From: Deltaproteobacteria bacterium RIFCSPHIGHO2_02_FULL_44_16
Lineage (GTDB): Bacteria; UBA10199; 2-02-FULL-44-16
Length of the DNA: 64,000 nucleotides
NCBI GenBank assembly: GCA_001798185.1
Contig: MGRM01000022.1
Location: 1 to 64,000, forward strand
Direction of reading: 5' to 3'
Notes under the pieces: generated by a model
Databases searched by the model: none
What the model was told of the DNA's origin: nothing
What the model saw: the letters and a program-made list of their open reading frames with translations, nothing else
In this document: positions 1 to 64,000 of the stretch, one piece after another
Layout: each line of letters starts with the position of its first letter
How positions within the stretch are numbered: the stretch's first letter is position 1
Translations under genes and position numbers: made by a program

Positions 1-8
1 AACAAAAG

Positions 9-45
9 TGTTACCTATGTGCTTTTAAAAATCTGTTACCTATGT
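9..45. repeat. Two direct copies of TGTTACCTATGT at the window edge
   Basis: The 12-mer TGTTACCTATGT occurs at 9-20 and again at 34-45, 25 bases apart. Short repeated subterminal motifs of this kind are known at the ends of some insertion sequences (IS21-type ends carry several). The rest of any such element would lie to the left of the window, so this could be an IS end or remnant. No transposase is visible here. Confidence 0.35.
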
Positions 46-259
46 CCTTGGTTGCACAAATTCGATGAAAAATGAAAAGTCAAGACTTGACCCCACGATC
101 ACTTTTTTGGAACCATGCCTTTTTTACTTTTCGATTTTTTCTCAAAATGAAAGAAGTGTCAAAATACCGTGCATATTCTTTCAAGAAAAAGAAAATTATG
201 AGAAGATACAACATCTTTACACAAGCTCAACTTGGAACAAACTTTGCTATAAGATCTGT

Positions 260-3200
260 ATGATGATGAAAAGAACTCTCTTCTCCCTTCTTATCCTTTT
301 TGCGCTGCAAAACTGTGATGGGTCTTCGTCTGGGAAATTATCCCAAACTGAAACAAACGAATCTTCCAGTGACACCTTAAACCCTGAATCAATGCAGCAT
401 ATTGGAAATAATATTGGAAATAATACCGCGGCAAATTCAGATGCATCAGATTCTTCCATATTTTCTTTTATTCCAAAACAAAGTCTTCCAAAATTTGTGG
501 AAAATGATTTTATTCCAGACTCAGAGCTTGGCGCTGAAGTTTCACCGCGCTTCGTTGTTGTTATGGTCAAAGAAGGAGCAACGGAAAAAGATTTTCAGGA
601 AATTCGCACTACATGTAACTGCACTCTTGGAGGAACAATTCCAGAAATCGGAGTGTTTCAACTCGATTACGGTCAGGGAAACACGCTTGAACAAATGAAA
701 CAACGCCTCACTGCCCTTCGACAACATCCAGCAATCGAAGGAGCTTTCCCGGATATAAAACTGAAACCCCAAACAGTACCAAACCGCGTTCAAAGAAATT
801 CACATTTTTTGAATAGTTGGACATGGGAAAAAAATTATGCTGGCCCCAACTGGGGATTTGAACTCATACGGATACCGAGCGTTTGGAGTTTAAATGATGT
901 CATTAAAAAAACGAACGGGGTACCCATTCAAGTAGCTGTTCTGGACTCAGGATTTTATGCACATCCCGATCTCGCAGGTATTCTTCGTTTAGACCCGGGA
1001 ACCACGTATGGTGATACTTCACTTTCCTATTCAAGTTCAATTTTTCCGAATAGACTTTCTCGAAATGGGCAACCTCCTTTTGATGAATACGTTGATGCTC
1101 ATAATCATGGCACTGCCGTTGCTGGCATTATTGCGGCACAATATGGAAACAGTGAGTTTACCGATGGAATCACTCCCTTTGCTGAACTTGTTGGTTATGA
1201 ACAAACCTCCACCTTTTCTATGACGCTCGCTGCTTTTTATACAAACGAACGCATATTAAATATATCTCTCGGCTATTCTGGGGTTCAAACACAAAATAGT
1301 ATCGCAGTAGTAATTGACAGTGGTATGCGCTCTGTTGATGGAATGCTTTTTGGTCGCAGTATCAGTTGGAGAAATGATCGCGGCCGGCCTTTGTTGGTTG
1401 TCTCTGCCGCAGGAAATGATTCTGCGGATCCTTCTGGGGTTGTTTCTGCTGCTACGACAGCTTCGTCAAATTGGGCAGCGAAATACCATCCCTTGGAGAG
1501 TGTTCGTAATTCTATTGTTATTGTCGAAGGACTTTACGTAACTCCGCTTGGATATCCCCATCGTGGGAACTATAGTAATATCGATGGGACTGTTTTTGCA
1601 CCAGCAGATGGACATGAAGCTCCACAAATGGTCCCTCAACTTCCGTCGGCAGCAAATCCAAATGGTCCTTCTATGCCAAGCTGGGTAACCAAACCGTTTG
1701 GCATGACTTCAGGAGCAGCCCCTTTTGTAACCGGACTAGCAGCCTATCTGCTTGCATTACAGCCGGATCTTACCAATGAAGAATTACAAAAATTGCTTAC
1801 GTATAATACACCTGATTATCCATGTGCAGCACCGCAATCAGGAGGCGCTTCAAGCACCAACGTTCGTATTGATGCTTTTTCTGCGACTCAATGTCTTTGC
1901 AAACTTCCTCGCTTTCACTCCAACTGCAGACTTCGAACGTGGCAAGCAGATTTGAATAATAAAAGTCTGTCTGGAGCCGCAACACACGAACTCCAAGATG
2001 ATGGAAGTTGTGGGGCTGATATATCGGAGGAACGAGAACTCGATGGAGTTGTAGATCTACGAGACTTTCGAGTGTTGAGAAACATCTCTTTGATGACGGC
2101 TCGCAATGCTGCTTTGAATCGCTGTTCACAAAATTTGAATCTCGATTTCAACCGTGACGGTAAGATTGAATCACCTCAGTCCGAAGTTTGGCCACTGGCT
2201 GATCTCAATGCTGATGGAATAGTAGATAATACAAAACAACTCGTTCTTGATGAACAACTGAGCGACGTCGAAGTCTTCATGAATGCGTTCGATGGCGATT
2301 CGGTGCAAGGGTGGAAGAAGGCGGATTTTCCGGATCTGTTGAATTCGGCGGACCTGTGGATCCGGGCACAGGAAGCGATTACGGAGCTGGGGGCGACGTC
2401 GCTTGAAGTCGTGGAAGTGAAGGGAGATGTCGCATCAGGAGATACCGTGCCGACGGATGTGAGTCCATTGCAGCGAGGACATCACATCGGGACGGTGGCG
2501 AACCCGCCACAATATCATACGGATCTGGTGCTCACGACGCCGCTGCGGAAGAACGTGAAGGTGAAGTGGAGGGCGATCTGTGCTGATGGACGTTCTCCTC
2601 CTGATGGCGATCACGAAATGGACTTGATCGATCTTTCGCCTGGTGAGGACAAAGTTGCGAAGCTCGATTGGCAATGCATGATAGCGTGCGATGGATCGAC
2701 GACGAGTGGTCATTGTCCCATTCGAACACGACGGCAAACCACGCTCTATTCATCAAACTTGTTTTCGGGAACCGGAACATCTGAAAAGAATGAAACGATA
2801 GACACCGTTAACCCAACAGCAGGAGAAATCACAGTGCAGTCGGTCGTTGAATCGACCTTTTCCGATGGGACGATTCAACGGCAAGATGTCACGACCACCG
2901 ATAGTTGCCCTTCCGGGAGCCAGCAGGCAACGAGAACCACAAGGTCCAATCCTGTGGGGATCTCAGCAACTGCGATGACACAGACGATGACGATAAATCG
3001 TGCGCAATGTATCGCTAGCCTGACAGCAGCGCTTGATCGCACGCGTCTGACACGTCGGTGCCAGCGGCAGGCAGATGCTCAGAACCCTTATTATCTGACA
3101 CAAGATGATGGCGCTGTATACGCATGGATTACAACGCGAGCCATTGCCGCAACTCCTACAACGGCAGGTCGATCCGACGTCCAAGAGGAGTACCAGTGCA

Positions 3201-3307
3201 CGAATTGTGGCGGGACGGACAAGTCGCAACAGTGCACCTGTAACGCCCAGGGAAATGTGATTCCAAAACCAGGGGTCAACCCTGCCTTTGATTGTTTCAG
3301 GAATTAA
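260..3307 (+). CDS. Secreted subtilisin-like (S8) serine protease, lipoprotein
   Basis: A large exported peptidase of the subtilase family. The open frame runs back to 65, but the ATG at 260 is preferred: it begins MMMKRTLFSLLILFALQNC, a lipoprotein signal peptide with a lipobox Cys. The catalytic triad is visible as Asp229 (AVLDSG), His283 (HNHGTAVAG) and Ser484 (TSGAAPFVTG). After the protease domain come a Cys-rich stretch and acidic loops of the form DxNxDGxxD (DFNRDGKIE, DLNADGIVD), resembling dockerin or EF-hand calcium loops, then about 330 residues without a recognised domain. From about 2290 the DNA looks richer in G+C than the upstream part. The 3' end overlaps the convergent pyrD gene by 11 bases. 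Substrate unknown. Confidence 0.85.
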   Translation: MMMKRTLFSLLILFALQNCDGSSSGKLSQTETNESSSDTLNPESMQHIGNNIGNNTAANSDASDSSIFSFIPKQSLPKFVENDFIPDSELGAEVSPRFVVVMVKEGATEKDFQEIRTTCNCTLGGTIPEIGVFQLDYGQGNTLEQMKQRLTALRQHPAIEGAFPDIKLKPQTVPNRVQRNSHFLNSWTWEKNYAGPNWGFELIRIPSVWSLNDVIKKTNGVPIQVAVLDSGFYAHPDLAGILRLDPGTTYGDTSLSYSSSIFPNRLSRNGQPPFDEYVDAHNHGTAVAGIIAAQYGNSEFTDGITPFAELVGYEQTSTFSMTLAAFYTNERILNISLGYSGVQTQNSIAVVIDSGMRSVDGMLFGRSISWRNDRGRPLLVVSAAGNDSADPSGVVSAATTASSNWAAKYHPLESVRNSIVIVEGLYVTPLGYPHRGNYSNIDGTVFAPADGHEAPQMVPQLPSAANPNGPSMPSWVTKPFGMTSGAAPFVTGLAAYLLALQPDLTNEELQKLLTYNTPDYPCAAPQSGGASSTNVRIDAFSATQCLCKLPRFHSNCRLRTWQADLNNKSLSGAATHELQDDGSCGADISEERELDGVVDLRDFRVLRNISLMTARNAALNRCSQNLNLDFNRDGKIESPQSEVWPLADLNADGIVDNTKQLVLDEQLSDVEVFMNAFDGDSVQGWKKADFPDLLNSADLWIRAQEAITELGATSLEVVEVKGDVASGDTVPTDVSPLQRGHHIGTVANPPQYHTDLVLTTPLRKNVKVKWRAICADGRSPPDGDHEMDLIDLSPGEDKVAKLDWQCMIACDGSTTSGHCPIRTRRQTTLYSSNLFSGTGTSEKNETIDTVNPTAGEITVQSVVESTFSDGTIQRQDVTTTDSCPSGSQQATRTTRSNPVGISATAMTQTMTINRAQCIASLTAALDRTRLTRRCQRQADAQNPYYLTQDDGAVYAWITTRAIAATPTTAGRSDVQEEYQCTNCGGTDKSQQCTCNAQGNVIPKPGVNPAFDCFRN

Positions 3308-4394
3308 AAGAGAGATCTCGTAGTAAATGACGAACAAACTTTGGCCCACCGTAAATAAAACCGGTGTACACCTGAATCAAATCAGCGCCTGAATCGAGTT
3401 TCTCTCGGGCCATCTGCGGACCCATGATTCCACCACTGCCAATGAGCACCAATCGATGCTGAAAATGGATGCGGAGTTTACGTAATAACTCTGTGCTTCG
3501 AGAAAAAAGAGGACGACCGGAAATGCCTCCGGCCCCTTCTGGCACAGCACTTATGAGACCTTCACGCGAGATGGTCGTATTGCTCATAATCAGCCCTTGA
3601 AATCCATATTGAAATGCCACCTCCCCCGCAGCAATCGCTCCTTCATCACTTAAATCGGGCGAGAGTTTTAACAATAAAGGTCTCGGCTCATGCCGTTTCT
3701 TATTTTGGTTTGCGATTGTTTCGAGCAAGCGAGTTAACATTGTTTCTGACTGAAGATCGCGCAGCCCAGGAGTATTAGGACTTGAAACATTGAGAACAAT
3801 ATAATCCGCAACATCGGCGACAGTTTGAAAAGATTCGAGATAATCGGCTGATGCTTCGTCATTCGAAACAATTTTTGACTTTCCGATATTCACGCCAATC
3901 GGAATGTGAAGCAGATTTTTTGCACGATACGTTTCGAGTTTTTTTGAAAGAGCGCTAGCTCCTTTGTTGTTGAAACCGAGGCGATTAAAAAGGGCTTGAT
4001 CTTTTTCGAGTCGAAAGAGTCGCGGCTTGGGATTCCCTTCTTGCGGCTGCGCCGTTACTGTCCCCACTTCAATAAATCCGAACCCGAAACGCTGCAGTGC
4101 CACCACAGCTTCAGCATCTTTATCAAAACCAGCTGCAAGTCCGATTGGATTTGGAAAAGTGAGCCCCATATACGATCTCTTTCGAAACTCCATAGATCGG
4201 GTGACGTCGGAGGTGCTTCCGGGAGGGTCTCCCGCGCTAAGCGGGAGGGCCGGAACACCGCAGACGGCAGGACCCGTAACATTGGAACGTTTCGAAAGAG
4301 ATCGTTTTTGCAGGAAGGAAAGAAATTTCAGAACCAAATGATGCGCTGTTTCAGGATCGAGGCGAAAAAGGAGACTCCGCAGGAGTGGCCACAT
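3297..4394 (-). CDS. pyrD: Dihydroorotate dehydrogenase, class 2 (quinone-dependent)
   Basis: Oxidises dihydroorotate to orotate in de novo pyrimidine synthesis, using FMN and membrane quinone. The N-terminal hydrophobic helix (LLFRLDPETAHHLVLKFL) is the class 2 membrane/quinone-binding extension. The FMN barrel follows, with GLTFPNPIGLAAGFDKDAE, VLNVSSPNTPGLRDLQ around the class 2 catalytic Ser, MSNTTISREGL and the C-terminal IGSGGI phosphate-binding motif. Between the N-terminal helix and the barrel lies an odd stretch of about 40 residues rich in Pro, Gly and Ser. It is encoded entirely by palindromic element A1 (4172-4305), which keeps the frame open. Start ATG at 4394. The gene is convergent with the subtilase gene and divergent from corA. 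Confidence 0.95.
   Translation of the reverse strand: MWPLLRSLLFRLDPETAHHLVLKFLSFLQKRSLSKRSNVTGPAVCGVPALPLSAGDPPGSTSDVTRSMEFRKRSYMGLTFPNPIGLAAGFDKDAEAVVALQRFGFGFIEVGTVTAQPQEGNPKPRLFRLEKDQALFNRLGFNNKGASALSKKLETYRAKNLLHIPIGVNIGKSKIVSNDEASADYLESFQTVADVADYIVLNVSSPNTPGLRDLQSETMLTRLLETIANQNKKRHEPRPLLLKLSPDLSDEGAIAAGEVAFQYGFQGLIMSNTTISREGLISAVPEGAGGISGRPLFSRSTELLRKLRIHFQHRLVLIGSGGIMGPQMAREKLDSGADLIQVYTGFIYGGPKFVRHLLRDLSFNS
4172..4305. repeat. Palindromic element family A, copy A1, inside pyrD
   Basis: Perfect 17-nt inverted arms ACGATCTCTTTCGAAAC (4172-4188) and its complement (4289-4305) enclose a GC-rich core that starts CGGGTGACG and ends GGCAGGACCCG. The core holds an inner hairpin (TCTCCCGC...GCGGGAG). 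It shares its core subtype with copy A2. The outer arm (ACGATCTC) is not shared with any other copy. The whole element is read through in frame as part of PyrD. Confidence 0.9.
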
Positions 4395-4449
4395 AAAGGA
4401 GAAATCACCCCTTTTTACAAAAATGTAAAGATGTGGAAGAGAAAGAGAT

Positions 4450-5505
4450 ATGTCACCTCATCGACCTTCAAAGAAAGTAGGACTGGCTCCAGGAACCCTC
4501 GTTCATATTGGAGAGAAAAAAACAGAACAGACTCGCATCACCCTCATACAGTATGACGAAACTTCTCTTCACGAAAAAGAAATTGTTTCGGTCGCTGAAC
4601 TTCCTGAACCTACAGGAGCACGTGTTGATTGGATCAACATCGATGGTCTTCATGATACGAATCTTATCAAAGCGATCGGAGAGAAATTTCAGATTCATGC
4701 CCTCATGCTTGAAGATATTGTCAATACGGAGCAGAGGCCAAAAGTAGATGACTATGGAACCCTTCTTTTTGTCGTCCTCAAAGTGATTCACACAAACGGA
4801 GAGATGAAAGACGTTCAGTCCGAACAGATCAGTGTCATTTTAGGGAAAAATTTTCTTCTCACGTTTCAAGAACGACCGAGTCCTCTTTTGGATCCCCTTC
4901 GCAGTCGTATTCGAAATGCGATCGGACGATTTCGAGAACTTGGCGAAGACTACCTTCTCTATGCCATTATTGACAGTGTCGTGGACCATGCATTTCTCGC
5001 CGTGGAAATACTCCAAGAGCGAGTTGATATGCTGCAAAGCAAAATCTTTTCTGAATCAGTACCTCAAACGCTTCAAGAACTTCATCGTCTTCGTCAAGAG
5101 ATGGTACGCATGCGAAAAATCATTTGGCCACTTCGAGAACTCTGTGGAGCGCTGCTCAAAGAAAATCCTCCTCTGATTCAAGAAAAAACAAAAATGTATC
5201 TCCGTGATCTTTACGATCACGCCATTCGTATCGCTGACGCGATACAATTTATTTCCGAAATGCTGTCGCATCTTCATGAAGCCCATCACATTCAAACGAG
5301 CTATCATTTGAATCACGTCATGAGAATTCTCACAGTGATTACCACTATTTTTATGCCTCTCAATTTTATCGTCGGTGTCTATGGAATGAATTTTCGATAT
5401 ATGCCGGAGTTGGAATGGAAATGGAGTTATCCAATTTTGCTTGGCCTCCTTTTTTTCATCGGACTTGGACTCTGGTGGTTTTCAAAACGAAAACGGTGGC
5501 TTTAA
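4450..5505 (+). CDS. corA: CorA-family magnesium/cobalt channel
   Basis: Inner-membrane divalent cation channel, pentameric in the family. The 351-residue protein has the large cytoplasmic N-terminal domain (INIDGLHDTNLIKAIGEKF, the conserved LEDIVN..QRPK region), a long helical stalk, and two C-terminal transmembrane helices. The signature YGMNF (selectivity loop GMN) follows the first helix, and the tail is basic (FSKRKRWL). Start ATG at 4450; it is transcribed away from pyrD, 55 bases apart. The stop abuts the convergent gene ending at 5506. Confidence 0.94.
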   Translation: MSPHRPSKKVGLAPGTLVHIGEKKTEQTRITLIQYDETSLHEKEIVSVAELPEPTGARVDWINIDGLHDTNLIKAIGEKFQIHALMLEDIVNTEQRPKVDDYGTLLFVVLKVIHTNGEMKDVQSEQISVILGKNFLLTFQERPSPLLDPLRSRIRNAIGRFRELGEDYLLYAIIDSVVDHAFLAVEILQERVDMLQSKIFSESVPQTLQELHRLRQEMVRMRKIIWPLRELCGALLKENPPLIQEKTKMYLRDLYDHAIRIADAIQFISEMLSHLHEAHHIQTSYHLNHVMRILTVITTIFMPLNFIVGVYGMNFRYMPELEWKWSYPILLGLLFFIGLGLWWFSKRKRWL

Positions 5506-6699
5506 TTATTGTCTGATATATCTCTCTAAAGAAACGGGCTGACAAAAATTGTAATAGTCGTGGTGCTCAGAAGATTTAGACTTTCCTGCTTTTTCAACAG
5601 ATTCCATATGCCAGCAGAGAACAAATTCCCTTACAAAAATGGACGTCTGTTTTGCAAAGGCTACAACTTCCTCCTTTGAAAAACAGCTCTCTTTATTTGA
5701 GCCACATGTGGTTTGATAATTTCCCTGCACGGTTGTTGCGTGATCTGTGACAATATCGATATTCGCCATAGCGGCGTATGCTTGTTCTGAAGAGATCATT
5801 TTTTGCGGTTCTTTGGCGGGAAGTGCACGATAGTCTCTATCTCCTACATAATCAATTTTACTTGGAATAAATTCTGGGAAAGATTCTCTTCTCGATTGAA
5901 GTCGGGTGGTTACTTGTGAAAAAGCCTGTCGACATGCTTTCTCATCTCCACCTTTCGGTTCACGACAGACGAGTGAAGCACCATGGAGAATATAGTCTCT
6001 TGCTTGTTGATGCACTCCTGATGTTGACGGCGCCGCAGCTCCTTTTCTTTCGAGCAGCCATTCAACTTCTTGAGAATCGCCCGGCGTCGAGAAACGAAAC
6101 GAAGGTGCATAGTTAGGAATCCTTTGCACTGGTTGCCATTTCTCACCTTGTTTTATCATCGGCGTCGGTGCAGTTTGTCCTTTATAACGGATCCAAATCA
6201 CGACCGGATATTCATGCCCTTCCTTCAAATCAAACAATCTTTTTAATATCTCGGTTTTCTTCTCTTCGCTTGAAATATCAAATTCCCGCACATCAACTTC
6301 TGCTTTCACTGACGCTGGAAGGTTAGCTTCCCATATTTTCAGTAAATCTGCCACATAGCTTCTCGCTGCTTCGATTAAGACTTTCTGAGTTTTTCCATTT
6401 CCCATCACTACGACTATTGTTTTCTCTTGAGGGTGTGATTCGATCAAACGAAGTGCAGTTCCGGATTGAAGAGCTGGATAAGGTAACAGTTTCGGGGCTG
6501 CTGCGAAGAGGGAAAGGCCAGCTCCTCCTCCAACTCCCCAGGTCGGCAACGCTGAAAAACCGATGCGACCTGATGCTTTGGCGATAACAATCGAGTCAAG
6601 GCTCTTTGCCACAGACGAACTGAGGCGATCATCAAACACGTCGGATTGATGCCACGAAGGGAGAGAGCGTCCTATTTTTACTTCTCCAGATGGTTTCAT
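5506..6699 (-). CDS. Hypothetical protein, 397 residues
   Basis: No family recognised. The start at 6699 gives a soluble-looking protein with no clear signal peptide. A Gly/Ala-rich stretch near residues 48-75 (WGVGGGAGLSLFAAAPKLL) is weakly hydrophobic. The C-terminal third contains several Cys residues (LVCREPKGGDEKACR, TTCGSNKESC, VLCWHM, YYNFCQP), which may point to an exported or metal-binding protein. It is followed on the same strand by nothing before corA and preceded 110 bases upstream by another unknown gene; the two may form a unit. Confidence 0.7.
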   Translation of the reverse strand: MKPSGEVKIGRSLPSWHQSDVFDDRLSSSVAKSLDSIVIAKASGRIGFSALPTWGVGGGAGLSLFAAAPKLLPYPALQSGTALRLIESHPQEKTIVVVMGNGKTQKVLIEAARSYVADLLKIWEANLPASVKAEVDVREFDISSEEKKTEILKRLFDLKEGHEYPVVIWIRYKGQTAPTPMIKQGEKWQPVQRIPNYAPSFRFSTPGDSQEVEWLLERKGAAAPSTSGVHQQARDYILHGASLVCREPKGGDEKACRQAFSQVTTRLQSRRESFPEFIPSKIDYVGDRDYRALPAKEPQKMISSEQAYAAMANIDIVTDHATTVQGNYQTTCGSNKESCFSKEEVVAFAKQTSIFVREFVLCWHMESVEKAGKSKSSEHHDYYNFCQPVSLERYIRQ

Positions 6700-6809
6700 A
6701 TCCTTCTTCTCGGCCTTTTTGAGGAAAAGTTGTGTCCATTCTTAAGAGCGAACACAAGAGAATTCCAGCGCTTTTAACACAGCAGGGAACTCTTGGAGAG
6801 AGCTGCATT

Positions 6810-7679
6810 TTAGTTAAAAGAAGCGGGTTCTCCGGTAGCTGGATCAATCGAGACAGACATCACAAAACCTGAAGCTCCTGTCGGTTGAAGGGTCGTTCCT
6901 GAACTTGAACTCGCTACTGCCCCAGCCCCAAAGAGAGCGGTGAATACTGCGATAAGTAGAGTCTCTTCGGGATGCTCTCCCATCCATGAACCCATTTTCG
7001 ACGTTTTATCAGCAAGTTCACGAGCACCATGTTGTGCCTGGAGAAGCGCAAGAGCAATGGAATAGCCCATTTCAGAGGCATTTAAATTTTCAGTGTTGAT
7101 AGCCGGCGCTGAAGGAGGATTATTGGAAGGATTTTTATAGAAATAAGCCCCTAACTTTCCGATCCCTTCTGCAATGGTGGGCGAAGCTTGAAAAGCGAGA
7201 CGATCGGCATCATTTTTTTCAATACCAAAGGTATCACAATAAACATCATAAAGAGCACCCATAAGTCCAAAAACAGCGCTTCCCACACCCGAACTTAAAC
7301 CAGCCGTCCCCGCAATTGATGCGGATCCAGTTCGAGCATAATAAAGTCCACTTCTGGCAAGAAAACTTGTCAACATGCTCATCTCAAACTCTTTATCCTC
7401 AAGAGAGGTTTCATCAAGAGCCCATGAGATTCCTAAGTGCGAAAAAAAATACGCAACTGCATCCGCTGGATTTCGGACAAATCGTCTGCCTGCGGAAATG
7501 AGACTTTTCTCCACGAGAGCAGTAAAATCCGTTTCTGCCTCAATGACGGTGATCATTTCGGGTTCAAAGCTCGAGATGGGATTGTCCACACATGCACAGA
7601 TTTCATCATTGGTGATAACTTCAGAATAATTTTTTTGACTGGAAGGAAGAAGGCGCATGTTGAAACCGCTGGAAATCAT
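6810..7679 (-). CDS. Hypothetical protein with Gly/Ala-rich segments, 289 residues
   Basis: No family recognised. The middle (SIAGTAGLSSGVGSAVFGLM) and C-terminal parts (LLIAVFTALFGAGAVASSSS) contain two hydrophobic Gly/Ala-rich segments that could insert into a membrane. The N-terminal part carries a CACVDN motif and is charged. Start ATG at 7679, with a second candidate at residue 8. It lies upstream of the 5506-6699 gene on the same strand, and neither resembles a transporter or enzyme I know. Confidence 0.65.
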   Translation of the reverse strand: MISSGFNMRLLPSSQKNYSEVITNDEICACVDNPISSFEPEMITVIEAETDFTALVEKSLISAGRRFVRNPADAVAYFFSHLGISWALDETSLEDKEFEMSMLTSFLARSGLYYARTGSASIAGTAGLSSGVGSAVFGLMGALYDVYCDTFGIEKNDADRLAFQASPTIAEGIGKLGAYFYKNPSNNPPSAPAINTENLNASEMGYSIALALLQAQHGARELADKTSKMGSWMGEHPEETLLIAVFTALFGAGAVASSSSGTTLQPTGASGFVMSVSIDPATGEPASFN

Positions 7680-7784
7680 GTCGTTCTTTTAAAACAACAT
7701 TATCAATTTTTAAGGGAGTTTTTGTAACATTTTGATGTCAAAGAAATGCCTTCTCAAAGAATAAAGGAGATGCGCATCAGATTT

Positions 7785-8378
7785 TCACTTCGCTGTTGTG
7801 CGAACCGGACACCCCTTCAACACTTCTCCATGCCGAAAACAATCAAGAAGATGGTCATTGACCATACCCGTCGCTTGCATATGGGCATAGATGATCGTAC
7901 TGCCGACAAACTTGAATTCGCGCTTTTTTAAATCTTTGCTCAACATATCAGATATATTGCTTGTCACTGGAATTTGCTTCAAACTTTTCCATCGATTGAC
8001 CATCGGTTTTCCATCGACAAACTTCCAGATGTAATCAGAAAAACTTCCGCATGTTTCCTGAAGAGCAAGAAATGCTTTGGCGTTTGAAATAGCAGATTCA
8101 ATCTTCAAACGATTGCGAATGATGCCAGCATTCTGCATAAGACGCTCAACATCTTTTTTTGTATATCGAGCAATTTTTTCAGGATCAAACTGATGAAATG
8201 CTTTTCGATAGTTTTCCCTCTTTTTCAAAACCGTAATCCAACTAAGGCCAGCTTGCGCTCCTTCGAGAATTAAAAATTCAAAGAGTTTTTGATCATCGAA
8301 AACTGGAACTCCCCATTCGGTGTCATGATAATGAAGATACAGTGGATCTTTGACACACCATTCACAACGTACTGTCAT
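7785..8378 (-). CDS. tag: DNA-3-methyladenine glycosylase I
   Basis: Base-excision repair enzyme that removes 3-methyladenine from alkylated DNA. The protein begins MTVRCEWCVKDPLYLHYHDTEWGVP, the Tag hallmark with the zinc-ligand Cys and the Y.DTEWG motif. It continues with FEFLILEGAQAGLSW and the C-terminal FVGSTIIYAHMQATGMVNDH block, which carries the zinc-binding His; the remaining His and Cys (CFRH, KGCPVR) follow. Start ATG at 8378 is preceded by AGAGGT at a good distance. The open frame extends to a TTG at 8417, but that extension is the arm of repeat A2. 197 residues, normal for the family. Confidence 0.93.
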   Translation of the reverse strand: MTVRCEWCVKDPLYLHYHDTEWGVPVFDDQKLFEFLILEGAQAGLSWITVLKKRENYRKAFHQFDPEKIARYTKKDVERLMQNAGIIRNRLKIESAISNAKAFLALQETCGSFSDYIWKFVDGKPMVNRWKSLKQIPVTSNISDMLSKDLKKREFKFVGSTIIYAHMQATGMVNDHLLDCFRHGEVLKGCPVRTTAK

Positions 8379-8390
8379 ATATACCTCTTT

Positions 8391-8534
8391 GAAAAAGACT
8401 ATTTCAAAACAGATCAAAATTCGGGTGACGCCAGAGGTGCTTCCGGGAGGGTCTCCCGCAATAAGCGGGAGTGCCGGAACACCGCAGGCGGCAGGACCCG
8501 TATCAAATAAGAAACGTTTTGAAATGTCTTTTTC
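8391..8534. repeat. Palindromic element family A, copy A2 (intergenic)
   Basis: Arms GAAAAAGACTATTTCAAAAC (8391-8410) and GTTTTGAAATGTCTTTTTC (8516-8534) are complementary apart from one missing base. The core runs from CGGGTGACG to GGCAGGACCCG with the inner hairpin CTCCCGC...GCGGGAG, nearly identical to copy A1. It lies between the divergent tag and phosphodiesterase genes, so it cannot be a shared terminator. Confidence 0.88.
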
Positions 8535-8608
8535 TTTCTTTGATAATACTAAAGAACATTGTCAAGCAAAGGCTTTCATGTCACAAAAAAGTATCTCCAG
8601 GGGGATAC

Positions 8609-9868
8609 ATGAAAAAAATGACGTTTCTTTTTCTGATGTTTATAACATTAGGAAATGCAAATCTGTTTGCTGAAAATCAAAATATCTCTCAAATACCAAC
8701 TGTTATTCTTCTCTCCTTTGATGGCGCTCGTCCTGATTATTTTACAAAAAAGACAGCTCCCAACATTACTCAATTCATGAAAAAGGGATGGAAGGGAGAA
8801 CTGACTTCTATTTTTCCATCAGAAACTTTTCCAAACCATACCGCTATCATCACCGGGTGCACTGCAGAAGAACACGGTATTGTGAGTAATCAATTTATCG
8901 ATGCGACGCGGGGGTCGTTCGCGTATGACATGGATCCTTCCTGGATACAGTGTGAACCCATTTGGGCAACGGCTCAAAAACATGGACTCAAAACAGCAGT
9001 GACCTATTGGCCTTTGCACGGCAAAGGGTCATGGAAAGGAATGAAACCGACGTACCAGAATGCCGTCGTTACAACTGATATTCGTGAAATTATTAAATTT
9101 GATGATGAAGCTAAATTTCAACAAATGCTGCAATGGCTTGATCTTCCCGCTGAGCAACGTCCCCATCTCATCTTTTCATGGTTTGCAGAAATTGACACTG
9201 TCGGACAAGCATTTGGTCCGCAATCACATGAAGTGCAAAAAGTGATAAAAAAATATGACTCGCTTTTTGGAAATTTTTTAACAGCGCTGCAGAAAAAACC
9301 TGACGCAGATCGCATCAATATTCTCATTGTCTCGGGTCATGGCATGGAAGAGATGCACTATAGCATGAGCCTCCCCTACCTTGGGGAAGAGCTTCGGAAA
9401 CAAGGCATGGACAACATCATCATCAAAGCTTCTGGAACCAATGCAAAAGTTCATGTAAAAAATTCTGCCGAAAAACGAAAAGCGCTGACGCTTCTGCAAG
9501 CCATGGCAAAAGAAAAGGGGGCGTTTCAAGTTTATGATGTTCAAGAGCTTCCGGACGCGTGGCATTCTACGCATAAACGAAGCGGTGATCTTCTCCTTAT
9601 TGGCAAAAATAAATTTTTCTTTCTTGAAAAAGCTTCAACAACTGAGTTTCTTACCGATGTTCGAGAACAGCATATTGGGAAACATGGATATCCGCCTGAA
9701 GACAAATCGATGCGCGCTGTTTTCTTTGCTCACGGTCCTCATTTTCCTCAGCAATCTGGAATTCGTCAGCTTCATATTACGGATATCGCACCGGCTATTA
9801 TCAAAATATTAAACCTTTCCCCACAACCCATAGACATAGCTGCAGACACTGTCCTTTCATCGCGTTAA
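8609..9868 (+). CDS. Secreted type I phosphodiesterase / nucleotide pyrophosphatase (ENPP-like)
   Basis: Predicted periplasmic hydrolase of phosphodiester or pyrophosphate bonds, alkaline-phosphatase superfamily. Start ATG at 8609 follows AGGGGGAT and gives a signal peptide (MKKMTFLFLMFITLGNANLF). Family motifs are LLSFDGARPDYF (first metal Asp), SETFPNHTAIITG with the nucleophilic Thr, EEHGIVSN, and later metal ligands in FAEIDTVGQAFG, SGHGMEEM and GKHGYPPEDKSM. An upstream in-frame extension to 8471 is encoded by repeat A2 and rejected. Substrate cannot be read from the sequence. Confidence 0.9.
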   Translation: MKKMTFLFLMFITLGNANLFAENQNISQIPTVILLSFDGARPDYFTKKTAPNITQFMKKGWKGELTSIFPSETFPNHTAIITGCTAEEHGIVSNQFIDATRGSFAYDMDPSWIQCEPIWATAQKHGLKTAVTYWPLHGKGSWKGMKPTYQNAVVTTDIREIIKFDDEAKFQQMLQWLDLPAEQRPHLIFSWFAEIDTVGQAFGPQSHEVQKVIKKYDSLFGNFLTALQKKPDADRINILIVSGHGMEEMHYSMSLPYLGEELRKQGMDNIIIKASGTNAKVHVKNSAEKRKALTLLQAMAKEKGAFQVYDVQELPDAWHSTHKRSGDLLLIGKNKFFFLEKASTTEFLTDVREQHIGKHGYPPEDKSMRAVFFAHGPHFPQQSGIRQLHITDIAPAIIKILNLSPQPIDIAADTVLSSR

Positions 9869-9983
9869 TGAAAACAAGTTGTATTGTGTTGCTCCACCGC
9901 AAAGAGGCTCAGCCTCTGAAATATAAATCACAGGTGCCAGACACTTTGGTACAAGTTATCGAAAAACAAGAAGCGTGAAAAAC

Positions 9984-10011
9984 AAAAAGCCCTTCGATTA
10001 ATGGGCTTTTT
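9984..10011 (-). terminator. Rho-independent terminator after tRNA-Asn
   Basis: AAAAAGCCC and GGGCTTTTT form a 9-bp stem with a 10-base loop just downstream of the tRNA 3' end on the minus strand. Because both flanks are A/T runs it could act in both directions, also ending the phosphodiesterase transcript. The rest of the 146-base gap (9869-10014) holds a small hairpin GAGGCTCAGCCTC and no gene. Confidence 0.75.
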
Positions 10012-10014
10012 GCT

Positions 10015-10327
10015 TGGCTCCGCAGGGCGGACTTGAACCGCCGACCCTCTGATTACACGACCTCCAATTGTTTCCAATTGGCGTGGACTATCTCTTCATC
10101 ACATCATAACTACGATGGATGGCGGGCGCTTGTGAGAGATTATTCTTATCGTCACTCTCTAGTCTCTGCACCTTCCTCTTGCCTTTAACATCAAGAGGCT
10201 TGGCTCAGGATTGGCATATGCAAGCGCACTTAGCTTCCCCTGAGTTCACCCGCTTTTCATCTCACTGTTACCAATGAGAGCTGCCTTATTGACAGTCAGA
10301 TGCTCTAACCGGCTGAGCTACTGCGGA
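10015..10327 (-). tRNA. trnN: tRNA-Asn(GUU) gene interrupted by a group I intron
   Basis: The 5' exon is 10327-10292 (36 nt) and the 3' exon 10055-10015 (41 nt, with encoded CCA). Joined, they give acceptor stem TCCGCAG/CTGCGGA, discriminator G, a normal D arm (AGCTCAGCCGGTTAGAGC), anticodon stem TCTGA/TCAGA with loop CTGTTAA (anticodon GTT), and a T arm with GGTTCAAGTCC. The anticodon-loop context GACTGTTAATC is that of tRNA-Asn. The intron falls between anticodon bases 2 and 3. If the intron is ignored, the loop misreads as CTGTCAA (Asp), so the splice sites matter. Confidence 0.9.
10056..10291 (-). ncRNA. Group I self-splicing intron in tRNA-Asn, 236 nt
   Basis: The 5' exon end CTGU pairs with GCAG in the intron, leaving a U.G pair at the 5' splice site (P1). 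P4 is CTCAGG/CCTGAG and P6 is CCTCTTG/CAAGAGG. The R and S core blocks are GGTGCAGAGACTAG and AAGAGATAGTCC, and P9 is CCAATTG-GAAA-CAATTGG. The last intron base is G. Two core blocks, CAATCCTGAGCCAA and AGGTGCAGAGACT, match the conserved core of the cyanobacterial and plastid trnL(UAA) intron, so I infer subgroup IC3. No open reading frame is inside. Confidence 0.88.
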
Positions 10328-10340
10328 ATATATAATTTTT

Positions 10341-10558
10341 TTAAAGAACAATTATTCCTGCATGTAATTCTCGATGACAATTTGCGCATAGCATGATGCA
10401 TTTTTCCAGTTCTTCTTTGATTGCCATCCAAGATCGAGTGTACCCTTTTCAGAGATACCAAAATTTTTCAAGTCCCTATTTAAATGATGAAATTCAAGAG
10501 CACCGGCACAACGACAATAACCGCAAATTTGAGTCGTTTCAATAGACATGTCAAACAT
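10341..10558 (-). pseudogene. HNH endonuclease gene with a frameshift
   Basis: The first half reads ICGYCRCAGALEFHHLNRDLKNFGISEKGTLDLG, the zinc-finger and His-His part of small HNH nucleases. The frame then goes wrong, but the shifted frame continues exactly as expected: WMAIKEELEKCIMLCANCHRELHAG, with the second CxxC and the final H. One base is therefore gained or lost near 10428-10436. It ends 13 bases before the intron-bearing tRNA-Asn on the same strand. Either a decaying homing-type nuclease or a sequencing error. Confidence 0.75.
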
Positions 10559-10571
10559 TGTTTCCCGCCTG

Positions 10572-10609
10572 TGGTAACTCTTATTACCATGTGGTAATTT
10601 AAATTACCA
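10572..10609. promoter_or_regulatory. Two TGGTAA-N6-TTACCA operator-like palindromes
   Basis: TGGTAA-CTCTTA-TTACCA at 10572-10589 and the fully symmetric TGGTAATTTAAATTACCA at 10592-10609 start 20 bases apart, two helical turns. They sit between the divergent HNH and GIY-YIG genes, 12 bases before the GIY-YIG ATG. This looks like a double site for a dimeric repressor; no regulator gene is adjacent. Confidence 0.5.
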
Positions 10610-10620
10610 AACACACTGAC

Positions 10621-10881
10621 ATGACGCTCCGACCAACTAAACACTTCATCTATATCCTTCAATCCAAAGACGGACGATACTATACTGGTTATACGACTGA
10701 TCTTGAACGTCGCTTCAAACAACATCAATCTGGTGTGGGTGGAAAATTTACGCGCTCTTTTGGAGCCACGAAAATTCTTTATCAGGAATCATTTTCCGAA
10801 AAATCGTTAGCGCTCAAACGCGAAGCAGAAATTAAACATTTCTCTCGGATAAAAAAAGAGGCTTTGGTGAAAGGTCAATAA
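10621..10881 (+). CDS. GIY-YIG (UvrC N-terminal/URI) domain nuclease, 86 residues
   Basis: A free-standing single-domain nuclease of the GIY-YIG superfamily, YhbQ-like. The motif is degenerate as FIYILQSKDGRYYTGYTTDLERRFKQH, with the catalytic Tyr and Arg, followed by the conserved Glu and KREAEIK region. 86 residues is the normal size for this group. It is divergent from the HNH remnant and ends 4 bases before the convergent helicase gene. Functions in this family are poorly known; DNA repair or mobile DNA are both possible. Confidence 0.85.
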   Translation: MTLRPTKHFIYILQSKDGRYYTGYTTDLERRFKQHQSGVGGKFTRSFGATKILYQESFSEKSLALKREAEIKHFSRIKKEALVKGQ

Positions 10882-10885
10882 AAAA

Positions 10886-12127
10886 TTATCTTCGAAATTT
10901 TCTTCGATGCCTGCTTGTTGGACGGCGTTCATGAAATGACTTTTTGACCTCAAGTTCAATATAAGGCGCCACACCAACGGCGGTACAGCGAGGAATTTTG
11001 GCATTGATCGTTTTTTCAATTCTCGTCACCATCATTCGATCCATCGGCGTTGCAATAGTCGACACTAAGCCCTTTGTTTTCATACGCGCTGTTCGACCTG
11101 CGCGATGAATGTATTCCTCAGTGGTCTGTGGAATGTCGAAATTAATAATGTGCTGAATGTTCGGAACGTCAATCCCTCGTGAAGCAATATCGGTTGCCAC
11201 GAGAATACGATGTTTTCCCGTTCGAAATCCCTGCAAAGCACTAATTCGTTGTGCCTGCGATTTATCGGAGTGAATCGTCGTCGCCGGATGCCCTTCTTTC
11301 TCGAGCATGCGACAGAGCCAGTTGGCATCGACTTTTTTACGGGTAAAAACGAGCGTGCTTCCAAGGTCTTGATGAAGCAGTGCTAAGAGACATTTCTTCT
11401 TCTGAGGAGTGTCCACCATATACAAGCGATGTTGAATCCCCTCTGCAGCTTTCCCCTTTGGCAAAATATCAACGCGATAAGGATCGGATAAATATTGGCG
11501 CGCTAACTGCTCTATGGGAGGGGGCATGGTGGCTGAAAACATCATGGTGTGCCGCTGTTTTGGAATTTTTTCCATGATTTTTCGAATTTGCGGCAAAAAT
11601 CCCAAGTCCAACATGTGATCTGCTTCATCGAGCACCACTTCTTCAATGCGATCGAGAGAGACATTTCGACGTTCCATGTGATCGTACAATCTTCCGGGCG
11701 TTGCGACGATAAGATCCGCGTTTTTTTTCAGATCCCGAATCTGAGGTCCCATTTTCACACCACCGATGAGACACACCGTGTTTAATCGATGGTGTTTTCC
11801 AAAAAGATCGAGGAAATTTTTTGTCTGCAGAGCAATTTCACGCGTAGGACAGAGGATTAAACCTCGAAGCCCCTTTCCATGCAAAAGGCGAGAGGCAATC
11901 GGAATCACAAAAGCAGCTGTTTTTCCAGAACCGGTCTGGGAAAGCCCAATAATATCTTTTCCCTCGAGTGCGGAGGGGATCACCGCCATCTGGATGGGGG
12001 TCGGATGAGCAAAACCGACCTTTCGGATCGATTCTAAAATTTTAGGGTCGAGATTCAGGGATTCAAAAGACTGCTCGGTCGTTTCAACTGGATGTTCACC
12101 CAAACGTGGAAGATCTTCTTTTTTCAT
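10886..12127 (-). CDS. DEAD-box ATP-dependent RNA helicase
   Basis: RNA helicase of the RhlE-like DEAD-box group, cytoplasmic, for RNA remodelling or ribosome assembly. Motifs in order: Q motif (FAHPTPIQ), SQTGSGKT (Walker A), PTREIALQ, ATPGRLYD, VLDEADHMLD (DEAD), FSATMPPP (SAT), LVFTRKK, ATDIASRGIDVPNI and HRAGRTAR. The C-terminus is short and basic (HERRPTSRHRRKFRR), as in many RhlE proteins. The ATG at 12127 (MKKEDLPRLGE) is used; an in-frame GTG at 12166 is possible, but neither has a strong ribosome-binding site. Confidence 0.93.
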   Translation of the reverse strand: MKKEDLPRLGEHPVETTEQSFESLNLDPKILESIRKVGFAHPTPIQMAVIPSALEGKDIIGLSQTGSGKTAAFVIPIASRLLHGKGLRGLILCPTREIALQTKNFLDLFGKHHRLNTVCLIGGVKMGPQIRDLKKNADLIVATPGRLYDHMERRNVSLDRIEEVVLDEADHMLDLGFLPQIRKIMEKIPKQRHTMMFSATMPPPIEQLARQYLSDPYRVDILPKGKAAEGIQHRLYMVDTPQKKKCLLALLHQDLGSTLVFTRKKVDANWLCRMLEKEGHPATTIHSDKSQAQRISALQGFRTGKHRILVATDIASRGIDVPNIQHIINFDIPQTTEEYIHRAGRTARMKTKGLVSTIATPMDRMMVTRIEKTINAKIPRCTAVGVAPYIELEVKKSFHERRPTSRHRRKFRR

Positions 12128-12319
12128 TTGGCTGTCTTTACACCATCTTTGGTGAATCACAAACACATTTCACATGAACCTTTCTTTTCATCTTCTTGGA
12201 TCTAAAGAGAGATAATTTCTTTTTTCCACAAATTCAATTAAAACAGAATAAAATCATAGAGTTATACACCCCCCCCCGATCCTTTTCTTGAAGGAGAATA
12301 TTTTGAAACCGAAATCAAG

Positions 12320-12565
12320 GTGGATATCAGAATTATTACCGCATCGAATAAGGAAGAATTCTTTGCTCATGAAATCAAGAAGTTAGATGAAAAAAATCGT
12401 TCTTTTGATGAATGCCTTACTGAATTTGAAGAAGTGATTCTTCGAAAAACACTTCAGCAATATCGCGGCAACATCAGTCAAACCGCAAAAGAGCTTAAAA
12501 TCCCACGACCACGACTCTATCGTCTCATGAAAAAATTCGCCCTCAATCTCGAGGAGTTTCATTAG
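12320..12565 (+). CDS. Fis-type HTH protein, apparent remnant of an NtrC-family regulator
   Basis: The C-terminal 45 residues (FEEVILRKTLQQYRGNISQTAKELKIPRPRLYRLMKKF) are a Fis-type DNA-binding helix-turn-helix, as at the end of sigma-54 activators. The N-terminal residues (VDIRIITASNKEEF) resemble the AAA+ strand KVDVRIIAATN of the same family, and that similarity continues upstream of the GTG start until a stop at 12290. This suggests an internal deletion of a larger regulator. The GTG at 12320 is weakly supported; a C-run (9 Cs) lies just upstream. It may still be expressed as a small DNA-binding protein. Confidence 0.6.
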   Translation: MDIRIITASNKEEFFAHEIKKLDEKNRSFDECLTEFEEVILRKTLQQYRGNISQTAKELKIPRPRLYRLMKKFALNLEEFH

Positions 12566-12636
12566 GGTCTTTTGCAAACACACCCTCAGAACGCTTAACA
12601 AAATAAACTATAGTCGTTTAACTTTCAACTGGGATA

Positions 12637-12816
12637 TTAGACCTCTTGCGTAACCCTGGGTGACACTCGTTGTCATTGCGAGCCCGAAGGGCGTGGCAAT
12701 CTCCTCTGTTTACTCGGGAGATCGCCACGCTTCGCTCGCGATGACATCCAAGTGTATCTCTTTGAAAACAAAAACTTTATAGGCTGGATTCTATTGAGGT
12801 TATGCAAGAAGTCTAA
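12637..12816. repeat. Palindromic element family B, copy B1, with outer inverted arms
   Basis: The inner core 12672-12745 runs from GTCATTGCGAGC to GCTCGCGATGAC, with an internal palindrome GGCGTGGCAATCTCC...GGAGATCGCCACGC. Outside it, TTAGACCTCTTGCGTAACC (12637-12655) pairs with GGTTATGCAAGAAGTCTAA (12798-12816) at 17 of 19 bases. A second core copy lies at 15974-16059. Together with the terminator below, this fills the 353-base gap after the Fis-type gene, which contains no other gene except the micropeptide. Confidence 0.75.
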
Positions 12817-12854
12817 TGTCGCCCGGAGAAGCGGCGTTTCCAAGGCAATGGAGG

Positions 12855-12892
12855 CTTGAAAAAAGAACGGCCTCTAGAATCCTAGAGGCCGT
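12855..12892 (-). terminator. Rho-independent terminator of the micropeptide gene
   Basis: ACGGCCTCTAG and CTAGAGGCCGT form a perfect 11-bp stem with a 4-base loop. On the minus strand it is followed by TCTTTTTTC. It lies 26 bases after the micropeptide stop codon. Confidence 0.85.
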
Positions 12893-12918
12893 TTATCTCA
12901 AAATACCTTCTCTTCCTC

Positions 12919-12966
12919 TTAACAACCGCATCCGCCTGGACGAGGTTTCTTGGTGTCTTTCGTCAT
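12919..12966 (-). CDS. Putative 15-residue micropeptide ending GGCGC
   Basis: ATG at 12966 opens a 15-codon frame, MTKDTKKPRPGGCGC, preceded by AAGGAGG five bases upstream. A sigma-70-like promoter (12989-13017) and a strong terminator (12855-12892) bracket it, giving a complete transcription unit of about 130 bases. The basic N-terminal half and Cys-x-Cys end might bind metal or be a precursor for modification. I know no family for it. No maturation enzyme gene is adjacent; the upstream gene on the same strand is an unknown membrane protein. Confidence 0.6.
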   Translation of the reverse strand: MTKDTKKPRPGGCGC

Positions 12967-12988
12967 GCGCCCTCCTTTCTTGCAAAGA

Positions 12989-13017
12989 AAAGTAAGGCCT
13001 CGAAGAGGCGAAGTCAA
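12989..13017 (-). promoter_or_regulatory. Sigma-70-type promoter for the micropeptide
   Basis: TTGACT (13012-13017) and TACTTT (12989-12994) are separated by 17 bases on the minus strand. Transcription would start near 12982, about 15 bases before the micropeptide ATG. Confidence 0.6.
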
Positions 13018-13056
13018 TGACCTCTCAAGGAGATTGAAAAAGAAGAGAGTTCTGCT

Positions 13057-13458
13057 TCAGAGATGATCATCAAACCATCGACGATTCATGAAGAGTCCAA
13101 GACTCGAGAAAAAAATGGGAAGAAGACCTATCAAGACGACGGTTCCATACACCGGCAAAAGAGAGAGCAGAAGAGAGAGCATCAGGGCAGAGGCCGCTTG
13201 CGCATCAAACAATCCCCACAACCGTCTTTTCATCAGACCAATGATGGCTTTGAGCGCAAAAGGAATACCAATAAGCAAACTCGGAGCGCCTGGAGTAAAG
13301 ATCAACTGACGAAAAAGTCCGCGTTGTAAAAAAACGTTCCAGTGCGGAAAAAAGAAAGGGGAGAAAAAAAACGGAAGAAGAAGAAAACCAACTAAAACCA
13401 TGAGCGCAACCCAAATGCCAAGTGGTTTATGAGCGATTTTCATCTTGAGGAAGTTCAC
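13057..13458 (-). CDS. Hypothetical small integral membrane protein, 133 residues
   Basis: No family recognised. About four hydrophobic segments are visible: PLGIWVALMVLVGFLLLPFF, a middle one around SLLIGIPFALKAIIGL, ASALMLSLLLSLLPVYG and VVLIGLLPIFFSSLGLF. Short basic loops (KRRLWG, NRRWFDDHL) separate them. It is divergent from the RNHCP gene with 24 bases between starts and is followed on the same strand by the micropeptide promoter. Confidence 0.7.
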   Translation of the reverse strand: MNFLKMKIAHKPLGIWVALMVLVGFLLLPFFFSPFFFPHWNVFLQRGLFRQLIFTPGAPSLLIGIPFALKAIIGLMKRRLWGLFDAQAASALMLSLLLSLLPVYGTVVLIGLLPIFFSSLGLFMNRRWFDDHL

Positions 13459-13482
13459 GTTTCCCCTTTATAGTGGGAAATC

Positions 13483-13818
13483 ATGTCTCTTCCTACCAAA
13501 AAATTTCGCGTTCTTAATGAAGGATTTGTCTGTGATCATTGCGGGAAATCAATTCTTCCGACTTCTCATGGCACGCCACGCAATCACTGTCCCTTCTGTC
13601 TTTATTCCAAACATGTCGATGTGAATCCCGGCGATCGCTCCAACCATTGCAGGGGGCGTATGAAACCAATCGGGGTCGAAATGGAAGGGAAACGCGGATA
13701 CATGATTCATCATCGTTGCCTTCAATGTCACGCAGTGCAGCGTAATCGTGCGGTCATCAATGATCCTCAAGCAGATGATTTTGAAATGTTACTGGAACTC
13801 TCCCAAAAAAAAATTTAA
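13483..13818 (+). CDS. RNHCP-domain protein
   Basis: A 111-residue zinc-finger-like protein named for its RNHCP motif. Visible metal-ligand pairs are CDHCGKS, RNHCPFCLYSKHVD, SNHCRGRM and HRCLQCHAVQRNR. The family is widespread in bacteria and its biochemical role is not established; nucleic-acid binding is a guess from the Cys/His pairs. The length is typical. Start ATG at 13483 has a weak upstream GGGAAA. Confidence 0.9.
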   Translation: MSLPTKKFRVLNEGFVCDHCGKSILPTSHGTPRNHCPFCLYSKHVDVNPGDRSNHCRGRMKPIGVEMEGKRGYMIHHRCLQCHAVQRNRAVINDPQADDFEMLLELSQKKI

Positions 13819-13967
13819 GAAAATTATTTCATCATGTCAGCCTGCGTCATTTCTACGACGCGACAAGCCTTGTGATCACTTTCTCTGTTCTGAATACTTC
13901 ACACCATCGATGTTGATGTTCCCTTTAACAGCTCCCACATGATGTGTGGGGTGCAAGGAGGTATCAG

Positions 13968-14144
13968 ATGGATACGGTAAAAATCAGTAGTTTGTTGTTG
14001 CTCATCGGAGGTTTGGTCCACACCTTTCCACCGCTTGGGAAAAATCTGACCGCGATTTTTGGTGGCGATCCGCTCCTTCAAATCGGAATTGGCGTCCTTT
14101 CGCTGATTGTGGGGTTCGTTACCTTGAAAAAAGCTTTGGCATAG
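13968..14144 (+). CDS. Small membrane protein, 58 residues
   Basis: Begins MDTVKISSLLLLIGGLVHTF with two hydrophobic helices (KISSLLLLIGGLVHTFPPL and LLQIGIGVLSLIVGFVTL) joined by a short loop. Start ATG at 13968 is chosen because of the strong AAGGAGGT 7 bases upstream; the longer frame from 13944 ignores it. A hairpin with CCCACA/TGTGGG lies just before the ribosome-binding site. It is followed by a clear terminator. Function unknown. Confidence 0.7.
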   Translation: MDTVKISSLLLLIGGLVHTFPPLGKNLTAIFGGDPLLQIGIGVLSLIVGFVTLKKALA

Positions 14145-14165
14145 AATTTCAAAATCCTTTAAAAC

Positions 14166-14193
14166 AAAGCCCTGGGCACTCCAGGGCTTTTTT
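14166..14193 (+). terminator. Rho-independent terminator
   Basis: AAAGCCCTGG, loop GCACT, then CCAGGGCTTTTTT. It ends the small membrane protein transcript 21 bases after its stop codon. Confidence 0.85.
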
Positions 14194-14303
14194 GTGTGTA
14201 CATGAAGAAAAGGAGAGATTCCAGTTGACGGTGTTACGATGGGTGTGAAACGTACAAGGCATCGATATCAGAGGCTGCTAAGCCTTGTGAGAAGACAGGC
14301 CCT

Positions 14304-16058
14304 ATGAAAAAAATTTTCCTCTTCCTCGTATTTCTTTTTTTCTCGAATTCCGTATTTGCGGACTTAACACCGCAACAACGGCTCGATGATGCAACACAAC
14401 TGATCAATCTCTATCTTCATCGCTATGCTCCCCTTACCTGGAAAGAAGAGCTTCTCGGTATCGAATTTGAAGAATTAGCAGAGACTCTTCGTGATCGAGC
14501 AGCGAGCGCCAAAAATGATCTCGAATTTTATGATGCTCTGCTTCGTTTTGTCAGCAGTTTACAAGATGCTCATCTCTTTGCGAATATTCCTTCAACACAT
14601 CGTTCTTTTTTGGGATTTAGTGTTGACGATTTCAATGGCGAAATCCTGATTACCGATATTGATCGACATCTTCTCTCCGAAGAAGCTTTTCCATTTCAAG
14701 TTGGAGACACGCTTGCTGCTCTCGATGAAAAACCAATTGATGATGTGCTTGAGACCTTGATGCCCTATCGCACCTTCGGACATACTCCTGCAAATCGAAG
14801 AATAGCCGCGATCTTTCTTACTTTTCGACCTCAAGCGCTTATCCCCTTTATTCCGCGTGGAAAAATTTCGGTCAAAGGAATTTCTTCAAAAAATGGAGAA
14901 GAGATCACTGCAGAATTAGAATGGAAACATCATGGCACTCCGCTCGCTGAATTTACAGAACGAGCAACTGCGATTCCTTTCTTGACGAAAGCGATAGCGC
15001 TCTCGAAAAATGACGTTCTCCGCACTTCGTTTCCTCTGCTCAGTCCTCAAGAACGATGGAGTGAAATCATCGCTGGAAATCTTTTTCCACACGACCCTTT
15101 CTTTCCTCCATGGGAAAGTTTTCACGTTCGCGAAACAGATCCTTTTGTTTCAGGAACGCTCGATTTTGCAGGAAAAAAGATTGGATTCATTCGCATTAAC
15201 ACCTGGTACTTTACAAACCTCGATCACATGATGGATGTTTTTCACTTCTTCGCGCGCGAAATTCAGTATTTTCAACAAAACACCGATGCTCTGATTATTG
15301 ATCAGGCTGGTAACGGTGGGGGGAATCCATGCATCATGGAGGCTGTTGCAGGAATGCTTATCCAAGGTCCTTTTCGAGGTTATGAATTTCGACTTAAAGC
15401 CACACGTCCTTGGCTCCTCGAATTTGAAAACGCACTCCAACAAATAAAAGAAGCAAAACTTTTCCATGAAGCAAAACTTTTTGAACAAAGCGTTGAAAAA
15501 ATTAAAATCGCTTTAAAAAATGGGTATGCATTTACAGATCCGTTCCCGATGTGTTCTTTGGATGGTCTTCTTCCGCAGCCAAAAATTGAAGGGAAACGCA
15601 TTTTGTATACCAAACCGATTCTTCTCTTAATCAATGAAACCGCTTGTTCAGCTGGAGATATGTTTCCCGCACTCCTTCAAGATGCTGGGGTTATGACCCT
15701 TGGTACTCGCACTGCTGGCTGCGGAGGACACATCGAAATCGTCGACAATTTGGGCTTTTCTGACTTAACCGTCTCGGTCACCGGCTCTTTGATCGTACGT
15801 CCAAAACCAACGTCATCTCACAATGGTCAGATGACCCGATATATTGAAAATATTGGGGTCACTCCTGATATTGAATATCCCATTACAGCAGAGGAATTTC
15901 GAAGTGGCTATGTGGGATATAAATCTGCAATTGAAGAGACGATTTTAAGTTTGATTGAACGCTCAATCGATGCGTCATTGCGAGAAGCTTCAGCGACGAA
16001 GCAATCTCCTGCAGACAGTGTTCACGAGAGATCGCCACGCCCTTCGGGCTCGCGATGA
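14304..16058 (+). CDS. Exported S41-family (tail-specific) peptidase with repeat-derived C-terminus
   Basis: Periplasmic serine peptidase of the C-terminal-processing type. Signal peptide MKKIFLFLVFLFFSNSVFA. A PDZ-like region follows (VGDTLAALDEKPIDDVLETL). The S41 core includes IGFIRINTWYF, ALIIDQAGNGGGNP and the nucleophile region LLINETACSAGDMFPALLQD with GTRTAGCGGH. The last 30 or so residues (from about SIDASLREASATKQS to PSGSR) are encoded by palindromic element B2, which also supplies the stop codon. The native end was therefore probably altered by insertion. Confidence 0.88.
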   Translation: MKKIFLFLVFLFFSNSVFADLTPQQRLDDATQLINLYLHRYAPLTWKEELLGIEFEELAETLRDRAASAKNDLEFYDALLRFVSSLQDAHLFANIPSTHRSFLGFSVDDFNGEILITDIDRHLLSEEAFPFQVGDTLAALDEKPIDDVLETLMPYRTFGHTPANRRIAAIFLTFRPQALIPFIPRGKISVKGISSKNGEEITAELEWKHHGTPLAEFTERATAIPFLTKAIALSKNDVLRTSFPLLSPQERWSEIIAGNLFPHDPFFPPWESFHVRETDPFVSGTLDFAGKKIGFIRINTWYFTNLDHMMDVFHFFAREIQYFQQNTDALIIDQAGNGGGNPCIMEAVAGMLIQGPFRGYEFRLKATRPWLLEFENALQQIKEAKLFHEAKLFEQSVEKIKIALKNGYAFTDPFPMCSLDGLLPQPKIEGKRILYTKPILLLINETACSAGDMFPALLQDAGVMTLGTRTAGCGGHIEIVDNLGFSDLTVSVTGSLIVRPKPTSSHNGQMTRYIENIGVTPDIEYPITAEEFRSGYVGYKSAIEETILSLIERSIDASLREASATKQSPADSVHERSPRPSGSR

Positions 16059-16059
16059 C
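15974..16059. repeat. Palindromic element family B, copy B2, forming the 3' end of the S41 gene
   Basis: Runs from GTCATTGCGAGAAGC to GGGCTCGCGATGAC, with an inner pair GCAATCTCCTG...GAGAGATCGCCACGC. It shares both ends with B1. The reading frame of the S41 peptidase passes through nearly all of it and stops at a TGA inside the terminal GCGATGAC. Confidence 0.85.
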
Positions 16060-16063
16060 ATTC

Positions 16064-17905
16064 TCAAAATTCAATTGTACTTGTCACGCGAGCGATCCAG
16101 GCAAATTCAGCTTTGTCGGTCGGAATAGGATTAATGATAGAAGCGGGATTAAAGAGTTGGACTTCGATGTCGTACGCTCGTCCTGGCAAAAGGCCTCCAA
16201 CTTCGAGTGTCGTCAGTAAATGTTCAAAGAGCTTTGCTTCAAAGGATAGGTCCACTTCAACTCCATACCAACGCTTCCACATGCTGCTGGTCGTTTCCGT
16301 TAAACGGGGAAGGTTCGCAGTTCCGGTAAGAGCCGAAAAATCGATATCAACATTTCGTTTGTGGGCCCACGCTGTCACCACTTGTCCCCCAATTTTCCAC
16401 CACTCGCCCCAACGTGCAGCGATATCAAATCGATGTTTATATCCGGTACTGACATACAACGTATTGTTCACATAATTGCCAGTAATGGGAACTCCACCTG
16501 CGAGCTGCTCACCAAGTGTAGAATCAAAGAAAGCAGGACTTGTCCCGAGCGGAATATTGAACATCAGCAACGCAATTTTGTAATCAGGTCGAAACCCGAG
16601 CTGCGTGATACGGGAAGAGAGAATATTTCCATCCCCTTGAGCAAATCCAGATTTTAAATTCAGTTCTCCCCCAAAATCATATTTCGCATCCCCTTCAAAC
16701 GCAGCCATCACAACACGGATCGGTTGTTCTGCCGGCATACAAATGATACCGCCTGTTCCGCAAGGATTCGCGGCACTTGCAGGTTGGATCCCTTGAAAGT
16801 TAATCCCATCAGCGGCAACTCCGGTGGTTACTTTTCCCCCTAAAAAAATCCCTTCAAGTTGAAAGCGATAGTTTTTAACTTCGTAGCGACCATACATATC
16901 GCCAAAGAAGAGATTCGTATCGCCATCAAGTCCTGACTCAAGCGTTGTCGTTGTTCCACCACCAGCCGGTGCTGTCACGGTCGTCGTTGTGCCCCCTTCA
17001 GCCCCATTTCGGCGACGATAGCCACCAAAAACACCGAAAGCAGCATCATCTGCATCATAAAGAAGAAAAAGAGCATATTGATTGGTATCGCGACCGTTAT
17101 TGAGAATCGTGTCGTTAAAACCGCTTATCCGCGGATCTTCTTGAATCTCAAATGGAATGTCCCAGAGAAGTCCTGCTGACATCGCTCCTTGTGTAAGTTC
17201 AAATTGCGAAATGTAGAGAATGCGATCGACCATATCACCAAAATCGCTGTCACGATCGCGACCATCGTGTTGAAAAATACCGAGCCCCCAATGAGAGGGT
17301 TGACGTCCAATTTTGAAAAGCCCGATAGGACTTAAAATTTCTCCCCATGCTGCGCGTACGTTGAGCGAACCATTTTCTCCTGCGTTTCCTCCCACTTGAT
17401 AAAAGGACCCTGCTCCCGCAGGAAGCGTCAGTGTTCCCACCACCGGCTGATGAATGGTGAGTTGCCGGCGCTCACTTGTTCCAAAAAGGACATTATCGAG
17501 CACATCAAAAATGCCGTGTACCGCGAGCCAATCGTTGACTTTGAGATTCGGTTCCAAGCGAAGACGCATCTGATTATAGGCGAGAATGCCGATGCGATTA
17601 TTGGAGTTCGTAATACTTCGATTTCTGGTTTGAAGATCGATGTTTTGATTCGTAACAACTCGCGCGCGATAATAACCATGCGTTGAAAAATCAACTGCTT
17701 GCGCCGTGGAAGGAAGCAAAAAAAATAAGAACCCACAAAAAAGCCAACGCTGTCGAACAAAAAGTCTCGAGGGCCGCGTCCCTCTGCGGGACGACCCGCA
17801 TCGGTCGCTTACGCTCAGCGATTTTGTTGGTTGGATCCCACTTGAGAAAATCGCTTCCGCGATACCCTCTGCGACTTTTTCTTCGCGCGTTGGCTCGAAT
17901 TTCAT
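16064..17905 (-). CDS. Predicted outer-membrane beta-barrel protein
   Basis: A large porin-like protein. Signs are alternating aromatic/polar strands throughout (GYYRARVVTNQ, QMRLRLEPNLKVNDWLAV, RYEVKNYRFQLEGIFLGG) and a C-terminal strand ending in Phe (ARVTSTIEF), the usual outer-membrane assembly signal. The signal peptide WLFCGFLFFLLPSTAQA begins only after about 50 residues, because palindromic element F (17759-17880) lies between the start and the hydrophobic core. Without it the N-terminus would read MKFEPTREEKVRQRW. Start ATG 17905 is the best of weak options; a GTG at 17932 is also open. It follows groEL on the same strand. Substrate unknown. Confidence 0.8.
   Translation of the reverse strand: MKFEPTREEKVAEGIAEAIFSSGIQPTKSLSVSDRCGSSRRGTRPSRLFVRQRWLFCGFLFFLLPSTAQAVDFSTHGYYRARVVTNQNIDLQTRNRSITNSNNRIGILAYNQMRLRLEPNLKVNDWLAVHGIFDVLDNVLFGTSERRQLTIHQPVVGTLTLPAGAGSFYQVGGNAGENGSLNVRAAWGEILSPIGLFKIGRQPSHWGLGIFQHDGRDRDSDFGDMVDRILYISQFELTQGAMSAGLLWDIPFEIQEDPRISGFNDTILNNGRDTNQYALFLLYDADDAAFGVFGGYRRRNGAEGGTTTTVTAPAGGGTTTTLESGLDGDTNLFFGDMYGRYEVKNYRFQLEGIFLGGKVTTGVAADGINFQGIQPASAANPCGTGGIICMPAEQPIRVVMAAFEGDAKYDFGGELNLKSGFAQGDGNILSSRITQLGFRPDYKIALLMFNIPLGTSPAFFDSTLGEQLAGGVPITGNYVNNTLYVSTGYKHRFDIAARWGEWWKIGGQVVTAWAHKRNVDIDFSALTGTANLPRLTETTSSMWKRWYGVEVDLSFEAKLFEHLLTTLEVGGLLPGRAYDIEVQLFNPASIINPIPTDKAEFAWIARVTSTIEF
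17759..17880. repeat. Palindromic element F within the signal-peptide region
   Basis: Outer arms AAAAAGTC (17759-17766) and GACTTTTT (17873-17880), extended inward by CGAGGG/CCCTCTG, enclose two inner hairpins. One is AGCGATTTT...AAAATCGCT; the other is GCGTCCC...GGGACG near the left end. It is read through in frame by the outer-membrane protein gene. Single copy in this window. Confidence 0.7.
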
Positions 17906-17990
17906 AGAAGCAAGCTCATATCGAAATCGCACAAAAAAGAAAAGGCGACTTTATCAGTCGCCTCTTCGAAAAAACATCTGAGATAATTTT

Positions 17991-19655
<1,665 letters not shown>

Positions 19656-19949
19656 TTACTTCGTAATGACACCGAGGACATCGTCCTCGCGCATGATGGT
19701 ATATTCTTTTCCGTCAATCTTCACTTCGCTTCCGGCATATTTCGAGAAGAGAATCGTATCTCCTACTTTCACATCAAGAGGCTGTACGGTTCCATTGTCG
19801 AGAACTTTGCCATTTCCAATAGCAACCACTTTTCCTTTTTGGGGTTTTTCCTTCGCAGCATCAGGAATAATGATGCCGCTTTCTGTTTTGCTCGCATCCT
19901 CTGTCCGTTCCACGAGGAGTCGATCCTGCAGGGGGCGAATGAGCGCCAT
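19656..19949 (-). CDS. groES: Co-chaperonin GroES
   Basis: Heptameric lid of GroEL, 97 residues. Begins [17 protein letters not shown], contains the mobile-loop region [18 protein letters not shown] and ends [15 protein letters not shown] good ribosome-binding site (AAGGAGGAAAC) precedes the ATG at 19949. First gene of the groESL operon. Confidence 0.98.
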
Positions 19950-19994
19950 ATGTTTCCTCCTTATAAATGGTTAATATTACTAAGTTTTTATCTT

Positions 19995-20021
19995 TTAGCA
20001 CTCATCTCATGTGAGTGCTAG
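19995..20021 (-). promoter_or_regulatory. CIRCE operator (HrcA site) for groESL
   Basis: TTAGCACTC, nine spacer bases, then GAGTGCTAG, the CIRCE inverted repeat with one deviation. It lies between the promoter and groES in the leader, so heat-shock control by HrcA is expected. The hrcA gene is not in this window. Confidence 0.93.
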
Positions 20022-20037
20022 CGATGAAGCGTGCCTC

Positions 20038-20066
20038 TATATAATGATGAGCATCCTCCCTGTCAA
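20038..20066 (-). promoter_or_regulatory. Sigma-70 promoter of groESL
   Basis: TTGACA (20061-20066) and TATATA (20038-20043) are spaced by 17 bases on the minus strand, just upstream of CIRCE. This is the best promoter match seen in the window. Confidence 0.88.
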
Positions 20067-20193
20067 GGCTCTATTTCACTTTTTTGACAACCACATGACT
20101 CTTCATGCCGAAGATGTGGGAGATCGACTCTAACGCAATGCATTCGTGCAGTGCGTATTGTGAAATCAATCGTAGAAAGAATAAAAACTGAGC

Positions 20194-21165
20194 ATGAAAA
20201 AAATCTCCTTCATGATAATAATGATCGTGACGATAGTCCAAGGTTGTACCAAAGGTGGCGAAAACATGCCTGTTTTTGTGGAGCCCTCCAATTCTGTTTC
20301 CACCAACGAAACTCCTGCTTTAGAAGAAGAGATCGCGGCAGTGACAGGACTCGAAAAATTGATTTATCATGTGGGACCCGTTGATCTGGAAGCCCATACC
20401 GATTCCGAAACCATGCTCGATCGTCCTCTTTTGATGAGGTTTCAACTCGACAAACCGATGTGGATTATCGGTTTTGAACCAAAAGTAGTTGATGGAAGCG
20501 GAAAAACACTCCCTTCTGAACTCCTTCACAGCGCCCTTGTATCGAATATGAATGAAGAAAATCCTCTTTGTCGGAAAGGAAGTAGTGGAAATCCATTTGT
20601 TCTTGCCTCATCTCTGCTTACCAGTGTGAATTTTCCAGAAGGATATGGCTATCCCATCTCCCCAAAAGACACACTTGAAGCTCGAATTGTGTTTAAAAAT
20701 CAAACTGATGAAAGTTTTGTCGATGTCTTTTACGAAATTGTCCTGCTTGCAAAACCGATGAATGAATTTGTCGCTCTCAAAAATCTGAAACCGATGTTGG
20801 TTGAATTTGATCCCTGCAATCATACTCCGCTCGAAATTGAACCTTCTCTTTTTACTGAAAAAAAGATGAGTTATGAATTGCCTGTCAGTGGAAACCTCCT
20901 CACCGCCGTGGGAGTTCTTCAAGATTTCGGATCAACCATCACCCTTCAGAAAGAAGATTCGTCCGATCCTGTGTGGAAAACAGAGGCTATTGTCGATGAA
21001 AACCATCATATCGAAGAGATGATCAATAATCCTTTTGAAGATCCATCGGGAATTCCATTGAAAGAGGGTGAAAAAATCGAACTTTCGGTCGGTTTTGACA
21101 ATTTTTCTGATCGTTGGATCAATGATGCTTTACCAGGAGTTTTGCTCTATCTTTCAGGTGAGTAA
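20194..21165 (+). CDS. Putative lipoprotein, 323 residues
   Basis: No domain recognised. The N-terminus MKKISFMIIMIVTIVQGCTKGG has a lipobox (IVQGC), so export and lipidation are likely. The mature part is acidic with beta-type segments (LLMRFQLDKPMWIIGFEPKVVDGSGK, IELSVGFDNFSDRW), reminiscent of an immunoglobulin-like or jelly-roll fold, but this is only an impression. It is transcribed away from groES and followed by two further lipoprotein genes on the same strand. Confidence 0.75.
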   Translation: MKKISFMIIMIVTIVQGCTKGGENMPVFVEPSNSVSTNETPALEEEIAAVTGLEKLIYHVGPVDLEAHTDSETMLDRPLLMRFQLDKPMWIIGFEPKVVDGSGKTLPSELLHSALVSNMNEENPLCRKGSSGNPFVLASSLLTSVNFPEGYGYPISPKDTLEARIVFKNQTDESFVDVFYEIVLLAKPMNEFVALKNLKPMLVEFDPCNHTPLEIEPSLFTEKKMSYELPVSGNLLTAVGVLQDFGSTITLQKEDSSDPVWKTEAIVDENHHIEEMINNPFEDPSGIPLKEGEKIELSVGFDNFSDRWINDALPGVLLYLSGE

Positions 21166-21273
21166 AAGTTATATCTCTTCTTGCACAGAATATATTTTTA
21201 GATAAACCTTCTTACCTAAGCCTACCGAAGCAACAAAATTTGATTTCTGACGAGAAATCATCTGAGGATATTT

Positions 21274-22650
21274 ATGGTCTGTCGCACTGAAGTTCATTTT
21301 CTTTCTCTTCTTTTACCTGCAAGCTGTGGCCCAGATCCTGATGAGTGTATTCCACCCATGATTGGGTTCAATCACTGTAAAACTGACGCATCAACAGAAG
21401 AAGAAAAAAAACCGCCTGTGCTGGATGCATCGAAAAGAGCTGATGTTGGAGACGTTGACGTTATAACTCCCGATGCGGGGGGATTAGATCCCCTCGATAG
21501 TGGAATGCCAGACAGCTCTGTAATGGATGCCGGCACCAGTTCCACATCTTATGGCCTCTTTTTTACACCACTCACTCCAAAACCAGCATGGTGTGATTTT
21601 CCGGCAAGCATGAATGCTTCGAGGAACGAAAATTTTGAGTCCTTGAGTCTCTACTGTCCTTCCCCTGACGGTTATCGTGTGTCTGCGATGGACATGCGCG
21701 GTGGTCGGCCATCCATATGGTCCACGCGCACGGCGACAGTTCCAGGAACAGGCTCAAATCACCTCGATTTGCCTGATGGCAATCAAGTTGTCACTTTTAC
21801 CGCAGGGACTGACGGTTTTGCGATCGTTTCTTCTGAGGGAGAGATTCAACCCATTCACCCTACTTGGTTTGGAAATTTGACTATCACGTCTACTGCAGGA
21901 ATCATTACCGCTCCTTCTACATTTCCTTCGGGAATTGCACTTGCTGACCGTGATCTCGGTTTCAGTATGAGTAATTTTTTTCCACCAAGCCATTATGCCA
22001 AAAGTGGTCTTATCATTTACTTTGCTTATGAAAATGGGAGCGTCGATACAGAAAGAGCTTATGCCCTGTTTCCTTCGGGTTCAAACACCACAGGACTTGC
22101 CGATTACAATGGTGATTTTATTTCTTTAAGCTCTAATGTTCATTTTCCTATGGTTGGCCGTGGAGCTTTTCTCGATCGACTCCGCCCTGAAACAGGAGAG
22201 CGTGTCTGTAGCGTGGGACCACTTACAGACCTTCAAGATCGTCCCATTACCGCTCAAGTTTCTCCCCATCTTGAAGTGACTCCTGATGGCGTTGCTCTTG
22301 TCAGTTGGTCAGGTCAGAGTAGCGGCATCATGTTCATTGATGTCAATACGTGCACAGTCGTGAGAAAAGAGAGTCTCGATGGTATTGCAGGCCGCTTCAG
22401 TTTTATCTCAAGCACCATCTCGTATTGTTTTGGAGACAACAATTGTCGCGCCATTCTCGTCGATTTTGGAGGAATGCCTGAGGCTGCGGCGGTGATTGTG
22501 GTGGATATGAGAGAAGAAGGGAGACAACCCGTTTTGTATCAACCGCTTCCAAATGTGACCTACGCTGGTCCTGCGGCTGCGCTTGGAAATAGCGTTGTCG
22601 TCGCTGTAGATACACAGCTTCGGGTGGCTCCTCTGCACCTTTTACGTTAA
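21274..22650 (+). CDS. Putative lipoprotein with Asp/Ser-rich linker, 458 residues
   Basis: No family recognised. The start at 21274 gives a short signal-like segment (VHFLSLLLPASCGPDPDEC) with a possible lipobox Cys. A low-complexity acidic linker follows (DVDVITPDAGGLDPLDSGMPDSS), a style common in surface lipoproteins of delta-type bacteria. The rest, from about residue 95, has repeated beta-strand patterns suggestive of a propeller. It sits between two other predicted lipoproteins on the same strand. Confidence 0.7.
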   Translation: MVCRTEVHFLSLLLPASCGPDPDECIPPMIGFNHCKTDASTEEEKKPPVLDASKRADVGDVDVITPDAGGLDPLDSGMPDSSVMDAGTSSTSYGLFFTPLTPKPAWCDFPASMNASRNENFESLSLYCPSPDGYRVSAMDMRGGRPSIWSTRTATVPGTGSNHLDLPDGNQVVTFTAGTDGFAIVSSEGEIQPIHPTWFGNLTITSTAGIITAPSTFPSGIALADRDLGFSMSNFFPPSHYAKSGLIIYFAYENGSVDTERAYALFPSGSNTTGLADYNGDFISLSSNVHFPMVGRGAFLDRLRPETGERVCSVGPLTDLQDRPITAQVSPHLEVTPDGVALVSWSGQSSGIMFIDVNTCTVVRKESLDGIAGRFSFISSTISYCFGDNNCRAILVDFGGMPEAAAVIVVDMREEGRQPVLYQPLPNVTYAGPAAALGNSVVVAVDTQLRVAPLHLLR

Positions 22651-22699
22651 CCTCAAATCCTTCGTTGTTCCGATCTAAATCCTGTGATAAATTAACTAC

Positions 22700-24475
22700 A
22701 TGCAATCTTTCTTTTTCATGTTTTTTTTATTGCTCGTGGGATGCCCCTCTGGGTTGAATTATAATACGGCAAGCGTCAATCTCGCGGGCGTTTCCCCCAC
22801 TCTCTCTGCGCCAACGAAGGCGGCTGTTAAATCGACGCTCATTCAAAATAATCAGTTTGGCATTGTTTCCGGACTTGGCTTGACCTCCATAACACTCCCG
22901 GCCTGCACCAAAAGTGATGGATCTGCAGTCGATTTTTCTGTCACCTATACAGTCTCCGGACTTCCAACATGGCTCAGTTTTGATTCCATCACTCGCGTGA
23001 TTTCATTAAAAGATGTATCGAGTGTTCCCACAACCAACAAAAACACTCGTCTCGATTTTACCTACACCTGCACTGCAACTGATGATTCCACCGTAAGTGA
23101 GTCTGTTGATTTTAGTTTTAATGATTACGATGACGATCTTGCTTTAGATACATGGGAGTTCTACTATTCAGGTCGACCGATCGTCGATGGTTCTGGTTGG
23201 TTTTGGGTCACGCCACAAAATAATACCCTCTACCTTGGTTCGTGCACCGCACTTCCCTTTCCCACAGCTCTTGATGTCCCCTCCGCAGGGCTTGATTTTG
23301 ACGATGTCACAACGCTCACCACTGATATTGATGGCGATGGCGTCTCCTGGATCGACGAAATTACTGCAGACACAAATCCTTATGTGGCAACTTCGAATGG
23401 CACATTTGGAAGTAACACTGACTATACCTCTGCCTCTGATTTTTTTGGAACCATTGCGGTACTTGATGCCAATGAAGATGGTCGACTCGATTTCGTTTTC
23501 GGCGCGCGAGGTTTTTTTCTCGATAGCACGGTGGTTTCGCTTTTTTTGGGCAACGGTGATGGAACGTTTCAGGCAAGGAGCGACATCACGGTTGTCGATC
23601 AGCCTTTTGGACTTGCAGCAGGAGATCTGAACTGTGATGGACATATGGACCTTATTGTCTCCAGCGCTGATGATCTGACGACCGGTGGCGATACGAATGA
23701 TGGTCACGCCTTTGGCGTGCTTCTTGGTCGAGGCGATGGGACTTTTGGCTCGCTCAGCAGTTTTGAAACAAGCACACAACCGAGTCCTCTTGCTCTTGGC
23801 GATATGGATGGTGATGGTGGTCTCGATGTCGTGATTGGAAAAACAGGTGGAACGCTTTCGGTGCATCTTGGGGATGGAGCAGGTTCTTTTGGAAGTGAAA
23901 TCGCAACTTCAAGTGGAATCTTTATTGCCGAGACTCTCGTTGCCGACATGGATGCTGATGATTTTCTCGATGTCGTTCTCATCGGATCCAACGGAGTCGG
24001 ACTTCTTTTTGGAAAAGGTGACGGCACGTTTGAAACACCGATTACGAGTAGTTTAGGAACTTTCCCCAGCAATGGGACTCTGGGAGATTTCAATGCCGAT
24101 GGACTGATCGATATTGCAGTGAGCGATTTTAGCGAAGATAAAATCTACATTCTCCTTACCAACGCGTCGTTTTCAGTGAGTACGATGGTTCAAAATGCGA
24201 CAAGTTATGACACCGGCGATCAACCGACTGAACTTTCTGCCGCTGATTTTAATGGAGACGGCGATCTCGATATAGCGCTTATCAGAAGCGGATTCGCGTC
24301 GACCTCCTTTTCCATTTTTTTGGGGAATGGCGACGGAACGTTTCAAACTGGCGTTGCCTATACAACGGGCTCAGCGGCACACGCCCTAGCAATTGGAGAT
24401 TTTAACGGAGATGCAAAAGTCGATCTCGTCAACTCTAACTTTTTTACCACCATGTCCGTCCATCTTAATCAGTAA
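22700..24475 (+). CDS. Lipoprotein with Ig-like domain and FG-GAP/VCBS repeats
   Basis: Signal peptide with lipobox: MQSFFFMFFLLLVGCPSG. A putative Ig-like (He_PIG type) domain lies near residues 55-135, with VTYTVSGLPTWLSFDSITRV. From about residue 245 at least six FG-GAP repeats follow, each with a DxNxDGxxD calcium loop and a xLLGxGDGTF motif (DANEDGRLD, DLNCDGHMD, DMDGDGGLD, DFNADGLID, DFNGDGDLD, DFNGDAKVD). These make a seven-blade integrin-like propeller, a surface or binding module rather than an enzyme. Convergent with yidC. Confidence 0.88.
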   Translation: MQSFFFMFFLLLVGCPSGLNYNTASVNLAGVSPTLSAPTKAAVKSTLIQNNQFGIVSGLGLTSITLPACTKSDGSAVDFSVTYTVSGLPTWLSFDSITRVISLKDVSSVPTTNKNTRLDFTYTCTATDDSTVSESVDFSFNDYDDDLALDTWEFYYSGRPIVDGSGWFWVTPQNNTLYLGSCTALPFPTALDVPSAGLDFDDVTTLTTDIDGDGVSWIDEITADTNPYVATSNGTFGSNTDYTSASDFFGTIAVLDANEDGRLDFVFGARGFFLDSTVVSLFLGNGDGTFQARSDITVVDQPFGLAAGDLNCDGHMDLIVSSADDLTTGGDTNDGHAFGVLLGRGDGTFGSLSSFETSTQPSPLALGDMDGDGGLDVVIGKTGGTLSVHLGDGAGSFGSEIATSSGIFIAETLVADMDADDFLDVVLIGSNGVGLLFGKGDGTFETPITSSLGTFPSNGTLGDFNADGLIDIAVSDFSEDKIYILLTNASFSVSTMVQNATSYDTGDQPTELSAADFNGDGDLDIALIRSGFASTSFSIFLGNGDGTFQTGVAYTTGSAAHALAIGDFNGDAKVDLVNSNFFTTMSVHLNQ

Positions 24476-24480
24476 ATGCC

Positions 24481-26130
24481 TCACGCTTTTTTGATCCTGC
24501 CCCGCATGAGATCTCGAAACCGAATGTCGTGATTATACATCCACTGTTGCAACACGCTCATCACCGTGTTGACCAAAATATAAATCACAAGCCCTGAGGG
24601 GAGAAAAAGCATAAATGCCGAAAACATGATCGGCATGAGCATCATCATCTTTTTTTGCATCGGATCAGCGCTTGCGCTTGGCATCAGTTTTTGCTGAAGC
24701 ACCATAAAGATACCGAGTAAAATGGGGCCAATAAAATACGGATCGGGCGCGGAAAGATCTTTATAAAACCAGAAAAACGGCGCGTGATAAAGTTCAACGG
24801 AATTCCACAGCACTTTATACAGGGCGACATAAATCGGGAGCTGAAGCAGCATGGGCAAACATCCGCCAGCGGGATTGACTTTATGTCGCTTAAAAAGAAG
24901 CATAGTCTCTTGATTCAAACGCATCTTGTCATTTTTGTATTTTTCTTGAAGCTCTTTTAGTTTTGGCTGAAGTTCTTGCATGGCTTTCATCGACTTCATC
25001 GATTTTTTTGAAATCGGATGAAGAAGAAGTTTGATGAAAACAGTTAAAAGAATAATCGCCACTCCATAATTATGAACCACTCCGTAAAAGAACTTTAAAA
25101 GTTGCAAGATAGGAACGGCCACGATCGCAAACCAACCGTGATCAATCGCCTCATCTAGGCGTGCTCCCACGGTTTTCAGTTGGTTGATCTCTTTTGGCCC
25201 CAGATACACCGAAAAGGCATGCTCCTCGATTGCTTTCGGAGGTAGTATTTTTTTCGCAAGCGTCATCGCTGAAAAAAGTTTCCTCGCCTTTTCTCCTTTT
25301 TCAGGAAAAGGAGAAGCGCCGTAGTGAGCTGAGAGACCTGTTCCTTGCACTCGTGGAATCACCGAAGAAATAAAATAGCGGTCCTCAAGACCAGACCAGT
25401 AAAGAGCCCCGGGAGCTTCGTTCATTTCGGAAAGATTCATGGTGTTTTGAAATCGCTCCACCTTTCCATCTCTGTAGAGCGTCGGGTGTTTTTCGCTGGT
25501 CGGAGAAGGAGGAGGTTTCAAAAAGCTCAAAAATCCGGTCGCCCCACCAGAAATCGTTGCCCCGTGTACAGCAAGAGAAGCGCGTTCTTGCAACGTTCGA
25601 TCCGTGAGATTGTGCAATGAAATCGTCACATCAACAACATACCGATCAGGTCGAAATTCCAATTTTTTCGTGAGCTCCACTTCAGGAGATCGCCATTGAT
25701 AGGTAATGGAGGCGTCATCTTCGGCAAGAATTTTATATCGGGGTATTTTCGGAAAAGAAAAATTCGCGTCAAAAAACTGGAGGTCCAGAGAAGGATCAGC
25801 AGAAATTAAATCCAAAGGAGAACTCGTCGAATCAGGCGCTTCACGATGGCCGTGTACTTTCCACGACGTGATAACTCCGCCGTCATTGCTCACTTCAGCG
25901 GTATACAGATCGTTGCGAATCGTCGCTGTTTGAATCGCAATCTCTACTTCTTTCCGCACCACAGAGGCTTCCCCTTGAGCTTGAGACTGCGTCTCTTTCT
26001 GAGGAGAAGGCGCCGGGGTCTTTTCTTCAACGATGCGAGGATCCGGTTTCGGTTGAAAAAAAGTAAACCAACCGATGAGCACAAGCGCTGAAAGCCCAAT
26101 AGCAACGATACCGCGGTGTTCGCTTTTCAT
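24481..26130 (-). CDS. yidC: Membrane protein insertase YidC
   Basis: Inserts and folds inner-membrane proteins, alone or with Sec. 549 residues, Gram-negative form: N-terminal signal anchor (GIVAIGLSALVLIGWFTFF), a periplasmic beta domain of about 300 residues, then the conserved five-helix core starting near FFYGVVHNYGVAIILLTVFI. The core contains the cytoplasmic hairpin (MKAMQELQPKLKELQEKYKND), GGCLPMLLQLPIYVALYKVL and LMPIMFSAFMLFLPSGLVIY. The start overlaps the yidD stop by 4 bases, indicating translational coupling in rpmH-rnpA-yidD-yidC. Confidence 0.97.
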   Translation of the reverse strand: MKSEHRGIVAIGLSALVLIGWFTFFQPKPDPRIVEEKTPAPSPQKETQSQAQGEASVVRKEVEIAIQTATIRNDLYTAEVSNDGGVITSWKVHGHREAPDSTSSPLDLISADPSLDLQFFDANFSFPKIPRYKILAEDDASITYQWRSPEVELTKKLEFRPDRYVVDVTISLHNLTDRTLQERASLAVHGATISGGATGFLSFLKPPPSPTSEKHPTLYRDGKVERFQNTMNLSEMNEAPGALYWSGLEDRYFISSVIPRVQGTGLSAHYGASPFPEKGEKARKLFSAMTLAKKILPPKAIEEHAFSVYLGPKEINQLKTVGARLDEAIDHGWFAIVAVPILQLLKFFYGVVHNYGVAIILLTVFIKLLLHPISKKSMKSMKAMQELQPKLKELQEKYKNDKMRLNQETMLLFKRHKVNPAGGCLPMLLQLPIYVALYKVLWNSVELYHAPFFWFYKDLSAPDPYFIGPILLGIFMVLQQKLMPSASADPMQKKMMMLMPIMFSAFMLFLPSGLVIYILVNTVMSVLQQWMYNHDIRFRDLMRGRIKKA

Positions 26131-26357
26131 CGAAAATCTCCCTGTGAGGTGTGAAGAGGGTCATATCCAAATTTCCCGAAAGGATGGCAACGACACAGTC
26201 GCCTTATTGTCATCCAAAGCGCTTGCGGCCACGCATAATTGGCAAACGCAACATGAGCATAATGAGAACAACTCGGAACATAACGACAACTTCTTCCGAG
26301 AAAAGGAGAGAGAAAAATTTGATAGAACCGAATAAACGCGAGGCATAAAATTTTCAC
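26127..26357 (-). CDS. yidD: YidD, membrane protein insertion efficiency factor
   Basis: Small membrane-associated protein that helps YidC-dependent insertion. 76 residues with the family Cys pattern: FYQIFLSPFLGRSCRYVPSC, SHYA, then RRLCRCHPFGKFGYDP. It overlaps rnpA upstream and yidC downstream by 4 bases each. Confidence 0.95.
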   Translation of the reverse strand: MKILCLAFIRFYQIFLSPFLGRSCRYVPSCSHYAHVAFANYAWPQALWMTIRRLCRCHPFGKFGYDPLHTSQGDFR

Positions 26358-26692
26358 TTCTCTTCTCCTTTGAGTTTCGCTTTCAAATGGAAAAGCGCTT
26401 TTTCGAACTCTTTCCGAAGGATCGCATTTGAAAGAGAGGCTGCGGAAACTTTGAGAATGACCACACAGTCTGCGAGGGGATAGAGTTCTTGATGCTGTCG
26501 AAAATGTTCTCGAACGACCCGTTTCATACGATTGCGCGTCACCGCTTTTCCCACATGTTTTGGTGTAATGACTCCCAGACGTTTTTTTTCTGAAATCAGC
26601 GCGGAAAGTTTTACGGATTGTGTCGCGACTGAAGTCCCACCTTTTCGAACCGCTAAAAAATCTTCAGATCGTTTGAGTCGTTGGGCGCTCAC
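26354..26692 (-). CDS. rnpA: Ribonuclease P protein component
   Basis: Protein subunit of RNase P, which matures tRNA 5' ends. The GTG at 26692 gives 112 residues starting [19 protein letters not shown]. The family motif is [30 protein letters not shown] (RNR box). This GTG overlaps the rpmH TGA as GTGA. The frame is open back to an ATG at 26872, across all of rpmH, but that codon lies upstream of the likely transcription start (see promoter 26855-26882), so the short form is preferred. Confidence 0.93.
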
Positions 26693-26826
26693 ACCTGGGT
26701 TAAACGTTTTCGTCCTTTGGAACGACGCGCTTTTAAGATGTTTCGTCCCCCTTTTGTCTTCAGACGTGCTCGAAAACCGTGTTTTCCTCTTCGCTTGATT
26801 TTGCTCGGCTGGTACGTTCGCTTCAT
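26689..26826 (-). CDS. rpmH: 50S ribosomal protein L34
   Basis: 45-residue basic ribosomal protein starting [18 protein letters not shown] and ending [14 protein letters not shown], a full match to L34. Start ATG at 26826 follows ACGAGGAATTTC. First gene of the rpmH-rnpA-yidD-yidC operon and divergent from dnaA, the ancestral arrangement at bacterial origins. Confidence 0.97.
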
Positions 26827-26854
26827 GAAATTCCTCGTGAAAAAATGTTTGCGG

Positions 26855-26882
26855 AATGTAGCGTTTCCTCACTACTTGTCAA
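26855..26882 (-). promoter_or_regulatory. Promoter of the rpmH operon
   Basis: TTGACA (26877-26882) and TACATT (26855-26860), 16-base spacing, on the minus strand 29 bases before the rpmH ATG. Confidence 0.65.
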
Positions 26883-26964
26883 GGAGCCAATTCTTTCGAC
26901 GCGTTTTCCCTTGCACGTCATCTCGCTTTCGGATTAGGAAGTCTCTCACATATACAAAATAAAG

Positions 26965-26984
26965 TTATCCACACCTGTGGACAA
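26965..26984. promoter_or_regulatory. DnaA boxes upstream of dnaA
   Basis: TTATCCACA (26965-26973, consensus) and, inverted, TGTGGACAA (26976-26984). They lie about 23 bases before the dnaA ATG and fit autorepression or part of the origin. Confidence 0.75.
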
Positions 26985-27006
26985 ACCTGTGAGTTACTCG
27001 AACACC

Positions 27007-28338
27007 ATGCCAGACCTGCTACAACAGCTCAAAGAGAGGGTTTTTCATAAAATCAGTAGGCTTAATTTTTCGACCTGGTTTGAGCCGATCGAAGCAGCCA
27101 AACGAGAAGGCGAGAACTTTACGTTGGTGGTTCCCAACAAGTTTGTTGCGGACTGGATCCAGGACTACTATCACGATCTCATCAAACAAGAGCTCAAAGC
27201 TCTGACCAATCTCGATCACCGCATTCAATTCGAAGTTCGAGAAGAGACAGAACACGCAAACGAGACATCGGTATCTGGCAATGTGGAAAAAGTCCTTCCG
27301 GAGCGTATCCGAAACATCAGCCATTTAAATCCCAAATATACTTTTGATCGATTTGTCGTGGGAAGCTCGAATCAATTCGCCCATGCTGCAAGCAAGGCAA
27401 CGGCAGAACTCCCTGGCGGAAACTATAATCCTCTCTTTCTGTACGGCGGTGTGGGGCTTGGGAAAACCCATCTTTTACATGCGATCGGTCTCGATATTTT
27501 ACGTCAACGGCCAGAGCTCTCCATCGTCTATGTGTCGTCAGAGCGTTTTATGAACGAGCTGATCAATGCCATTCGCTATGAGAAAACAGCTGAGTTTCGA
27601 CGAAAATATCGTGATATGTGCGATGTTCTTTTGATCGACGATATTCAGTTTATAGCCGGCAAAGAACGAACCCAGGACGAGTTTTTTCACACATTTAACA
27701 CTCTGCATGAAGCGCAAAAACAGCTCGTCATGACCAGTGATAAAAGTCCGAAAGATATTCAAGGACTCGAAGAGAGACTTCGATCTCGTTTTGAATGGGG
27801 GCTTATTGCCGATATTCAAGCGCCCGACCTGGAAACCCGCATCGCTATTTTGAAGAAAAAAGCAGATGCTGAAAAACTCGGCTGTCCTGATGATGTCGCG
27901 ATGTTTCTGGCAAGCTCCATTAAATCAAACGTGCGTGAGCTGGAAGGATCGCTTCTTCGTCTCAACGCCTTTGCCTCGCTCACCAAATCACCTCTCTCCG
28001 TCGATTTCGCGCGAGAGGTGTTAAAAAACGTGATCGACGACCGAAGGCAGCCGTGCTCGATTGAAGCCATTCAAAGAACGGTGGCAACATTTTATCAGGT
28101 GAATGTTTCCGATTTAAAATCACCCCGTCGCGTAAGGTCTTTTTCCTATCCCCGTCAAATTGCGATGTATTTGTGTAAGAAACATGCCGGCGCCTCTTTT
28201 CCTGAAATTGGACAACGCTTCGGAGGAAAAGATCACACAACGGTCATTCACGCGTGTCGGAAGATTGAAAAACTTCTTCAAGCCGACATAAAACTCAAAA
28301 ACGACATCGAATCCCTCGAAAAAAATCTGACACATTGA
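27007..28338 (+). CDS. dnaA: Chromosomal replication initiator DnaA
   Basis: AAA+ initiator that binds DnaA boxes and opens the origin. Domain I begins MPDLLQQLKERVFHKISRLNFSTWFEPI. The AAA+ domain has NPLFLYGGVGLGKTHLLHA (Walker A), LLIDDIQFIAGKERTQDEFF (Walker B) and RLRSRFEWGL. Domain IV ends with the DNA-binding signature KDHTTVIHACRKIEKL. The ATG at 27007 is chosen because it aligns domain I with other DnaA proteins; an in-frame GTG at 26977 would place the start over a DnaA box and has no ribosome-binding site. Confidence 0.96.
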   Translation: MPDLLQQLKERVFHKISRLNFSTWFEPIEAAKREGENFTLVVPNKFVADWIQDYYHDLIKQELKALTNLDHRIQFEVREETEHANETSVSGNVEKVLPERIRNISHLNPKYTFDRFVVGSSNQFAHAASKATAELPGGNYNPLFLYGGVGLGKTHLLHAIGLDILRQRPELSIVYVSSERFMNELINAIRYEKTAEFRRKYRDMCDVLLIDDIQFIAGKERTQDEFFHTFNTLHEAQKQLVMTSDKSPKDIQGLEERLRSRFEWGLIADIQAPDLETRIAILKKKADAEKLGCPDDVAMFLASSIKSNVRELEGSLLRLNAFASLTKSPLSVDFAREVLKNVIDDRRQPCSIEAIQRTVATFYQVNVSDLKSPRRVRSFSYPRQIAMYLCKKHAGASFPEIGQRFGGKDHTTVIHACRKIEKLLQADIKLKNDIESLEKNLTH

Positions 28339-28586
28339 AATCAACAGGCGTTGTGCATAACACTGTGTGTATTGTTCGGAAATCAGTGTTGACAACCTTC
28401 ATCTGAGTGGACTAGCTCTGAAGACTGTGAATGACGTAGGTTTTTGCGAGAACTTTTCCCATGATGTCCTTTTTGAATTCAGCTCACACATCAACGCGTT
28501 ATCTTACTTATCACCATATTCACAGCTCCTACGACTACTGCTATTTATATATTTATAAAGATATTTATTATTAGTAAGGGACAAAC
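28339..28586. other. oriC: Probable replication origin region between dnaA and dnaN
   Basis: The 248-base gap has no gene. It contains a consensus DnaA box on the minus strand (TGTGCATAA, 28352-28360), further partial boxes (for example TATTCACAG near 28510) and an A/T-rich tract at about 28540-28580 made of TTTATAT/TTATTA units, suitable as an unwinding element. With the boxes ahead of dnaA, this is the natural origin candidate. A GC-skew plot of the whole chromosome would decide. Confidence 0.6.
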
Positions 28587-29693
28587 ATGGAACTCAAAAT
28601 TGATCGTGCTGCGCTTGTCAGAGAACTCCACCTCGTTCAAGGAATTGTCGAACGCAAAACAACCATGCCGATTTTGGCAAACGTTCTTCTCGAAGCAAAA
28701 AAGAAAAAGCTGATTACCACCGCTACTGATTTAGAAGTCGGAGTAACAAGCTCAGTCGAAGCTGATGTGACAAAAGAAGGACGCGTGACGGTTCATGCAC
28801 GTGGTCTTTACGATATTGTCAAAGAACTTCCAGAAGAGACGATTCATCTGACAGTGAATGATAAAAATTGGATTCACATTCAGTGTGGTCGATCTGATTT
28901 TAAAATCGTCGGACTTGCGGCTGATGAATTTCCCGCACTTCCTCAAAAAGGGGATGGCGCTGCGGCATCGCTTCCCATTACCATGATGCTTGAGATGATT
29001 GAAAAAACGGCGTTTGCGATGTCAAACGATGAGACCCGCTATAATCTCAACGGCATTATGTTCGAACACGAAAAAGGGAAAAAGATTCGAATGGTGGCAA
29101 CTGACGGGCATCGCCTTTCGATTGCCGAGCGTCCCTGCGACGCGAACATGAATACGTTTCCGGCAAGCGTGATTATTCCACGCAAAGGAGTCATGGAGTT
29201 GAAACGCCTCATCGAAGGGAAAGAGGGGAGCTTTGAACTCTTTGTCGACGCGAAACATGCCATTCTTCATCAAGGAAAAGTGACGCTTACGATTCGTCTC
29301 ATTGACGGACAGTTTCCGCCGTATAAACAAGTGATTCCAAAAGAGAGTCGACGTGAAGTGGGTGTGAATCGTGAAACTATTGTGCAGGCACTGCGGCGTG
29401 TCGGCGCGATGTCGAGTGAACGCACACGCGGTGTTCGCTTTGCTTTTTCTCCAAAAAATCTTGAAATCTCGAGCAACAACCCCGATTTTGGGGAAGCCCA
29501 CGAAGAACTGTCGGCAAATTATCGTGGAGAGTCGTTTGCGATTGGATTTAACGCGCGCTACGTGCTCGATGCTCTGTCGGTTCTTGAAGATGAAGAAGCC
29601 AAGTTGAAACTCGGTGATGATACGGCCCCCTGTGTGGTCACCAGTGAGTTTGATAAAGGTTTTACGCACATCATCATGCCGATGCGAATATGA
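28587..29693 (+). CDS. dnaN: DNA polymerase III beta subunit (sliding clamp)
   Basis: Ring-shaped processivity clamp. 368 residues with three clamp domains: MELKIDRAALVRELHLVQGIVERKTTMPILANVLLEA at the start, NDETRYNLNGIMFE and MVATDGHRLSIAERPC in the middle, and the C-terminal hallmark HIIMPMRI. A good ribosome-binding site (AAGGGA) precedes the ATG. Only 3 bases separate it from recF. Confidence 0.97.
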   Translation: MELKIDRAALVRELHLVQGIVERKTTMPILANVLLEAKKKKLITTATDLEVGVTSSVEADVTKEGRVTVHARGLYDIVKELPEETIHLTVNDKNWIHIQCGRSDFKIVGLAADEFPALPQKGDGAAASLPITMMLEMIEKTAFAMSNDETRYNLNGIMFEHEKGKKIRMVATDGHRLSIAERPCDANMNTFPASVIIPRKGVMELKRLIEGKEGSFELFVDAKHAILHQGKVTLTIRLIDGQFPPYKQVIPKESRREVGVNRETIVQALRRVGAMSSERTRGVRFAFSPKNLEISSNNPDFGEAHEELSANYRGESFAIGFNARYVLDALSVLEDEEAKLKLGDDTAPCVVTSEFDKGFTHIIMPMRI

Positions 29694-29696
29694 TGC

Positions 29697-30818
29697 ATGA
29701 AAGTCCTCTCCCTTTCCCTGACACATTTTAGAAATTTTTCTTCTGAGCAGCTTTCTTTTGGAGAACGATTTAACATTTTCGTCGGCAAAAACGCTCAAGG
29801 GAAGACGAATATTCTCGAGGCCCTCTTTCTTTTTGCGACAGGGAGTTCTTTTCGTACCAGTGAATTCCGAAATTTGATCCAATGGCAGGAGCCACGCTCT
29901 TTTCTGGAGGCAGAGGTGGATCGGCCAGAAGGAAAAGACGTTTGGAGTTGTTCGTTAACAGCCAAAGAGAAACAGATTCATAAAAACGGCAAAGCTCTCT
30001 CTTCGCGTTTCAAGCGCGGACTCGATGTCGTTCTTTTTTCGCCCGAAGAAATTCTGCTCCTTCGCGATCTCCCTTCCGCAAGACGTGCGTATATAGATCA
30101 CTTTGTCAGTCGCTTTTTACCGCAACATCGTCCCCTCGTTCGAAACTATGAAAAAATTCTTTCGCATCGAAATGCGATTTTGAAAGACGATCTTCTTCGC
30201 GACGAAGAGAAGCTGACGCGTTTGAAAGACTGGAATCGTCAGCTTTTAGTTCAAGGAACGCAGATCATACTCATCCGCGCGAGTGCAGTCGATGAACTCA
30301 ATCTGGAACTCCAACGCCAATATGCCTCTATTGTTCGGAAAGATGAAGAAGCCGCTTTTGTCTACATGCCGTTTTGTGGAAAGATTGCGTTTATCAAAGG
30401 GGAGATTGAATCAAGGTTTGAAGAACATCTCGATCGAAGAGCGCGAGATGAGCTTATACGGAGAATTTCGCTTGTCGGACCACAACGGGATGATTTTATC
30501 GCTTCACTTTCCGGGAATGCGATTGCCCATTTCGGCTCTCAAGGAGAGCATCGCAGTTTTATTCTGGCGATGAAGGTGGCAGAACTTGAACTTACCAGCA
30601 AAAAAGAGGGGGCTCAGCCCCTCTTTTTACTCGACGACGTTGCAAGTGAGCTCGATGAAGCGCGGAATGCCTCTTTTTTTGAATATCTTCAACAAAGTCA
30701 GGGTCAAATTTTTATTACGACCACAGATATTCATCAGATTCGTTTTTCGAGCCATGACCACATCAAACTTTTTAACGTGAGCGCAGGCAAAGTGAAGTCT
30801 TTACTTTTTCCTCTCTGA
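29697..30818 (+). CDS. recF: DNA replication and repair protein RecF
   Basis: SMC-like ATPase that loads RecA at gaps. Walker A FVGKNAQGKTNILEALFL, signature GSQGEHRSFILAMKVAEL and Walker B FLLDDVASELD are all present. 373 residues, normal. Start ATG at 29697 is 3 bases after the dnaN stop. An 11-bp hairpin followed by a T-run lies inside the coding sequence at 30601-30628. Confidence 0.96.
   Translation: MKVLSLSLTHFRNFSSEQLSFGERFNIFVGKNAQGKTNILEALFLFATGSSFRTSEFRNLIQWQEPRSFLEAEVDRPEGKDVWSCSLTAKEKQIHKNGKALSSRFKRGLDVVLFSPEEILLLRDLPSARRAYIDHFVSRFLPQHRPLVRNYEKILSHRNAILKDDLLRDEEKLTRLKDWNRQLLVQGTQIILIRASAVDELNLELQRQYASIVRKDEEAAFVYMPFCGKIAFIKGEIESRFEEHLDRRARDELIRRISLVGPQRDDFIASLSGNAIAHFGSQGEHRSFILAMKVAELELTSKKEGAQPLFLLDDVASELDEARNASFFEYLQQSQGQIFITTTDIHQIRFSSHDHIKLFNVSAGKVKSLLFPL
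30601..30628 (+). terminator. Terminator-like hairpin inside recF
   Basis: AAAAAGAGGGG, loop GCTCAG, then CCCCTCTTTTT: a perfect 11-bp stem ending in five T. It encodes the residues just before the RecF Walker B motif. If active, it would reduce read-through towards gyrB. Confidence 0.45.
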
Positions 30819-30863
30819 CCGTTAAAGAGAATCTCTTAAAAGAAGCGTCAAATGGCATTTTGA

Positions 30864-34622
<3,759 letters not shown>

Positions 34623-34704
34623 TTCATCGCAACTCTTTTTTCTCTCTGACGATAAGAAAACAAATGAATCCTCTTCTTTTGAAGAAGAAAGAGAGAAATG
34701 AGTC

Positions 34705-35118
34705 ATGATATATCTCCCCTATCTCGGATATCTCGCTTTGGCATCATTGCTTGGTGTTGTCGTTGCGCGTTGTGATTCGTGTGGGGCACGACGTAAGGAA
34801 ATGGTGACGTCTGAAGTTTGGATTGAAGGTGAATGTAAATCTGACGCAGATGTACGTGCACGCGTTCGAGAAGCAACTGCGGATTTATGTGGTGAAGATG
34901 CTGAATGGGAACATGCTTGGCCGCCAGTAGATCAATATCATTGTCGACAAGGAGAGAATCAATTTATGGTCAAAGCTCTTGGCGATTGTTATTATCGAGG
35001 AATGTTTGGAGGCAAGAAGCAATGGGAGAGCACGCCTCCTCAAGAATTTGATACCGACTCGCAGGGCCGATGGCGGCGAAAATTAAAGAGTGAAAATGAA
35101 CCATCACCCAATCTTTAA
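34705..35118 (+). CDS. Hypothetical Cys-containing exported protein, 137 residues
   Basis: No family recognised. The N-terminus MIYLPYLGYLALASLLGVVVARC is hydrophobic and ends at a Cys, so a lipoprotein or anchored protein is possible. The rest is charged, with several Cys (CDSCGARR, GECKSD, DLCGED, YHCRQG, GDCYYRG) that could form disulfides. It lies 82 bases after gyrB and its 3' end overlaps the convergent DUF1795 gene by 15 bases. Confidence 0.6.
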   Translation: MIYLPYLGYLALASLLGVVVARCDSCGARRKEMVTSEVWIEGECKSDADVRARVREATADLCGEDAEWEHAWPPVDQYHCRQGENQFMVKALGDCYYRGMFGGKKQWESTPPQEFDTDSQGRWRRKLKSENEPSPNL

Positions 35119-35589
35119 ACTTTTCAAAAATTCCTGAAATGGTTTGTAATAATCTTTAAATTTATCGTTGGGGAAACTCGCCGTCATATTAATCGCAAGG
35201 CGCTCTTTGAGAAGTGTGACTTGCACCTGTTTCACAATTTGTCCCGGTTGAATGTTGGGCGCTGGACGATTTGGATTTTGTTGTTTCATGATCTCCGCCA
35301 TGGAAGAGACATCCCAACTACAGATCATCATCTTGCCGCGAACACCGGAGATGGCGATATCTTTTTCGTCAGAAATTTTGAGATCTTTGATGCCGCGATT
35401 TTGAATCGACTCTTTTATTTTCGCAAAATAATCCGCAAGCTGCACTTCCTTTGGAAGATATTCTTTGGTAACAATAACATTGGGTTTAACGTTTTTATCG
35501 TCGCTTGGAAGTGTAAGGGTGAGCATTCCTTGAACATTCCAATCGTCTGGGATGTCGGCTAAAAATTCAGCCAGAGCAAGTTTTGACAT
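35104..35589 (-). CDS. DUF1795 / DcrB-like protein
   Basis: 161 residues resembling the DUF1795 (DcrB-like) family, as in FLADIPDDWNVQGMLTLTLP and a final QVTLLKERLAINMTASFPNDKFKDY strand-helix pattern. Family members occur near type VI secretion loci, but no such genes are present here. No signal peptide. Start ATG at 35589 with AGGAGG upstream. Confidence 0.65.
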   Translation of the reverse strand: MSKLALAEFLADIPDDWNVQGMLTLTLPSDDKNVKPNVIVTKEYLPKEVQLADYFAKIKESIQNRGIKDLKISDEKDIAISGVRGKMMICSWDVSSMAEIMKQQNPNRPAPNIQPGQIVKQVQVTLLKERLAINMTASFPNDKFKDYYKPFQEFLKSLKIG

Positions 35590-35660
35590 AAATCCTCCTG
35601 TGTGAAAAAAGGAGTGTTATTGTCTCACGCAGATTGACTTCAACGCAAGGAATTTTCCAA

Positions 35661-36566
35661 ATGACAACAGCATATACCGTTTCAAAGAAAGAGAGCGGGA
35701 AGAGGCTCGATCAATGGGTCACGACGCACCTGAAAGTTTCACGCAAAGAGGCGAAGCGTTGGATAGACGCGGGCAATATTCGCATTCGAGGAAAGAAAAC
35801 ATTTATTGCGAGTTGGGAACTGCGTGAGGGAGATAAGATCGATATTGTTTCCTCAGAAAAGAGACGCAGTCTCCGGTATTTAAAGGTTTACTTTGAAGAT
35901 CGTGATCTTCTGGTGGTGGAAAAACCTCCTGGCCTTCTTTCGGTTCCGGAAATAGGAGAAAAAGCAGAATCACTTCTGGATCATGTGCGAGGATATCTGA
36001 AACGAAAATATCGTGAGAGTAAAGGAGTGTATGTTGCTCCCCTTCATCGTTTAGATAGCGAGACCAGTGGTGTCATGGTCTTTGCCTGTTCAACAGTAGG
36101 AAAACAGCTTGAAGATCTCTTTCGCGAACATCGCATTGTCAGACGTTATGTGGCCGTAGTTGCAGGCCCAGTGGAAGAGGAAGCGGGAACGATTCATCGT
36201 CCACTTGAAAAAGGACATTTTAGCGGCGGCCGCAAAAGCAGAGTTTCGAAACAGGGAGAAAAAGCGGTCACCATGTTTCGAGTGCGGGAGCGTTACAGCA
36301 ATGCCACGCTTTTAGATGTAGAACTTCAAACAGGTCGAACGCATCAGATTCGTGTCCATCTCGCTTCTATCGGACACCCAGTTCTCGGCGATAAAATCTA
36401 CGGAGCTACGCTTCATGCATTAGAAAACCGGCGGCAGCCGGCGCGCCAGGCGCTGCACGCATCGCTTCTCGGCTTTCGCCATCCCGGCACCAAAAAGAAA
36501 GTAGAATTCCGCTCCCCTCTTCCCAAAGATATGAAAAAACTGATCGATCAACTTCGCGGAATTTAA
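35661..36566 (+). CDS. RluA/RluD-family pseudouridine synthase
   Basis: Isomerises uridine to pseudouridine in rRNA or tRNA. An N-terminal S4 RNA-binding domain (RLDQWVTTHLKVSRKEAKRWIDAGNIRIRGKK) precedes the catalytic domain with PLHRLDSETSGVMVFA, where the Asp is catalytic, GRTHQIRVHLASIGHPVLGD and HPGTKKKVEFRSPLP. The ATG at 35661 follows AAGGAATT; the longer frame from 35634 begins with TTG and lacks support. Target nucleotide not predictable. Confidence 0.92.
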   Translation: MTTAYTVSKKESGKRLDQWVTTHLKVSRKEAKRWIDAGNIRIRGKKTFIASWELREGDKIDIVSSEKRRSLRYLKVYFEDRDLLVVEKPPGLLSVPEIGEKAESLLDHVRGYLKRKYRESKGVYVAPLHRLDSETSGVMVFACSTVGKQLEDLFREHRIVRRYVAVVAGPVEEEAGTIHRPLEKGHFSGGRKSRVSKQGEKAVTMFRVRERYSNATLLDVELQTGRTHQIRVHLASIGHPVLGDKIYGATLHALENRRQPARQALHASLLGFRHPGTKKKVEFRSPLPKDMKKLIDQLRGI

Positions 36567-36625
36567 CGAATTTAACGAAGCAACCTTTTGTTTCTCGGAT
36601 CGATAAGAATCTTGAGGAGGATTTT

Positions 36626-37525
36626 ATGGCTGACGTTACAATGCGACAATGTGCAGAATTACATATACAGGTCTATGCAAAAGATCGTGAAGGATTGACG
36701 ACTGAAGAATGTGCAATGGTGAGCAATCTCTGCTTCGATCAATTCTCGATGGCGGAAGTCAAAAGCCAATGTTCATTTGCGATTGACCTGACATACAGAA
36801 GAGGAGCGTTTGCAGACCATACGAGCCAAGGAGCAATTGTTCATTTGCTTACACATGATCACGAGTTTTGGATTTTTCGACACACCATGATCAAAGCGCA
36901 ACATGCGTGGTTTTTAGACCCACAACATCCCGAACGAAGAGAGACCAATGAATATCTGGATTTTTTGAAACAAAATATCCCTTCCCCAGACATTTTGAAT
37001 TATGCGCCAGCACTTTCCGTTGATCAGCAAACCGAACTCTGGATTTTTTATTTCCAGCAAGCAGAACAATTTAAAAAATTATCAGATCGTAGCCGCTATC
37101 GAACCGAACTCGTTGATGCGATTGCCCAAGACAAGCTTCGCGTTCACATGAACTCAACCGTTATTGAATTTCTCGTTAGCTGCGCTCCTATTGCAGGAGA
37201 ACAAGTTGCTTTTATTCTTAAAAAAAATAGGGCAACGCTTCAAGTGCTTGAGAACGCATTTAGCGAATTTGAGGGTGCGATGAGAGACATTAAAGTCGCA
37301 GTTGAAGAAGATCAATCAGTAGAAGAATTTCGTGCTTTTTTGATAAAAAATTTTCTTCCTCCTTCCCTTCGGATGCTTATGTTACTAAAAGCGCTTTATG
37401 TTGTGGATGTTGAAAATGTCAAAATATATGAATCGAAAATAACGAAACTTATTGATGAACTGGATGAATTTATTCAACGCCGATTCGGAAAGACTCTTCA
37501 AAGAGAAAAATTTTTCATGCTTTGA
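36626..37525 (+). CDS. Hypothetical protein, 299 residues
   Basis: No family recognised. The ATG at 36626 is well supported by GAGGAGG. The product looks soluble and mostly helical, with several Cys near the start (RQCAELH, EECAMVSNLCFDQ, SQCSF) and a helical C-terminus (LIDELDEFIQRRFGKTLQREKF). No signal peptide. It converges on the methyltransferase gene with 3 bases between stops. Confidence 0.7.
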   Translation: MADVTMRQCAELHIQVYAKDREGLTTEECAMVSNLCFDQFSMAEVKSQCSFAIDLTYRRGAFADHTSQGAIVHLLTHDHEFWIFRHTMIKAQHAWFLDPQHPERRETNEYLDFLKQNIPSPDILNYAPALSVDQQTELWIFYFQQAEQFKKLSDRSRYRTELVDAIAQDKLRVHMNSTVIEFLVSCAPIAGEQVAFILKKNRATLQVLENAFSEFEGAMRDIKVAVEEDQSVEEFRAFLIKNFLPPSLRMLMLLKALYVVDVENVKIYESKITKLIDELDEFIQRRFGKTLQREKFFML

Positions 37526-37528
37526 ACG

Positions 37529-38740
37529 TCAATGTTGTTGTAATCGATTCCACTGAAGTTTCACTTCAAATGTTTTCTCATCTTCAACACGAAATTTATT
37601 TTCTGGCCAGATGACGGTATCCCCACGCTTTGCATTATGAAATGCGACTGCCTTTTTCGAACGGTCGCGATCGAGTTGGGTAACGCGAGTCAGTTTTCCT
37701 TGCTCCCCACATAAAAGCAGTTCTGCCTTTCCTCTGGAAGGCATAGGAGAAGAGACGATCCTGTGGGTAGGGGCGTGCGGTGCATGCCCGGATAAGGGCG
37801 AACGCCGTTCGCCCCTACCTTGGTCCTGTTGAAAGATCATGTAGGCCATTTTGAGATAATCGTGTTTGTTGCCAATAAAGCGATCGATATCGCGAATGAG
37901 TGCCGGACACTTCCATTCAATATAGAAATGACACCAATCCCGTTTGTTCGCTTCCCGCATGGGACAGTTTTTTTGATGCAGGCAAGGCGCAAGAACCGTT
38001 GCATCGTGATGTTCTAAAAGCAGATCACGAAGTTCCATCAGATTTCGTGTTGTTTTCTGGAGAGCAGGATCAATGATAATGAAGCTGCCACGCAGATGAG
38101 AACTTATAAGCTGTTTACAAAATTGAGAGTGTTCTTCCACGACATTCCCCATTTCGTTGAGAATGTTTGCGGCAATAATGAGATCGAATTTTTTGTTCGC
38201 AGGAAGCGAGCGCGATATCCCACGAGTTCGCATCTCTTCTGAATGAAAAACAATGTTATGTTTTTCAGAACAGAGTCGGGAAAAAAGATGTTTCGCATCT
38301 TTTATCACTTCCTTGTTTTGCTCGACGGCATGAATCGTCAATCGGCACTTCGGATAATGTTCCGTGTAGTAATGAGCGCATGCAATTGAAGCCGTTGCAG
38401 GTCCAGCTCCAACATCGAGAATATCGACGTTTTCTGTCACCGGTAGCTTTTGTAAGTGATCGAGTTGTGTCAGCGTATGGATGACTTTGACGTAATTCGT
38501 GAGGAAAAAATAGAGGAGATAACTGGAGCGAAATTCTTTTTTATTTAAATAATTTTTTGAGAGTTCTCCTCTTTCAGAAGTGAATGCATATGAAAGAGCT
38601 TCAATTGAGGGTCCAAAAAAGTGAAGATCCTTGACGTTAAAGGCATTGTCCGCAGAGCGCTGAAACCGAGAGGGGAGATAAGTTTCCTTCACATAACGAC
38701 TCAGTTCTTCTTCGAGATTTTGAGGAATCACATCAAACAT
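37529..38740 (-). CDS. Rsm22-like SAM-dependent methyltransferase
   Basis: Related to the mitochondrial Rsm22 / bacterial small-subunit rRNA methyltransferase-like family. SAM motif VDILDVGAGPATASIACAHYY, then FDLIIAANILNEMGN, and the typical Cys-rich signature APCLHQKNCPMREANKRDWCHF, probably an iron-sulfur or zinc site. Near the C-terminus, a Pro/Arg/His-rich insert (GRGERRSPLSGHAPHAPTH) is encoded by palindromic element H. After it the usual RIVSSPMPSRGKAELLLCGE segment resumes. Start 38740; 403 residues. Confidence 0.85.
   Translation of the reverse strand: MFDVIPQNLEEELSRYVKETYLPSRFQRSADNAFNVKDLHFFGPSIEALSYAFTSERGELSKNYLNKKEFRSSYLLYFFLTNYVKVIHTLTQLDHLQKLPVTENVDILDVGAGPATASIACAHYYTEHYPKCRLTIHAVEQNKEVIKDAKHLFSRLCSEKHNIVFHSEEMRTRGISRSLPANKKFDLIIAANILNEMGNVVEEHSQFCKQLISSHLRGSFIIIDPALQKTTRNLMELRDLLLEHHDATVLAPCLHQKNCPMREANKRDWCHFYIEWKCPALIRDIDRFIGNKHDYLKMAYMIFQQDQGRGERRSPLSGHAPHAPTHRIVSSPMPSRGKAELLLCGEQGKLTRVTQLDRDRSKKAVAFHNAKRGDTVIWPENKFRVEDEKTFEVKLQWNRLQQH
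37767..37818. repeat. Palindromic element H inside the Rsm22-like gene
   Basis: GTAGGGGCGTGCGG...GTTCGCCCCTAC, a 52-base palindrome with an inner GGGCGAAC/GTTCGCCC pair. Palindromes of the GTAGGGGCGA type are widespread intergenic repeats in bacteria. Here the reading frame passes through without a stop. Confidence 0.75.
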
Positions 38741-38828
38741 GCAGGCTACGTCTCATGCAGCGTAGAAAAGAGCAAGCGAACGCAACTTTTTTTGAAAGAG
38801 GTCGATAAAACAGCGAGGAGACGCTTGC

Positions 38829-39926
38829 ATGGTCGAGTCATCCAGACGAACCACCATCAAAGGAATCTGTTTTGAACATCAATGTGTTCCTCTTCTTCGC
38901 GGAGACGAGGCAGAAGAACAATTATATCGTTCGTGGGATCGGACGGGCGATGGTTATATTCATGTGAGCGCGCGTTCTCGAACAACCCTCATGAACTGGT
39001 CTGTGAACCGTTGTGTTGAACAAACCTTTCACGATGAGCTCGATCTCCCCTGGAATCTTGAAGTGGATCTCATGAAAGATGACACCCTTGAACTTGCACA
39101 TCTGCGAACACTTTTTGGATATGCGACGTTCGTTGATAGTGTCAGCCATGTGCAGTTTCATGTGTATGCCATGCCCCGACCTGCTTCTCCCATCGTTCAT
39201 CCAAAAAATGTGGTGGAGGATCTCCCTACTGTTCTGACTCATTTGCGAGAACATGCTCTTTTTCTTCAACCTGTAAATGGGCATGTGACTATTCTTTTCG
39301 CTGGCACGACTCCCACGATGGAAATGCAGAGCGCTTCTGCGTATGCAGGAGGTTGTTCTGATCACCCCGTTATTGTCATTGGTTATGATGACTCTCAGAA
39401 TATCGCAACACGTCGTCATGAAATGTCTCATGCCTGGCGTCTTTTTTCCGAAGTTGGAATTTCTTCTTGGCTCGATGAAGGGCTTGCAGAGCGGGCAGAA
39501 GATGATCCTTCTCTTTCTCCCGAAGAGATGGTGAGGAACCTCCTTCCGGAAAAAATGGAAGGAATATGGAATAATCCTCAGATGGAAAATCTGGTGTGGA
39601 GCTCAAAAAATCCAGAAGAAGCGCAACTTCGATATCAGAGTTATCTGATTGCACATGCCTTTATTCTTTATGTTGACAGCCTCTACCCACGATGGAGACT
39701 GCGTTTTGAGAGGGAATTAATGAAAACAGGATCTGCCGAAGAAGCTTTTAAAAAAGCTGTCGGTTTATCGGCAGAAGATCTTCAGGAAGGTTTTTGGAGA
39801 TGGATATATATTCAAAGACAAGAGCGAGAGCTCATGGCAGAGGCAACTCGAAAACTTGCGGGAACATTTGCGGGAAGTCATTTTCTTCGAAGTCCCCATC
39901 TGTGTCGAGAGGGACTTGAACCATAA
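38829..39926 (+). CDS. Putative zinc metallopeptidase (gluzincin-like)
   Basis: 365 residues with a HExxH zinc site, RRHEMSHAW, followed 16 residues later by [13 protein letters not shown], the Glu-containing third-ligand motif of gluzincins. No signal peptide is seen, and the N-terminal half (about residues 1-180) matches no family I know. A C-terminal helical region ([26 protein letters not shown]) is typical of MA-clan peptidases. Start ATG at 38829 is weakly supported. It ends 5 bases before the tRNA-Leu gene, which is convergent. Confidence 0.75.
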
Positions 39927-39930
39927 ATTG

Positions 39931-40011
39931 TGCCCAGGGGGGGACTCGAACCCCCACGGATTGCTCCATACGCCCCTCAAACGTACGTGTCTGCCATTCC
40001 ACCACCTGGGC
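39931..40011 (-). tRNA. tRNA-Leu(GAG)
   Basis: Acceptor stem GCCCAGG/CCTGGGC with discriminator A, D arm with GGTGGAATGGCAGACAC, and anticodon stem TACGT/GCGTA around loop TTGAGGG (anticodon GAG). A long variable arm and GGTTCGAGTCC in the T arm follow, as expected for class II tRNA-Leu. CCA is not encoded (the next bases are CAA), unlike tRNA-Asn in the same window. Confidence 0.92.
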
Positions 40012-40017
40012 CTTGCC

Positions 40018-40137
40018 AACCATTTTTAAAAGTTCGTCTGCTGCGTTGACTTCGTCGGCGCTTCTTGCGGCGTACATTCAAGTACGCCTCAGTCGGCCTC
40101 CTCAGCCTGTCTTGCATCCAAACATTTAAAAACGGTT
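40018..40137. repeat. Palindromic element E between tRNA-Leu and secG
   Basis: Outer arms AACCATTTTTAAA (40018-40030) and TTTAAAAACGGTT (40125-40137) pair at 12 of 13 bases. The inner hairpin is GGCGTAC-ATTCAA-GTACGCC, and CGTCGGCG/GTCGGCC segments lie on either side. It overlies the tRNA-Leu upstream region, where its promoter would be expected. Confidence 0.75.
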
Positions 40138-40142
40138 AGAAA

Positions 40143-40514
40143 TTATTGAGGCTTTTCTTCTGATTTTTTAGGCGTTGCTGGAGTTGTCTCTGAAGATGTT
40201 TCTCCTGTAGTTTTTTCCTCTTCCGGTTGAATGACGCGTGTTTCCTCTGGAAGGACGACTTTGTCAAGTATTGACCGAGATCCTTTATCTTTCGTGATCT
40301 GAGCCAAAAAGACAGACGTCGCAAGAAAGAGAATGGCCACAATCGTGGTGAGTTTATTGAGAAAGGTGGTCGGCCCTCTACTGCCAAAAAGCGTTTGAGA
40401 AGCGCCCCCCCCGAAACTCGCTCCAATGCTGGCTCCTTTTCCGGATTGAAGCAGAATCACTCCAATAAGGAAGAAGCAGAGAAAAAAATGAACGATCAGT
40501 AAAAGTGTTTCCAT
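40143..40514 (-). CDS. secG: Preprotein translocase subunit SecG
   Basis: Non-essential subunit of the SecYEG channel. 123 residues: two transmembrane helices (METLLLIVHFFLCFFLIGVILLQ and LTTIVAILFLATSVFLAQ) with the signature LLQSGKGASIGASFGGGASQTLFGSRG between them. A long acidic C-terminal tail follows (PEEEKTTGETSSETTPATPKKSEE). Start ATG at 40514 follows AAAGGA; the open frame extends further upstream into tpiA but that is rejected. Downstream of tpiA with a 10-base gap. Confidence 0.93.
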   Translation of the reverse strand: METLLLIVHFFLCFFLIGVILLQSGKGASIGASFGGGASQTLFGSRGPTTFLNKLTTIVAILFLATSVFLAQITKDKGSRSILDKVVLPEETRVIQPEEEKTTGETSSETTPATPKKSEEKPQ

Positions 40515-40524
40515 GATGTATCCT

Positions 40525-41283
40525 TTAGGGAAGAGATCGAATAATATCCGCAAACTGTTTCGCGTCAAGAGATGCCCCACCAACAAGGGCGCCGTCAATA
40601 TCCTTTTGAGCAAGAAGATCCCGACTATTGGTCGACTTGACACTTCCTCCATATAAGAGACGAAGACTCTCTGCGGTTCGAGTATCACCTTTGCGGGCGA
40701 ACCAATCTCGAATCATCGCATGCACTTCCTGCGCCTGACCTGGAGTTGCATTTTTTCCGGTTCCAATAGCCCAGACCGGTTCATAGGCAATTGCCCCTGT
40801 TGCAATTTTCGAAAGAGGAATATCTACGATGGCCTCTTTCAGTTGACGTTCGATCACGTGCAGTGTCTCACCCCGTTCGCGTTCTTCGAGCGTCTCTCCC
40901 ACACAAATGAGAGGAAGAAGGTCGGCTTTCAGAGCAGCTTGAATTTTTTTATGAACCGTTTGATTGGTTTCTCCAAAAAATTGTCGTCGTTCAGAGTGAC
41001 CGATGATGACATACGAACAACCAACATCTTTTAAAAAAACACCCGAGACCTCTCCTGTGTAAGCCCCGCTCTCTTCCCAAAAAAGATTTTGTCCCGCGAT
41101 CTTAAGGGTTGTTTCAGAAAGAGCGACACCTAAAGAATAGAGCGTGGTAAAGGGAGCGGCGATGATCACTTCGGTATCTCCGAAAGCTTTCATTTCATGC
41201 AGGAATGCAGCGACAAAAGAGAGCGATTCCGCAACGGTGTAATTCATTTTCCAATTACCAACAATGAGAGGGTTTTTCTTCAT
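40525..41283 (-). CDS. tpiA: Triosephosphate isomerase
   Basis: Interconverts dihydroxyacetone phosphate and glyceraldehyde 3-phosphate. 252 residues: VGNWKMNYTVAES with the catalytic Lys, VIIGHSERRQFFGE with the catalytic His, AYEPVWAIGTGKNATP with the catalytic Glu, and the phosphate loops LLYGGSVKS and DGALVGGASL. Its start overlaps the pgk stop by 4 bases, so it is translationally coupled in gapA-pgk-tpiA-secG. Confidence 0.97.
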   Translation of the reverse strand: MKKNPLIVGNWKMNYTVAESLSFVAAFLHEMKAFGDTEVIIAAPFTTLYSLGVALSETTLKIAGQNLFWEESGAYTGEVSGVFLKDVGCSYVIIGHSERRQFFGETNQTVHKKIQAALKADLLPLICVGETLEERERGETLHVIERQLKEAIVDIPLSKIATGAIAYEPVWAIGTGKNATPGQAQEVHAMIRDWFARKGDTRTAESLRLLYGGSVKSTNSRDLLAQKDIDGALVGGASLDAKQFADIIRSLP

Positions 41284-42461
41284 ACTTCAAGCGCTCCAAG
41301 TCCTGGAAGCTTTTTCCCTTCGACAAACTCCAGACTTGCTCCTCCTCCTGTTGAAAGATGACTGATGCGCGATTCAACACCACTTTTTTTGATGGCAGCG
41401 ATAGAGTCGCCACCTCCTACAATCGAAATGGCTCCAGATGCCGCCACTCCTTCTGCTAAACGAAGCGTTCCTTGAGAGAAAGGGTCGAACTCAAAAACGC
41501 CCATAGGTCCATTCCAAAAAATGGTTTTGGAACCTTTGAGAGCTTCCAAAAAAAGAGCGCGCGTTTTTGGGCCGATGTCCAGTGCCATCATTCCCTCTGG
41601 GATGTCAACGCCTTCGGTAATCGAAACAATCACGTTTTCAGAACACTCCTTTGCAATGACATGATCCACAGGCAAGAGAAAAGGAATTTGCCGTGTCGCA
41701 GCCCGTTCTAAAATTCGCTTTGCCGAATGCAATTTTGTTTCATCAAGCAGCGATGTCCCGGTGGAGTAGCCCTTGGCTTTTAAAAACGTATAGGCCATAG
41801 CTCCACCAATCAGAAAGTGATCTACTTTTCCAAAAAGATTTTCAATGACTCCCAATTTATCCGAAACTTTGGCGCCACCTAAAAGAGAAATGAAAGGTCG
41901 ACGAGGATTTTTCAACATTTCCGTGAGATAGGTGATTTCACGTCGCATGAGAAACCCTGCCCCTTTTTCTGGAACGAGAGAAACCATGCCGACGGTTGAT
42001 GCATGAGCGCGGTGTGCTGTGCCAAAGGCATCATTCATATAGACCTCGATCTGCTGCGCGAGTTCTGCTGCAAAGTGGGGATCGTTTGTCTCTTCGCCAG
42101 GGTGAAATCGTAAATTTTCCAGAAGAACGATTTGTCCCGGAGCCATTTCGCGAATGAGTTTTTTCGCAGCTTGTCCGACGCACGATTCCGGGAGAAGAAC
42201 GTCCACGTCGCCTAACAATTCAGAAAGATGTTGGCCCACTGGTTTGAGCGAATACTCTGCGTTTGGTTTCCCCTTCGGTCTCCCTCGATGTGAGGCTAAG
42301 ACAATGCGAGCCTTCTGTCCTAAAGCATAGCGAATCGTGGGAAGGGAAGCTTGGATACGTGAATCATCGGTCACCACATCGTTTTTTACTGGCACGTTAA
42401 AGTCGACACGGATAAAAACACGTTTTTCATGGATTGGAATTTCGTCGATATATTTGATCAT
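41280..42461 (-). CDS. pgk: Phosphoglycerate kinase
   Basis: Lower glycolysis, ATP-forming. 393 residues with the N-terminal RVFIRVDFNVPVKNDVVTDD, LASHRGRPKG, LLENLRFHPGEE and the nucleotide-binding GGAKVSDKLGVIENL. The end is GGGDSIAAIKKSGVESRISHLSTGGGASLEF. Normal length. Downstream of gapA, separated from it by palindromic element A3. Confidence 0.97.
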   Translation of the reverse strand: MIKYIDEIPIHEKRVFIRVDFNVPVKNDVVTDDSRIQASLPTIRYALGQKARIVLASHRGRPKGKPNAEYSLKPVGQHLSELLGDVDVLLPESCVGQAAKKLIREMAPGQIVLLENLRFHPGEETNDPHFAAELAQQIEVYMNDAFGTAHRAHASTVGMVSLVPEKGAGFLMRREITYLTEMLKNPRRPFISLLGGAKVSDKLGVIENLFGKVDHFLIGGAMAYTFLKAKGYSTGTSLLDETKLHSAKRILERAATRQIPFLLPVDHVIAKECSENVIVSITEGVDIPEGMMALDIGPKTRALFLEALKGSKTIFWNGPMGVFEFDPFSQGTLRLAEGVAASGAISIVGGGDSIAAIKKSGVESRISHLSTGGGASLEFVEGKKLPGLGALEV

Positions 42462-42473
42462 AAATAATTTTTG

Positions 42474-42623
42474 GGACGCTTTATTTCAAAACGAAATATT
42501 TTCGATTACGGGTCCTGTCACTTCCGCCGTTCCACCTCCCCATCCATAAAGCGTGGGTGGGGCGCCCCTGGGATCCGGCGTCAGCGCCACCCGTTATCTC
42601 ATCTGTTTTGAAATAAAGCGTCC
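42474..42623. repeat. Palindromic element family A, copy A3, between gapA and pgk
   Basis: Perfect 19-nt arms GGACGCTTTATTTCAAAAC (42474-42492) and complement (42605-42623). The core has inner stems CCACC...GGTGG and GGCGCCCC and ends GGCGCCACCCG. Its core subtype is shared with copy A5 in mnmE. The right arm touches the gapA stop codon. Confidence 0.9.
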
Positions 42624-43627
42624 TATAGTTGCTTCCCTATATGTTGTGCAAACTGGATCATGCGATTGCAAAATCCGATTTCGTTATCGTACCAAGAAAT
42701 AACTTTGACCATATTGTCAATCACACGTGTTGAGAGAAGATCGACAATTGATGAATGGGAGTCGCCAATAAAATCTACAGAAACACACGGATCCTCAGAA
42801 ACGGAAAGAATTCCTTTAAGCGGACCTGCTGCAGCGCGAATGAACGCTTGATTCACCTCTTCTGCACTTGCCTTTTGTTTCAACTCTGCGACGAGATCAA
42901 CGCACGAAACATTGGCGGTTGGAACCCGAAAGGCCATACCATCGAGTTTTCCTTTCAGCGCCGGAAGGACAAGCCCCACAGCTTGAGCAGCACCTGTTGT
43001 CGTGGGAATCTGTGAAAGGGCTGCAGCTCGAGCACGGCGCAAATCTTTGTGCGGCGCATCCACCACGTTTTGATCATTCGTATACGAATGGATCGTGGTC
43101 ATAAACCCACGTTCAATGCCAAAATGTTCATGAAGGACTTTCGCGAGTGGCGCGAGACAGTTTGTCGTGCAGCTTGCATTCGAAACCACATGTTGCGTTT
43201 GAGGATTGTAGGTTTCGTGATTCACGCCATACACAAAGGTCGGAACGCCGTCGTTTTTTCCCGGAGCAGAAATAATAACTTTTTTCGCACCTGCTTTCAG
43301 GTGTTTTTCAGCCCCTTCGAGACTTGTAAAATGTCCGGTACATTCCAGAATAATATCCGCTTCGATTTTTTTCCAGGGAAGGAGTGTGGGATCTTTCTCA
43401 GAAGTGATTGGAATTATTTTTCCATCAACGAGGATGCCACGCTCCGAAGCTTCGACACTCCCTTGAAAACGGCCATGAACTGAATCGTATTTCAGGAGAT
43501 GGGCCATGATGTGAGGCTCTACCAGATCATTAATCCCCACACATTCGATCGCGGTATTTTTATGAAGGACACGTAAAATCAATCGTCCAATGCGCCCGAA
43601 ACCATTAATCCCAATGCGAAGTGTCAT
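42623..43627 (-). CDS. gapA: Glyceraldehyde-3-phosphate dehydrogenase, type I
   Basis: NAD-linked oxidation and phosphorylation of glyceraldehyde 3-phosphate. 334 residues: IGINGFGRIGRLILRVL (NAD fold), the catalytic VVSNASCTTNCLAPLAKVL, SYTNDQNVVDAPHKDLRRAR and SWYDNEIGFCNRM at the end. First gene of the glycolytic operon on this strand. Confidence 0.97.
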   Translation of the reverse strand: MTLRIGINGFGRIGRLILRVLHKNTAIECVGINDLVEPHIMAHLLKYDSVHGRFQGSVEASERGILVDGKIIPITSEKDPTLLPWKKIEADIILECTGHFTSLEGAEKHLKAGAKKVIISAPGKNDGVPTFVYGVNHETYNPQTQHVVSNASCTTNCLAPLAKVLHEHFGIERGFMTTIHSYTNDQNVVDAPHKDLRRARAAALSQIPTTTGAAQAVGLVLPALKGKLDGMAFRVPTANVSCVDLVAELKQKASAEEVNQAFIRAAAGPLKGILSVSEDPCVSVDFIGDSHSSIVDLLSTRVIDNMVKVISWYDNEIGFCNRMIQFAQHIGKQL

Positions 43628-43676
43628 GATTTCTCCTCCTTAAGCGCGCCGGAGTATACATTTTTGCCCTGGAGCG

Positions 43677-46061
43677 TCAATCTTTCCATAGTTTTGCGAG
43701 AATAGGGGCAAGCGAGATGAGAGCGGCGAAAAGACAGCAGAGAACTCCCACAGTGGCAACAACTCCGAGGGAGTTGAGTCCCCCATGATGCGCGAAGATG
43801 AGACCACTAAATCCGAGCGCTGTCGTGAGCGATGTCATGACAATGGAACTCCCGGTGGTCGTGAGCACGCGATGAAAATTTCGGTACCCCTCTTCTTGAA
43901 AACGATGAAACAGATGCACTCCATTATCGATCCCAATTCCGAGAACAACCGGAAGAGCAATAGTGTTGAAAAAATTAAGATGCTCTTTGAGAAGAACCAT
44001 CAAGCCGAGCATCCACACGACACCCACGAAAAGAGGAAGGAGTGTGACAAAACATTTTTTGATATTTTGAAAATCGAGAAAGAGGAGAAGAACAATGGTG
44101 ATGAGGGAGAGAATAATGGCAACTGGAGCATCGTGAATCATGACGCGAAGCACATCTGCAAAAATGATGGAACTCGAAATAGCATGAAAGGTTTTCCCTT
44201 CATCAGTATGAATGTTCCAAATTTCCTCGCGCAGTGCGATCGCCTTTTCTCCATCTTTTAAGTCAATTTCCGGGTCGATGAAAATATAGACCAATTGATT
44301 TTGTTCTTCTGTTTTTTTATCGAGGAAAACTTCTTGAATACTTTTTGGAATATCTTGAAGTGTAAAGGGAGTGGCGAGCGCAGACGCTTTGAGACCTGCA
44401 TATTCTTCGCGCTTGTCATCTCCAATGGTTTTTTCAAGAAGGTCATTATCGAGAAGACGATGAATGCTGCGAAGAAGAGGAATTTTTTTTCGCTGATCGT
44501 TGGGAACTAAACTATAGAGACTGCGCGCATGAAAGACGAGACTCGTCTCTTTTTCTGCCATTTGGTTTACAGCTTTCTCGACCGCAAGCGCCTCTTCTTT
44601 TGAATGGACAAGAACAACAGAGGGACTTGCTTTGTGAGGATTAATTTTCCAGTAGAGCTGTTTGGTCTGAAGCAACTCTTCATTTTGCGCGCTTAAGGTC
44701 GAGAAATCATAATGAAAGCGAAGGAACAGAGCACTCGCTCCTAAAAGAAGGGTCGCGACGATGGTCACGCGAAAAAGAAATGGATCTGAAAGTCGTGTGA
44801 GAGCGGTAAGCTTCCAACTCGCGACATGAAAATTTTTACGACGCAAAAAAGGAATTTTTTCTTCGAGGATGAGCAAAAGAGGGAGCACCAGAAGAGAAGC
44901 TAAAAAAGCAACCATAATTCCAATGCCCGCGATGTTTCCAAATTCCGAAAAACCTTTAAAGTCGTTGATCATCAAGACTGCAAAGGCAACGGCAGTTGTC
45001 GTGCAGGCAGTAAAGCAAGAGCGTCCCGTGTAGAGGAGCATGGGGAGAAGAGCTTCCGTGACATTTTTTCCTTGATGGCGTTCTTCATTGTATCGAGAGT
45101 TAAGATGAATACCAAAATCGATTCCAAGACCAAAAAGAATGGAAAAAAGAAACGAAGTGATAATATTTAAATGCCCTACTGTTTTTGCGGCGATCGCAAA
45201 ATTCCAAAGAATACCGCACGCAAGAGGAACACTTAAAAAAATGAGGGATCGAAACCCACGAAAATAAAAAGCAATCAAAAGTAAAATAGCAATACCCGAG
45301 ATGGTTCCTGCGACACGCAAGTCTCGCATCAACGCATCATATTCCACCACATTGCCAATGACACCTCCCATGTAACTGATTTTTGCGGTGGGATCGTGAC
45401 GCGCAAAATCAAAGGCGGAGATTTTATTTTTTATTTCAAACGTAAATCGTTTGAAAAAACCGACATCATAAGCTTCACTTTTGGGAGTGATCCCAAGTGC
45501 AAACACAGTCTCATTTTTATCCGTAAAATAGGGACTGGTGAGCTTCCCTCCCCCGATGGTCGTGTATTTTCCTTTTAAATCTTCAAAATCATCTGGTTTT
45601 TCTTCTTCGAGGGAAAAGAAAAGGCCCCCGAGTTTTTCGCGCTGAATGCGCCGATCGAGGCGATCCTGAAAGTCTTCAAGATCTTCATAGGAAGGATAAA
45701 AAAGTTTATGCTGATCAAAAAACTCATATCCTCTTTTTCGGTATTCCACTTCTTTCACTTCTGGATGCGTTTCCACAAACGCAGCAAATTTTGGAAGCGT
45801 CTCTTTTAGTTTTTGAGGATCTTGAGTTTCGATAATAAGTTGAATGGATTTCAGACTTCCAAAGTGGGACTGCATCTCTTCAAAGAGTTTCACGCTTTCA
45901 TAATCTTCCGGGAGAAGAAGTTTAAAGTCAGTTTGGATTTGGCGAAAGAGGTGCATCGCCGATGGGAAAGAGTACCACGTCACTATTCCGATCAGCAGAA
46001 GAAGAGGAAGGTAATATCGTGTGATAAAAGCGATGTACTTTTGAACGATTTTTTTGAGCAT
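43677..46061 (-). CDS. MMPL/RND-family exporter
   Basis: 794 residues in two matching halves, each with one helix, a large exported loop and five further helices. Half one: YLPLLLLIGIVTWYSFPSAM, then IAILLLIAFYFRGFRSLIFL and FLFSILFGLGIDFGIHLNSRYNEE. Half two repeats this around FLFRVTIVATLLLGASALFL, IVLLLFLDFQNIKK and ALPVVLGIGIDNGVHLFHRFQEE. The paired GIDxGxHL motifs are the proton-relay region typical of hydrophobe exporters (lipid or hopanoid type). Substrate unknown. Divergent from mnmE. Confidence 0.88.
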   Translation of the reverse strand: MLKKIVQKYIAFITRYYLPLLLLIGIVTWYSFPSAMHLFRQIQTDFKLLLPEDYESVKLFEEMQSHFGSLKSIQLIIETQDPQKLKETLPKFAAFVETHPEVKEVEYRKRGYEFFDQHKLFYPSYEDLEDFQDRLDRRIQREKLGGLFFSLEEEKPDDFEDLKGKYTTIGGGKLTSPYFTDKNETVFALGITPKSEAYDVGFFKRFTFEIKNKISAFDFARHDPTAKISYMGGVIGNVVEYDALMRDLRVAGTISGIAILLLIAFYFRGFRSLIFLSVPLACGILWNFAIAAKTVGHLNIITSFLFSILFGLGIDFGIHLNSRYNEERHQGKNVTEALLPMLLYTGRSCFTACTTTAVAFAVLMINDFKGFSEFGNIAGIGIMVAFLASLLVLPLLLILEEKIPFLRRKNFHVASWKLTALTRLSDPFLFRVTIVATLLLGASALFLRFHYDFSTLSAQNEELLQTKQLYWKINPHKASPSVVLVHSKEEALAVEKAVNQMAEKETSLVFHARSLYSLVPNDQRKKIPLLRSIHRLLDNDLLEKTIGDDKREEYAGLKASALATPFTLQDIPKSIQEVFLDKKTEEQNQLVYIFIDPEIDLKDGEKAIALREEIWNIHTDEGKTFHAISSSIIFADVLRVMIHDAPVAIILSLITIVLLLFLDFQNIKKCFVTLLPLFVGVVWMLGLMVLLKEHLNFFNTIALPVVLGIGIDNGVHLFHRFQEEGYRNFHRVLTTTGSSIVMTSLTTALGFSGLIFAHHGGLNSLGVVATVGVLCCLFAALISLAPILAKLWKD

Positions 46062-46120
46062 GAAGCGTCGACCTATCGAGTTTATGAGATGGCGTCAACC
46101 CAACATCTATTGATGGCGCG

Positions 46121-46259
46121 AAAGAGACTCTCTCAAACATTTTCTGTTTGCGGGTCCTGCCGCCTGCGGCATTCCGGAGTCTTCGCGACTATGCGAAGAC
46201 GTCCGAAATAGCACTCCGGCGTCACCCCCAAATAATTATCTGTTTTGGAGAGTCTCTTT
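46121..46259. repeat. Palindromic element family A, copy A4 (between MMPL gene and mnmE)
   Basis: Arms AAAGAGACTCTCTCAAAC (46121-46138) and GTTTTGGAGAGTCTCTTT (46242-46259) pair at 16 of 18 bases, with the outer 12 perfect. The core runs GCGGGTCCTGCCGCC to CGGCGTCACCC, with an inner hairpin GTCTTCGCG...GCGAAGAC. Its subtype is shared with copy A6. Confidence 0.88.
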
Positions 46260-46317
46260 TGGTACATTCAAATCGATACTTGAGTGTTGTGTTGATTAAC
46301 GCTAGGAGCTGCGTCGT

Positions 46318-47796
46318 ATGCGTATTTCCAATCGAGACACGATTGTGGCTCTTGCAACGCCGCCAGGACAGAGCGGACTGGGAGTCGTGCGCATCAGCGG
46401 ACCTGAAAGCGCCTCTGTCCTTTCCCGTGTCTGGAAACCGAAGCGATCCAAAGAGCTTGAGCACCGTAAACTTTTCTTAGGCGAGATTATCGATATTTCT
46501 GGAGAAGCGCTCGATACGGCGACAGCCGTTTTTCTCCCCTCTCCGCATACCTATACAGGTGATGATGTCGTTGAAATCTCTTGTCATGGCAGTCCCCTTC
46601 TTCTCGAAAAACTAGTAACGCTTTGTACGCAAGCAGGAGCGCGACTGGCTGAGCCAGGAGAGTTTACACGTCGAGCGTTTCTGTCAGGTAAGATGGATTT
46701 GACGCAAGCTGAAGCGGTTGCGGATGTGATTCATGCCACAAGCGAAGCAGCGCTTCGTTCTGCCAAGGAACAACTTCAAGGACGTCTCTCACGAGAAGTG
46801 AAGACACTTCACGATGAACTTTTAAATCTTCGCGCCTTTGTCGAAGCCTGTATCGATTTTCCAGAAGAGGACATCGAGATGATCGAGCGCGAAGGAATCG
46901 CTGCGCGACTTTCCCCTCTTCTTCTTCGTCTTGAGCAATTTCTTTCCACTTTTCACCGCGGTCGTCTTCTTCGAGATGGAGTTTCTGTCGCGCTTATCGG
47001 AAAACCGAATGTGGGAAAATCGAGTTTGCTCAATCGCCTTGCAGGTTCTGAACGCGCGATTGTGCATGAAACACCAGGGACCACACGAGATGTCATCGAA
47101 GTGAGTATTAATCTCGGTGGCGCTCTCTTTCATCTTATCGATACTGCTGGGATACGCAGCGCACCAGATGCTGTGGAGCGTATGGGCATTGAACGATCGC
47201 GCGAAGCGCTTGAGCGAGCTGATATTATCATTGCGCTCTTTGATGCATCACAGGTTTTGACACCAGAAGATGAAGAAGTTCTCTCTCTCGTGAAAGAAAA
47301 ACAGCACATTCTTTGTTTCAATAAATGTGATTTGTCGGAAGCCATTTCAAAACAGACAAATATTGGGGTGGCGCCGACGCCGGATCCCAGGGGCGCCCCA
47401 CCCGCGGTTTATGGGTGGGGAGGTGGAACGGCGGAGGTGACAGGACCCCTATCGGCAAAAGTTTTGAAATGGCTTCCGAACGCAGAACCGATCTCTATTT
47501 CAGCTAAAACAGGGGAAGGGATCGAAGCATTATTTTCGAAACTTCAGATTCATACGCAGACATCGACAAACGATGCGAGCTCGGTGACGATTACGAATGT
47601 ACGCCATAAAGAAGCGCTTGTTGAAGCATCGCAAGCTCTGAAAGAAGCCCAGAAAAGTCTGCAACGCCGTGAGTCGGCTGAGTTTTGCGCACATCATCTG
47701 AGAGCAGCGCAAGAGGCGCTTGGGCGCATCATTGGACTTGATGTTTCTGAAGAGCTATTGGATCGTATCTTTTCTGGATTTTGTATTGGTAAGTAA
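46318..47796 (+). CDS. mnmE: tRNA uridine-5-carboxymethylaminomethyl GTPase MnmE, with in-frame element
   Basis: GTPase of the MnmE/MnmG complex that modifies wobble uridine 34 of several tRNAs. N-terminal folate-binding domain ([21 protein letters not shown]), then the G domain with [29 protein letters not shown] and FNKCDLSE, and the C-terminal FCIGK with the conserved Cys. After the NKCD motif the protein carries an insert of about 40 residues (from [15 protein letters not shown] to [10 protein letters not shown]) encoded by palindromic element A5; then SAKTGEG (G5) resumes. The insert lies in the G4-G5 loop of the GTPase fold. 492 residues against about 450 in typical homologues. Confidence 0.95.
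47335..47479. repeat. Palindromic element family A, copy A5, inside mnmE
   Basis: Perfect 19-nt inverted arms TCGGAAGCCATTTCAAAAC (47335-47353) and complement (47461-47479) enclose a core running from GGGTGGCGCCGACGCC to ACAGGACCCC. It shares core subtype with A3, but the outer ten bases of the arms are unrelated to A3. It is read through in frame. Confidence 0.92.
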
Positions 47797-47801
47797 CAGA
47801 A

Positions 47802-47942
47802 CAAACTGATGAAGATTTTCTCGCAGGGGACCTTTGAGGGAGGCGCGTCAATGCAATCTAAAGAATCGCGCCGACTGAAACAGAGAACGCGAGGAGCATA
47901 ACCGCAGCGGGCGTTCCCCGAGAGAAAATGTGAGTCAGTTTG
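47802..47942. repeat. Structured repeat family C, copy C1, upstream of mnmG
   Basis: Closed by CAAACTG (47802-47808) and CAGTTTG (47936-47942), then ATTTTCTCG/CGAGAGAAAAT and GGGGA/TTCCCC. Two side hairpins follow: GGCGCG...CGCGCC with loop TCAATGCAAT, and GAACGC...GCGTTC with loop GGAGCATAACCGCAGC. It fills most of the gap between mnmE and mnmG, ending 18 bases before the mnmG ATG. Confidence 0.8.
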
Positions 47943-47960
47943 CGTGAGAACAATTCAAAT

Positions 47961-49847
47961 ATGAACTACGATATCATTATCATTGGTGCAGGACATGCAG
48001 GGTGTGAAGCAGCGCTCGCTGCAAGTCGTATGAGTGCGTCGGTCGCGCTGATTACCGGAAATCTCTCTACGATTGCAAAGATGAGTTGTAATCCGGCGAT
48101 CGGTGGTCTTGCAAAAGGTCATCTTGTTCGCGAGATCGATGCTCTCGGTGGCGAGATGGGGAAAAATGCAGATGCAACGGGGATTCAATTTCGACGTCTC
48201 AATATGAGCCGTGGTCCAGCCGTGCGTGGCACGCGCTGTCAGTCTGATTCAACTGCGTATGCCTTGCGGATGCAGAGCGTACTGACATCCCAACAAGGTC
48301 TCACTCTTGTTGAAGGGATGGCTGAGGAATTAATTGTAGAAGAAAATGAAATTGTAGGGGTTATGGTGTCATCCCTGCGAAAGCAGGGATCTCCTGACAT
48401 TCATGAGATTCCCGCCTTCGCGGGAATGACAGCAGAACTTTTTGCAAAAGCGATTATCGTCACCACTGGCACCTTTCTCGGTGGTCAGATGCATTTTGGG
48501 GAGAAGAAAGTGGATGGTGGCCGCGTGCATGATTTTGCGGCGATTGGCCTCTCTGCGTCGCTCCGAAATTTCGGTTTTGAAATGGGGAGAATGAAAACGG
48601 GAACGTGTCCGCGTCTTGATGCTTCCACAATCGATTTTTCTGTTTGCGAAGCGCAGCCCGGCGACACGCCACAACCGCAGTTTTCGTTTGAGCACATTGA
48701 AAATAATCTGCGTCAGGTAGAATGTTTCATTACGCATACGACAGAAGCAACGCATCAGATTATTCGCGAGAATCTTCATCGCTCTCCGATGTATTCAGGA
48801 CAGATCACTGGAGTCGGTCCGCGCTATTGTCCCTCCGTCGAAGATAAAATCGTAAGGTTTGCGGATAGAGAACAGCACCAACTTTTCTTAGAGCCCGAAA
48901 GTCTTTCCACAAACCGTGTCTATGTAAACGGTCTCTCCACATCACTTCCGGTCGATGTGCAAGAAGCCATTTTGAAAACGATTCCAGGTCTTGAGAAGGC
49001 AACTATTTTGCAGCCGGGGTATGCGGTCGAATATGACATGGTTTACCCGACCCAACTCAAACCGACGCTTGAAACAAAATCACTTCGTGGTCTTTTTTTG
49101 GCGGGACAAATTAATGGAACAAGCGGTTATGAAGAAGCTGCTGCGCAAGGCATTGTGGCCGGTATCAATGCGGTCTGTTTCTTGCGTGACGAAGCGCCCG
49201 TCGTCATTCGCCGCGATCAAGGATATATCGGTGTTCTTCTCGATGATCTCACGACCAAAGGTTCCATGGAACCTTATCGCATGTTTACCTCTCGCGCGGA
49301 ATATCGTCTCCTGCTTCGCGAAGATAATGCTGATCTCCGTTTGACGCCGCTTGGAAAATCGTTGGGACTTATTTCTGATGATCGTTGGAATAAGTTTTGT
49401 GAAAAGAAAAAAGAAATTGAGTCGCTCGTTGCGTATTGTAAGAAGACACGCACAAAAGAAGGAGTAACACTTGCTGATTTGTTGAAACGACCAGAAATGA
49501 GTTTCAGCACGTCATCCCTGCGAAAGCAGGGATCTTCTGATATTCATGAGATTCCCGCTTTCGCGGGAATGACAACAATTCCAGCCGAAATTGCAGAACA
49601 AATCGAAATCCAAATCAAGTATGAAGGATACATTCAAGCCCAGGATTTGCGCGCACGAAAAATGCGGGAACTCGAGGACTGCGTCCTTCCGGCAAGTATC
49701 GATTATGCGGCACTTTCCGGTCTCTCTGCAGAAGTCGTCGAAAAACTTTCGCGTTTTCGTCCTGCAACGCTTGGTCAAGCCTCGCGTATCTCCGGTATTA
49801 CTCCTGCCGCGATTTCGATTTTGATGGTTTTACTTGCCAGAAGATAA
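47961..49847 (+). CDS. mnmG: MnmG (GidA), FAD-dependent partner of MnmE, with two in-frame elements
   Basis: Installs the carboxymethylaminomethyl group on uridine 34 with MnmE. Start ATG at 47961 ([20 protein letters not shown]); the open frame upstream belongs to repeat C1. FAD-binding motifs are [36 protein letters not shown] and the C-terminal KYEGYI and [16 protein letters not shown]. Two 21-residue inserts, both reading [21 protein letters not shown], are encoded by repeats G1 and G2. They fall in the surface loop before [14 protein letters not shown] and in the linker after LLKRPEMSF. 628 residues. Confidence 0.96.
48368..48430. repeat. Palindromic element G1 in mnmG
   Basis: 63-base palindrome: GTCATCCCTGCGAAAGCAGG ... 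CCGCCTTCGCGGGAATGAC, made of two hairpins joined by ATCTCCTGACATTCATGAGAT. It belongs to a widespread class of GTCATTCCCGC-type bacterial repeats. Read in frame. Confidence 0.9.
49511..49573. repeat. Palindromic element G2 in mnmG
   Basis: Second 63-base copy in the same gene and the same reading frame, differing from G1 at only a few positions (GATCTTCTGATATTC in the middle, CCGCTTTCGCGGG in the right hairpin). Confidence 0.9.
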
Positions 49848-49850
49848 ATC

Positions 49851-50972
49851 TTAAACCGTTGTGAGTTTTGTCAAATGTGGCGTATTCCATTCACACACAA
49901 GTTTCGAACGTTTCTTCGAAACGCCTTTTTTCAAAACACTTCCTGCAACCAGAGGAAGAGAGACGCTCGGTTCCACAAAGGCCATGCAGTGTGTTGCTTG
50001 CTTACTCACCTTTCCCCAACTTGTGGCTTCGGAAAGGGTTGAACCGGAAAGCCCACCCCAATGCGGTGAATCGGTTGTCAGTTGAATTGCATAACGATGG
50101 CCACCCGTATCGATGCCAAAAATATAGGACATGACGACCGAATCATTAATGAAATTTTTTGGAACACCCCCTGCAATATAGACGGCAGCTGTACATTTTG
50201 ATTTCACCACAAGCTGTGTCAGTTCGAAGTTATCTCGAATGGAATCAATCACCACGCCAGATCGTTTTTCTTGCAGGCAACGATAATAGTGATCGGTCAG
50301 TCCAATACCGATTGATGAATCATTGAGCGCTGGCGAGAAAACAGGAACGCCGTGCTTTGCAGCAGTTGCGAGAATAGACTGATCATCATCAACTGCGCTA
50401 CCAAGTTCATAGAGAAATTGACGACTTGAGTAGAGACCCGGCGTAAGCCGGTCGGCGAAATATCCGACCGAACAGTCGAGTCTCCAAAAGCGATCTTCAT
50501 CGACGTAGGTATCATAAATACGATCGATGTAGAGATCGCGCAGGACTTTATCATCAGCGTCTGGATTTCCGACAGCATGCGGAAACCCCTGCGCTTGATA
50601 GAGATCTTGATATAAAATCGCTCCGGTGGAAACCACCGCATCGACCATGCGATGTGCAATCATATCGCGAATGACCTTGCGCAGTCCCGCAGCAATGAGA
50701 GGACCCGCAAGACCAAGTAAAATCGTGGGACGTTCGGAATCGGTCAGCATCATTTCATAGACTTCAGCGCACTTCCCAATATTGCGCGCTTGAATGGAGG
50801 TATTGCCATATGCTTTGACAAGATCTGGAAGGCTGTTAATTTTTTCGATGTCGATCTGTTCGACGCGTTTTTCAAACAGCTCACTCTTTTCTTTTTTCTG
50901 TTCTGGAGTCAGTTCGGGAAAATCGAGTCCGCCCGGTTTTTGGAGATATTCAAAGCGTGGTTTCGTGGTCAT
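49851..50972 (-). CDS. Deoxyhypusine-synthase-like enzyme
   Basis: Bacterial member of the deoxyhypusine synthase family, which transfers an aminobutyl group from spermidine; bacterial members may make homospermidine instead. Family features are LGLAGPLIAAGLRKVIRDMI, VVSTGAILYQDLYQ (NAD site), and YIAGGVPKNFINDS with the Lys expected to form the enzyme-imine. SEATSWGKV lies near the end. 373 residues. It is convergent with mnmG and 3 bases downstream of the CsbD-like gene. A polyamine role would fit the class III aminotransferase gene 1 kb away. Confidence 0.88.
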   Translation of the reverse strand: MTTKPRFEYLQKPGGLDFPELTPEQKKEKSELFEKRVEQIDIEKINSLPDLVKAYGNTSIQARNIGKCAEVYEMMLTDSERPTILLGLAGPLIAAGLRKVIRDMIAHRMVDAVVSTGAILYQDLYQAQGFPHAVGNPDADDKVLRDLYIDRIYDTYVDEDRFWRLDCSVGYFADRLTPGLYSSRQFLYELGSAVDDDQSILATAAKHGVPVFSPALNDSSIGIGLTDHYYRCLQEKRSGVVIDSIRDNFELTQLVVKSKCTAAVYIAGGVPKNFINDSVVMSYIFGIDTGGHRYAIQLTTDSPHWGGLSGSTLSEATSWGKVSKQATHCMAFVEPSVSLPLVAGSVLKKGVSKKRSKLVCEWNTPHLTKLTTV

Positions 50973-50975
50973 GAT

Positions 50976-51209
50976 TTATTCTCCCTCGTTTTCAATTTCT
51001 TTTAATTGTTCAAGCACCCAGTCATATATTTTAGCTTCAACCGTAATCGGTGAGCGTTTCGGTTTATAGCGTTTTCGAATGACCTCGACAAGTTTTCCAA
51101 ATTGGCCGTTCACCTGCTTTAAATCAGGTTCTGCGAGTTTATCCCATTTCTGGAGAATTCGCGGTTTGAGTATCTCCCAGCTCGCTTCTAATCGATTTGG
51201 CATGGCCAT
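50976..51209 (-). CDS. CsbD-like small stress protein
   Basis: 77 residues matching the CsbD pattern: SWEILKPRILQKWDKLAEPDLKQVNGQFGKLVEVIRKRY, with W, LK, W.KL, DL, GQ and RY at family positions. Members are abundant under stress in many bacteria; function unknown. Start ATG at 51209 follows AGAGGGAT. Directly upstream of the deoxyhypusine-synthase-like gene, probably co-transcribed. Confidence 0.75.
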   Translation of the reverse strand: MAMPNRLEASWEILKPRILQKWDKLAEPDLKQVNGQFGKLVEVIRKRYKPKRSPITVEAKIYDWVLEQLKEIENEGE

Positions 51210-51260
51210 GAAAATCCCTCTAGCTTTTCATCTGAAAGAGATCAAGTCTCGTTTATTTTC

Positions 51261-51398
51261 CAAACTGATTCACATTTTCTCTCGGGGCACGGACGCTGCG
51301 GTTACGCTCCGCGCGTCCTCTGTTTCCGTCGGCGCATTTTTTATTGCATTGATGCGCCTCCCTCAAAGGTCCCCTGCGAGAAAATCTTCACCAGTTTG
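51261..51398. repeat. Structured repeat family C, copy C3 (reverse orientation)
   Basis: Reverse-complement copy of C1, closed by CAAACTG (51261-51267) and CAGTTTG (51392-51398). On the minus strand its side stems read GGCGCAT/ATGCGCC and GGACGC/GCGTCC, changed from C1 but still paired. It fills most of the gap between the divergent CsbD-like and lipoprotein genes. Confidence 0.8.
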
Positions 51399-51449
51399 GT
51401 CCTGTATACAAAGCTTGATGTTTGGAGAAGTTAAAAATACAATAATGTC

Positions 51450-51905
51450 ATGCGTATTTCTTTTTTTCTTTTTTTCTTCCTCTTTCTTTTCTCTTGCGAT
51501 GACGACAAAGATCCAAATCGCATTTTTTTCAATGATCCTGTGGTCGATCCACTTCTCAATATTCCTGCAGAGAAACAGATCAACTTTTCTTTGTCAGGAA
51601 ACATAAGTTGTCAGCAGTGTAACGAAGGGGCTTTTAAACCAGACGTTCTTTTTCTGGAGATCACACCCAAGGATCATCCCATCCATACGATTGTTCAAAC
51701 AACTGTGAGCGGTACGGGACCATTTTTATTAGAAAAAATTCGGTATGCAAAAGAGACGCGGCTTCGCGTGTACGGAAAGCTCGTTGCTGACAGTCTTTCG
51801 CAGGTACCGCATTCCCTTGAAGGTGTCGTGGAAGTGAAAACTCCTGAAGATGACAATGGAGTTGTTGCTTTTACGATCGTGTTTCCGTCAAAAAATCCGG
51901 AATAA
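51450..51905 (+). CDS. Small putative lipoprotein, 151 residues
   Basis: N-terminus MRISFFLFFFLFLFSCDDDKD is a lipoprotein signal with Cys after SLFS-like residues and acidic residues following. The mature part has a CQQC pair and beta-strand patterns (INFSLSGNISCQQC, LRVYGKLVADSL, GVVAFTIVFPS). It resembles a carboxypeptidase-regulatory or Ig-like fold, but no family is certain. It ends next to the convergent aminotransferase gene, with no bases between the stops. Confidence 0.7.
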   Translation: MRISFFLFFFLFLFSCDDDKDPNRIFFNDPVVDPLLNIPAEKQINFSLSGNISCQQCNEGAFKPDVLFLEITPKDHPIHTIVQTTVSGTGPFLLEKIRYAKETRLRVYGKLVADSLSQVPHSLEGVVEVKTPEDDNGVVAFTIVFPSKNPE

Positions 51906-53324
51906 TTATAATCGTTGGTCTGCGTTTTTCGTCACATGTCGTGATGTTGCGGCTGCGAGCGCAAGATCTTTGCCGACACTCCACGCGCTTCCAGGAAATT
52001 TGTGGCAGGCGCGCATGACATCTTCAAATGCAGTCACAAAACGATCAACATGACTTTGCGTGATGATAAGTGGCGGCAAGAGTTTGACGATATCGACATT
52101 GTGTCCCGCGACTTGCGTCAGAATGCGATGATCACGCATGAGCGGTACAACAATCATTTGTCCAAAGAGCGATTGATTCACCGCATGCACCAGTTTCCAT
52201 CCCGCGCGGAGCGAAAAACTCTTTGGCTCGCCAAATTCAATGGCATTCATGAGTCCCAGCCCGCGCACGTCCCGGATCATTTCAAAACGGGGCATCAGTG
52301 AACGAAGGCCCTCCATGAGCTTTGTTCCCATAGCTTGCGCTTGATCGATGATGTTTTCTTCTTCCATCGTTTGGAGTGTGGCAAGGCCTGCTACCATGGC
52401 AAGAGAGTTTCGACTAAACGTACTTGAATGAACCACGCACTCTTCCATGTTTCGAAACACCGACTCATAGATTTTTTTCGTGTAGCAAATAGCGCCCACA
52501 GGAATAAATCCACCTGATAAACCTTTCGCGACCGTGACGATGTCGGGCTCAAGACCAAAGTGATGATGTGCAAACCATTTGCCGGTGCGGCCAAATCCGG
52601 TCTGCACTTCGTCGAGAATAAAAAGTGCGCTATATGCATGACAGAGCGCTTGGGCTTCAACATAATACTGAGGATTGCCAATATAAACACCCTTCCCCTG
52701 AATTGGTTCGATGATAAATGCCGCGACATCCCCCTTTTTAAGCTCTGTTTTTAACGATTCAATATCATTGAGAGGAATGGTTTGACTCGGAAGAAGATTT
52801 CCAAAATCGCGACGAAAAGAATCGCAACCATTGAGGGATAGCGATCCGGTCGAGAGTCCATGAAAAGCCTGTGTGAGATAGAGAATGCGTTCGCGTCCGG
52901 TTGTACGTCGCGCAAATTTAATCGCTCCTTCGACCGCTTCGGTTCCTGAGTTCGTGAAAAAGACACGTTCGACTTTTCCGCCAACTTTTTGCAAAAGCTG
53001 TTGCGCGAGCAGACCCGCAAGAAGTGGAGTATCCATCTGGACCATGCTGGGGAGATCAGCGTCGAGAGCATCCTGGAGCGCTTGTTTGATTTTCGGATGA
53101 TTACGTCCAATATTAAAAACACCGTAGCCTGAGAGGAAATCGAGAAACTCGTTTCCTTCCGCATCATATAAAGAGGCTCCTTCAGCCCTTATATAATGAT
53201 GCGAAAACCCGATCGTTTGGAGCACTCGTGCGAGTTGGGGATTGACGTATTCTGCGAAGAGATCAAAGCCCTGACCGGCCTTTTCGGCTAATAATTTCTG
53301 AAGGTGAAAACTCATGGACGCCAA
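51906..53324 (-). CDS. Class III aminotransferase (PLP-dependent)
   Basis: Transaminase of the ornithine/putrescine/acetylornithine group. Visible motifs: LYDAEGNEFLDFLSGYGVFNIGRNHP, FFTNSGTEAVEGAIKFAR (cofactor phosphate), ILDEVQTGFGRTGKWFA with the PLP-contacting Asp, and TVAKGLSGGFIPVGA with the PLP Lys. The N-terminal extension and C-terminal tail (SAWSVGKDLALAAAT) are longer than in acetylornithine enzymes. Putrescine or a related diamine is a plausible substrate given the nearby polyamine-type gene; this is inference. Confidence 0.88.
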   Translation of the reverse strand: MASMSFHLQKLLAEKAGQGFDLFAEYVNPQLARVLQTIGFSHHYIRAEGASLYDAEGNEFLDFLSGYGVFNIGRNHPKIKQALQDALDADLPSMVQMDTPLLAGLLAQQLLQKVGGKVERVFFTNSGTEAVEGAIKFARRTTGRERILYLTQAFHGLSTGSLSLNGCDSFRRDFGNLLPSQTIPLNDIESLKTELKKGDVAAFIIEPIQGKGVYIGNPQYYVEAQALCHAYSALFILDEVQTGFGRTGKWFAHHHFGLEPDIVTVAKGLSGGFIPVGAICYTKKIYESVFRNMEECVVHSSTFSRNSLAMVAGLATLQTMEEENIIDQAQAMGTKLMEGLRSLMPRFEMIRDVRGLGLMNAIEFGEPKSFSLRAGWKLVHAVNQSLFGQMIVVPLMRDHRILTQVAGHNVDIVKLLPPLIITQSHVDRFVTAFEDVMRACHKFPGSAWSVGKDLALAAATSRHVTKNADQRL

Positions 53325-53370
53325 ACCTACTGATTTTCAGCGCTTTTCGTCAAGCGGCATCTTTGTTCTT

Positions 53371-54597
53371 TTATGCCAACATTTTCAGAAATGACGCGGC
53401 ACTGATAAGGTCAACTTGTATCCCAGCTTTGAGGTGACTCCGTGACCTTATCGGATTGGCGATAAGTTGGAATGCGCGAGCTGTCTTCAATTTGTCGGCA
53501 AAATAAAAAAGAGCCGGATGAGGATCATCAGAACTGTTTTTGCATTCTATAAGGAGATACGGTTTTCGCTCCTTGCAAATAAGAAAATCGACTTCCCTCT
53601 TTTCCTTATCGCGGATGTAGTGAAGTGTCAGACGATCTAGTCCAAGATCGTTCACATACGAGACATATTTCAAGAGATGAACTGCAACCAGATTTTCAAA
53701 GCGACTTCCTTCATCTTTAACTTCGGTCCAATCCCAGAGATACCACTTCGCTTCTTTTTTGATGAGACGCGAAAGCCGTGATGAATAGGGATAAAGCGTG
53801 AAACCATAAAAAGTTCTCTCAAGAAGGGCAAGCCAGTGTTTCACGGTATTGAAATGCACTTCGAGATCTTCCCGAAGGTTGTTTAAAGAAAGAGGCGATC
53901 CGACGCGATGAGGAAGGAGAAACATAAGCTGTTCCACCAAAGCGAGATTTCGCAAATGTTCTGTGGCTGCCAAATCCTGATTGAGAAGACGTTCAAGTCG
54001 TGTGGTTCGCCACTGAGAAAGAAACTGCTCGTTTGCCTGAAAATAGGGTTCAGGAAATCCACTGAAAGAGAGCAATCTCTCAAAGAAAGTTTGATCTTCT
54101 GGTAAGCTTTCTGCAAAAGAATGACGAAACAGATCGTCTGCAGATAAAGGCTTGGGATTTCCATTGAACGCGAGTTCTGCAACGGACAAGGGACAGAGAT
54201 GATAGGTAAAGCTCCTTCCAAGGAGTGAATCTTGTCCTTTGCGATAGACGTTGAGTCCAGCGCTTCCTGTCACGATCCAGTGGGTCTGTGGTTCATACAG
54301 ATCAAAGAGGCCCTTAAGCGTGTTTTTCCATCGCGGATATTTATGAATTTCATCAAAGACGATGATCTGTTGTTCTGGCTGGTTGAGTCTCATTTTTCCA
54401 GGAAAGATCGAGGTTGAAAGAAGTTTTCGGTGATCTGCCAGATCCCAATTAAAATAGTTCACTCCATCTACCACAGAGGAGAGCATTTTTTTGGCAAGAG
54501 TTGTTTTCCCGACCTGTCGCGGTCCCACCAGAAAAACCATTTGGCGCAGTCGGGTTAAATGATCACGGATGGCATTTTCCAGATATCGTGTTTGCAC
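53371..54597 (-). CDS. AAA ATPase with DUF4143 domain
   Basis: Common bacterial ATPase of unknown role. N-terminal Walker A in MVFLVGPRQVGKTTLAKKML, Walker B near IIVFDEIHKYPRWKNTLKGL, then VTGSAGLNV. The C-terminal DUF4143 part carries the nuclease-like signature VDFLICKERKPYLLIECKNS. A GTG at 54597 (VQTRYLENAIRDHL) fits the usual family start; the frame is open to 54651. Often considered defence- or toxin-related, but evidence is thin. Confidence 0.88.
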   Translation of the reverse strand: MQTRYLENAIRDHLTRLRQMVFLVGPRQVGKTTLAKKMLSSVVDGVNYFNWDLADHRKLLSTSIFPGKMRLNQPEQQIIVFDEIHKYPRWKNTLKGLFDLYEPQTHWIVTGSAGLNVYRKGQDSLLGRSFTYHLCPLSVAELAFNGNPKPLSADDLFRHSFAESLPEDQTFFERLLSFSGFPEPYFQANEQFLSQWRTTRLERLLNQDLAATEHLRNLALVEQLMFLLPHRVGSPLSLNNLREDLEVHFNTVKHWLALLERTFYGFTLYPYSSRLSRLIKKEAKWYLWDWTEVKDEGSRFENLVAVHLLKYVSYVNDLGLDRLTLHYIRDKEKREVDFLICKERKPYLLIECKNSSDDPHPALFYFADKLKTARAFQLIANPIRSRSHLKAGIQVDLISAASFLKMLA

Positions 54598-54733
54598 GTT
54601 GAGAAGGTTCTCACCAAGGTGCAAAACAGTCAAGACTTTTTTGCAGTTCACTGAGAGGAAAATATCAAAAAACCCTGCAACTTTTTTAGAAAAGGTGCGA
54701 AGAGATAAGTGGATGCGTCGTTATCAATAGTTG

Positions 54734-54764
54734 TTACCAATAACTAACGGTCAGTTATTGGTAA
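54734..54764. promoter_or_regulatory. Inverted repeat ahead of the 54.8 kb gene
   Basis: TTACCAATAACT and AGTTATTGGTAA, a 12-base perfect inverted repeat with a 7-base spacer, 18 bases before the ATG at 54783. Operator-like; half-sites share TTACCA/TGGTAA with the sites at 10572-10609. Confidence 0.5.
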
Positions 54765-54782
54765 ATCTTACGAAAGGTTGTT

Positions 54783-56324
54783 ATGGAGTTTTTTGGATGT
54801 AATGAGCTTGGAAGTAGAGCAGCAGCTTTTTTTCGAGGAGATGCAATCCCTTCGAAAGTGGCTATGCAAACGTGGCTGCATGTTTTTGCTCCGGATATTC
54901 AATTAGAAAGAACAAGTCAGGAAGAACAGAACAATTGGAAAGGTTGTGCTAAAGGCTGTGTTTTAGAGCAGGTCGATATTACACATTATTATGACTATGT
55001 ACCCCATTCAAAACTCGCAATCGAAACGAGAGTACCGGTTGTAAGTAGATTCTGTGAGTTAGCGGAATATCAAGAAAGTGACGAAGTATCTCGTTCTTAT
55101 CAATTTATTGAAACCAGATGGAGAGGTTTTTCAGACCAAAACGGAAGCTGGCAATGGCCGTGGGAAAGTATCAGATTTGATGTTGGAGATACGACGTATA
55201 TCAGTCGAGGTAATTTTAGCTTACAAGAACAACTTGACGCACGTTTTTCGGGAGGATCGGCGGTTTATAAGTTCAATATTTCTCATGTTCATGAAAACGT
55301 CTTTGATAAGATGGGTATTACCCATTTTCTCTCTCTTCAATTAAGTGAGCTTCCTGAAGTAAGAGCGGGATCTGAAGAAAAAAAGAAAATTGCAGAAAAT
55401 CCAGACAGCGAAATACGGTATTCACATGCAGTTCGCTCCGCATTTGAAACTTATTTTGTAACAGATCAATCTTCAAATACAGATTGGGTTAGCGCCGTCC
55501 TCGATCTTTGGACCCCAGGGGATTTGGATGGAGATGGAGAATCGTATGATCCTGAAGATGAAATAGTTATCACTGACACTCTTTCCAGTTGGCTCGATAA
55601 GAAAATAGACGACCGCGTATCTCATCGCTCACACATTTTTCTTCTTTCAGTCCTTCTTATGAATTGGAATCTCAAGGCTGGACGCCACCATTGGCAGTCT
55701 ACAACAAGACGAGCTGATGCTGCGGCATATATTGAGGCTGCAGGCTCATTTTTAGGTTCTTTGGAAGGAACGGCTAGTTCTGCTGATGAAGGTGCATTAT
55801 TGGCGCACTTGAGCACGACTTTAAATCAGACAAGAGCAAGTAAGGAACTTTTAAGTGGAGAAGGAACTGCAGCAACATCTTCGGTAGCAGCAGATCGAGC
55901 GCAAGGACCTAAAGATATAAAAAGACCAAAACGCGGACGCAAAATAAATTTAGCAGCTGAAGCGAGAGCAACCGCAGCACTCGAAGAAGAACAGCGAAAG
56001 GCACGAGAAGCAAGAGAGGCAGCAGCACAGGCCGAAGCAGATGCTTTAGCACAACAAAAAGAAGCGGATGATGCGGCTGCTGCGCTTGAAGCCGACCAAG
56101 CTCGATTAGCAGCAGATGCTGCACGACAAGCGGAAGAAGAAGCTGCGCAGAAAAAAAGAGAAGAAGAGGCTCGTCGTCGGGAAGAGGAAGAAAGACTTAA
56201 AAGCTGTGCTGCAAAATGGGATTGTAAATATCCCTCAGATATGAATGCCTGGACATTAAAAAAAGGAGAAAGATTGTGTACCGTAAAAGAACTTGAGGAA
56301 CGATGCCCACCCCCCTCGAAATGA
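54783..56324 (+). CDS. Hypothetical protein with TolA-like Ala/Glu-rich coiled coil, 513 residues
   Basis: No family recognised for the N-terminal 340 residues, which have scattered Cys (CAKGCVLE, RFCELAE) and a DGDGESYDPEDE calcium-type loop near residue 260. From about residue 395 comes a long Ala/Glu/Lys-rich coiled coil (EARATAALEEEQRKAREARE, then AEEEAAQKKREEEARRREEE) as in TolA or tape-like spacers. A short Cys-containing tail follows (CAAKWDCKYPSD, ERLCTVKELEERCPPP). No signal peptide. Start ATG at 54783. Confidence 0.65.
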   Translation: MEFFGCNELGSRAAAFFRGDAIPSKVAMQTWLHVFAPDIQLERTSQEEQNNWKGCAKGCVLEQVDITHYYDYVPHSKLAIETRVPVVSRFCELAEYQESDEVSRSYQFIETRWRGFSDQNGSWQWPWESIRFDVGDTTYISRGNFSLQEQLDARFSGGSAVYKFNISHVHENVFDKMGITHFLSLQLSELPEVRAGSEEKKKIAENPDSEIRYSHAVRSAFETYFVTDQSSNTDWVSAVLDLWTPGDLDGDGESYDPEDEIVITDTLSSWLDKKIDDRVSHRSHIFLLSVLLMNWNLKAGRHHWQSTTRRADAAAYIEAAGSFLGSLEGTASSADEGALLAHLSTTLNQTRASKELLSGEGTAATSSVAADRAQGPKDIKRPKRGRKINLAAEARATAALEEEQRKAREAREAAAQAEADALAQQKEADDAAAALEADQARLAADAARQAEEEAAQKKREEEARRREEEERLKSCAAKWDCKYPSDMNAWTLKKGERLCTVKELEERCPPPSK

Positions 56325-56548
56325 TGAGGCTTTATTTTTGCCTCTTCCTGGTTGAATCTGATCTAATTTATTGAAATATAAAGATAAAATAAATTTCGAA
56401 GATACGATTTTTCGGTTTTTTTATTCCATTCTTTTCATTTTCGGTTTTCGCTTGAAAAATCACACAACTTTTTTTTCAAATCCGCGAAGAGATGGATGAA
56501 GGACGCAGGATTCAAAAATGGGGATTATCATGAGAGTGGAGGATCGAT

Positions 56549-58168
56549 ATGTTTTCTGCTGGCGAACTGTCAAAAAATCTTACAAGTCTTAAAAGAGTTA
56601 TTGAGGAGGGTCTCTGTAAGCCAGAAATCATGACTGGGAGTGGTAACCTCCAAGTTGAATGTGATAAATTTATAGAAAAAGTTATTGAGAAGGGGAAAGA
56701 ATTTCCAGCAGATTCAAAAGCAGAAGATGCCTATGTTGAGACGATTGCTTTTGGTGTGACGTATCTCAGAGCTCATTTAAAAGGACAATCTGATCCAAGG
56801 GCGGGTGCGATTGCAGCGCTTAAAGATGGAAATGTGTCCAGTTATGCTTTGGAAAAACCATTTACTGATGCCAAGCAAAATGAATATGAAACTGCAGATA
56901 AATTTATTGAAGGCGCAGTTGCAGCTGGATACGGTGCGAATACAGATTATATTCGTCTCCCCTTTGGCGGACGACTTATGCCAAGCAATTTATATCTGAC
57001 CATTGGCTCGCGCAGTGATGAGACAAAACCATTCCTCCCTACATTTGCAGGAGGGGGGAGTGTAGATATCAGTTGGTTATTCTTGGATGAGCAACTCACC
57101 ATTACCCCTCTTTCCATTTCATTGGAGGGTTCATATGGAGCAGCCAAACAATTTTTGCCTCCTGCACAAGAAACATCCATTGCTTTAGTTGCACTTGATG
57201 ATCCTTTTGATGACAAAGGTGGAAGAAAAGCTAGTTTCGCCGGAGACTTAAGTATTTCTGCAGCATTGAGATATATTTTTTGGAAGGAAAAAGCGCAGAA
57301 AGAGACCGTCAATGAATTTGAGGTTGATGCAGGAATTTTGTCGGCAACACTGGGGATTTTGGATATCCGATATGGAAAAGGAGTTTCTCTGGATGTGGTT
57401 ACAGATGGTTTTGGACGTGTTGGGAGTGGAAAAGGTTTTGGATTAACAGTTGGCAGTGCATTTGATTTTCTTAAACTTGGAGGATCTCTTGCTGGTGGTG
57501 TTGCAACCAAAACATATGCTCTGGATCTTTTGGCCATTGGCAATCCATCTGAAGAAGCAGCCTTGGTTGATTTTGGAGGTTTTGGTGGAGGTTTTGCCGT
57601 TGGAGCTTGGTTTGCTCCTTTGGCAAGAGACGACTTTTTCAAGAAAAAATTGTTAACGCTGAATCTTCAATATGATTTGAATACATCCAGTATTACACCT
57701 GAAGACCAACCAACAACTTCAGTGCTTAATCATAACCTTGAAAGTTGGATTAAAATTCAACCGGATGATGATTGGATGATAGCGCCTTTATATCGTCTTT
57801 CCTTTATTGATAGTCGAGAAGGGTTCATTCAGCATGTTGCTGGTCTTGCCGTTGCTTATGACTGGTTTAAGGCAACATTGACTGTCGGTGATAAGTCAGG
57901 AGTGGTGGAACTTGGCCCTGATCCAGATGCTCCAGGAAGTTCGCTTTCAAACTTGCAAAATCCAGGATCTCGCATTCGTCATGAAGTGGCACAAACGGGA
58001 GTATCCTTAAATCTGGCTGCGAGATGGAAAAATATTAGTAACAGTATGTGGACGGCTCGCTTCTCCGTGATGCCGTATTTGGCAGGAGACGGTTTTAGCG
58101 GCATGGATTTCGGACTTATCACTGCTTTGCGTGTCATTGGAAACGATCCAACTCCAGGACCTTATTAA
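56549..58168 (+). CDS. Hypothetical protein, probable beta-barrel in the C-terminal part, 539 residues
   Basis: No family recognised. From about residue 135 the sequence alternates polar and aromatic residues in barrel-like strands (LYLTIGSRSDE, SLDVVTDGFGRVGSGKGFGLTVGSAF, GGFGGGFAVGAWFAPLA). The N-terminal 120 residues are helical with two Cys, and no signal peptide is visible from the ATG at 56549. Either the true start is missed or secretion is unusual. Its stop overlaps a start codon of the next open frame. Confidence 0.65.
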   Translation: MFSAGELSKNLTSLKRVIEEGLCKPEIMTGSGNLQVECDKFIEKVIEKGKEFPADSKAEDAYVETIAFGVTYLRAHLKGQSDPRAGAIAALKDGNVSSYALEKPFTDAKQNEYETADKFIEGAVAAGYGANTDYIRLPFGGRLMPSNLYLTIGSRSDETKPFLPTFAGGGSVDISWLFLDEQLTITPLSISLEGSYGAAKQFLPPAQETSIALVALDDPFDDKGGRKASFAGDLSISAALRYIFWKEKAQKETVNEFEVDAGILSATLGILDIRYGKGVSLDVVTDGFGRVGSGKGFGLTVGSAFDFLKLGGSLAGGVATKTYALDLLAIGNPSEEAALVDFGGFGGGFAVGAWFAPLARDDFFKKKLLTLNLQYDLNTSSITPEDQPTTSVLNHNLESWIKIQPDDDWMIAPLYRLSFIDSREGFIQHVAGLAVAYDWFKATLTVGDKSGVVELGPDPDAPGSSLSNLQNPGSRIRHEVAQTGVSLNLAARWKNISNSMWTARFSVMPYLAGDGFSGMDFGLITALRVIGNDPTPGPY

Positions 58169-58185
58169 TGAGGAGAGAAAGACCT

Positions 58186-60807
58186 ATGAAGAAGAAATAT
58201 TGGAAACAAATTGGAATTATGGCGGCAGCGCTTGTCATAAGCGCCTGTAGCGATGGTGCGCTCAAAGTAGCGCCCCCTTCTCCGGCACTCACTCCGCCTG
58301 CTCCGATCATTCTCGATTTCTCCGCGGATAAAACCGAGATCTCTGAAGATGGGTCGGTGACGCTGAACTACGAAGTTGCCGGCGCTGATACCGTCACGAT
58401 TTCTGGAACAGGAACTGTGTCGGGAGCCTATAGCTATGCTGGCGAGCCGATGACAGAACTGAAAGGTTCGGTCACAATCGATGGCATTACCGAAACTTCA
58501 GAATTTGTGCTGACAGCAACGAAGGCTCTTCCGGTTGAAGATGAAAACGCCGCAGGCGAAGGTGAAGAAGTCAAAGCTGTGAAACGAATCTTGAAAGATC
58601 TTCCCGTTGTCCCGGCCGCAGGCCCTGAAGGTGTAGCAGAACCTGTAGAAAACCCAGTCGAGGACGAAGTCCTTCCAGAACTTACGACTACCGCAACCCT
58701 CACGATTACCGTCGTTCCAAAAGTTGAGATTAAAGTTGAACTGACAGCAGAGCCAGCTGAAGTGCGCCGTGGTGAATATGCGCTGCTTCGTTGGAACGTT
58801 GAGCCGATTGATGTTTCGATAAGTATCAAAGCGAGTAATGGCGAAAATGTGATGGCACTGAGCGATTGCGAAGGGGATGTCATTGCCAATTACCGAGACT
58901 TTTTATCAACCGAAATCGGCGCTGATCAAGCGATCCCGGCCGTCGGTTGTGCAGTCGTAAGCCCTGAAGCTCCTGAAACCACGTATACGCTCGATGCTGT
59001 GGATGCGAATGGAAACAAAGGCTCTCTCCCCGTGACGGTGAAGGTGGATGAAAAAACATCGCGCCTTCAGGCTGAAATCATGGCGAGCCAAAAAGTGGTT
59101 GATCGTGGAGCAGAAGTTGAAATTAGTTGGAATGTCTCTCCTGAAGATGCGGTCATTACCATTGTTGCCGAAGGAAAATCTGATTGTCGCAATGAACTTC
59201 CTGTTGATCGAAACGACGTTCCATCAGGAAGTGTCGGTTGCATCATCAATGGTGTCACCGCTTTTACACTTACAGCTGAGATCGATGGTGAAACTTTTGA
59301 GGCAAGTGTCCTTGTTTTGGTTCAAGGTGGAGTTGCAAGTGCCCTTCAAATTCAAGCGACCCCTTGGGCTTTTGTGGGAGAGACCATTCCTCTCACCATT
59401 GCTCCTGCCCCAGGAAACAGCGCATCAGGGATCGACAAAATTTTGATTAATGGAGTCGAGCTCAGTCAAGGGATGAGCGATACAGGAGTGACGACGACGG
59501 CGACTGTCACCGCAACTGGTGTCACGGTTGAACTCTTTGCCGGTGGTGTAGAAACTCCCACTGTCTATACTCCAGTGCACGCAGTTCAGCTAAGTGCACA
59601 GTCTTTTTCGGCTGAGGGCATTTCGCAGAGTCGCGCTCTCGTCGATCCTGCAGACTCTGAAACCCTGCTCGTGGGGCTCGATCAAAATGGATATGCAAAA
59701 GGGATTGCCAAGATTGCAAAGGTAGCGCCAAGCGGTACGAGTTACATGGAACTGAAATTTGCTGAATTGATCATGGGATCTGAAGGATTGGATTCCTATA
59801 AAGCGTCGTTAAGTTCTTTCTTCGAAAAATCAGTGAAAACTTTTCCCGTGAGCGCAATCGCAGTTCAGAAAAACGGACGACTTATCGCAGCGACGACGGG
59901 TCTTATTGCTTATAAAGAAAAAGAAGATTTCAAAACGTTGGATATTCTTGTCGAAGGAAGTTGGGAAGGGAAACCTTACGCAGGAAGTCATCCGAGTTGT
60001 TTTGGAAAAAAACAGACAGGAATTAAAGGAGATGCAGATCGTACGGAGCTTGCCTTTATGAGACAGGTTTGTGATCTCATGGCACTTGGAGAGGATCGTT
60101 TGATTGTTGCGACCGATTACGGTGCTTTTACACTTCCCAGTGTGAGCGCTTATCTCAAAGATAAGAAAAAGAATCCGTATTGTGGACATCCAACAAGTAA
60201 ATGTCATCCTTCAAATGCAACTTTTAAAATGGTCGTGAGCGACCTCGAAGTCGTTGGCGATACAACTGATACCGCAACAGTATTAGCTGCAACCTCAAGT
60301 GGTGTCTATCAAAGTACCGATGGTGGAATGACATGGGAAGCGTTTGGAACGATTGGCCAAGAGAGCTTCGCTCTTTCCTACGATAAGACACGTAATGTTG
60401 TTTATGCAGGCACCAAAGCTGGTGTCTATGTTCGTGCGATGAACGGTGGCGATTGGGTCCAAAAGGGGCTTTCAGATACAGCGGTGATTGCGCTGACAGT
60501 TGATGGCGTCACGCCGGGAATTGAAAGCACACTTCTTGCCGGAACCAAAACAGGCGCCAAGATAAGTCGCGATAGCGGAGTGACCTGGTCTGATATTCCG
60601 GTTCCAGGCATGAAAGACAAAGGTGAAGTGCGAAGTGTGTTGATTCAGGCGAACGAAAAAGAAGGTGTCATCGATTATCGTCTGAGTGTTGGAGGTGAAA
60701 GCGGTGGAGCGCTTGCAAAACTTTCTGTTGCTCCCATGATGTCACCAACACCATCTTCTTCTGAAGAAGAATCTCCTCAAGAAGAGACACAAGAAGTTAC
60801 AGAGTAA
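58186..60807 (+). CDS. Large lipoprotein with Ig-like and BNR/sortilin-like repeats
   Basis: Lipoprotein signal KKKYWKQIGIMAAALVISAC. The mature part begins with Ig-like beta domains (ILDFSADKTEISEDGSVTLNYEVAG, RGEYALLRWNVEPIDVSI, VEISWNVSPEDAVI). The C-terminal third contains BNR-type propeller repeats such as SGVYQSTDGGMTWEAFG, AGVYVRAMNGGDWVQKGL and GAKISRDSGVTWSDI. The ATG at 58186 with GGAGAG upstream is preferred over 58168. Ends with an acidic Ser/Glu tail. Surface-exposed binding protein by inference. Confidence 0.8.
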   Translation: MKKKYWKQIGIMAAALVISACSDGALKVAPPSPALTPPAPIILDFSADKTEISEDGSVTLNYEVAGADTVTISGTGTVSGAYSYAGEPMTELKGSVTIDGITETSEFVLTATKALPVEDENAAGEGEEVKAVKRILKDLPVVPAAGPEGVAEPVENPVEDEVLPELTTTATLTITVVPKVEIKVELTAEPAEVRRGEYALLRWNVEPIDVSISIKASNGENVMALSDCEGDVIANYRDFLSTEIGADQAIPAVGCAVVSPEAPETTYTLDAVDANGNKGSLPVTVKVDEKTSRLQAEIMASQKVVDRGAEVEISWNVSPEDAVITIVAEGKSDCRNELPVDRNDVPSGSVGCIINGVTAFTLTAEIDGETFEASVLVLVQGGVASALQIQATPWAFVGETIPLTIAPAPGNSASGIDKILINGVELSQGMSDTGVTTTATVTATGVTVELFAGGVETPTVYTPVHAVQLSAQSFSAEGISQSRALVDPADSETLLVGLDQNGYAKGIAKIAKVAPSGTSYMELKFAELIMGSEGLDSYKASLSSFFEKSVKTFPVSAIAVQKNGRLIAATTGLIAYKEKEDFKTLDILVEGSWEGKPYAGSHPSCFGKKQTGIKGDADRTELAFMRQVCDLMALGEDRLIVATDYGAFTLPSVSAYLKDKKKNPYCGHPTSKCHPSNATFKMVVSDLEVVGDTTDTATVLAATSSGVYQSTDGGMTWEAFGTIGQESFALSYDKTRNVVYAGTKAGVYVRAMNGGDWVQKGLSDTAVIALTVDGVTPGIESTLLAGTKTGAKISRDSGVTWSDIPVPGMKDKGEVRSVLIQANEKEGVIDYRLSVGGESGGALAKLSVAPMMSPTPSSSEEESPQEETQEVTE

Positions 60808-60814
60808 TTCTCTA

Positions 60815-60951
60815 AAAACCTCTTTCAAAATGTTTTAATGATTGCGGGTCCTGCTGCCTGCGGCATTCCGGAGTCTCCGCGAATATGCGAAGACATCCGA
60901 AATAGCCTCCGGCATCACCCGCAAGTAATTATCTCTTTTGAAAGAGGTTTT
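60815..60951. repeat. Palindromic element family A, copy A6
   Basis: Perfect 16-nt arms AAAACCTCTTTCAAAA (60815-60830) and complement (60936-60951) enclose a core GCGGGTCCTGCTGCC...CGGCATCACCCGC with an inner CCGGAG/CTCCGG pair. Same subtype as A4. It occupies the first part of the 374-base gap before the second subtilase. Confidence 0.9.
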
Positions 60952-60996
60952 GAATTGTCACTGGTGTTTTTTTCTCTTTTTTGCCAAACAATCTTT

Positions 60997-61143
60997 AGAA
61001 AACGTCTCTCGGAGGCGTTGTCTTGCTACGGCAAAAATCCTCAGACGCCGGATTTTTGCCTGCGCTTCAGCCTGCTGGGTATTGAGGCTTCGTTTCCAGC
61101 GTCTGAAGACGCCGCTCGACAAACGCCTCCTGCGGCCTTTTCT
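60997..61143. repeat. Palindromic element D, next to A6
   Basis: Arms AGAAAA/TTTTCT enclose GGAGGCGTTGTC/GACAAACGCCTCC and an inner hairpin GCAAAAATCC...GGATTTTTGC, with GAAGACGCC/GGCGT segments beside it. No other copy in the window. Together with A6 it fills the gap 60808-61181, where no gene is seen. Confidence 0.6.
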
Positions 61144-61181
61144 GATTAAAAACTGTTTTGAAATAATTCACGAGGGGGAAT

Positions 61182-63413
61182 ATGAAAAATTTTTGGTGCG
61201 TTCTTGGGATCTCTTGCTTTCTTCTTTCATCGCTTCCGGCCTTTGCCGATCAGAGCAAACTCGATTTGATGCTTCACGATGTTGCCAAAGAGCCTTCGCA
61301 GGCGGCATCAAAAGCCATGCTTTCGAAATCAGTTTCTCCTGAAGGCATTTCACTCCTCGAAGTTTTAGTTCAATCTCATGATACGGATCTCACGGCAGTA
61401 GCCATTGAAAATGTTGGAGGTGAAGTTCGAGCCATGGCAGGTGACATCATGGTCGTCGCCGTTCCATCTGATTTTCTCCCAACACTTTCTGATCGTGAAG
61501 AGGTTCGTTTTATCGAAGCCTCCAAGCCGATGACCTCAAAAATGAACACTGCCCGTGCCATGACGAATGTCGATGACGTGCAGGGAGGATCTGTCGGAGG
61601 GACAGCTTATACGGGAAGTGAGGTCATTGTGGGGGTGATCGACGATGGGCTCGATTACGGTCATCCCGACCTTCTTGGAAGTGATGGAAAAACGCGAGTT
61701 CAATATCTAAAGCAGCGAAAAACTGATGGAACCTTTGCGATTTGTGTCAAATCAGAGATTGATGATGCAAGCTGTGCGATTACCGATCGCGGCCAAGGAA
61801 CCACCCACGGAACGCATGTGACCTCCATCGCAGCCGGAGCTGATAGCACCTATAAGGGAATGGCGCCTGACGCCGATATTTTCTTTATTTTTAATAGCGC
61901 TGCGGATGCTGAAACAAGTGGAAGCACCACCGATGTCACGACATTTTCAGGAGCGATAGTCACTGGCGTTACGGATCTCTTTCAAGGAGCCACACTTCTG
62001 AACAAACCAATTGTGGTGAATCTTTCTCTGGGAACTTCGCTTGGCGCTCATGATGATACTTCGCTTCTCGAGCAAGGCTTGAATAATCTGGTGGGAAGCG
62101 CTGGTCGTATTATTGTCAACGCTGCTGGGAACGAAAACGTCAATGCCCTGGTGCTCGGAAGTAACGCGGGTGGTATTCATGCCGATGTCGATGTTGCTTC
62201 AGGAGACAGTCGAGCATGGCGATTTGCGATTATTAGCAGCAGTATTTCCAGTTTTGGTGGAGCGACGGTTGATGCATGGTTTACATCGGGCGACAGCTGC
62301 ACGATCGAAGGTCGCGCTTATACGGCTTCATCGAGTAGTGCAACGACAAGCGCTACCGTGGTGGTAGGTCCAAAAGCAGTCACATCAGACAGTGCAGCAT
62401 CAGCCAACACTTCCAATGACGGCACAGCAGAGCTGAGCCTTGCTGTCGATGCATCGGACACGAATAACAGTCGACCGCACGTTCAGATTACGGTGGGGCC
62501 TGCAACATCAGGCGGCAGCTTTTCATCTATCGTCGGAAACGGATCTACGAGCGGATATGTTTTTGATGTGGTGATTCGCGGCGATTGTGCGGGGAGCATG
62601 TGGCTCTATCCGGATCAAACCACGATTCTCGATTTTTTAACCAATATTGATGGAAACCTCGTGAGCGGATCAAATAGCTATCAACTCTCCGATGGAGATT
62701 CGAATAAAACAATGACGATTCCCGGAACCGCATCAGGTGTGATTACTGCGGGAAGTGTCATGGAGACGACAACCACCTGGACCGATGCCAATGGCACCTC
62801 ACATGATCAAACCAATATTAATGATGATGGAACAGGGGGCACTGCTGGGCAAGTTTCTCTTTTTTCAAGTCTCGGACCGACAGGTGAAATTTCTTCCTCT
62901 CGTGCAAAACCTGATGTGGTCGCTCCTGGAGAGCCGATTGTGGCTGCTCTTGCGCGTGGCGCAAGCGTCAGTAATTCTGGAAAAGCGGATAGTACTCATT
63001 TTAAACTTGAGGGAACCTCGATGTCTTCGCCGCATGTGGCCGGCGTGGTTGCTTTGCTCCTTCAGTACAACAACACGCTTACCGCCAGTCAAATGAAGAG
63101 TCTGTTGAAAACAAATGCGACTGCTATTTCGGGAGCTTCGGCGAATGCTGCTGGAAGCGGGATTGTTAATGCGGAAGCAGCTTTTAACGGGACTTCAAAT
63201 GACACCTCTTCTTTTAGTGGGACGCGCGATGTTGCCACCAGCGATGTGAATAGTACTGGTTTTAAATCGAGCTCGACGAGTTCATCGTCTTCGAAATCTG
63301 GTTGTGGACTTATCGCTGGAAACAATATTGTCGGTGGGATCAATATCGTCATTATGTTGTTGCCGCTTGGTATTTGGATGCGGTGGCGACGTCGATTTAC
63401 TCAATCAAACTGA
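61182..63413 (+). CDS. Secreted subtilisin-like protease with C-terminal Cys/TM/Arg anchor
   Basis: Second S8 protease, 743 residues. Signal peptide MKNFWCVLGISCFLLSSLPAFA. Triad: Asp154 (GVIDDGLDYGHPDL), His209 (THGTHVTSIAAG), Ser613 (GTSMSSPHVAGVVALLL). A large beta-rich insert (about residues 330-580) separates His and Ser. The C-terminus is SKSGCGLIAG, a hydrophobic helix (INIVIMLLPLGIWM) and RWRRR, a tripartite sorting-type signal similar in plan to MYXO-CTERM. The stop codon TGA lies inside the arm of repeat C2. Confidence 0.92.
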   Translation: MKNFWCVLGISCFLLSSLPAFADQSKLDLMLHDVAKEPSQAASKAMLSKSVSPEGISLLEVLVQSHDTDLTAVAIENVGGEVRAMAGDIMVVAVPSDFLPTLSDREEVRFIEASKPMTSKMNTARAMTNVDDVQGGSVGGTAYTGSEVIVGVIDDGLDYGHPDLLGSDGKTRVQYLKQRKTDGTFAICVKSEIDDASCAITDRGQGTTHGTHVTSIAAGADSTYKGMAPDADIFFIFNSAADAETSGSTTDVTTFSGAIVTGVTDLFQGATLLNKPIVVNLSLGTSLGAHDDTSLLEQGLNNLVGSAGRIIVNAAGNENVNALVLGSNAGGIHADVDVASGDSRAWRFAIISSSISSFGGATVDAWFTSGDSCTIEGRAYTASSSSATTSATVVVGPKAVTSDSAASANTSNDGTAELSLAVDASDTNNSRPHVQITVGPATSGGSFSSIVGNGSTSGYVFDVVIRGDCAGSMWLYPDQTTILDFLTNIDGNLVSGSNSYQLSDGDSNKTMTIPGTASGVITAGSVMETTTTWTDANGTSHDQTNINDDGTGGTAGQVSLFSSLGPTGEISSSRAKPDVVAPGEPIVAALARGASVSNSGKADSTHFKLEGTSMSSPHVAGVVALLLQYNNTLTASQMKSLLKTNATAISGASANAAGSGIVNAEAAFNGTSNDTSSFSGTRDVATSDVNSTGFKSSSTSSSSSKSGCGLIAGNNIVGGINIVIMLLPLGIWMRWRRRFTQSN

Positions 63414-63547
63414 CAAGGATTTTCTCGCAGGGGGCCTTTGACTGAGGCGCGTCAATGCAATTTAAAAGATCGCGCCGATGGAAACAGAAGACGCGAGGAG
63501 CATAACCGCAGCGTCTGTACCCCGAGAGAAAATGCGCAGTCAGTTTG
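63406..63547. repeat. Structured repeat family C, copy C2
   Basis: Closed by CAAACTG (63406-63412) and CAGTTTG (63541-63547), here extended to ATCAAACTGA/TCAGTTTGAT. Side stems GGCGCG/CGCGCC and AGACGC/GCGTCT with the same conserved loops as C1. It begins inside the last codons of the subtilase and ends 54 bases before hemE. Confidence 0.8.
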
Positions 63548-63601
63548 ATGAGACAGTTTTCTATTGATCCCCCTTCCTCTTTCTGATTCTGTCGACTTCC
63601 T

Positions 63602-64000
63602 ATGAACGGACGAGAACGATTTTTACGGGCTTGCCGGTGTGAAGAGGTCGATCGTCCTCCGGTATGGCTTATGCGTCAGGCAGGTCGATATCTTCCCGAA
63701 TATCGAGATCTCCGAGGAAAATATTCTTTTCTGGAAGCCTGTCGCAATGTCGATGTCATTCAAGAAATTTCACTTCAACCTTGGCGACGTTTTCAGATGG
63801 ATGCGGTCATTGTTTTTGCCGATATCCTTCTTCCAGTGGCGACGATGGGACCGAAGCTTACGTTCGAAGCAGGACACGGTCCTCAATTTTCCTTTCCCAT
63901 TCGTTCGCTCAAAGACGTTGAAAATCTGGCAACCTCCTCAGCAAAAAGAACGTTGGAGCCAACACTTACTGCATTGGAACATCTTCGGAGTGAATTAAAA
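63602..64000 (+). CDS. hemE: Uroporphyrinogen decarboxylase (partial, runs off the window)
   Basis: Converts uroporphyrinogen III to coproporphyrinogen III in haem synthesis. The first 133 residues are present: MNGRERFLRACRCEEVDRPP, then the signature PVWLMRQAGRYLPEYRDLR, a substrate-binding region, and AVIVFADILLPVATMGPKLTFE. Start ATG at 63602. The 3' end is beyond the window. Confidence 0.95.
   Translation, partial: MNGRERFLRACRCEEVDRPPVWLMRQAGRYLPEYRDLRGKYSFLEACRNVDVIQEISLQPWRRFQMDAVIVFADILLPVATMGPKLTFEAGHGPQFSFPIRSLKDVENLATSSAKRTLEPTLTALEHLRSELK

Follow-up and report, generated by a model that had tools for sequence, protein, structure and literature searches.

Rickettsia palindromic elements are palindromic repeats of ~100–150 bp that form several families and occur in many in-frame copies within unrelated conserved genes (PMC10969869). 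CGTC- and GTAG-tagged REP sequences and their dimers are dispersed stem-loops with both intergenic and intragenic copies, and the CGTC types have no clear transposase (PMC3733652). Insertion can also be tied to inverted-repeat structures, as in IS1272 (IS1182 family), an autonomous insertion sequence that targets inverted repeats with stems of 7–13 bp and replaces the target stem-loop (PMC5678879). Inverted repeats can furthermore be remodelled by template switching, in which the two arms become homogenised and the spacer may be inverted; yeast genes show this for arms of 7–16 bp (PMC8604942), and a stem can arise in one event (PMC8794818). The mutations described lie at repeats native to the genome whose spacers are short, the search in yeast having extended to 70 bp.

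The repeats analysed here constitute a real and abundant mobile hairpin, present across phyla, that resembles Rickettsia palindromic elements in being palindromic, in reaching ~65 copies and in lying in frame within unrelated genes. Compared by description, the Rickettsia elements belong to other phyla, and we did not find site-specific complementary arms reported for them; it is this well-supported property of the arms that is unusual. Rfam contains no match to the element, so that the preliminary description, in stating that no named element behaves in this way, holds to that extent, with the proviso that the Rickettsia elements behave similarly in coding genes. As in REP elements, the copies are dispersed stem-loops, intergenic and intragenic, with several families per genome; however, they are larger, have a conserved mismatched core and basal arms particular to each site, and flank none of the three Y1 genes examined. 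IS1272 is comparable in the link between insertion and inverted-repeat structures and in stem length (PMC5678879), but replaces its target stem-loop, whereas the element here keeps its arms outside the core. Unlike an ordinary MITE, it has outer arms that are independent of the core, with only TTTCRAAAC and a weak consensus in common.

The window, by which we mean the whole 64,000-nt stretch of contig MGRM01000022.1 analysed here, contains six copies (A1–A6) of 134–150 bp, each of which folds into a single long hairpin (z of -7.2 to -9.3 when compared with shuffles that preserve dinucleotides). The core, CGGGTGAC...GGACCCG, is oriented on the + strand in A1, A2, and A5 and on the - strand in A3, A4, and A6. 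A1 (4172–4305, +) has perfect 17-nt arms (4172–4188 and 4289–4305) and a core starting at ~4198, and is in frame close to the 5' end of a dihydroorotate dehydrogenase gene (ORF 3297–4394, - strand). A2 (8391–8534, +; arms 8391–8410 and 8516–8534) has a one-base bulge (GAAAAAGACTATTTC versus GAAAAAGACATTTC) and lies between divergent genes for a 3-methyladenine glycosylase (-) and a phosphodiesterase-family protein (+). A3 (42474–42623, -) has perfect 19-nt arms (42474–42492 and 42605–42623) and separates the genes for GAPDH and PGK (both - strand), with the GAPDH stop codon adjoining an outer arm. A4 (46121–46259, -; arms 46121–46139 and 46241–46259) contains an indel, its arms pairing in the outer part and imperfectly in the inner part, and is located between divergent genes for an RND transporter (-) and mnmE (+). 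The latter gene (ORF 46318–47796) itself contains A5 in frame (47335–47479, +), with perfect 19-nt arms (47335–47353 and 47461–47479) and the core type of A3. A6 (60815–60951, -) has perfect 16-nt arms (60815–60830 and 60936–60951) and the core type of A4, and begins 8 bp past the stop codon of ORF 58168–60807. The coordinates given for the six copies in the preliminary description are all correct, as are its count of four copies with perfect arms (A1, A3, A5, and A6) and its assignment of three core subtypes.

From the outside inward, each element consists of variable outer arms, an inner arm (TTTCRAAAC/GTTTYGAAA), unpaired spacers, and a conserved core (CGGGTGACGCC...GGCAGGACCCG) in which the mismatches are fixed and the tip is variable. 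The spacers between arm and core (e.g., AGATCAAGATTC and GTATCAAATAAGAAAC) move along with the core, unlike the arms. A covariance model identified ~65 copies in the 1.98-Mb genome (G000), counted after opposite-strand echoes had been dropped, which far exceeds the six of the window. The earlier proposal of repeated mobilisation is supported. About 15 of the G000 copies are in frame within unrelated protein genes, including pyrD, livF, miaA, metH, yggS, mutL, mnmE, feoB, rarA, and mutY; others are intergenic, some of them between divergent genes. Copies inside genes and between divergent genes indicate that the elements are not simply terminators, and for the same reason terminator hairpins were rejected as their targets. 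In 14 gene copies inspected by hand, the TTTC-to-GAAA length modulo 3 is 1 or 2 and never 0, which argues against a clean insertion with the inner arms as its limits, although these lengths do not themselves identify the actual boundary. One methyltransferase gene (G000:C4:29543-29867) contains two in-frame elements with different core types. Another element, near position 87064 of contig C22, is interrupted by a run of N, and assembly gaps may thus hide further copies.

Arms of 20 nt pair with three or fewer defects in 55 of 65 copies, compared with 2.4% of arm pairs taken across copies. Alignment of 33 copies shows pairing in 90.3% of arm cells (69.1% when shuffled), and the covariation score of 0.583 (0.180 when shuffled) was reached in none of 500 shuffles and falls to 0.12–0.18 when the arm alignment is slid by one column. 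Double-sided changes amount to 158 cells over 20 arm pairs in these copies, approximately three times the 52 ± 6 of the shuffles. Across all 65 copies, pairing is above chance from -11 to +8 and near chance from -12 outward, which indicates an arm of ~20 nt with a fairly fixed length; stem lengths peak at 8–11 outer pairs plus nine inner pairs.

The arms vary independently of the core that they enclose. Over all pairs of the 65 copies, arm identity is uncorrelated with core identity (rho 0.012): outer-arm identity is 0.42 where cores are <50% alike and 0.44 where they are >95% alike, and cores with their spacers can be 95–98% identical in copies that have unrelated outer arms. The arms are therefore not inherited with the core but set per site. 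Outer arms had initially been described as unique to the copy, which is slightly overstated: they do differ by site, but TTTCRAAAC recurs, as does a weak AGAAnnnn outside it. The resulting consensus, AGAAnnnnTTTCRAAAC in G000, is common to G002 and G040, and we read it as either a target preference or residual terminal-repeat sequence. Arm defects show no detectable tracking of core age, and the youngest cores, which are near-identical, already have full and different arms; these observations speak against simple outward growth of the arms with age.

Net insertion lengths were obtained for copies in which the TTTC-to-GAAA length (T) is 118 nt, in yggS, metH, miaA, and livF, by comparison with relatives of only ~40–66% protein identity. 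G002, a member of the same family as G000, has no element at any of these four sites, which indicates that most G000 sites are lineage-specific. The net insertion is 111 nt in YggS, 111 nt in MetH, and 108 nt in MiaA, so that in these three genes the outer arms occupy existing positions; because they add no length, the sequence of one flank appears to have been rewritten, with no additional copy inserted. The arms were also compared singly with the homologues. In MetH the left arm fits them (P 0.005), the right one less so (0.14); in MiaA it is the right arm that runs counter to them (anti-conserved, 0.98), the left being tolerable (0.11); and in YggS both arms fit (P 0.037 and 0.007). Taken together, the lengths and arm fits favour the rewriting of one flank, as judged from only three genes. 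In RarA one arm is probably ancestral-like. The LivF insertion is 144 nt relative to the one relative available, and both of its outer arms look new. The alignments of FeoB, RarA, and MutY are uninformative on length because the insertions lie in hypervariable linkers.

Two related Omnitrophota genomes (G385 and G386), which align at ~75–86% and whose gene names we assigned by reading the sequences, allow the same sites to be compared. Upstream of argC both have an element with place and orientation kept, but the arms, GCCGCATTCA in one genome and TTTAGCGTTCA in its relative, have changed jointly and are paired in each. Upstream of ilvC both have an element at the same site with the core in opposite orientation. 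The argC and ilvC pairs could also be independent insertions at one site. At the rodA–pbp2 junction, the genes of G386 overlap by ATGA and arms are absent, and the G385 junction shows a gain of arms and of a further 12 and 23 nt, enclosed by copies of TATGA. Between ssb and rpsR, no element is present in G386, and that of G385 is almost armless and flanked by AAGTAGT twice. A different hairpin (CCCCGCCCTTCCA...TGGAAGGGCGGGG) occupies the rodA–pbp2 junction of G389, where G385 has its element. G385 also contains another dispersed repeat with long inverted arms, dozens of times.

We tentatively favour the view that the element is a mobile hairpin of the Rickettsia palindromic type, the flanks of which are homogenised by template switching; for the matched arms themselves, template switching is the most likely cause. 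The mobile unit would be a short hairpin of ~100 nt comprising the core and its spacers, inserted at AT-rich sites such as AGAAnnnnTTTCRAAA, with its in-frame presence tolerated by genes. The inserted strand would form a very stable hairpin, presumably a strong trigger of switching. When the site is replicated, either at insertion or shortly afterwards, the polymerase would switch template at the hairpin base and copy one flank onto the other, such that ~10 nt past the TTTCRAAA boundary become the inverted complement. The outcome would be a near-perfect stem of ~20 bp with the sequence of the site rather than that of the element, and the same switching could flip the core and keep drifting arms matched. 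Template switching would thus explain why matched arms are site-specific and neutral in length, why they drift jointly and how a core becomes inverted, and it is the best fit among the three explanations first offered, given the apparent homogenisation and spacer inversion between G385 and G386. Homogenised arms and inverted spacers, also in coding DNA, are what published template-switch mutations show (PMC8604942, PMC8794818), except that here the substrates would be 100-nt mobile hairpins and nearly every copy would be affected. Against template switching, the conserved mismatches of the core stem persist and are not homogenised away; LivF and rodA–pbp2, each with two new arms, are not easily accommodated; in YggS both arms, not one, fit the homologues; and template switching alone would predict neither the fixed arm length of ~20 nt nor the weak outer consensus. 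If it is the cause, each genome would contain dozens of natural experiments in which perfect stems have been built around a mobile hairpin in working genes.

The matched arms could instead be produced at insertion, if the element were joined to a nicked target end and snap-back copying generated the second end before rejoining, yielding X-element-X' in one step. The almost constant arm length, the full and different arms around young near-identical cores, and the ancestral-like arm in MetH, MiaA, and probably RarA are all in keeping with such an inverted target duplication. Yet this would add ~20 nt per copy, and YggS, MetH, and MiaA show none, so that a compensating deletion of 9–12 nt would have to be usual; the joint arm change at argC and core inversion at ilvC would also be left unexplained. 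Inverted duplication of flanking DNA, as initially proposed, is possible as a process but at odds with the absence of added arm length in these three genes, and we consider it unlikely. A cross-phylum mobile hairpin with insertion machinery that writes an inverted copy of ~20 nt of target on the opposite side is correspondingly doubtful, and would, if real, be a transposition product for which we found no described counterpart.

Alternatively, the arms may be terminal repeats borne by the element and kept paired by selection on a DNA or RNA hairpin, with gene conversion swapping cores between fixed sites, by which cores and arms would lose their association. This would accommodate the arm consensus common to G000, G002, and G040, the mosaic-looking distribution of spacer and core types among copies, the two new arms in LivF and rodA–pbp2, and the joint arm drift at argC. 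It would, however, require very efficient conversion of 100-nt repeats at 65 sites, with no plausible common function across so many unrelated genes, and the sites empty in G002 show that most G000 sites are lineage-specific; we therefore give it little credence. Least probable is the targeting of pre-existing hairpins in the manner of IS1272, with the element in the loop and the old stem as arms, a possibility raised in the preliminary description to which the stems of IS1272 targets and the fit of both YggS arms to homologues lend some substance. In 330 kb of G000 (loci overlapping somewhat), element-free palindromes with a TTTN(N)AAA centre and eight of 11 outer pairs are at chance level (one versus 2.8 expected), and the window has just eight other strong hairpins, none of element type. 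Furthermore, 17 empty homologous sites in relatives of YggS, MiaA, MetH, and LivF, albeit distant ones, have no hairpin above shuffles; chance stems would be mostly short, unlike the observed stem lengths; and the IS1182-type transposase domain (PF13751) is absent from the six genomes searched.

No mobilising enzyme was found for the element among IS1182-type and Y1 transposases. G000 has four Y1 transposase genes, and no core lies within ~1.5 kb of the three that were examined; element-free relatives also possess Y1 genes. RAYT, present but not associated with the element, was rejected as its mobiliser. Direct target-site duplications in G000 are at chance apart from the palindromic inner arm.

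The same covariance model detected three copies in G002 and none in G001, G003, G005, or G006. Exact core pieces occur in G020, G035, and G040 (same class, different family), and outside the carriers named here none were found among 385 genomes searched. In a species-level collection of bacterial and archaeal genomes, the core is present in many Omnitrophota and singly in Kerfeldbacteria, Armatimonadetes, and Dormiibacterota, a breadth seldom seen in a repeat of this size. Lone 19-mer matches in Streptomyces and elsewhere lack an accompanying core and were dismissed as chance, and no core was found in the viral contigs searched. Copies in other lineages and phyla also have paired, varying arms; in Omnitrophota and other phyla these often abut CGGGT/ACCCG directly, and in other-phylum copies the pairing extends over ~5 nt in almost every case and over 10–14 nt in a subset.

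Three loci in G020 and one in G040 have longer common arms (CTGAAAAATGCCGGGACCCAA...TTGGGTGGCATTTTTCAG) with compensatory changes. The interdomain linker of mutY is filled in two genera (G000:C14:59932-60078 and G002:C188:8675-8816) by elements of differing core type, reflecting either independent insertion or core exchange. Elsewhere in the window, gyrB (30873–34622) is interrupted by an intein that covers protein residues ~441–875, and a Group I intron is located at 10064–10309 on the - strand (Rfam, 87.7 bits).

Follow-up and report, generated by a model that had tools for sequence, protein, structure and literature searches.

Group I introns have been reported in the genes for tRNA-Ile, tRNA-Arg and tRNA-fMet (PMC8450103, PMC4033280), and cyanobacteria carry them in tRNA-Arg, tRNA-Gly and tRNA-Lys genes (PMC5733544). 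The tRNAs of CPR bacteria also contain group I introns, which made these tRNAs hard to detect; their isotype, position and endonuclease are not described in the accessible part of that report (PMC8172020). When group I introns of archaea were surveyed in 2018, rRNA genes were their only hosts (PMC6125680), and according to a 2014 review no phage intron in a tRNA gene was known at that time (PMC3984707). No published group I intron of a bacterial tRNA-Asn gene was found in the open-access literature, and an earlier reading of this DNA from its letters alone (the sequence-only reading) had likewise been aware of none.

The window (the whole analysed stretch of 64,000 nt) contains such a gene. 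A putatively IC3-like intron splits the only tRNA-Asn(GUU) gene detected in the genome, between anticodon positions 35 and 36. We consider it highly likely that this intron belongs to a trnN lineage homed by HNH endonucleases, that its own endonuclease decayed and that the intron became fixed.

Structure of the Split tRNA-Asn Gene

The group I intron model RF00028 matched positions 10309-10064 on the minus strand over its full length (model 1-253; 253/253 positions), with a score of 87.7 bits (E=5.1e-21; gathering score 50). The base preceding the intron is U35 and the final intron base is G. Exon CUGU pairs with intron GCAG to form P1, which places a U.G pair at the 5′ splice site. The joined exons (10327-10292 plus 10055-10015) gave a 77-nt tRNA with perfect stems throughout, a U1-A72 pair, G73 and an encoded CCA, which ARAGORN called tRNA-Asn(gtt). 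Thus, the sequence-only reading was right in calling a group I intron within tRNA-Asn(GUU), and its coordinates, the 35/36 position and the terminal G were all exact. There is no endonuclease gene within the intron, which is too short for one at 236 nt. The terminator-like hairpin downstream of the gene has a loop of 10 bases and was not reported by a simple scan that allowed loops of up to 8 bases.

Table 1. Features of the split tRNA-Asn locus in the window.
Feature	Positions	Strand	Basis
Terminator-like hairpin AAAAAGCCC/GGGCTTTTT, just 3′ of the tRNA	9984..10011	-	Read directly
tRNA-Asn(GUU) 3′ exon, U36 to encoded CCA, discriminator G73	10015..10055	-	ARAGORN
P7 3′ strand UAGUC	10086..10090	-	Invariant in 11/11
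P7 5′ strand GACUA, guanosine-binding region	10160..10164	-	Invariant in 11/11
Internal guide sequence GCAG	10281..10284	-	Read directly; U.G pair in 11/11 aligned introns
Group I intron, 236 nt	10056..10291	-	RF00028 87.7 bits; covariation over 66 pairs
tRNA-Asn(GUU) 5′ exon: acceptor strand, D arm, anticodon stem, C32 U33 G34 U35	10292..10327	-	ARAGORN on spliced sequence; intronless orthologue in G001
Pseudogene remnant of small HNH endonuclease	10344..10570	-	tblastn 2.6e-19 against intron-borne HNH ORFs; profile match

The secondary structure was examined in an alignment of 11 introns, which comprised ten trnN introns (from the same order, the phylum, other bacterial phyla and a virus) and a trnL intron from the relative G008. 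Helices P1-P9, including the P3/P7 pseudoknot, were drawn on the window intron, and the pairs were counted across all 11 sequences. Among 674 structure cells, 92.7% were paired, and this proportion fell to 36-42% when the partners were slid by 1 to 3 columns; drawing the structure from one aligned sequence favours the percentage paired and is insufficient to account for the covariation. Changes on both sides were found in 40 of the 66 pairs (shuffled mean 24.5), and the covariation was 0.445 vs. 0.147 after shuffling. P7, the U.G pair of P1 and the 3′-terminal G were invariant in all 11. The covariance score and the covariation exclude a chance origin of the match. The P5 region consists of a short P5/P5a only, and the intron is a short group I intron, putatively IC3-like.

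When the unspliced gene was analyzed with introns allowed, ARAGORN placed the junction two bases earlier and returned tRNA-Thr(UGU). This reading was rejected because no P1 helix is possible at that junction, an intact tRNA-Thr(UGU) is present elsewhere in the same genome, and an uninterrupted orthologue in G001, 92% identical to the spliced exons, reads GUU (CUGUUAAUC). The tRNA-Asn gene of G001 represents the empty site. The host tRNAs of introns were typed with an explicit cloverleaf scorer; ARAGORN over all candidate junctions was too noisy. On the window and on two further loci (L182 and L183), ARAGORN reported no tRNA-Asn. Standard tRNA finders miss split genes of this kind, and thus the genomes seem to lack an essential tRNA.

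Distribution of Split tRNA-Asn Genes

The GTDB species genomes were scanned for a pattern in which an intron P7 is joined to a tRNA-Asn-like 3′ exon, and the 5′ exon was rebuilt for each match. At least 53 clean split tRNA-Asn genes were found in GTDB contigs and seven in IMG/VR viral contigs (L164, L165, L170, L171, L172, L178, and L180). The GTDB hosts included many lineages of Patescibacteria, as well as Omnitrophota, Betaproteobacteria, Bacteroidota, Planctomycetota, Cyanobacteriota, Margulisbacteria and two archaeal contigs. Most of the candidates tested with Rfam scored as group I introns. The archaeal tRNA-Asn(GUU) genes (L106:2533-2768, minus strand, and L153:1406-1718, plus strand) scored 77.9 and 84.2 bits, respectively, and one of the two contigs is 205 kb long, with an MCM helicase gene near the split trnN. 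A BLASTN search of the window locus against phage and plasmid records gave no match that spanned most of the locus.

Closer to the window, a survey of related genomes, which the sequence-only reading had proposed as a check, found a split trnN in 13 of 46 genomes of the phylum. tRNA-Asn is a common group I intron host, and the rarity implied by the earlier account did not hold. Since the same arrangement is seen in numerous bacterial phyla, and also in some phages and a small number of archaea, the trnN introns apparently constitute a widespread and overlooked lineage of mobile introns. The window intron is confirmed as a new tRNA group I intron, and it is ordinary within its own lineage.

Several other introns were noticed. 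The genome of the window carries a second group I intron, at 34/35 of tRNA-Arg(UCU) (L002; C10, about 31943-32221, plus strand), which scored 48.6 bits with RF00028, just below the cutoff. A third match (C29, 22.9 bits) lay where there is no tRNA, and it was taken as chance. Introns were also seen in tRNA-Lys(UUU) at 33/34 or 35/36 and in tRNA-Lys(CUU) at 33/34 (L102, L124, L228 and L234; L248, L251, L257, L258, L270 and L271), and their guide sequence appears to vary with the anticodon. The 3′ flank of a group I intron in G007 (L184, C87:1519-1790), TCCCTCCGCCTCCACC, resembles the end of a tmRNA gene, and this is probably a tmRNA T-loop intron.

HNH Endonuclease Remnant

The sequence-only reading did not include the HNH remnant, which ends 16 nt upstream of the tRNA-Asn gene on the same strand. 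Its N terminus is degraded, a frameshift lies near 10445, and the profile match (10338-10463, 2.6e-16) contains two internal stops. Many of the longer trnN introns possess an ORF of roughly 110 aa close to the 5′ end. The HNH core of these ORFs follows the pattern GALEFHH...LDKCxLLCANCHRE (alignment A1). The HNH assignment was made by similarity: the Pfam HNH match was slightly below the cutoff in two of the three ORFs tested, and PHROG HNH families matched at 4e-30. In 29 trnN introns a relative was located on the same strand at a distance of 15-130 nt from the 5′ splice site; four split trnN genes, that of the window among them, had a relative upstream. Intact copies lay upstream of endonuclease-free split trnN genes at L067 (same strand) and L098 (opposite strand). 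All five strong HNH matches in the 46 genomes of the phylum were at split trnN genes (P=9e-4). One viral trnN intron (L172) contained a LAGLIDADG endonuclease ORF in place of HNH.

A comparison was provided by G004, whose locus is partly syntenic with the window (DNA 73% identical). Its HNH copy, 54 nt upstream of the split trnN, is longer and open, but it has no obvious start codon and lacks one cysteine of the zinc site. GIY-YIG and RNHCP genes lie near both the G000 and the G004 locus. The GIY-YIG domain protein of the window (10621-10881, plus strand) is encoded divergently from the tRNA-Asn gene, and a 43%-identical gene is found upstream of the G004 split trnN. It was weighed as a homing partner and given no preference over the HNH remnant; no GIY-YIG gene was recognised in those long trnN introns for which the ORFs were inspected.

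From its position and its relatives, the HNH remnant reads as a decayed homing partner of the intron. The alternative, that it is an unrelated neighbour which never mobilised the window intron, draws on its location outside the intron and on G008, which has a close intron and no HNH ORF upstream of trnN; none was seen in the intronless G001 and G005 either. However, the same small HNH family recurs inside trnN introns and beside split trnN genes, its strong matches in the phylum all coincide with such genes, and the remnant and the intron have diverged similarly from their G004 counterparts (each about 72-73% identical). We therefore regard an unrelated neighbour as improbable.

Origin of the Intron

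The sequence-only reading had taken the blocks in the intron core as those of the trnL(UAA) intron and proposed that a trnL-type intron had switched hosts and altered its guide sequence. The blocks are shared with trnL, and both trnL and trnN introns are present in the relative G008, which would suit such a switch. However, the same blocks or close variants were also found in tRNA-Asn, tRNA-Lys, tRNA-Thr, tRNA-Gln, and tRNA-Ile introns, and they are not a trnL(UAA) signature.

The phylogeny was inferred from 50 introns and 204 columns. The window intron formed a group (98/94) with trnN introns from G004 and G008, which belong to two further families of the same order, and this group sat inside a multi-phylum, mostly trnN group; the deep branches of the tree are weak, and the split that separates the large trnN-rich group had values of 77/96. 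The canonical trnL(UAA) introns (L219 and L231, from a cyanobacterium and a betaproteobacterium) are inserted at 34/35 rather than 35/36 and grouped apart, together with a viral tRNA-Thr intron (97/97). Constraining them to join the trnN introns of the order cost 40.8 log-likelihood units (AU p=0.034, in a test run after the tree had been seen).

The trnL(UAA) intron of G008 (L185, C4:82749-83015) is inserted at 33/34, where 34/35 would be usual, and it was nested among the trnN introns (99/95). Joining this intron with the trnN introns of the order was not rejected (AU p=0.11), nor was a single clade of all trnN introns (p=0.096). The nesting suggests that the switch in this order ran from trnN to trnL. 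Taken with the different insertion site of the window intron and the disfavoured trnL grouping, these results make an arrival from trnL very unlikely.

Probable Dependence on Splicing

The tRNA census of the genome combined covariance hits with ARAGORN runs on those pieces of sequence. A second, intact tRNA-Asn gene, which according to the sequence-only reading would make the split copy a pseudogene, was looked for, and ARAGORN found none among the 44 tRNA hits. A comparison of the spliced sequence with its own genome returned the two halves and, apart from these, only other tRNAs. No intact tRNA-Asn was detected in a genome that is 97.5% complete, so the host very probably needs the split gene to be spliced. 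The assembly is in 29 contigs, so a second tRNA-Asn could lie in a gap.

Among the 46 genomes of the phylum, 18 contained an intact tRNA-Asn motif, and none of these overlapped with the 13 that contained a split gene (P=3.7e-4). Since intact and split genes never occurred together, the split copies appear to be sole copies. That the window gene is a non-functional pseudogene, and that Asn codons are read by another tRNA-Asn missing from the gapped assembly, is extremely unlikely in view of the perfect tRNA stems after splicing, the invariant catalytic core, the compensatory changes and the failure to detect an intact copy in any of the 13 split-trnN genomes.

Proposed History and Significance

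Based on this anatomy, we propose that the pre-tRNA would fold so that exon CUGU pairs with the intron guide GCAG. Two guanosine-initiated transesterifications would then join G34U35 to U36 and release the intron. The trnN lineage may have spread by homing with the HNH endonuclease of roughly 110 aa, whose gene is located within the intron, at its 5′ end, or separately beside the tRNA gene. At the window locus, the endonuclease gene just upstream would have decayed, and thus the intron is now probably immobile. The intron would persist because its host gene is the sole source of tRNA-Asn, which would make splicing obligatory.

On a broader scale, we lean toward the view that group I introns of bacteria, archaea and phages have a major homing site, so far without a description, at position 35/36 of tRNA-Asn(GUU). 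It may be served by a dedicated small HNH family whose genes move back and forth between the intron's 5′ end and the DNA immediately flanking the tRNA gene, and an essential single-copy tRNA may sometimes become permanently dependent on a ribozyme. A single-copy tRNA interrupted by a ribozyme and linked to a small HNH gene offers a test of intron homing into essential tRNAs, of the movement of nuclease genes between intron and flank, and of intron fixation after the death of the nuclease. Specialists would not expect the trnN intron lineage, nor its occurrence in tRNA genes of archaea and phages.

Comparison with Known Systems

In cyanobacteria and plastids, the group I introns of tRNA-Leu(UAA), which are of IC3 type, resemble the window intron in being small and located in the anticodon loop, with the same core blocks. 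However, they are inserted at 34/35, use the guide GAG and form a separate branch of the tree. The introns of tRNA-Ile, tRNA-Arg, tRNA-fMet, tRNA-Gly, and tRNA-Lys genes are self-splicing and likewise conceal their tRNA genes from standard finders, but the isotypes differ. The group I introns of tmRNA (PMC11915505) are, like the trnN introns, sporadic, present in multiple phyla and confined to a fixed loop of a structural RNA. They differ in occupying the T loop of tmRNA, and about 4% of them contain LAGLIDADG homing endonuclease genes.

The F-CphI endonuclease and the psbA intron of cyanophage S-PM2 (PMC6083498) are an example of "collaborative homing", in which the endonuclease gene adjoins the intron-containing gene. 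The same adjacency is seen here in the remnant beside the window gene, and its intact equivalents are at L067 and L098. In cyanophage S-PM2 the host gene is protein-coding and the nuclease is of the Endo VII type, whereas in the window a decayed small HNH gene stands beside a tRNA gene. By analogy, the arrangement of nuclease and split gene in the window would resemble the collaborative homing of F-CphI.
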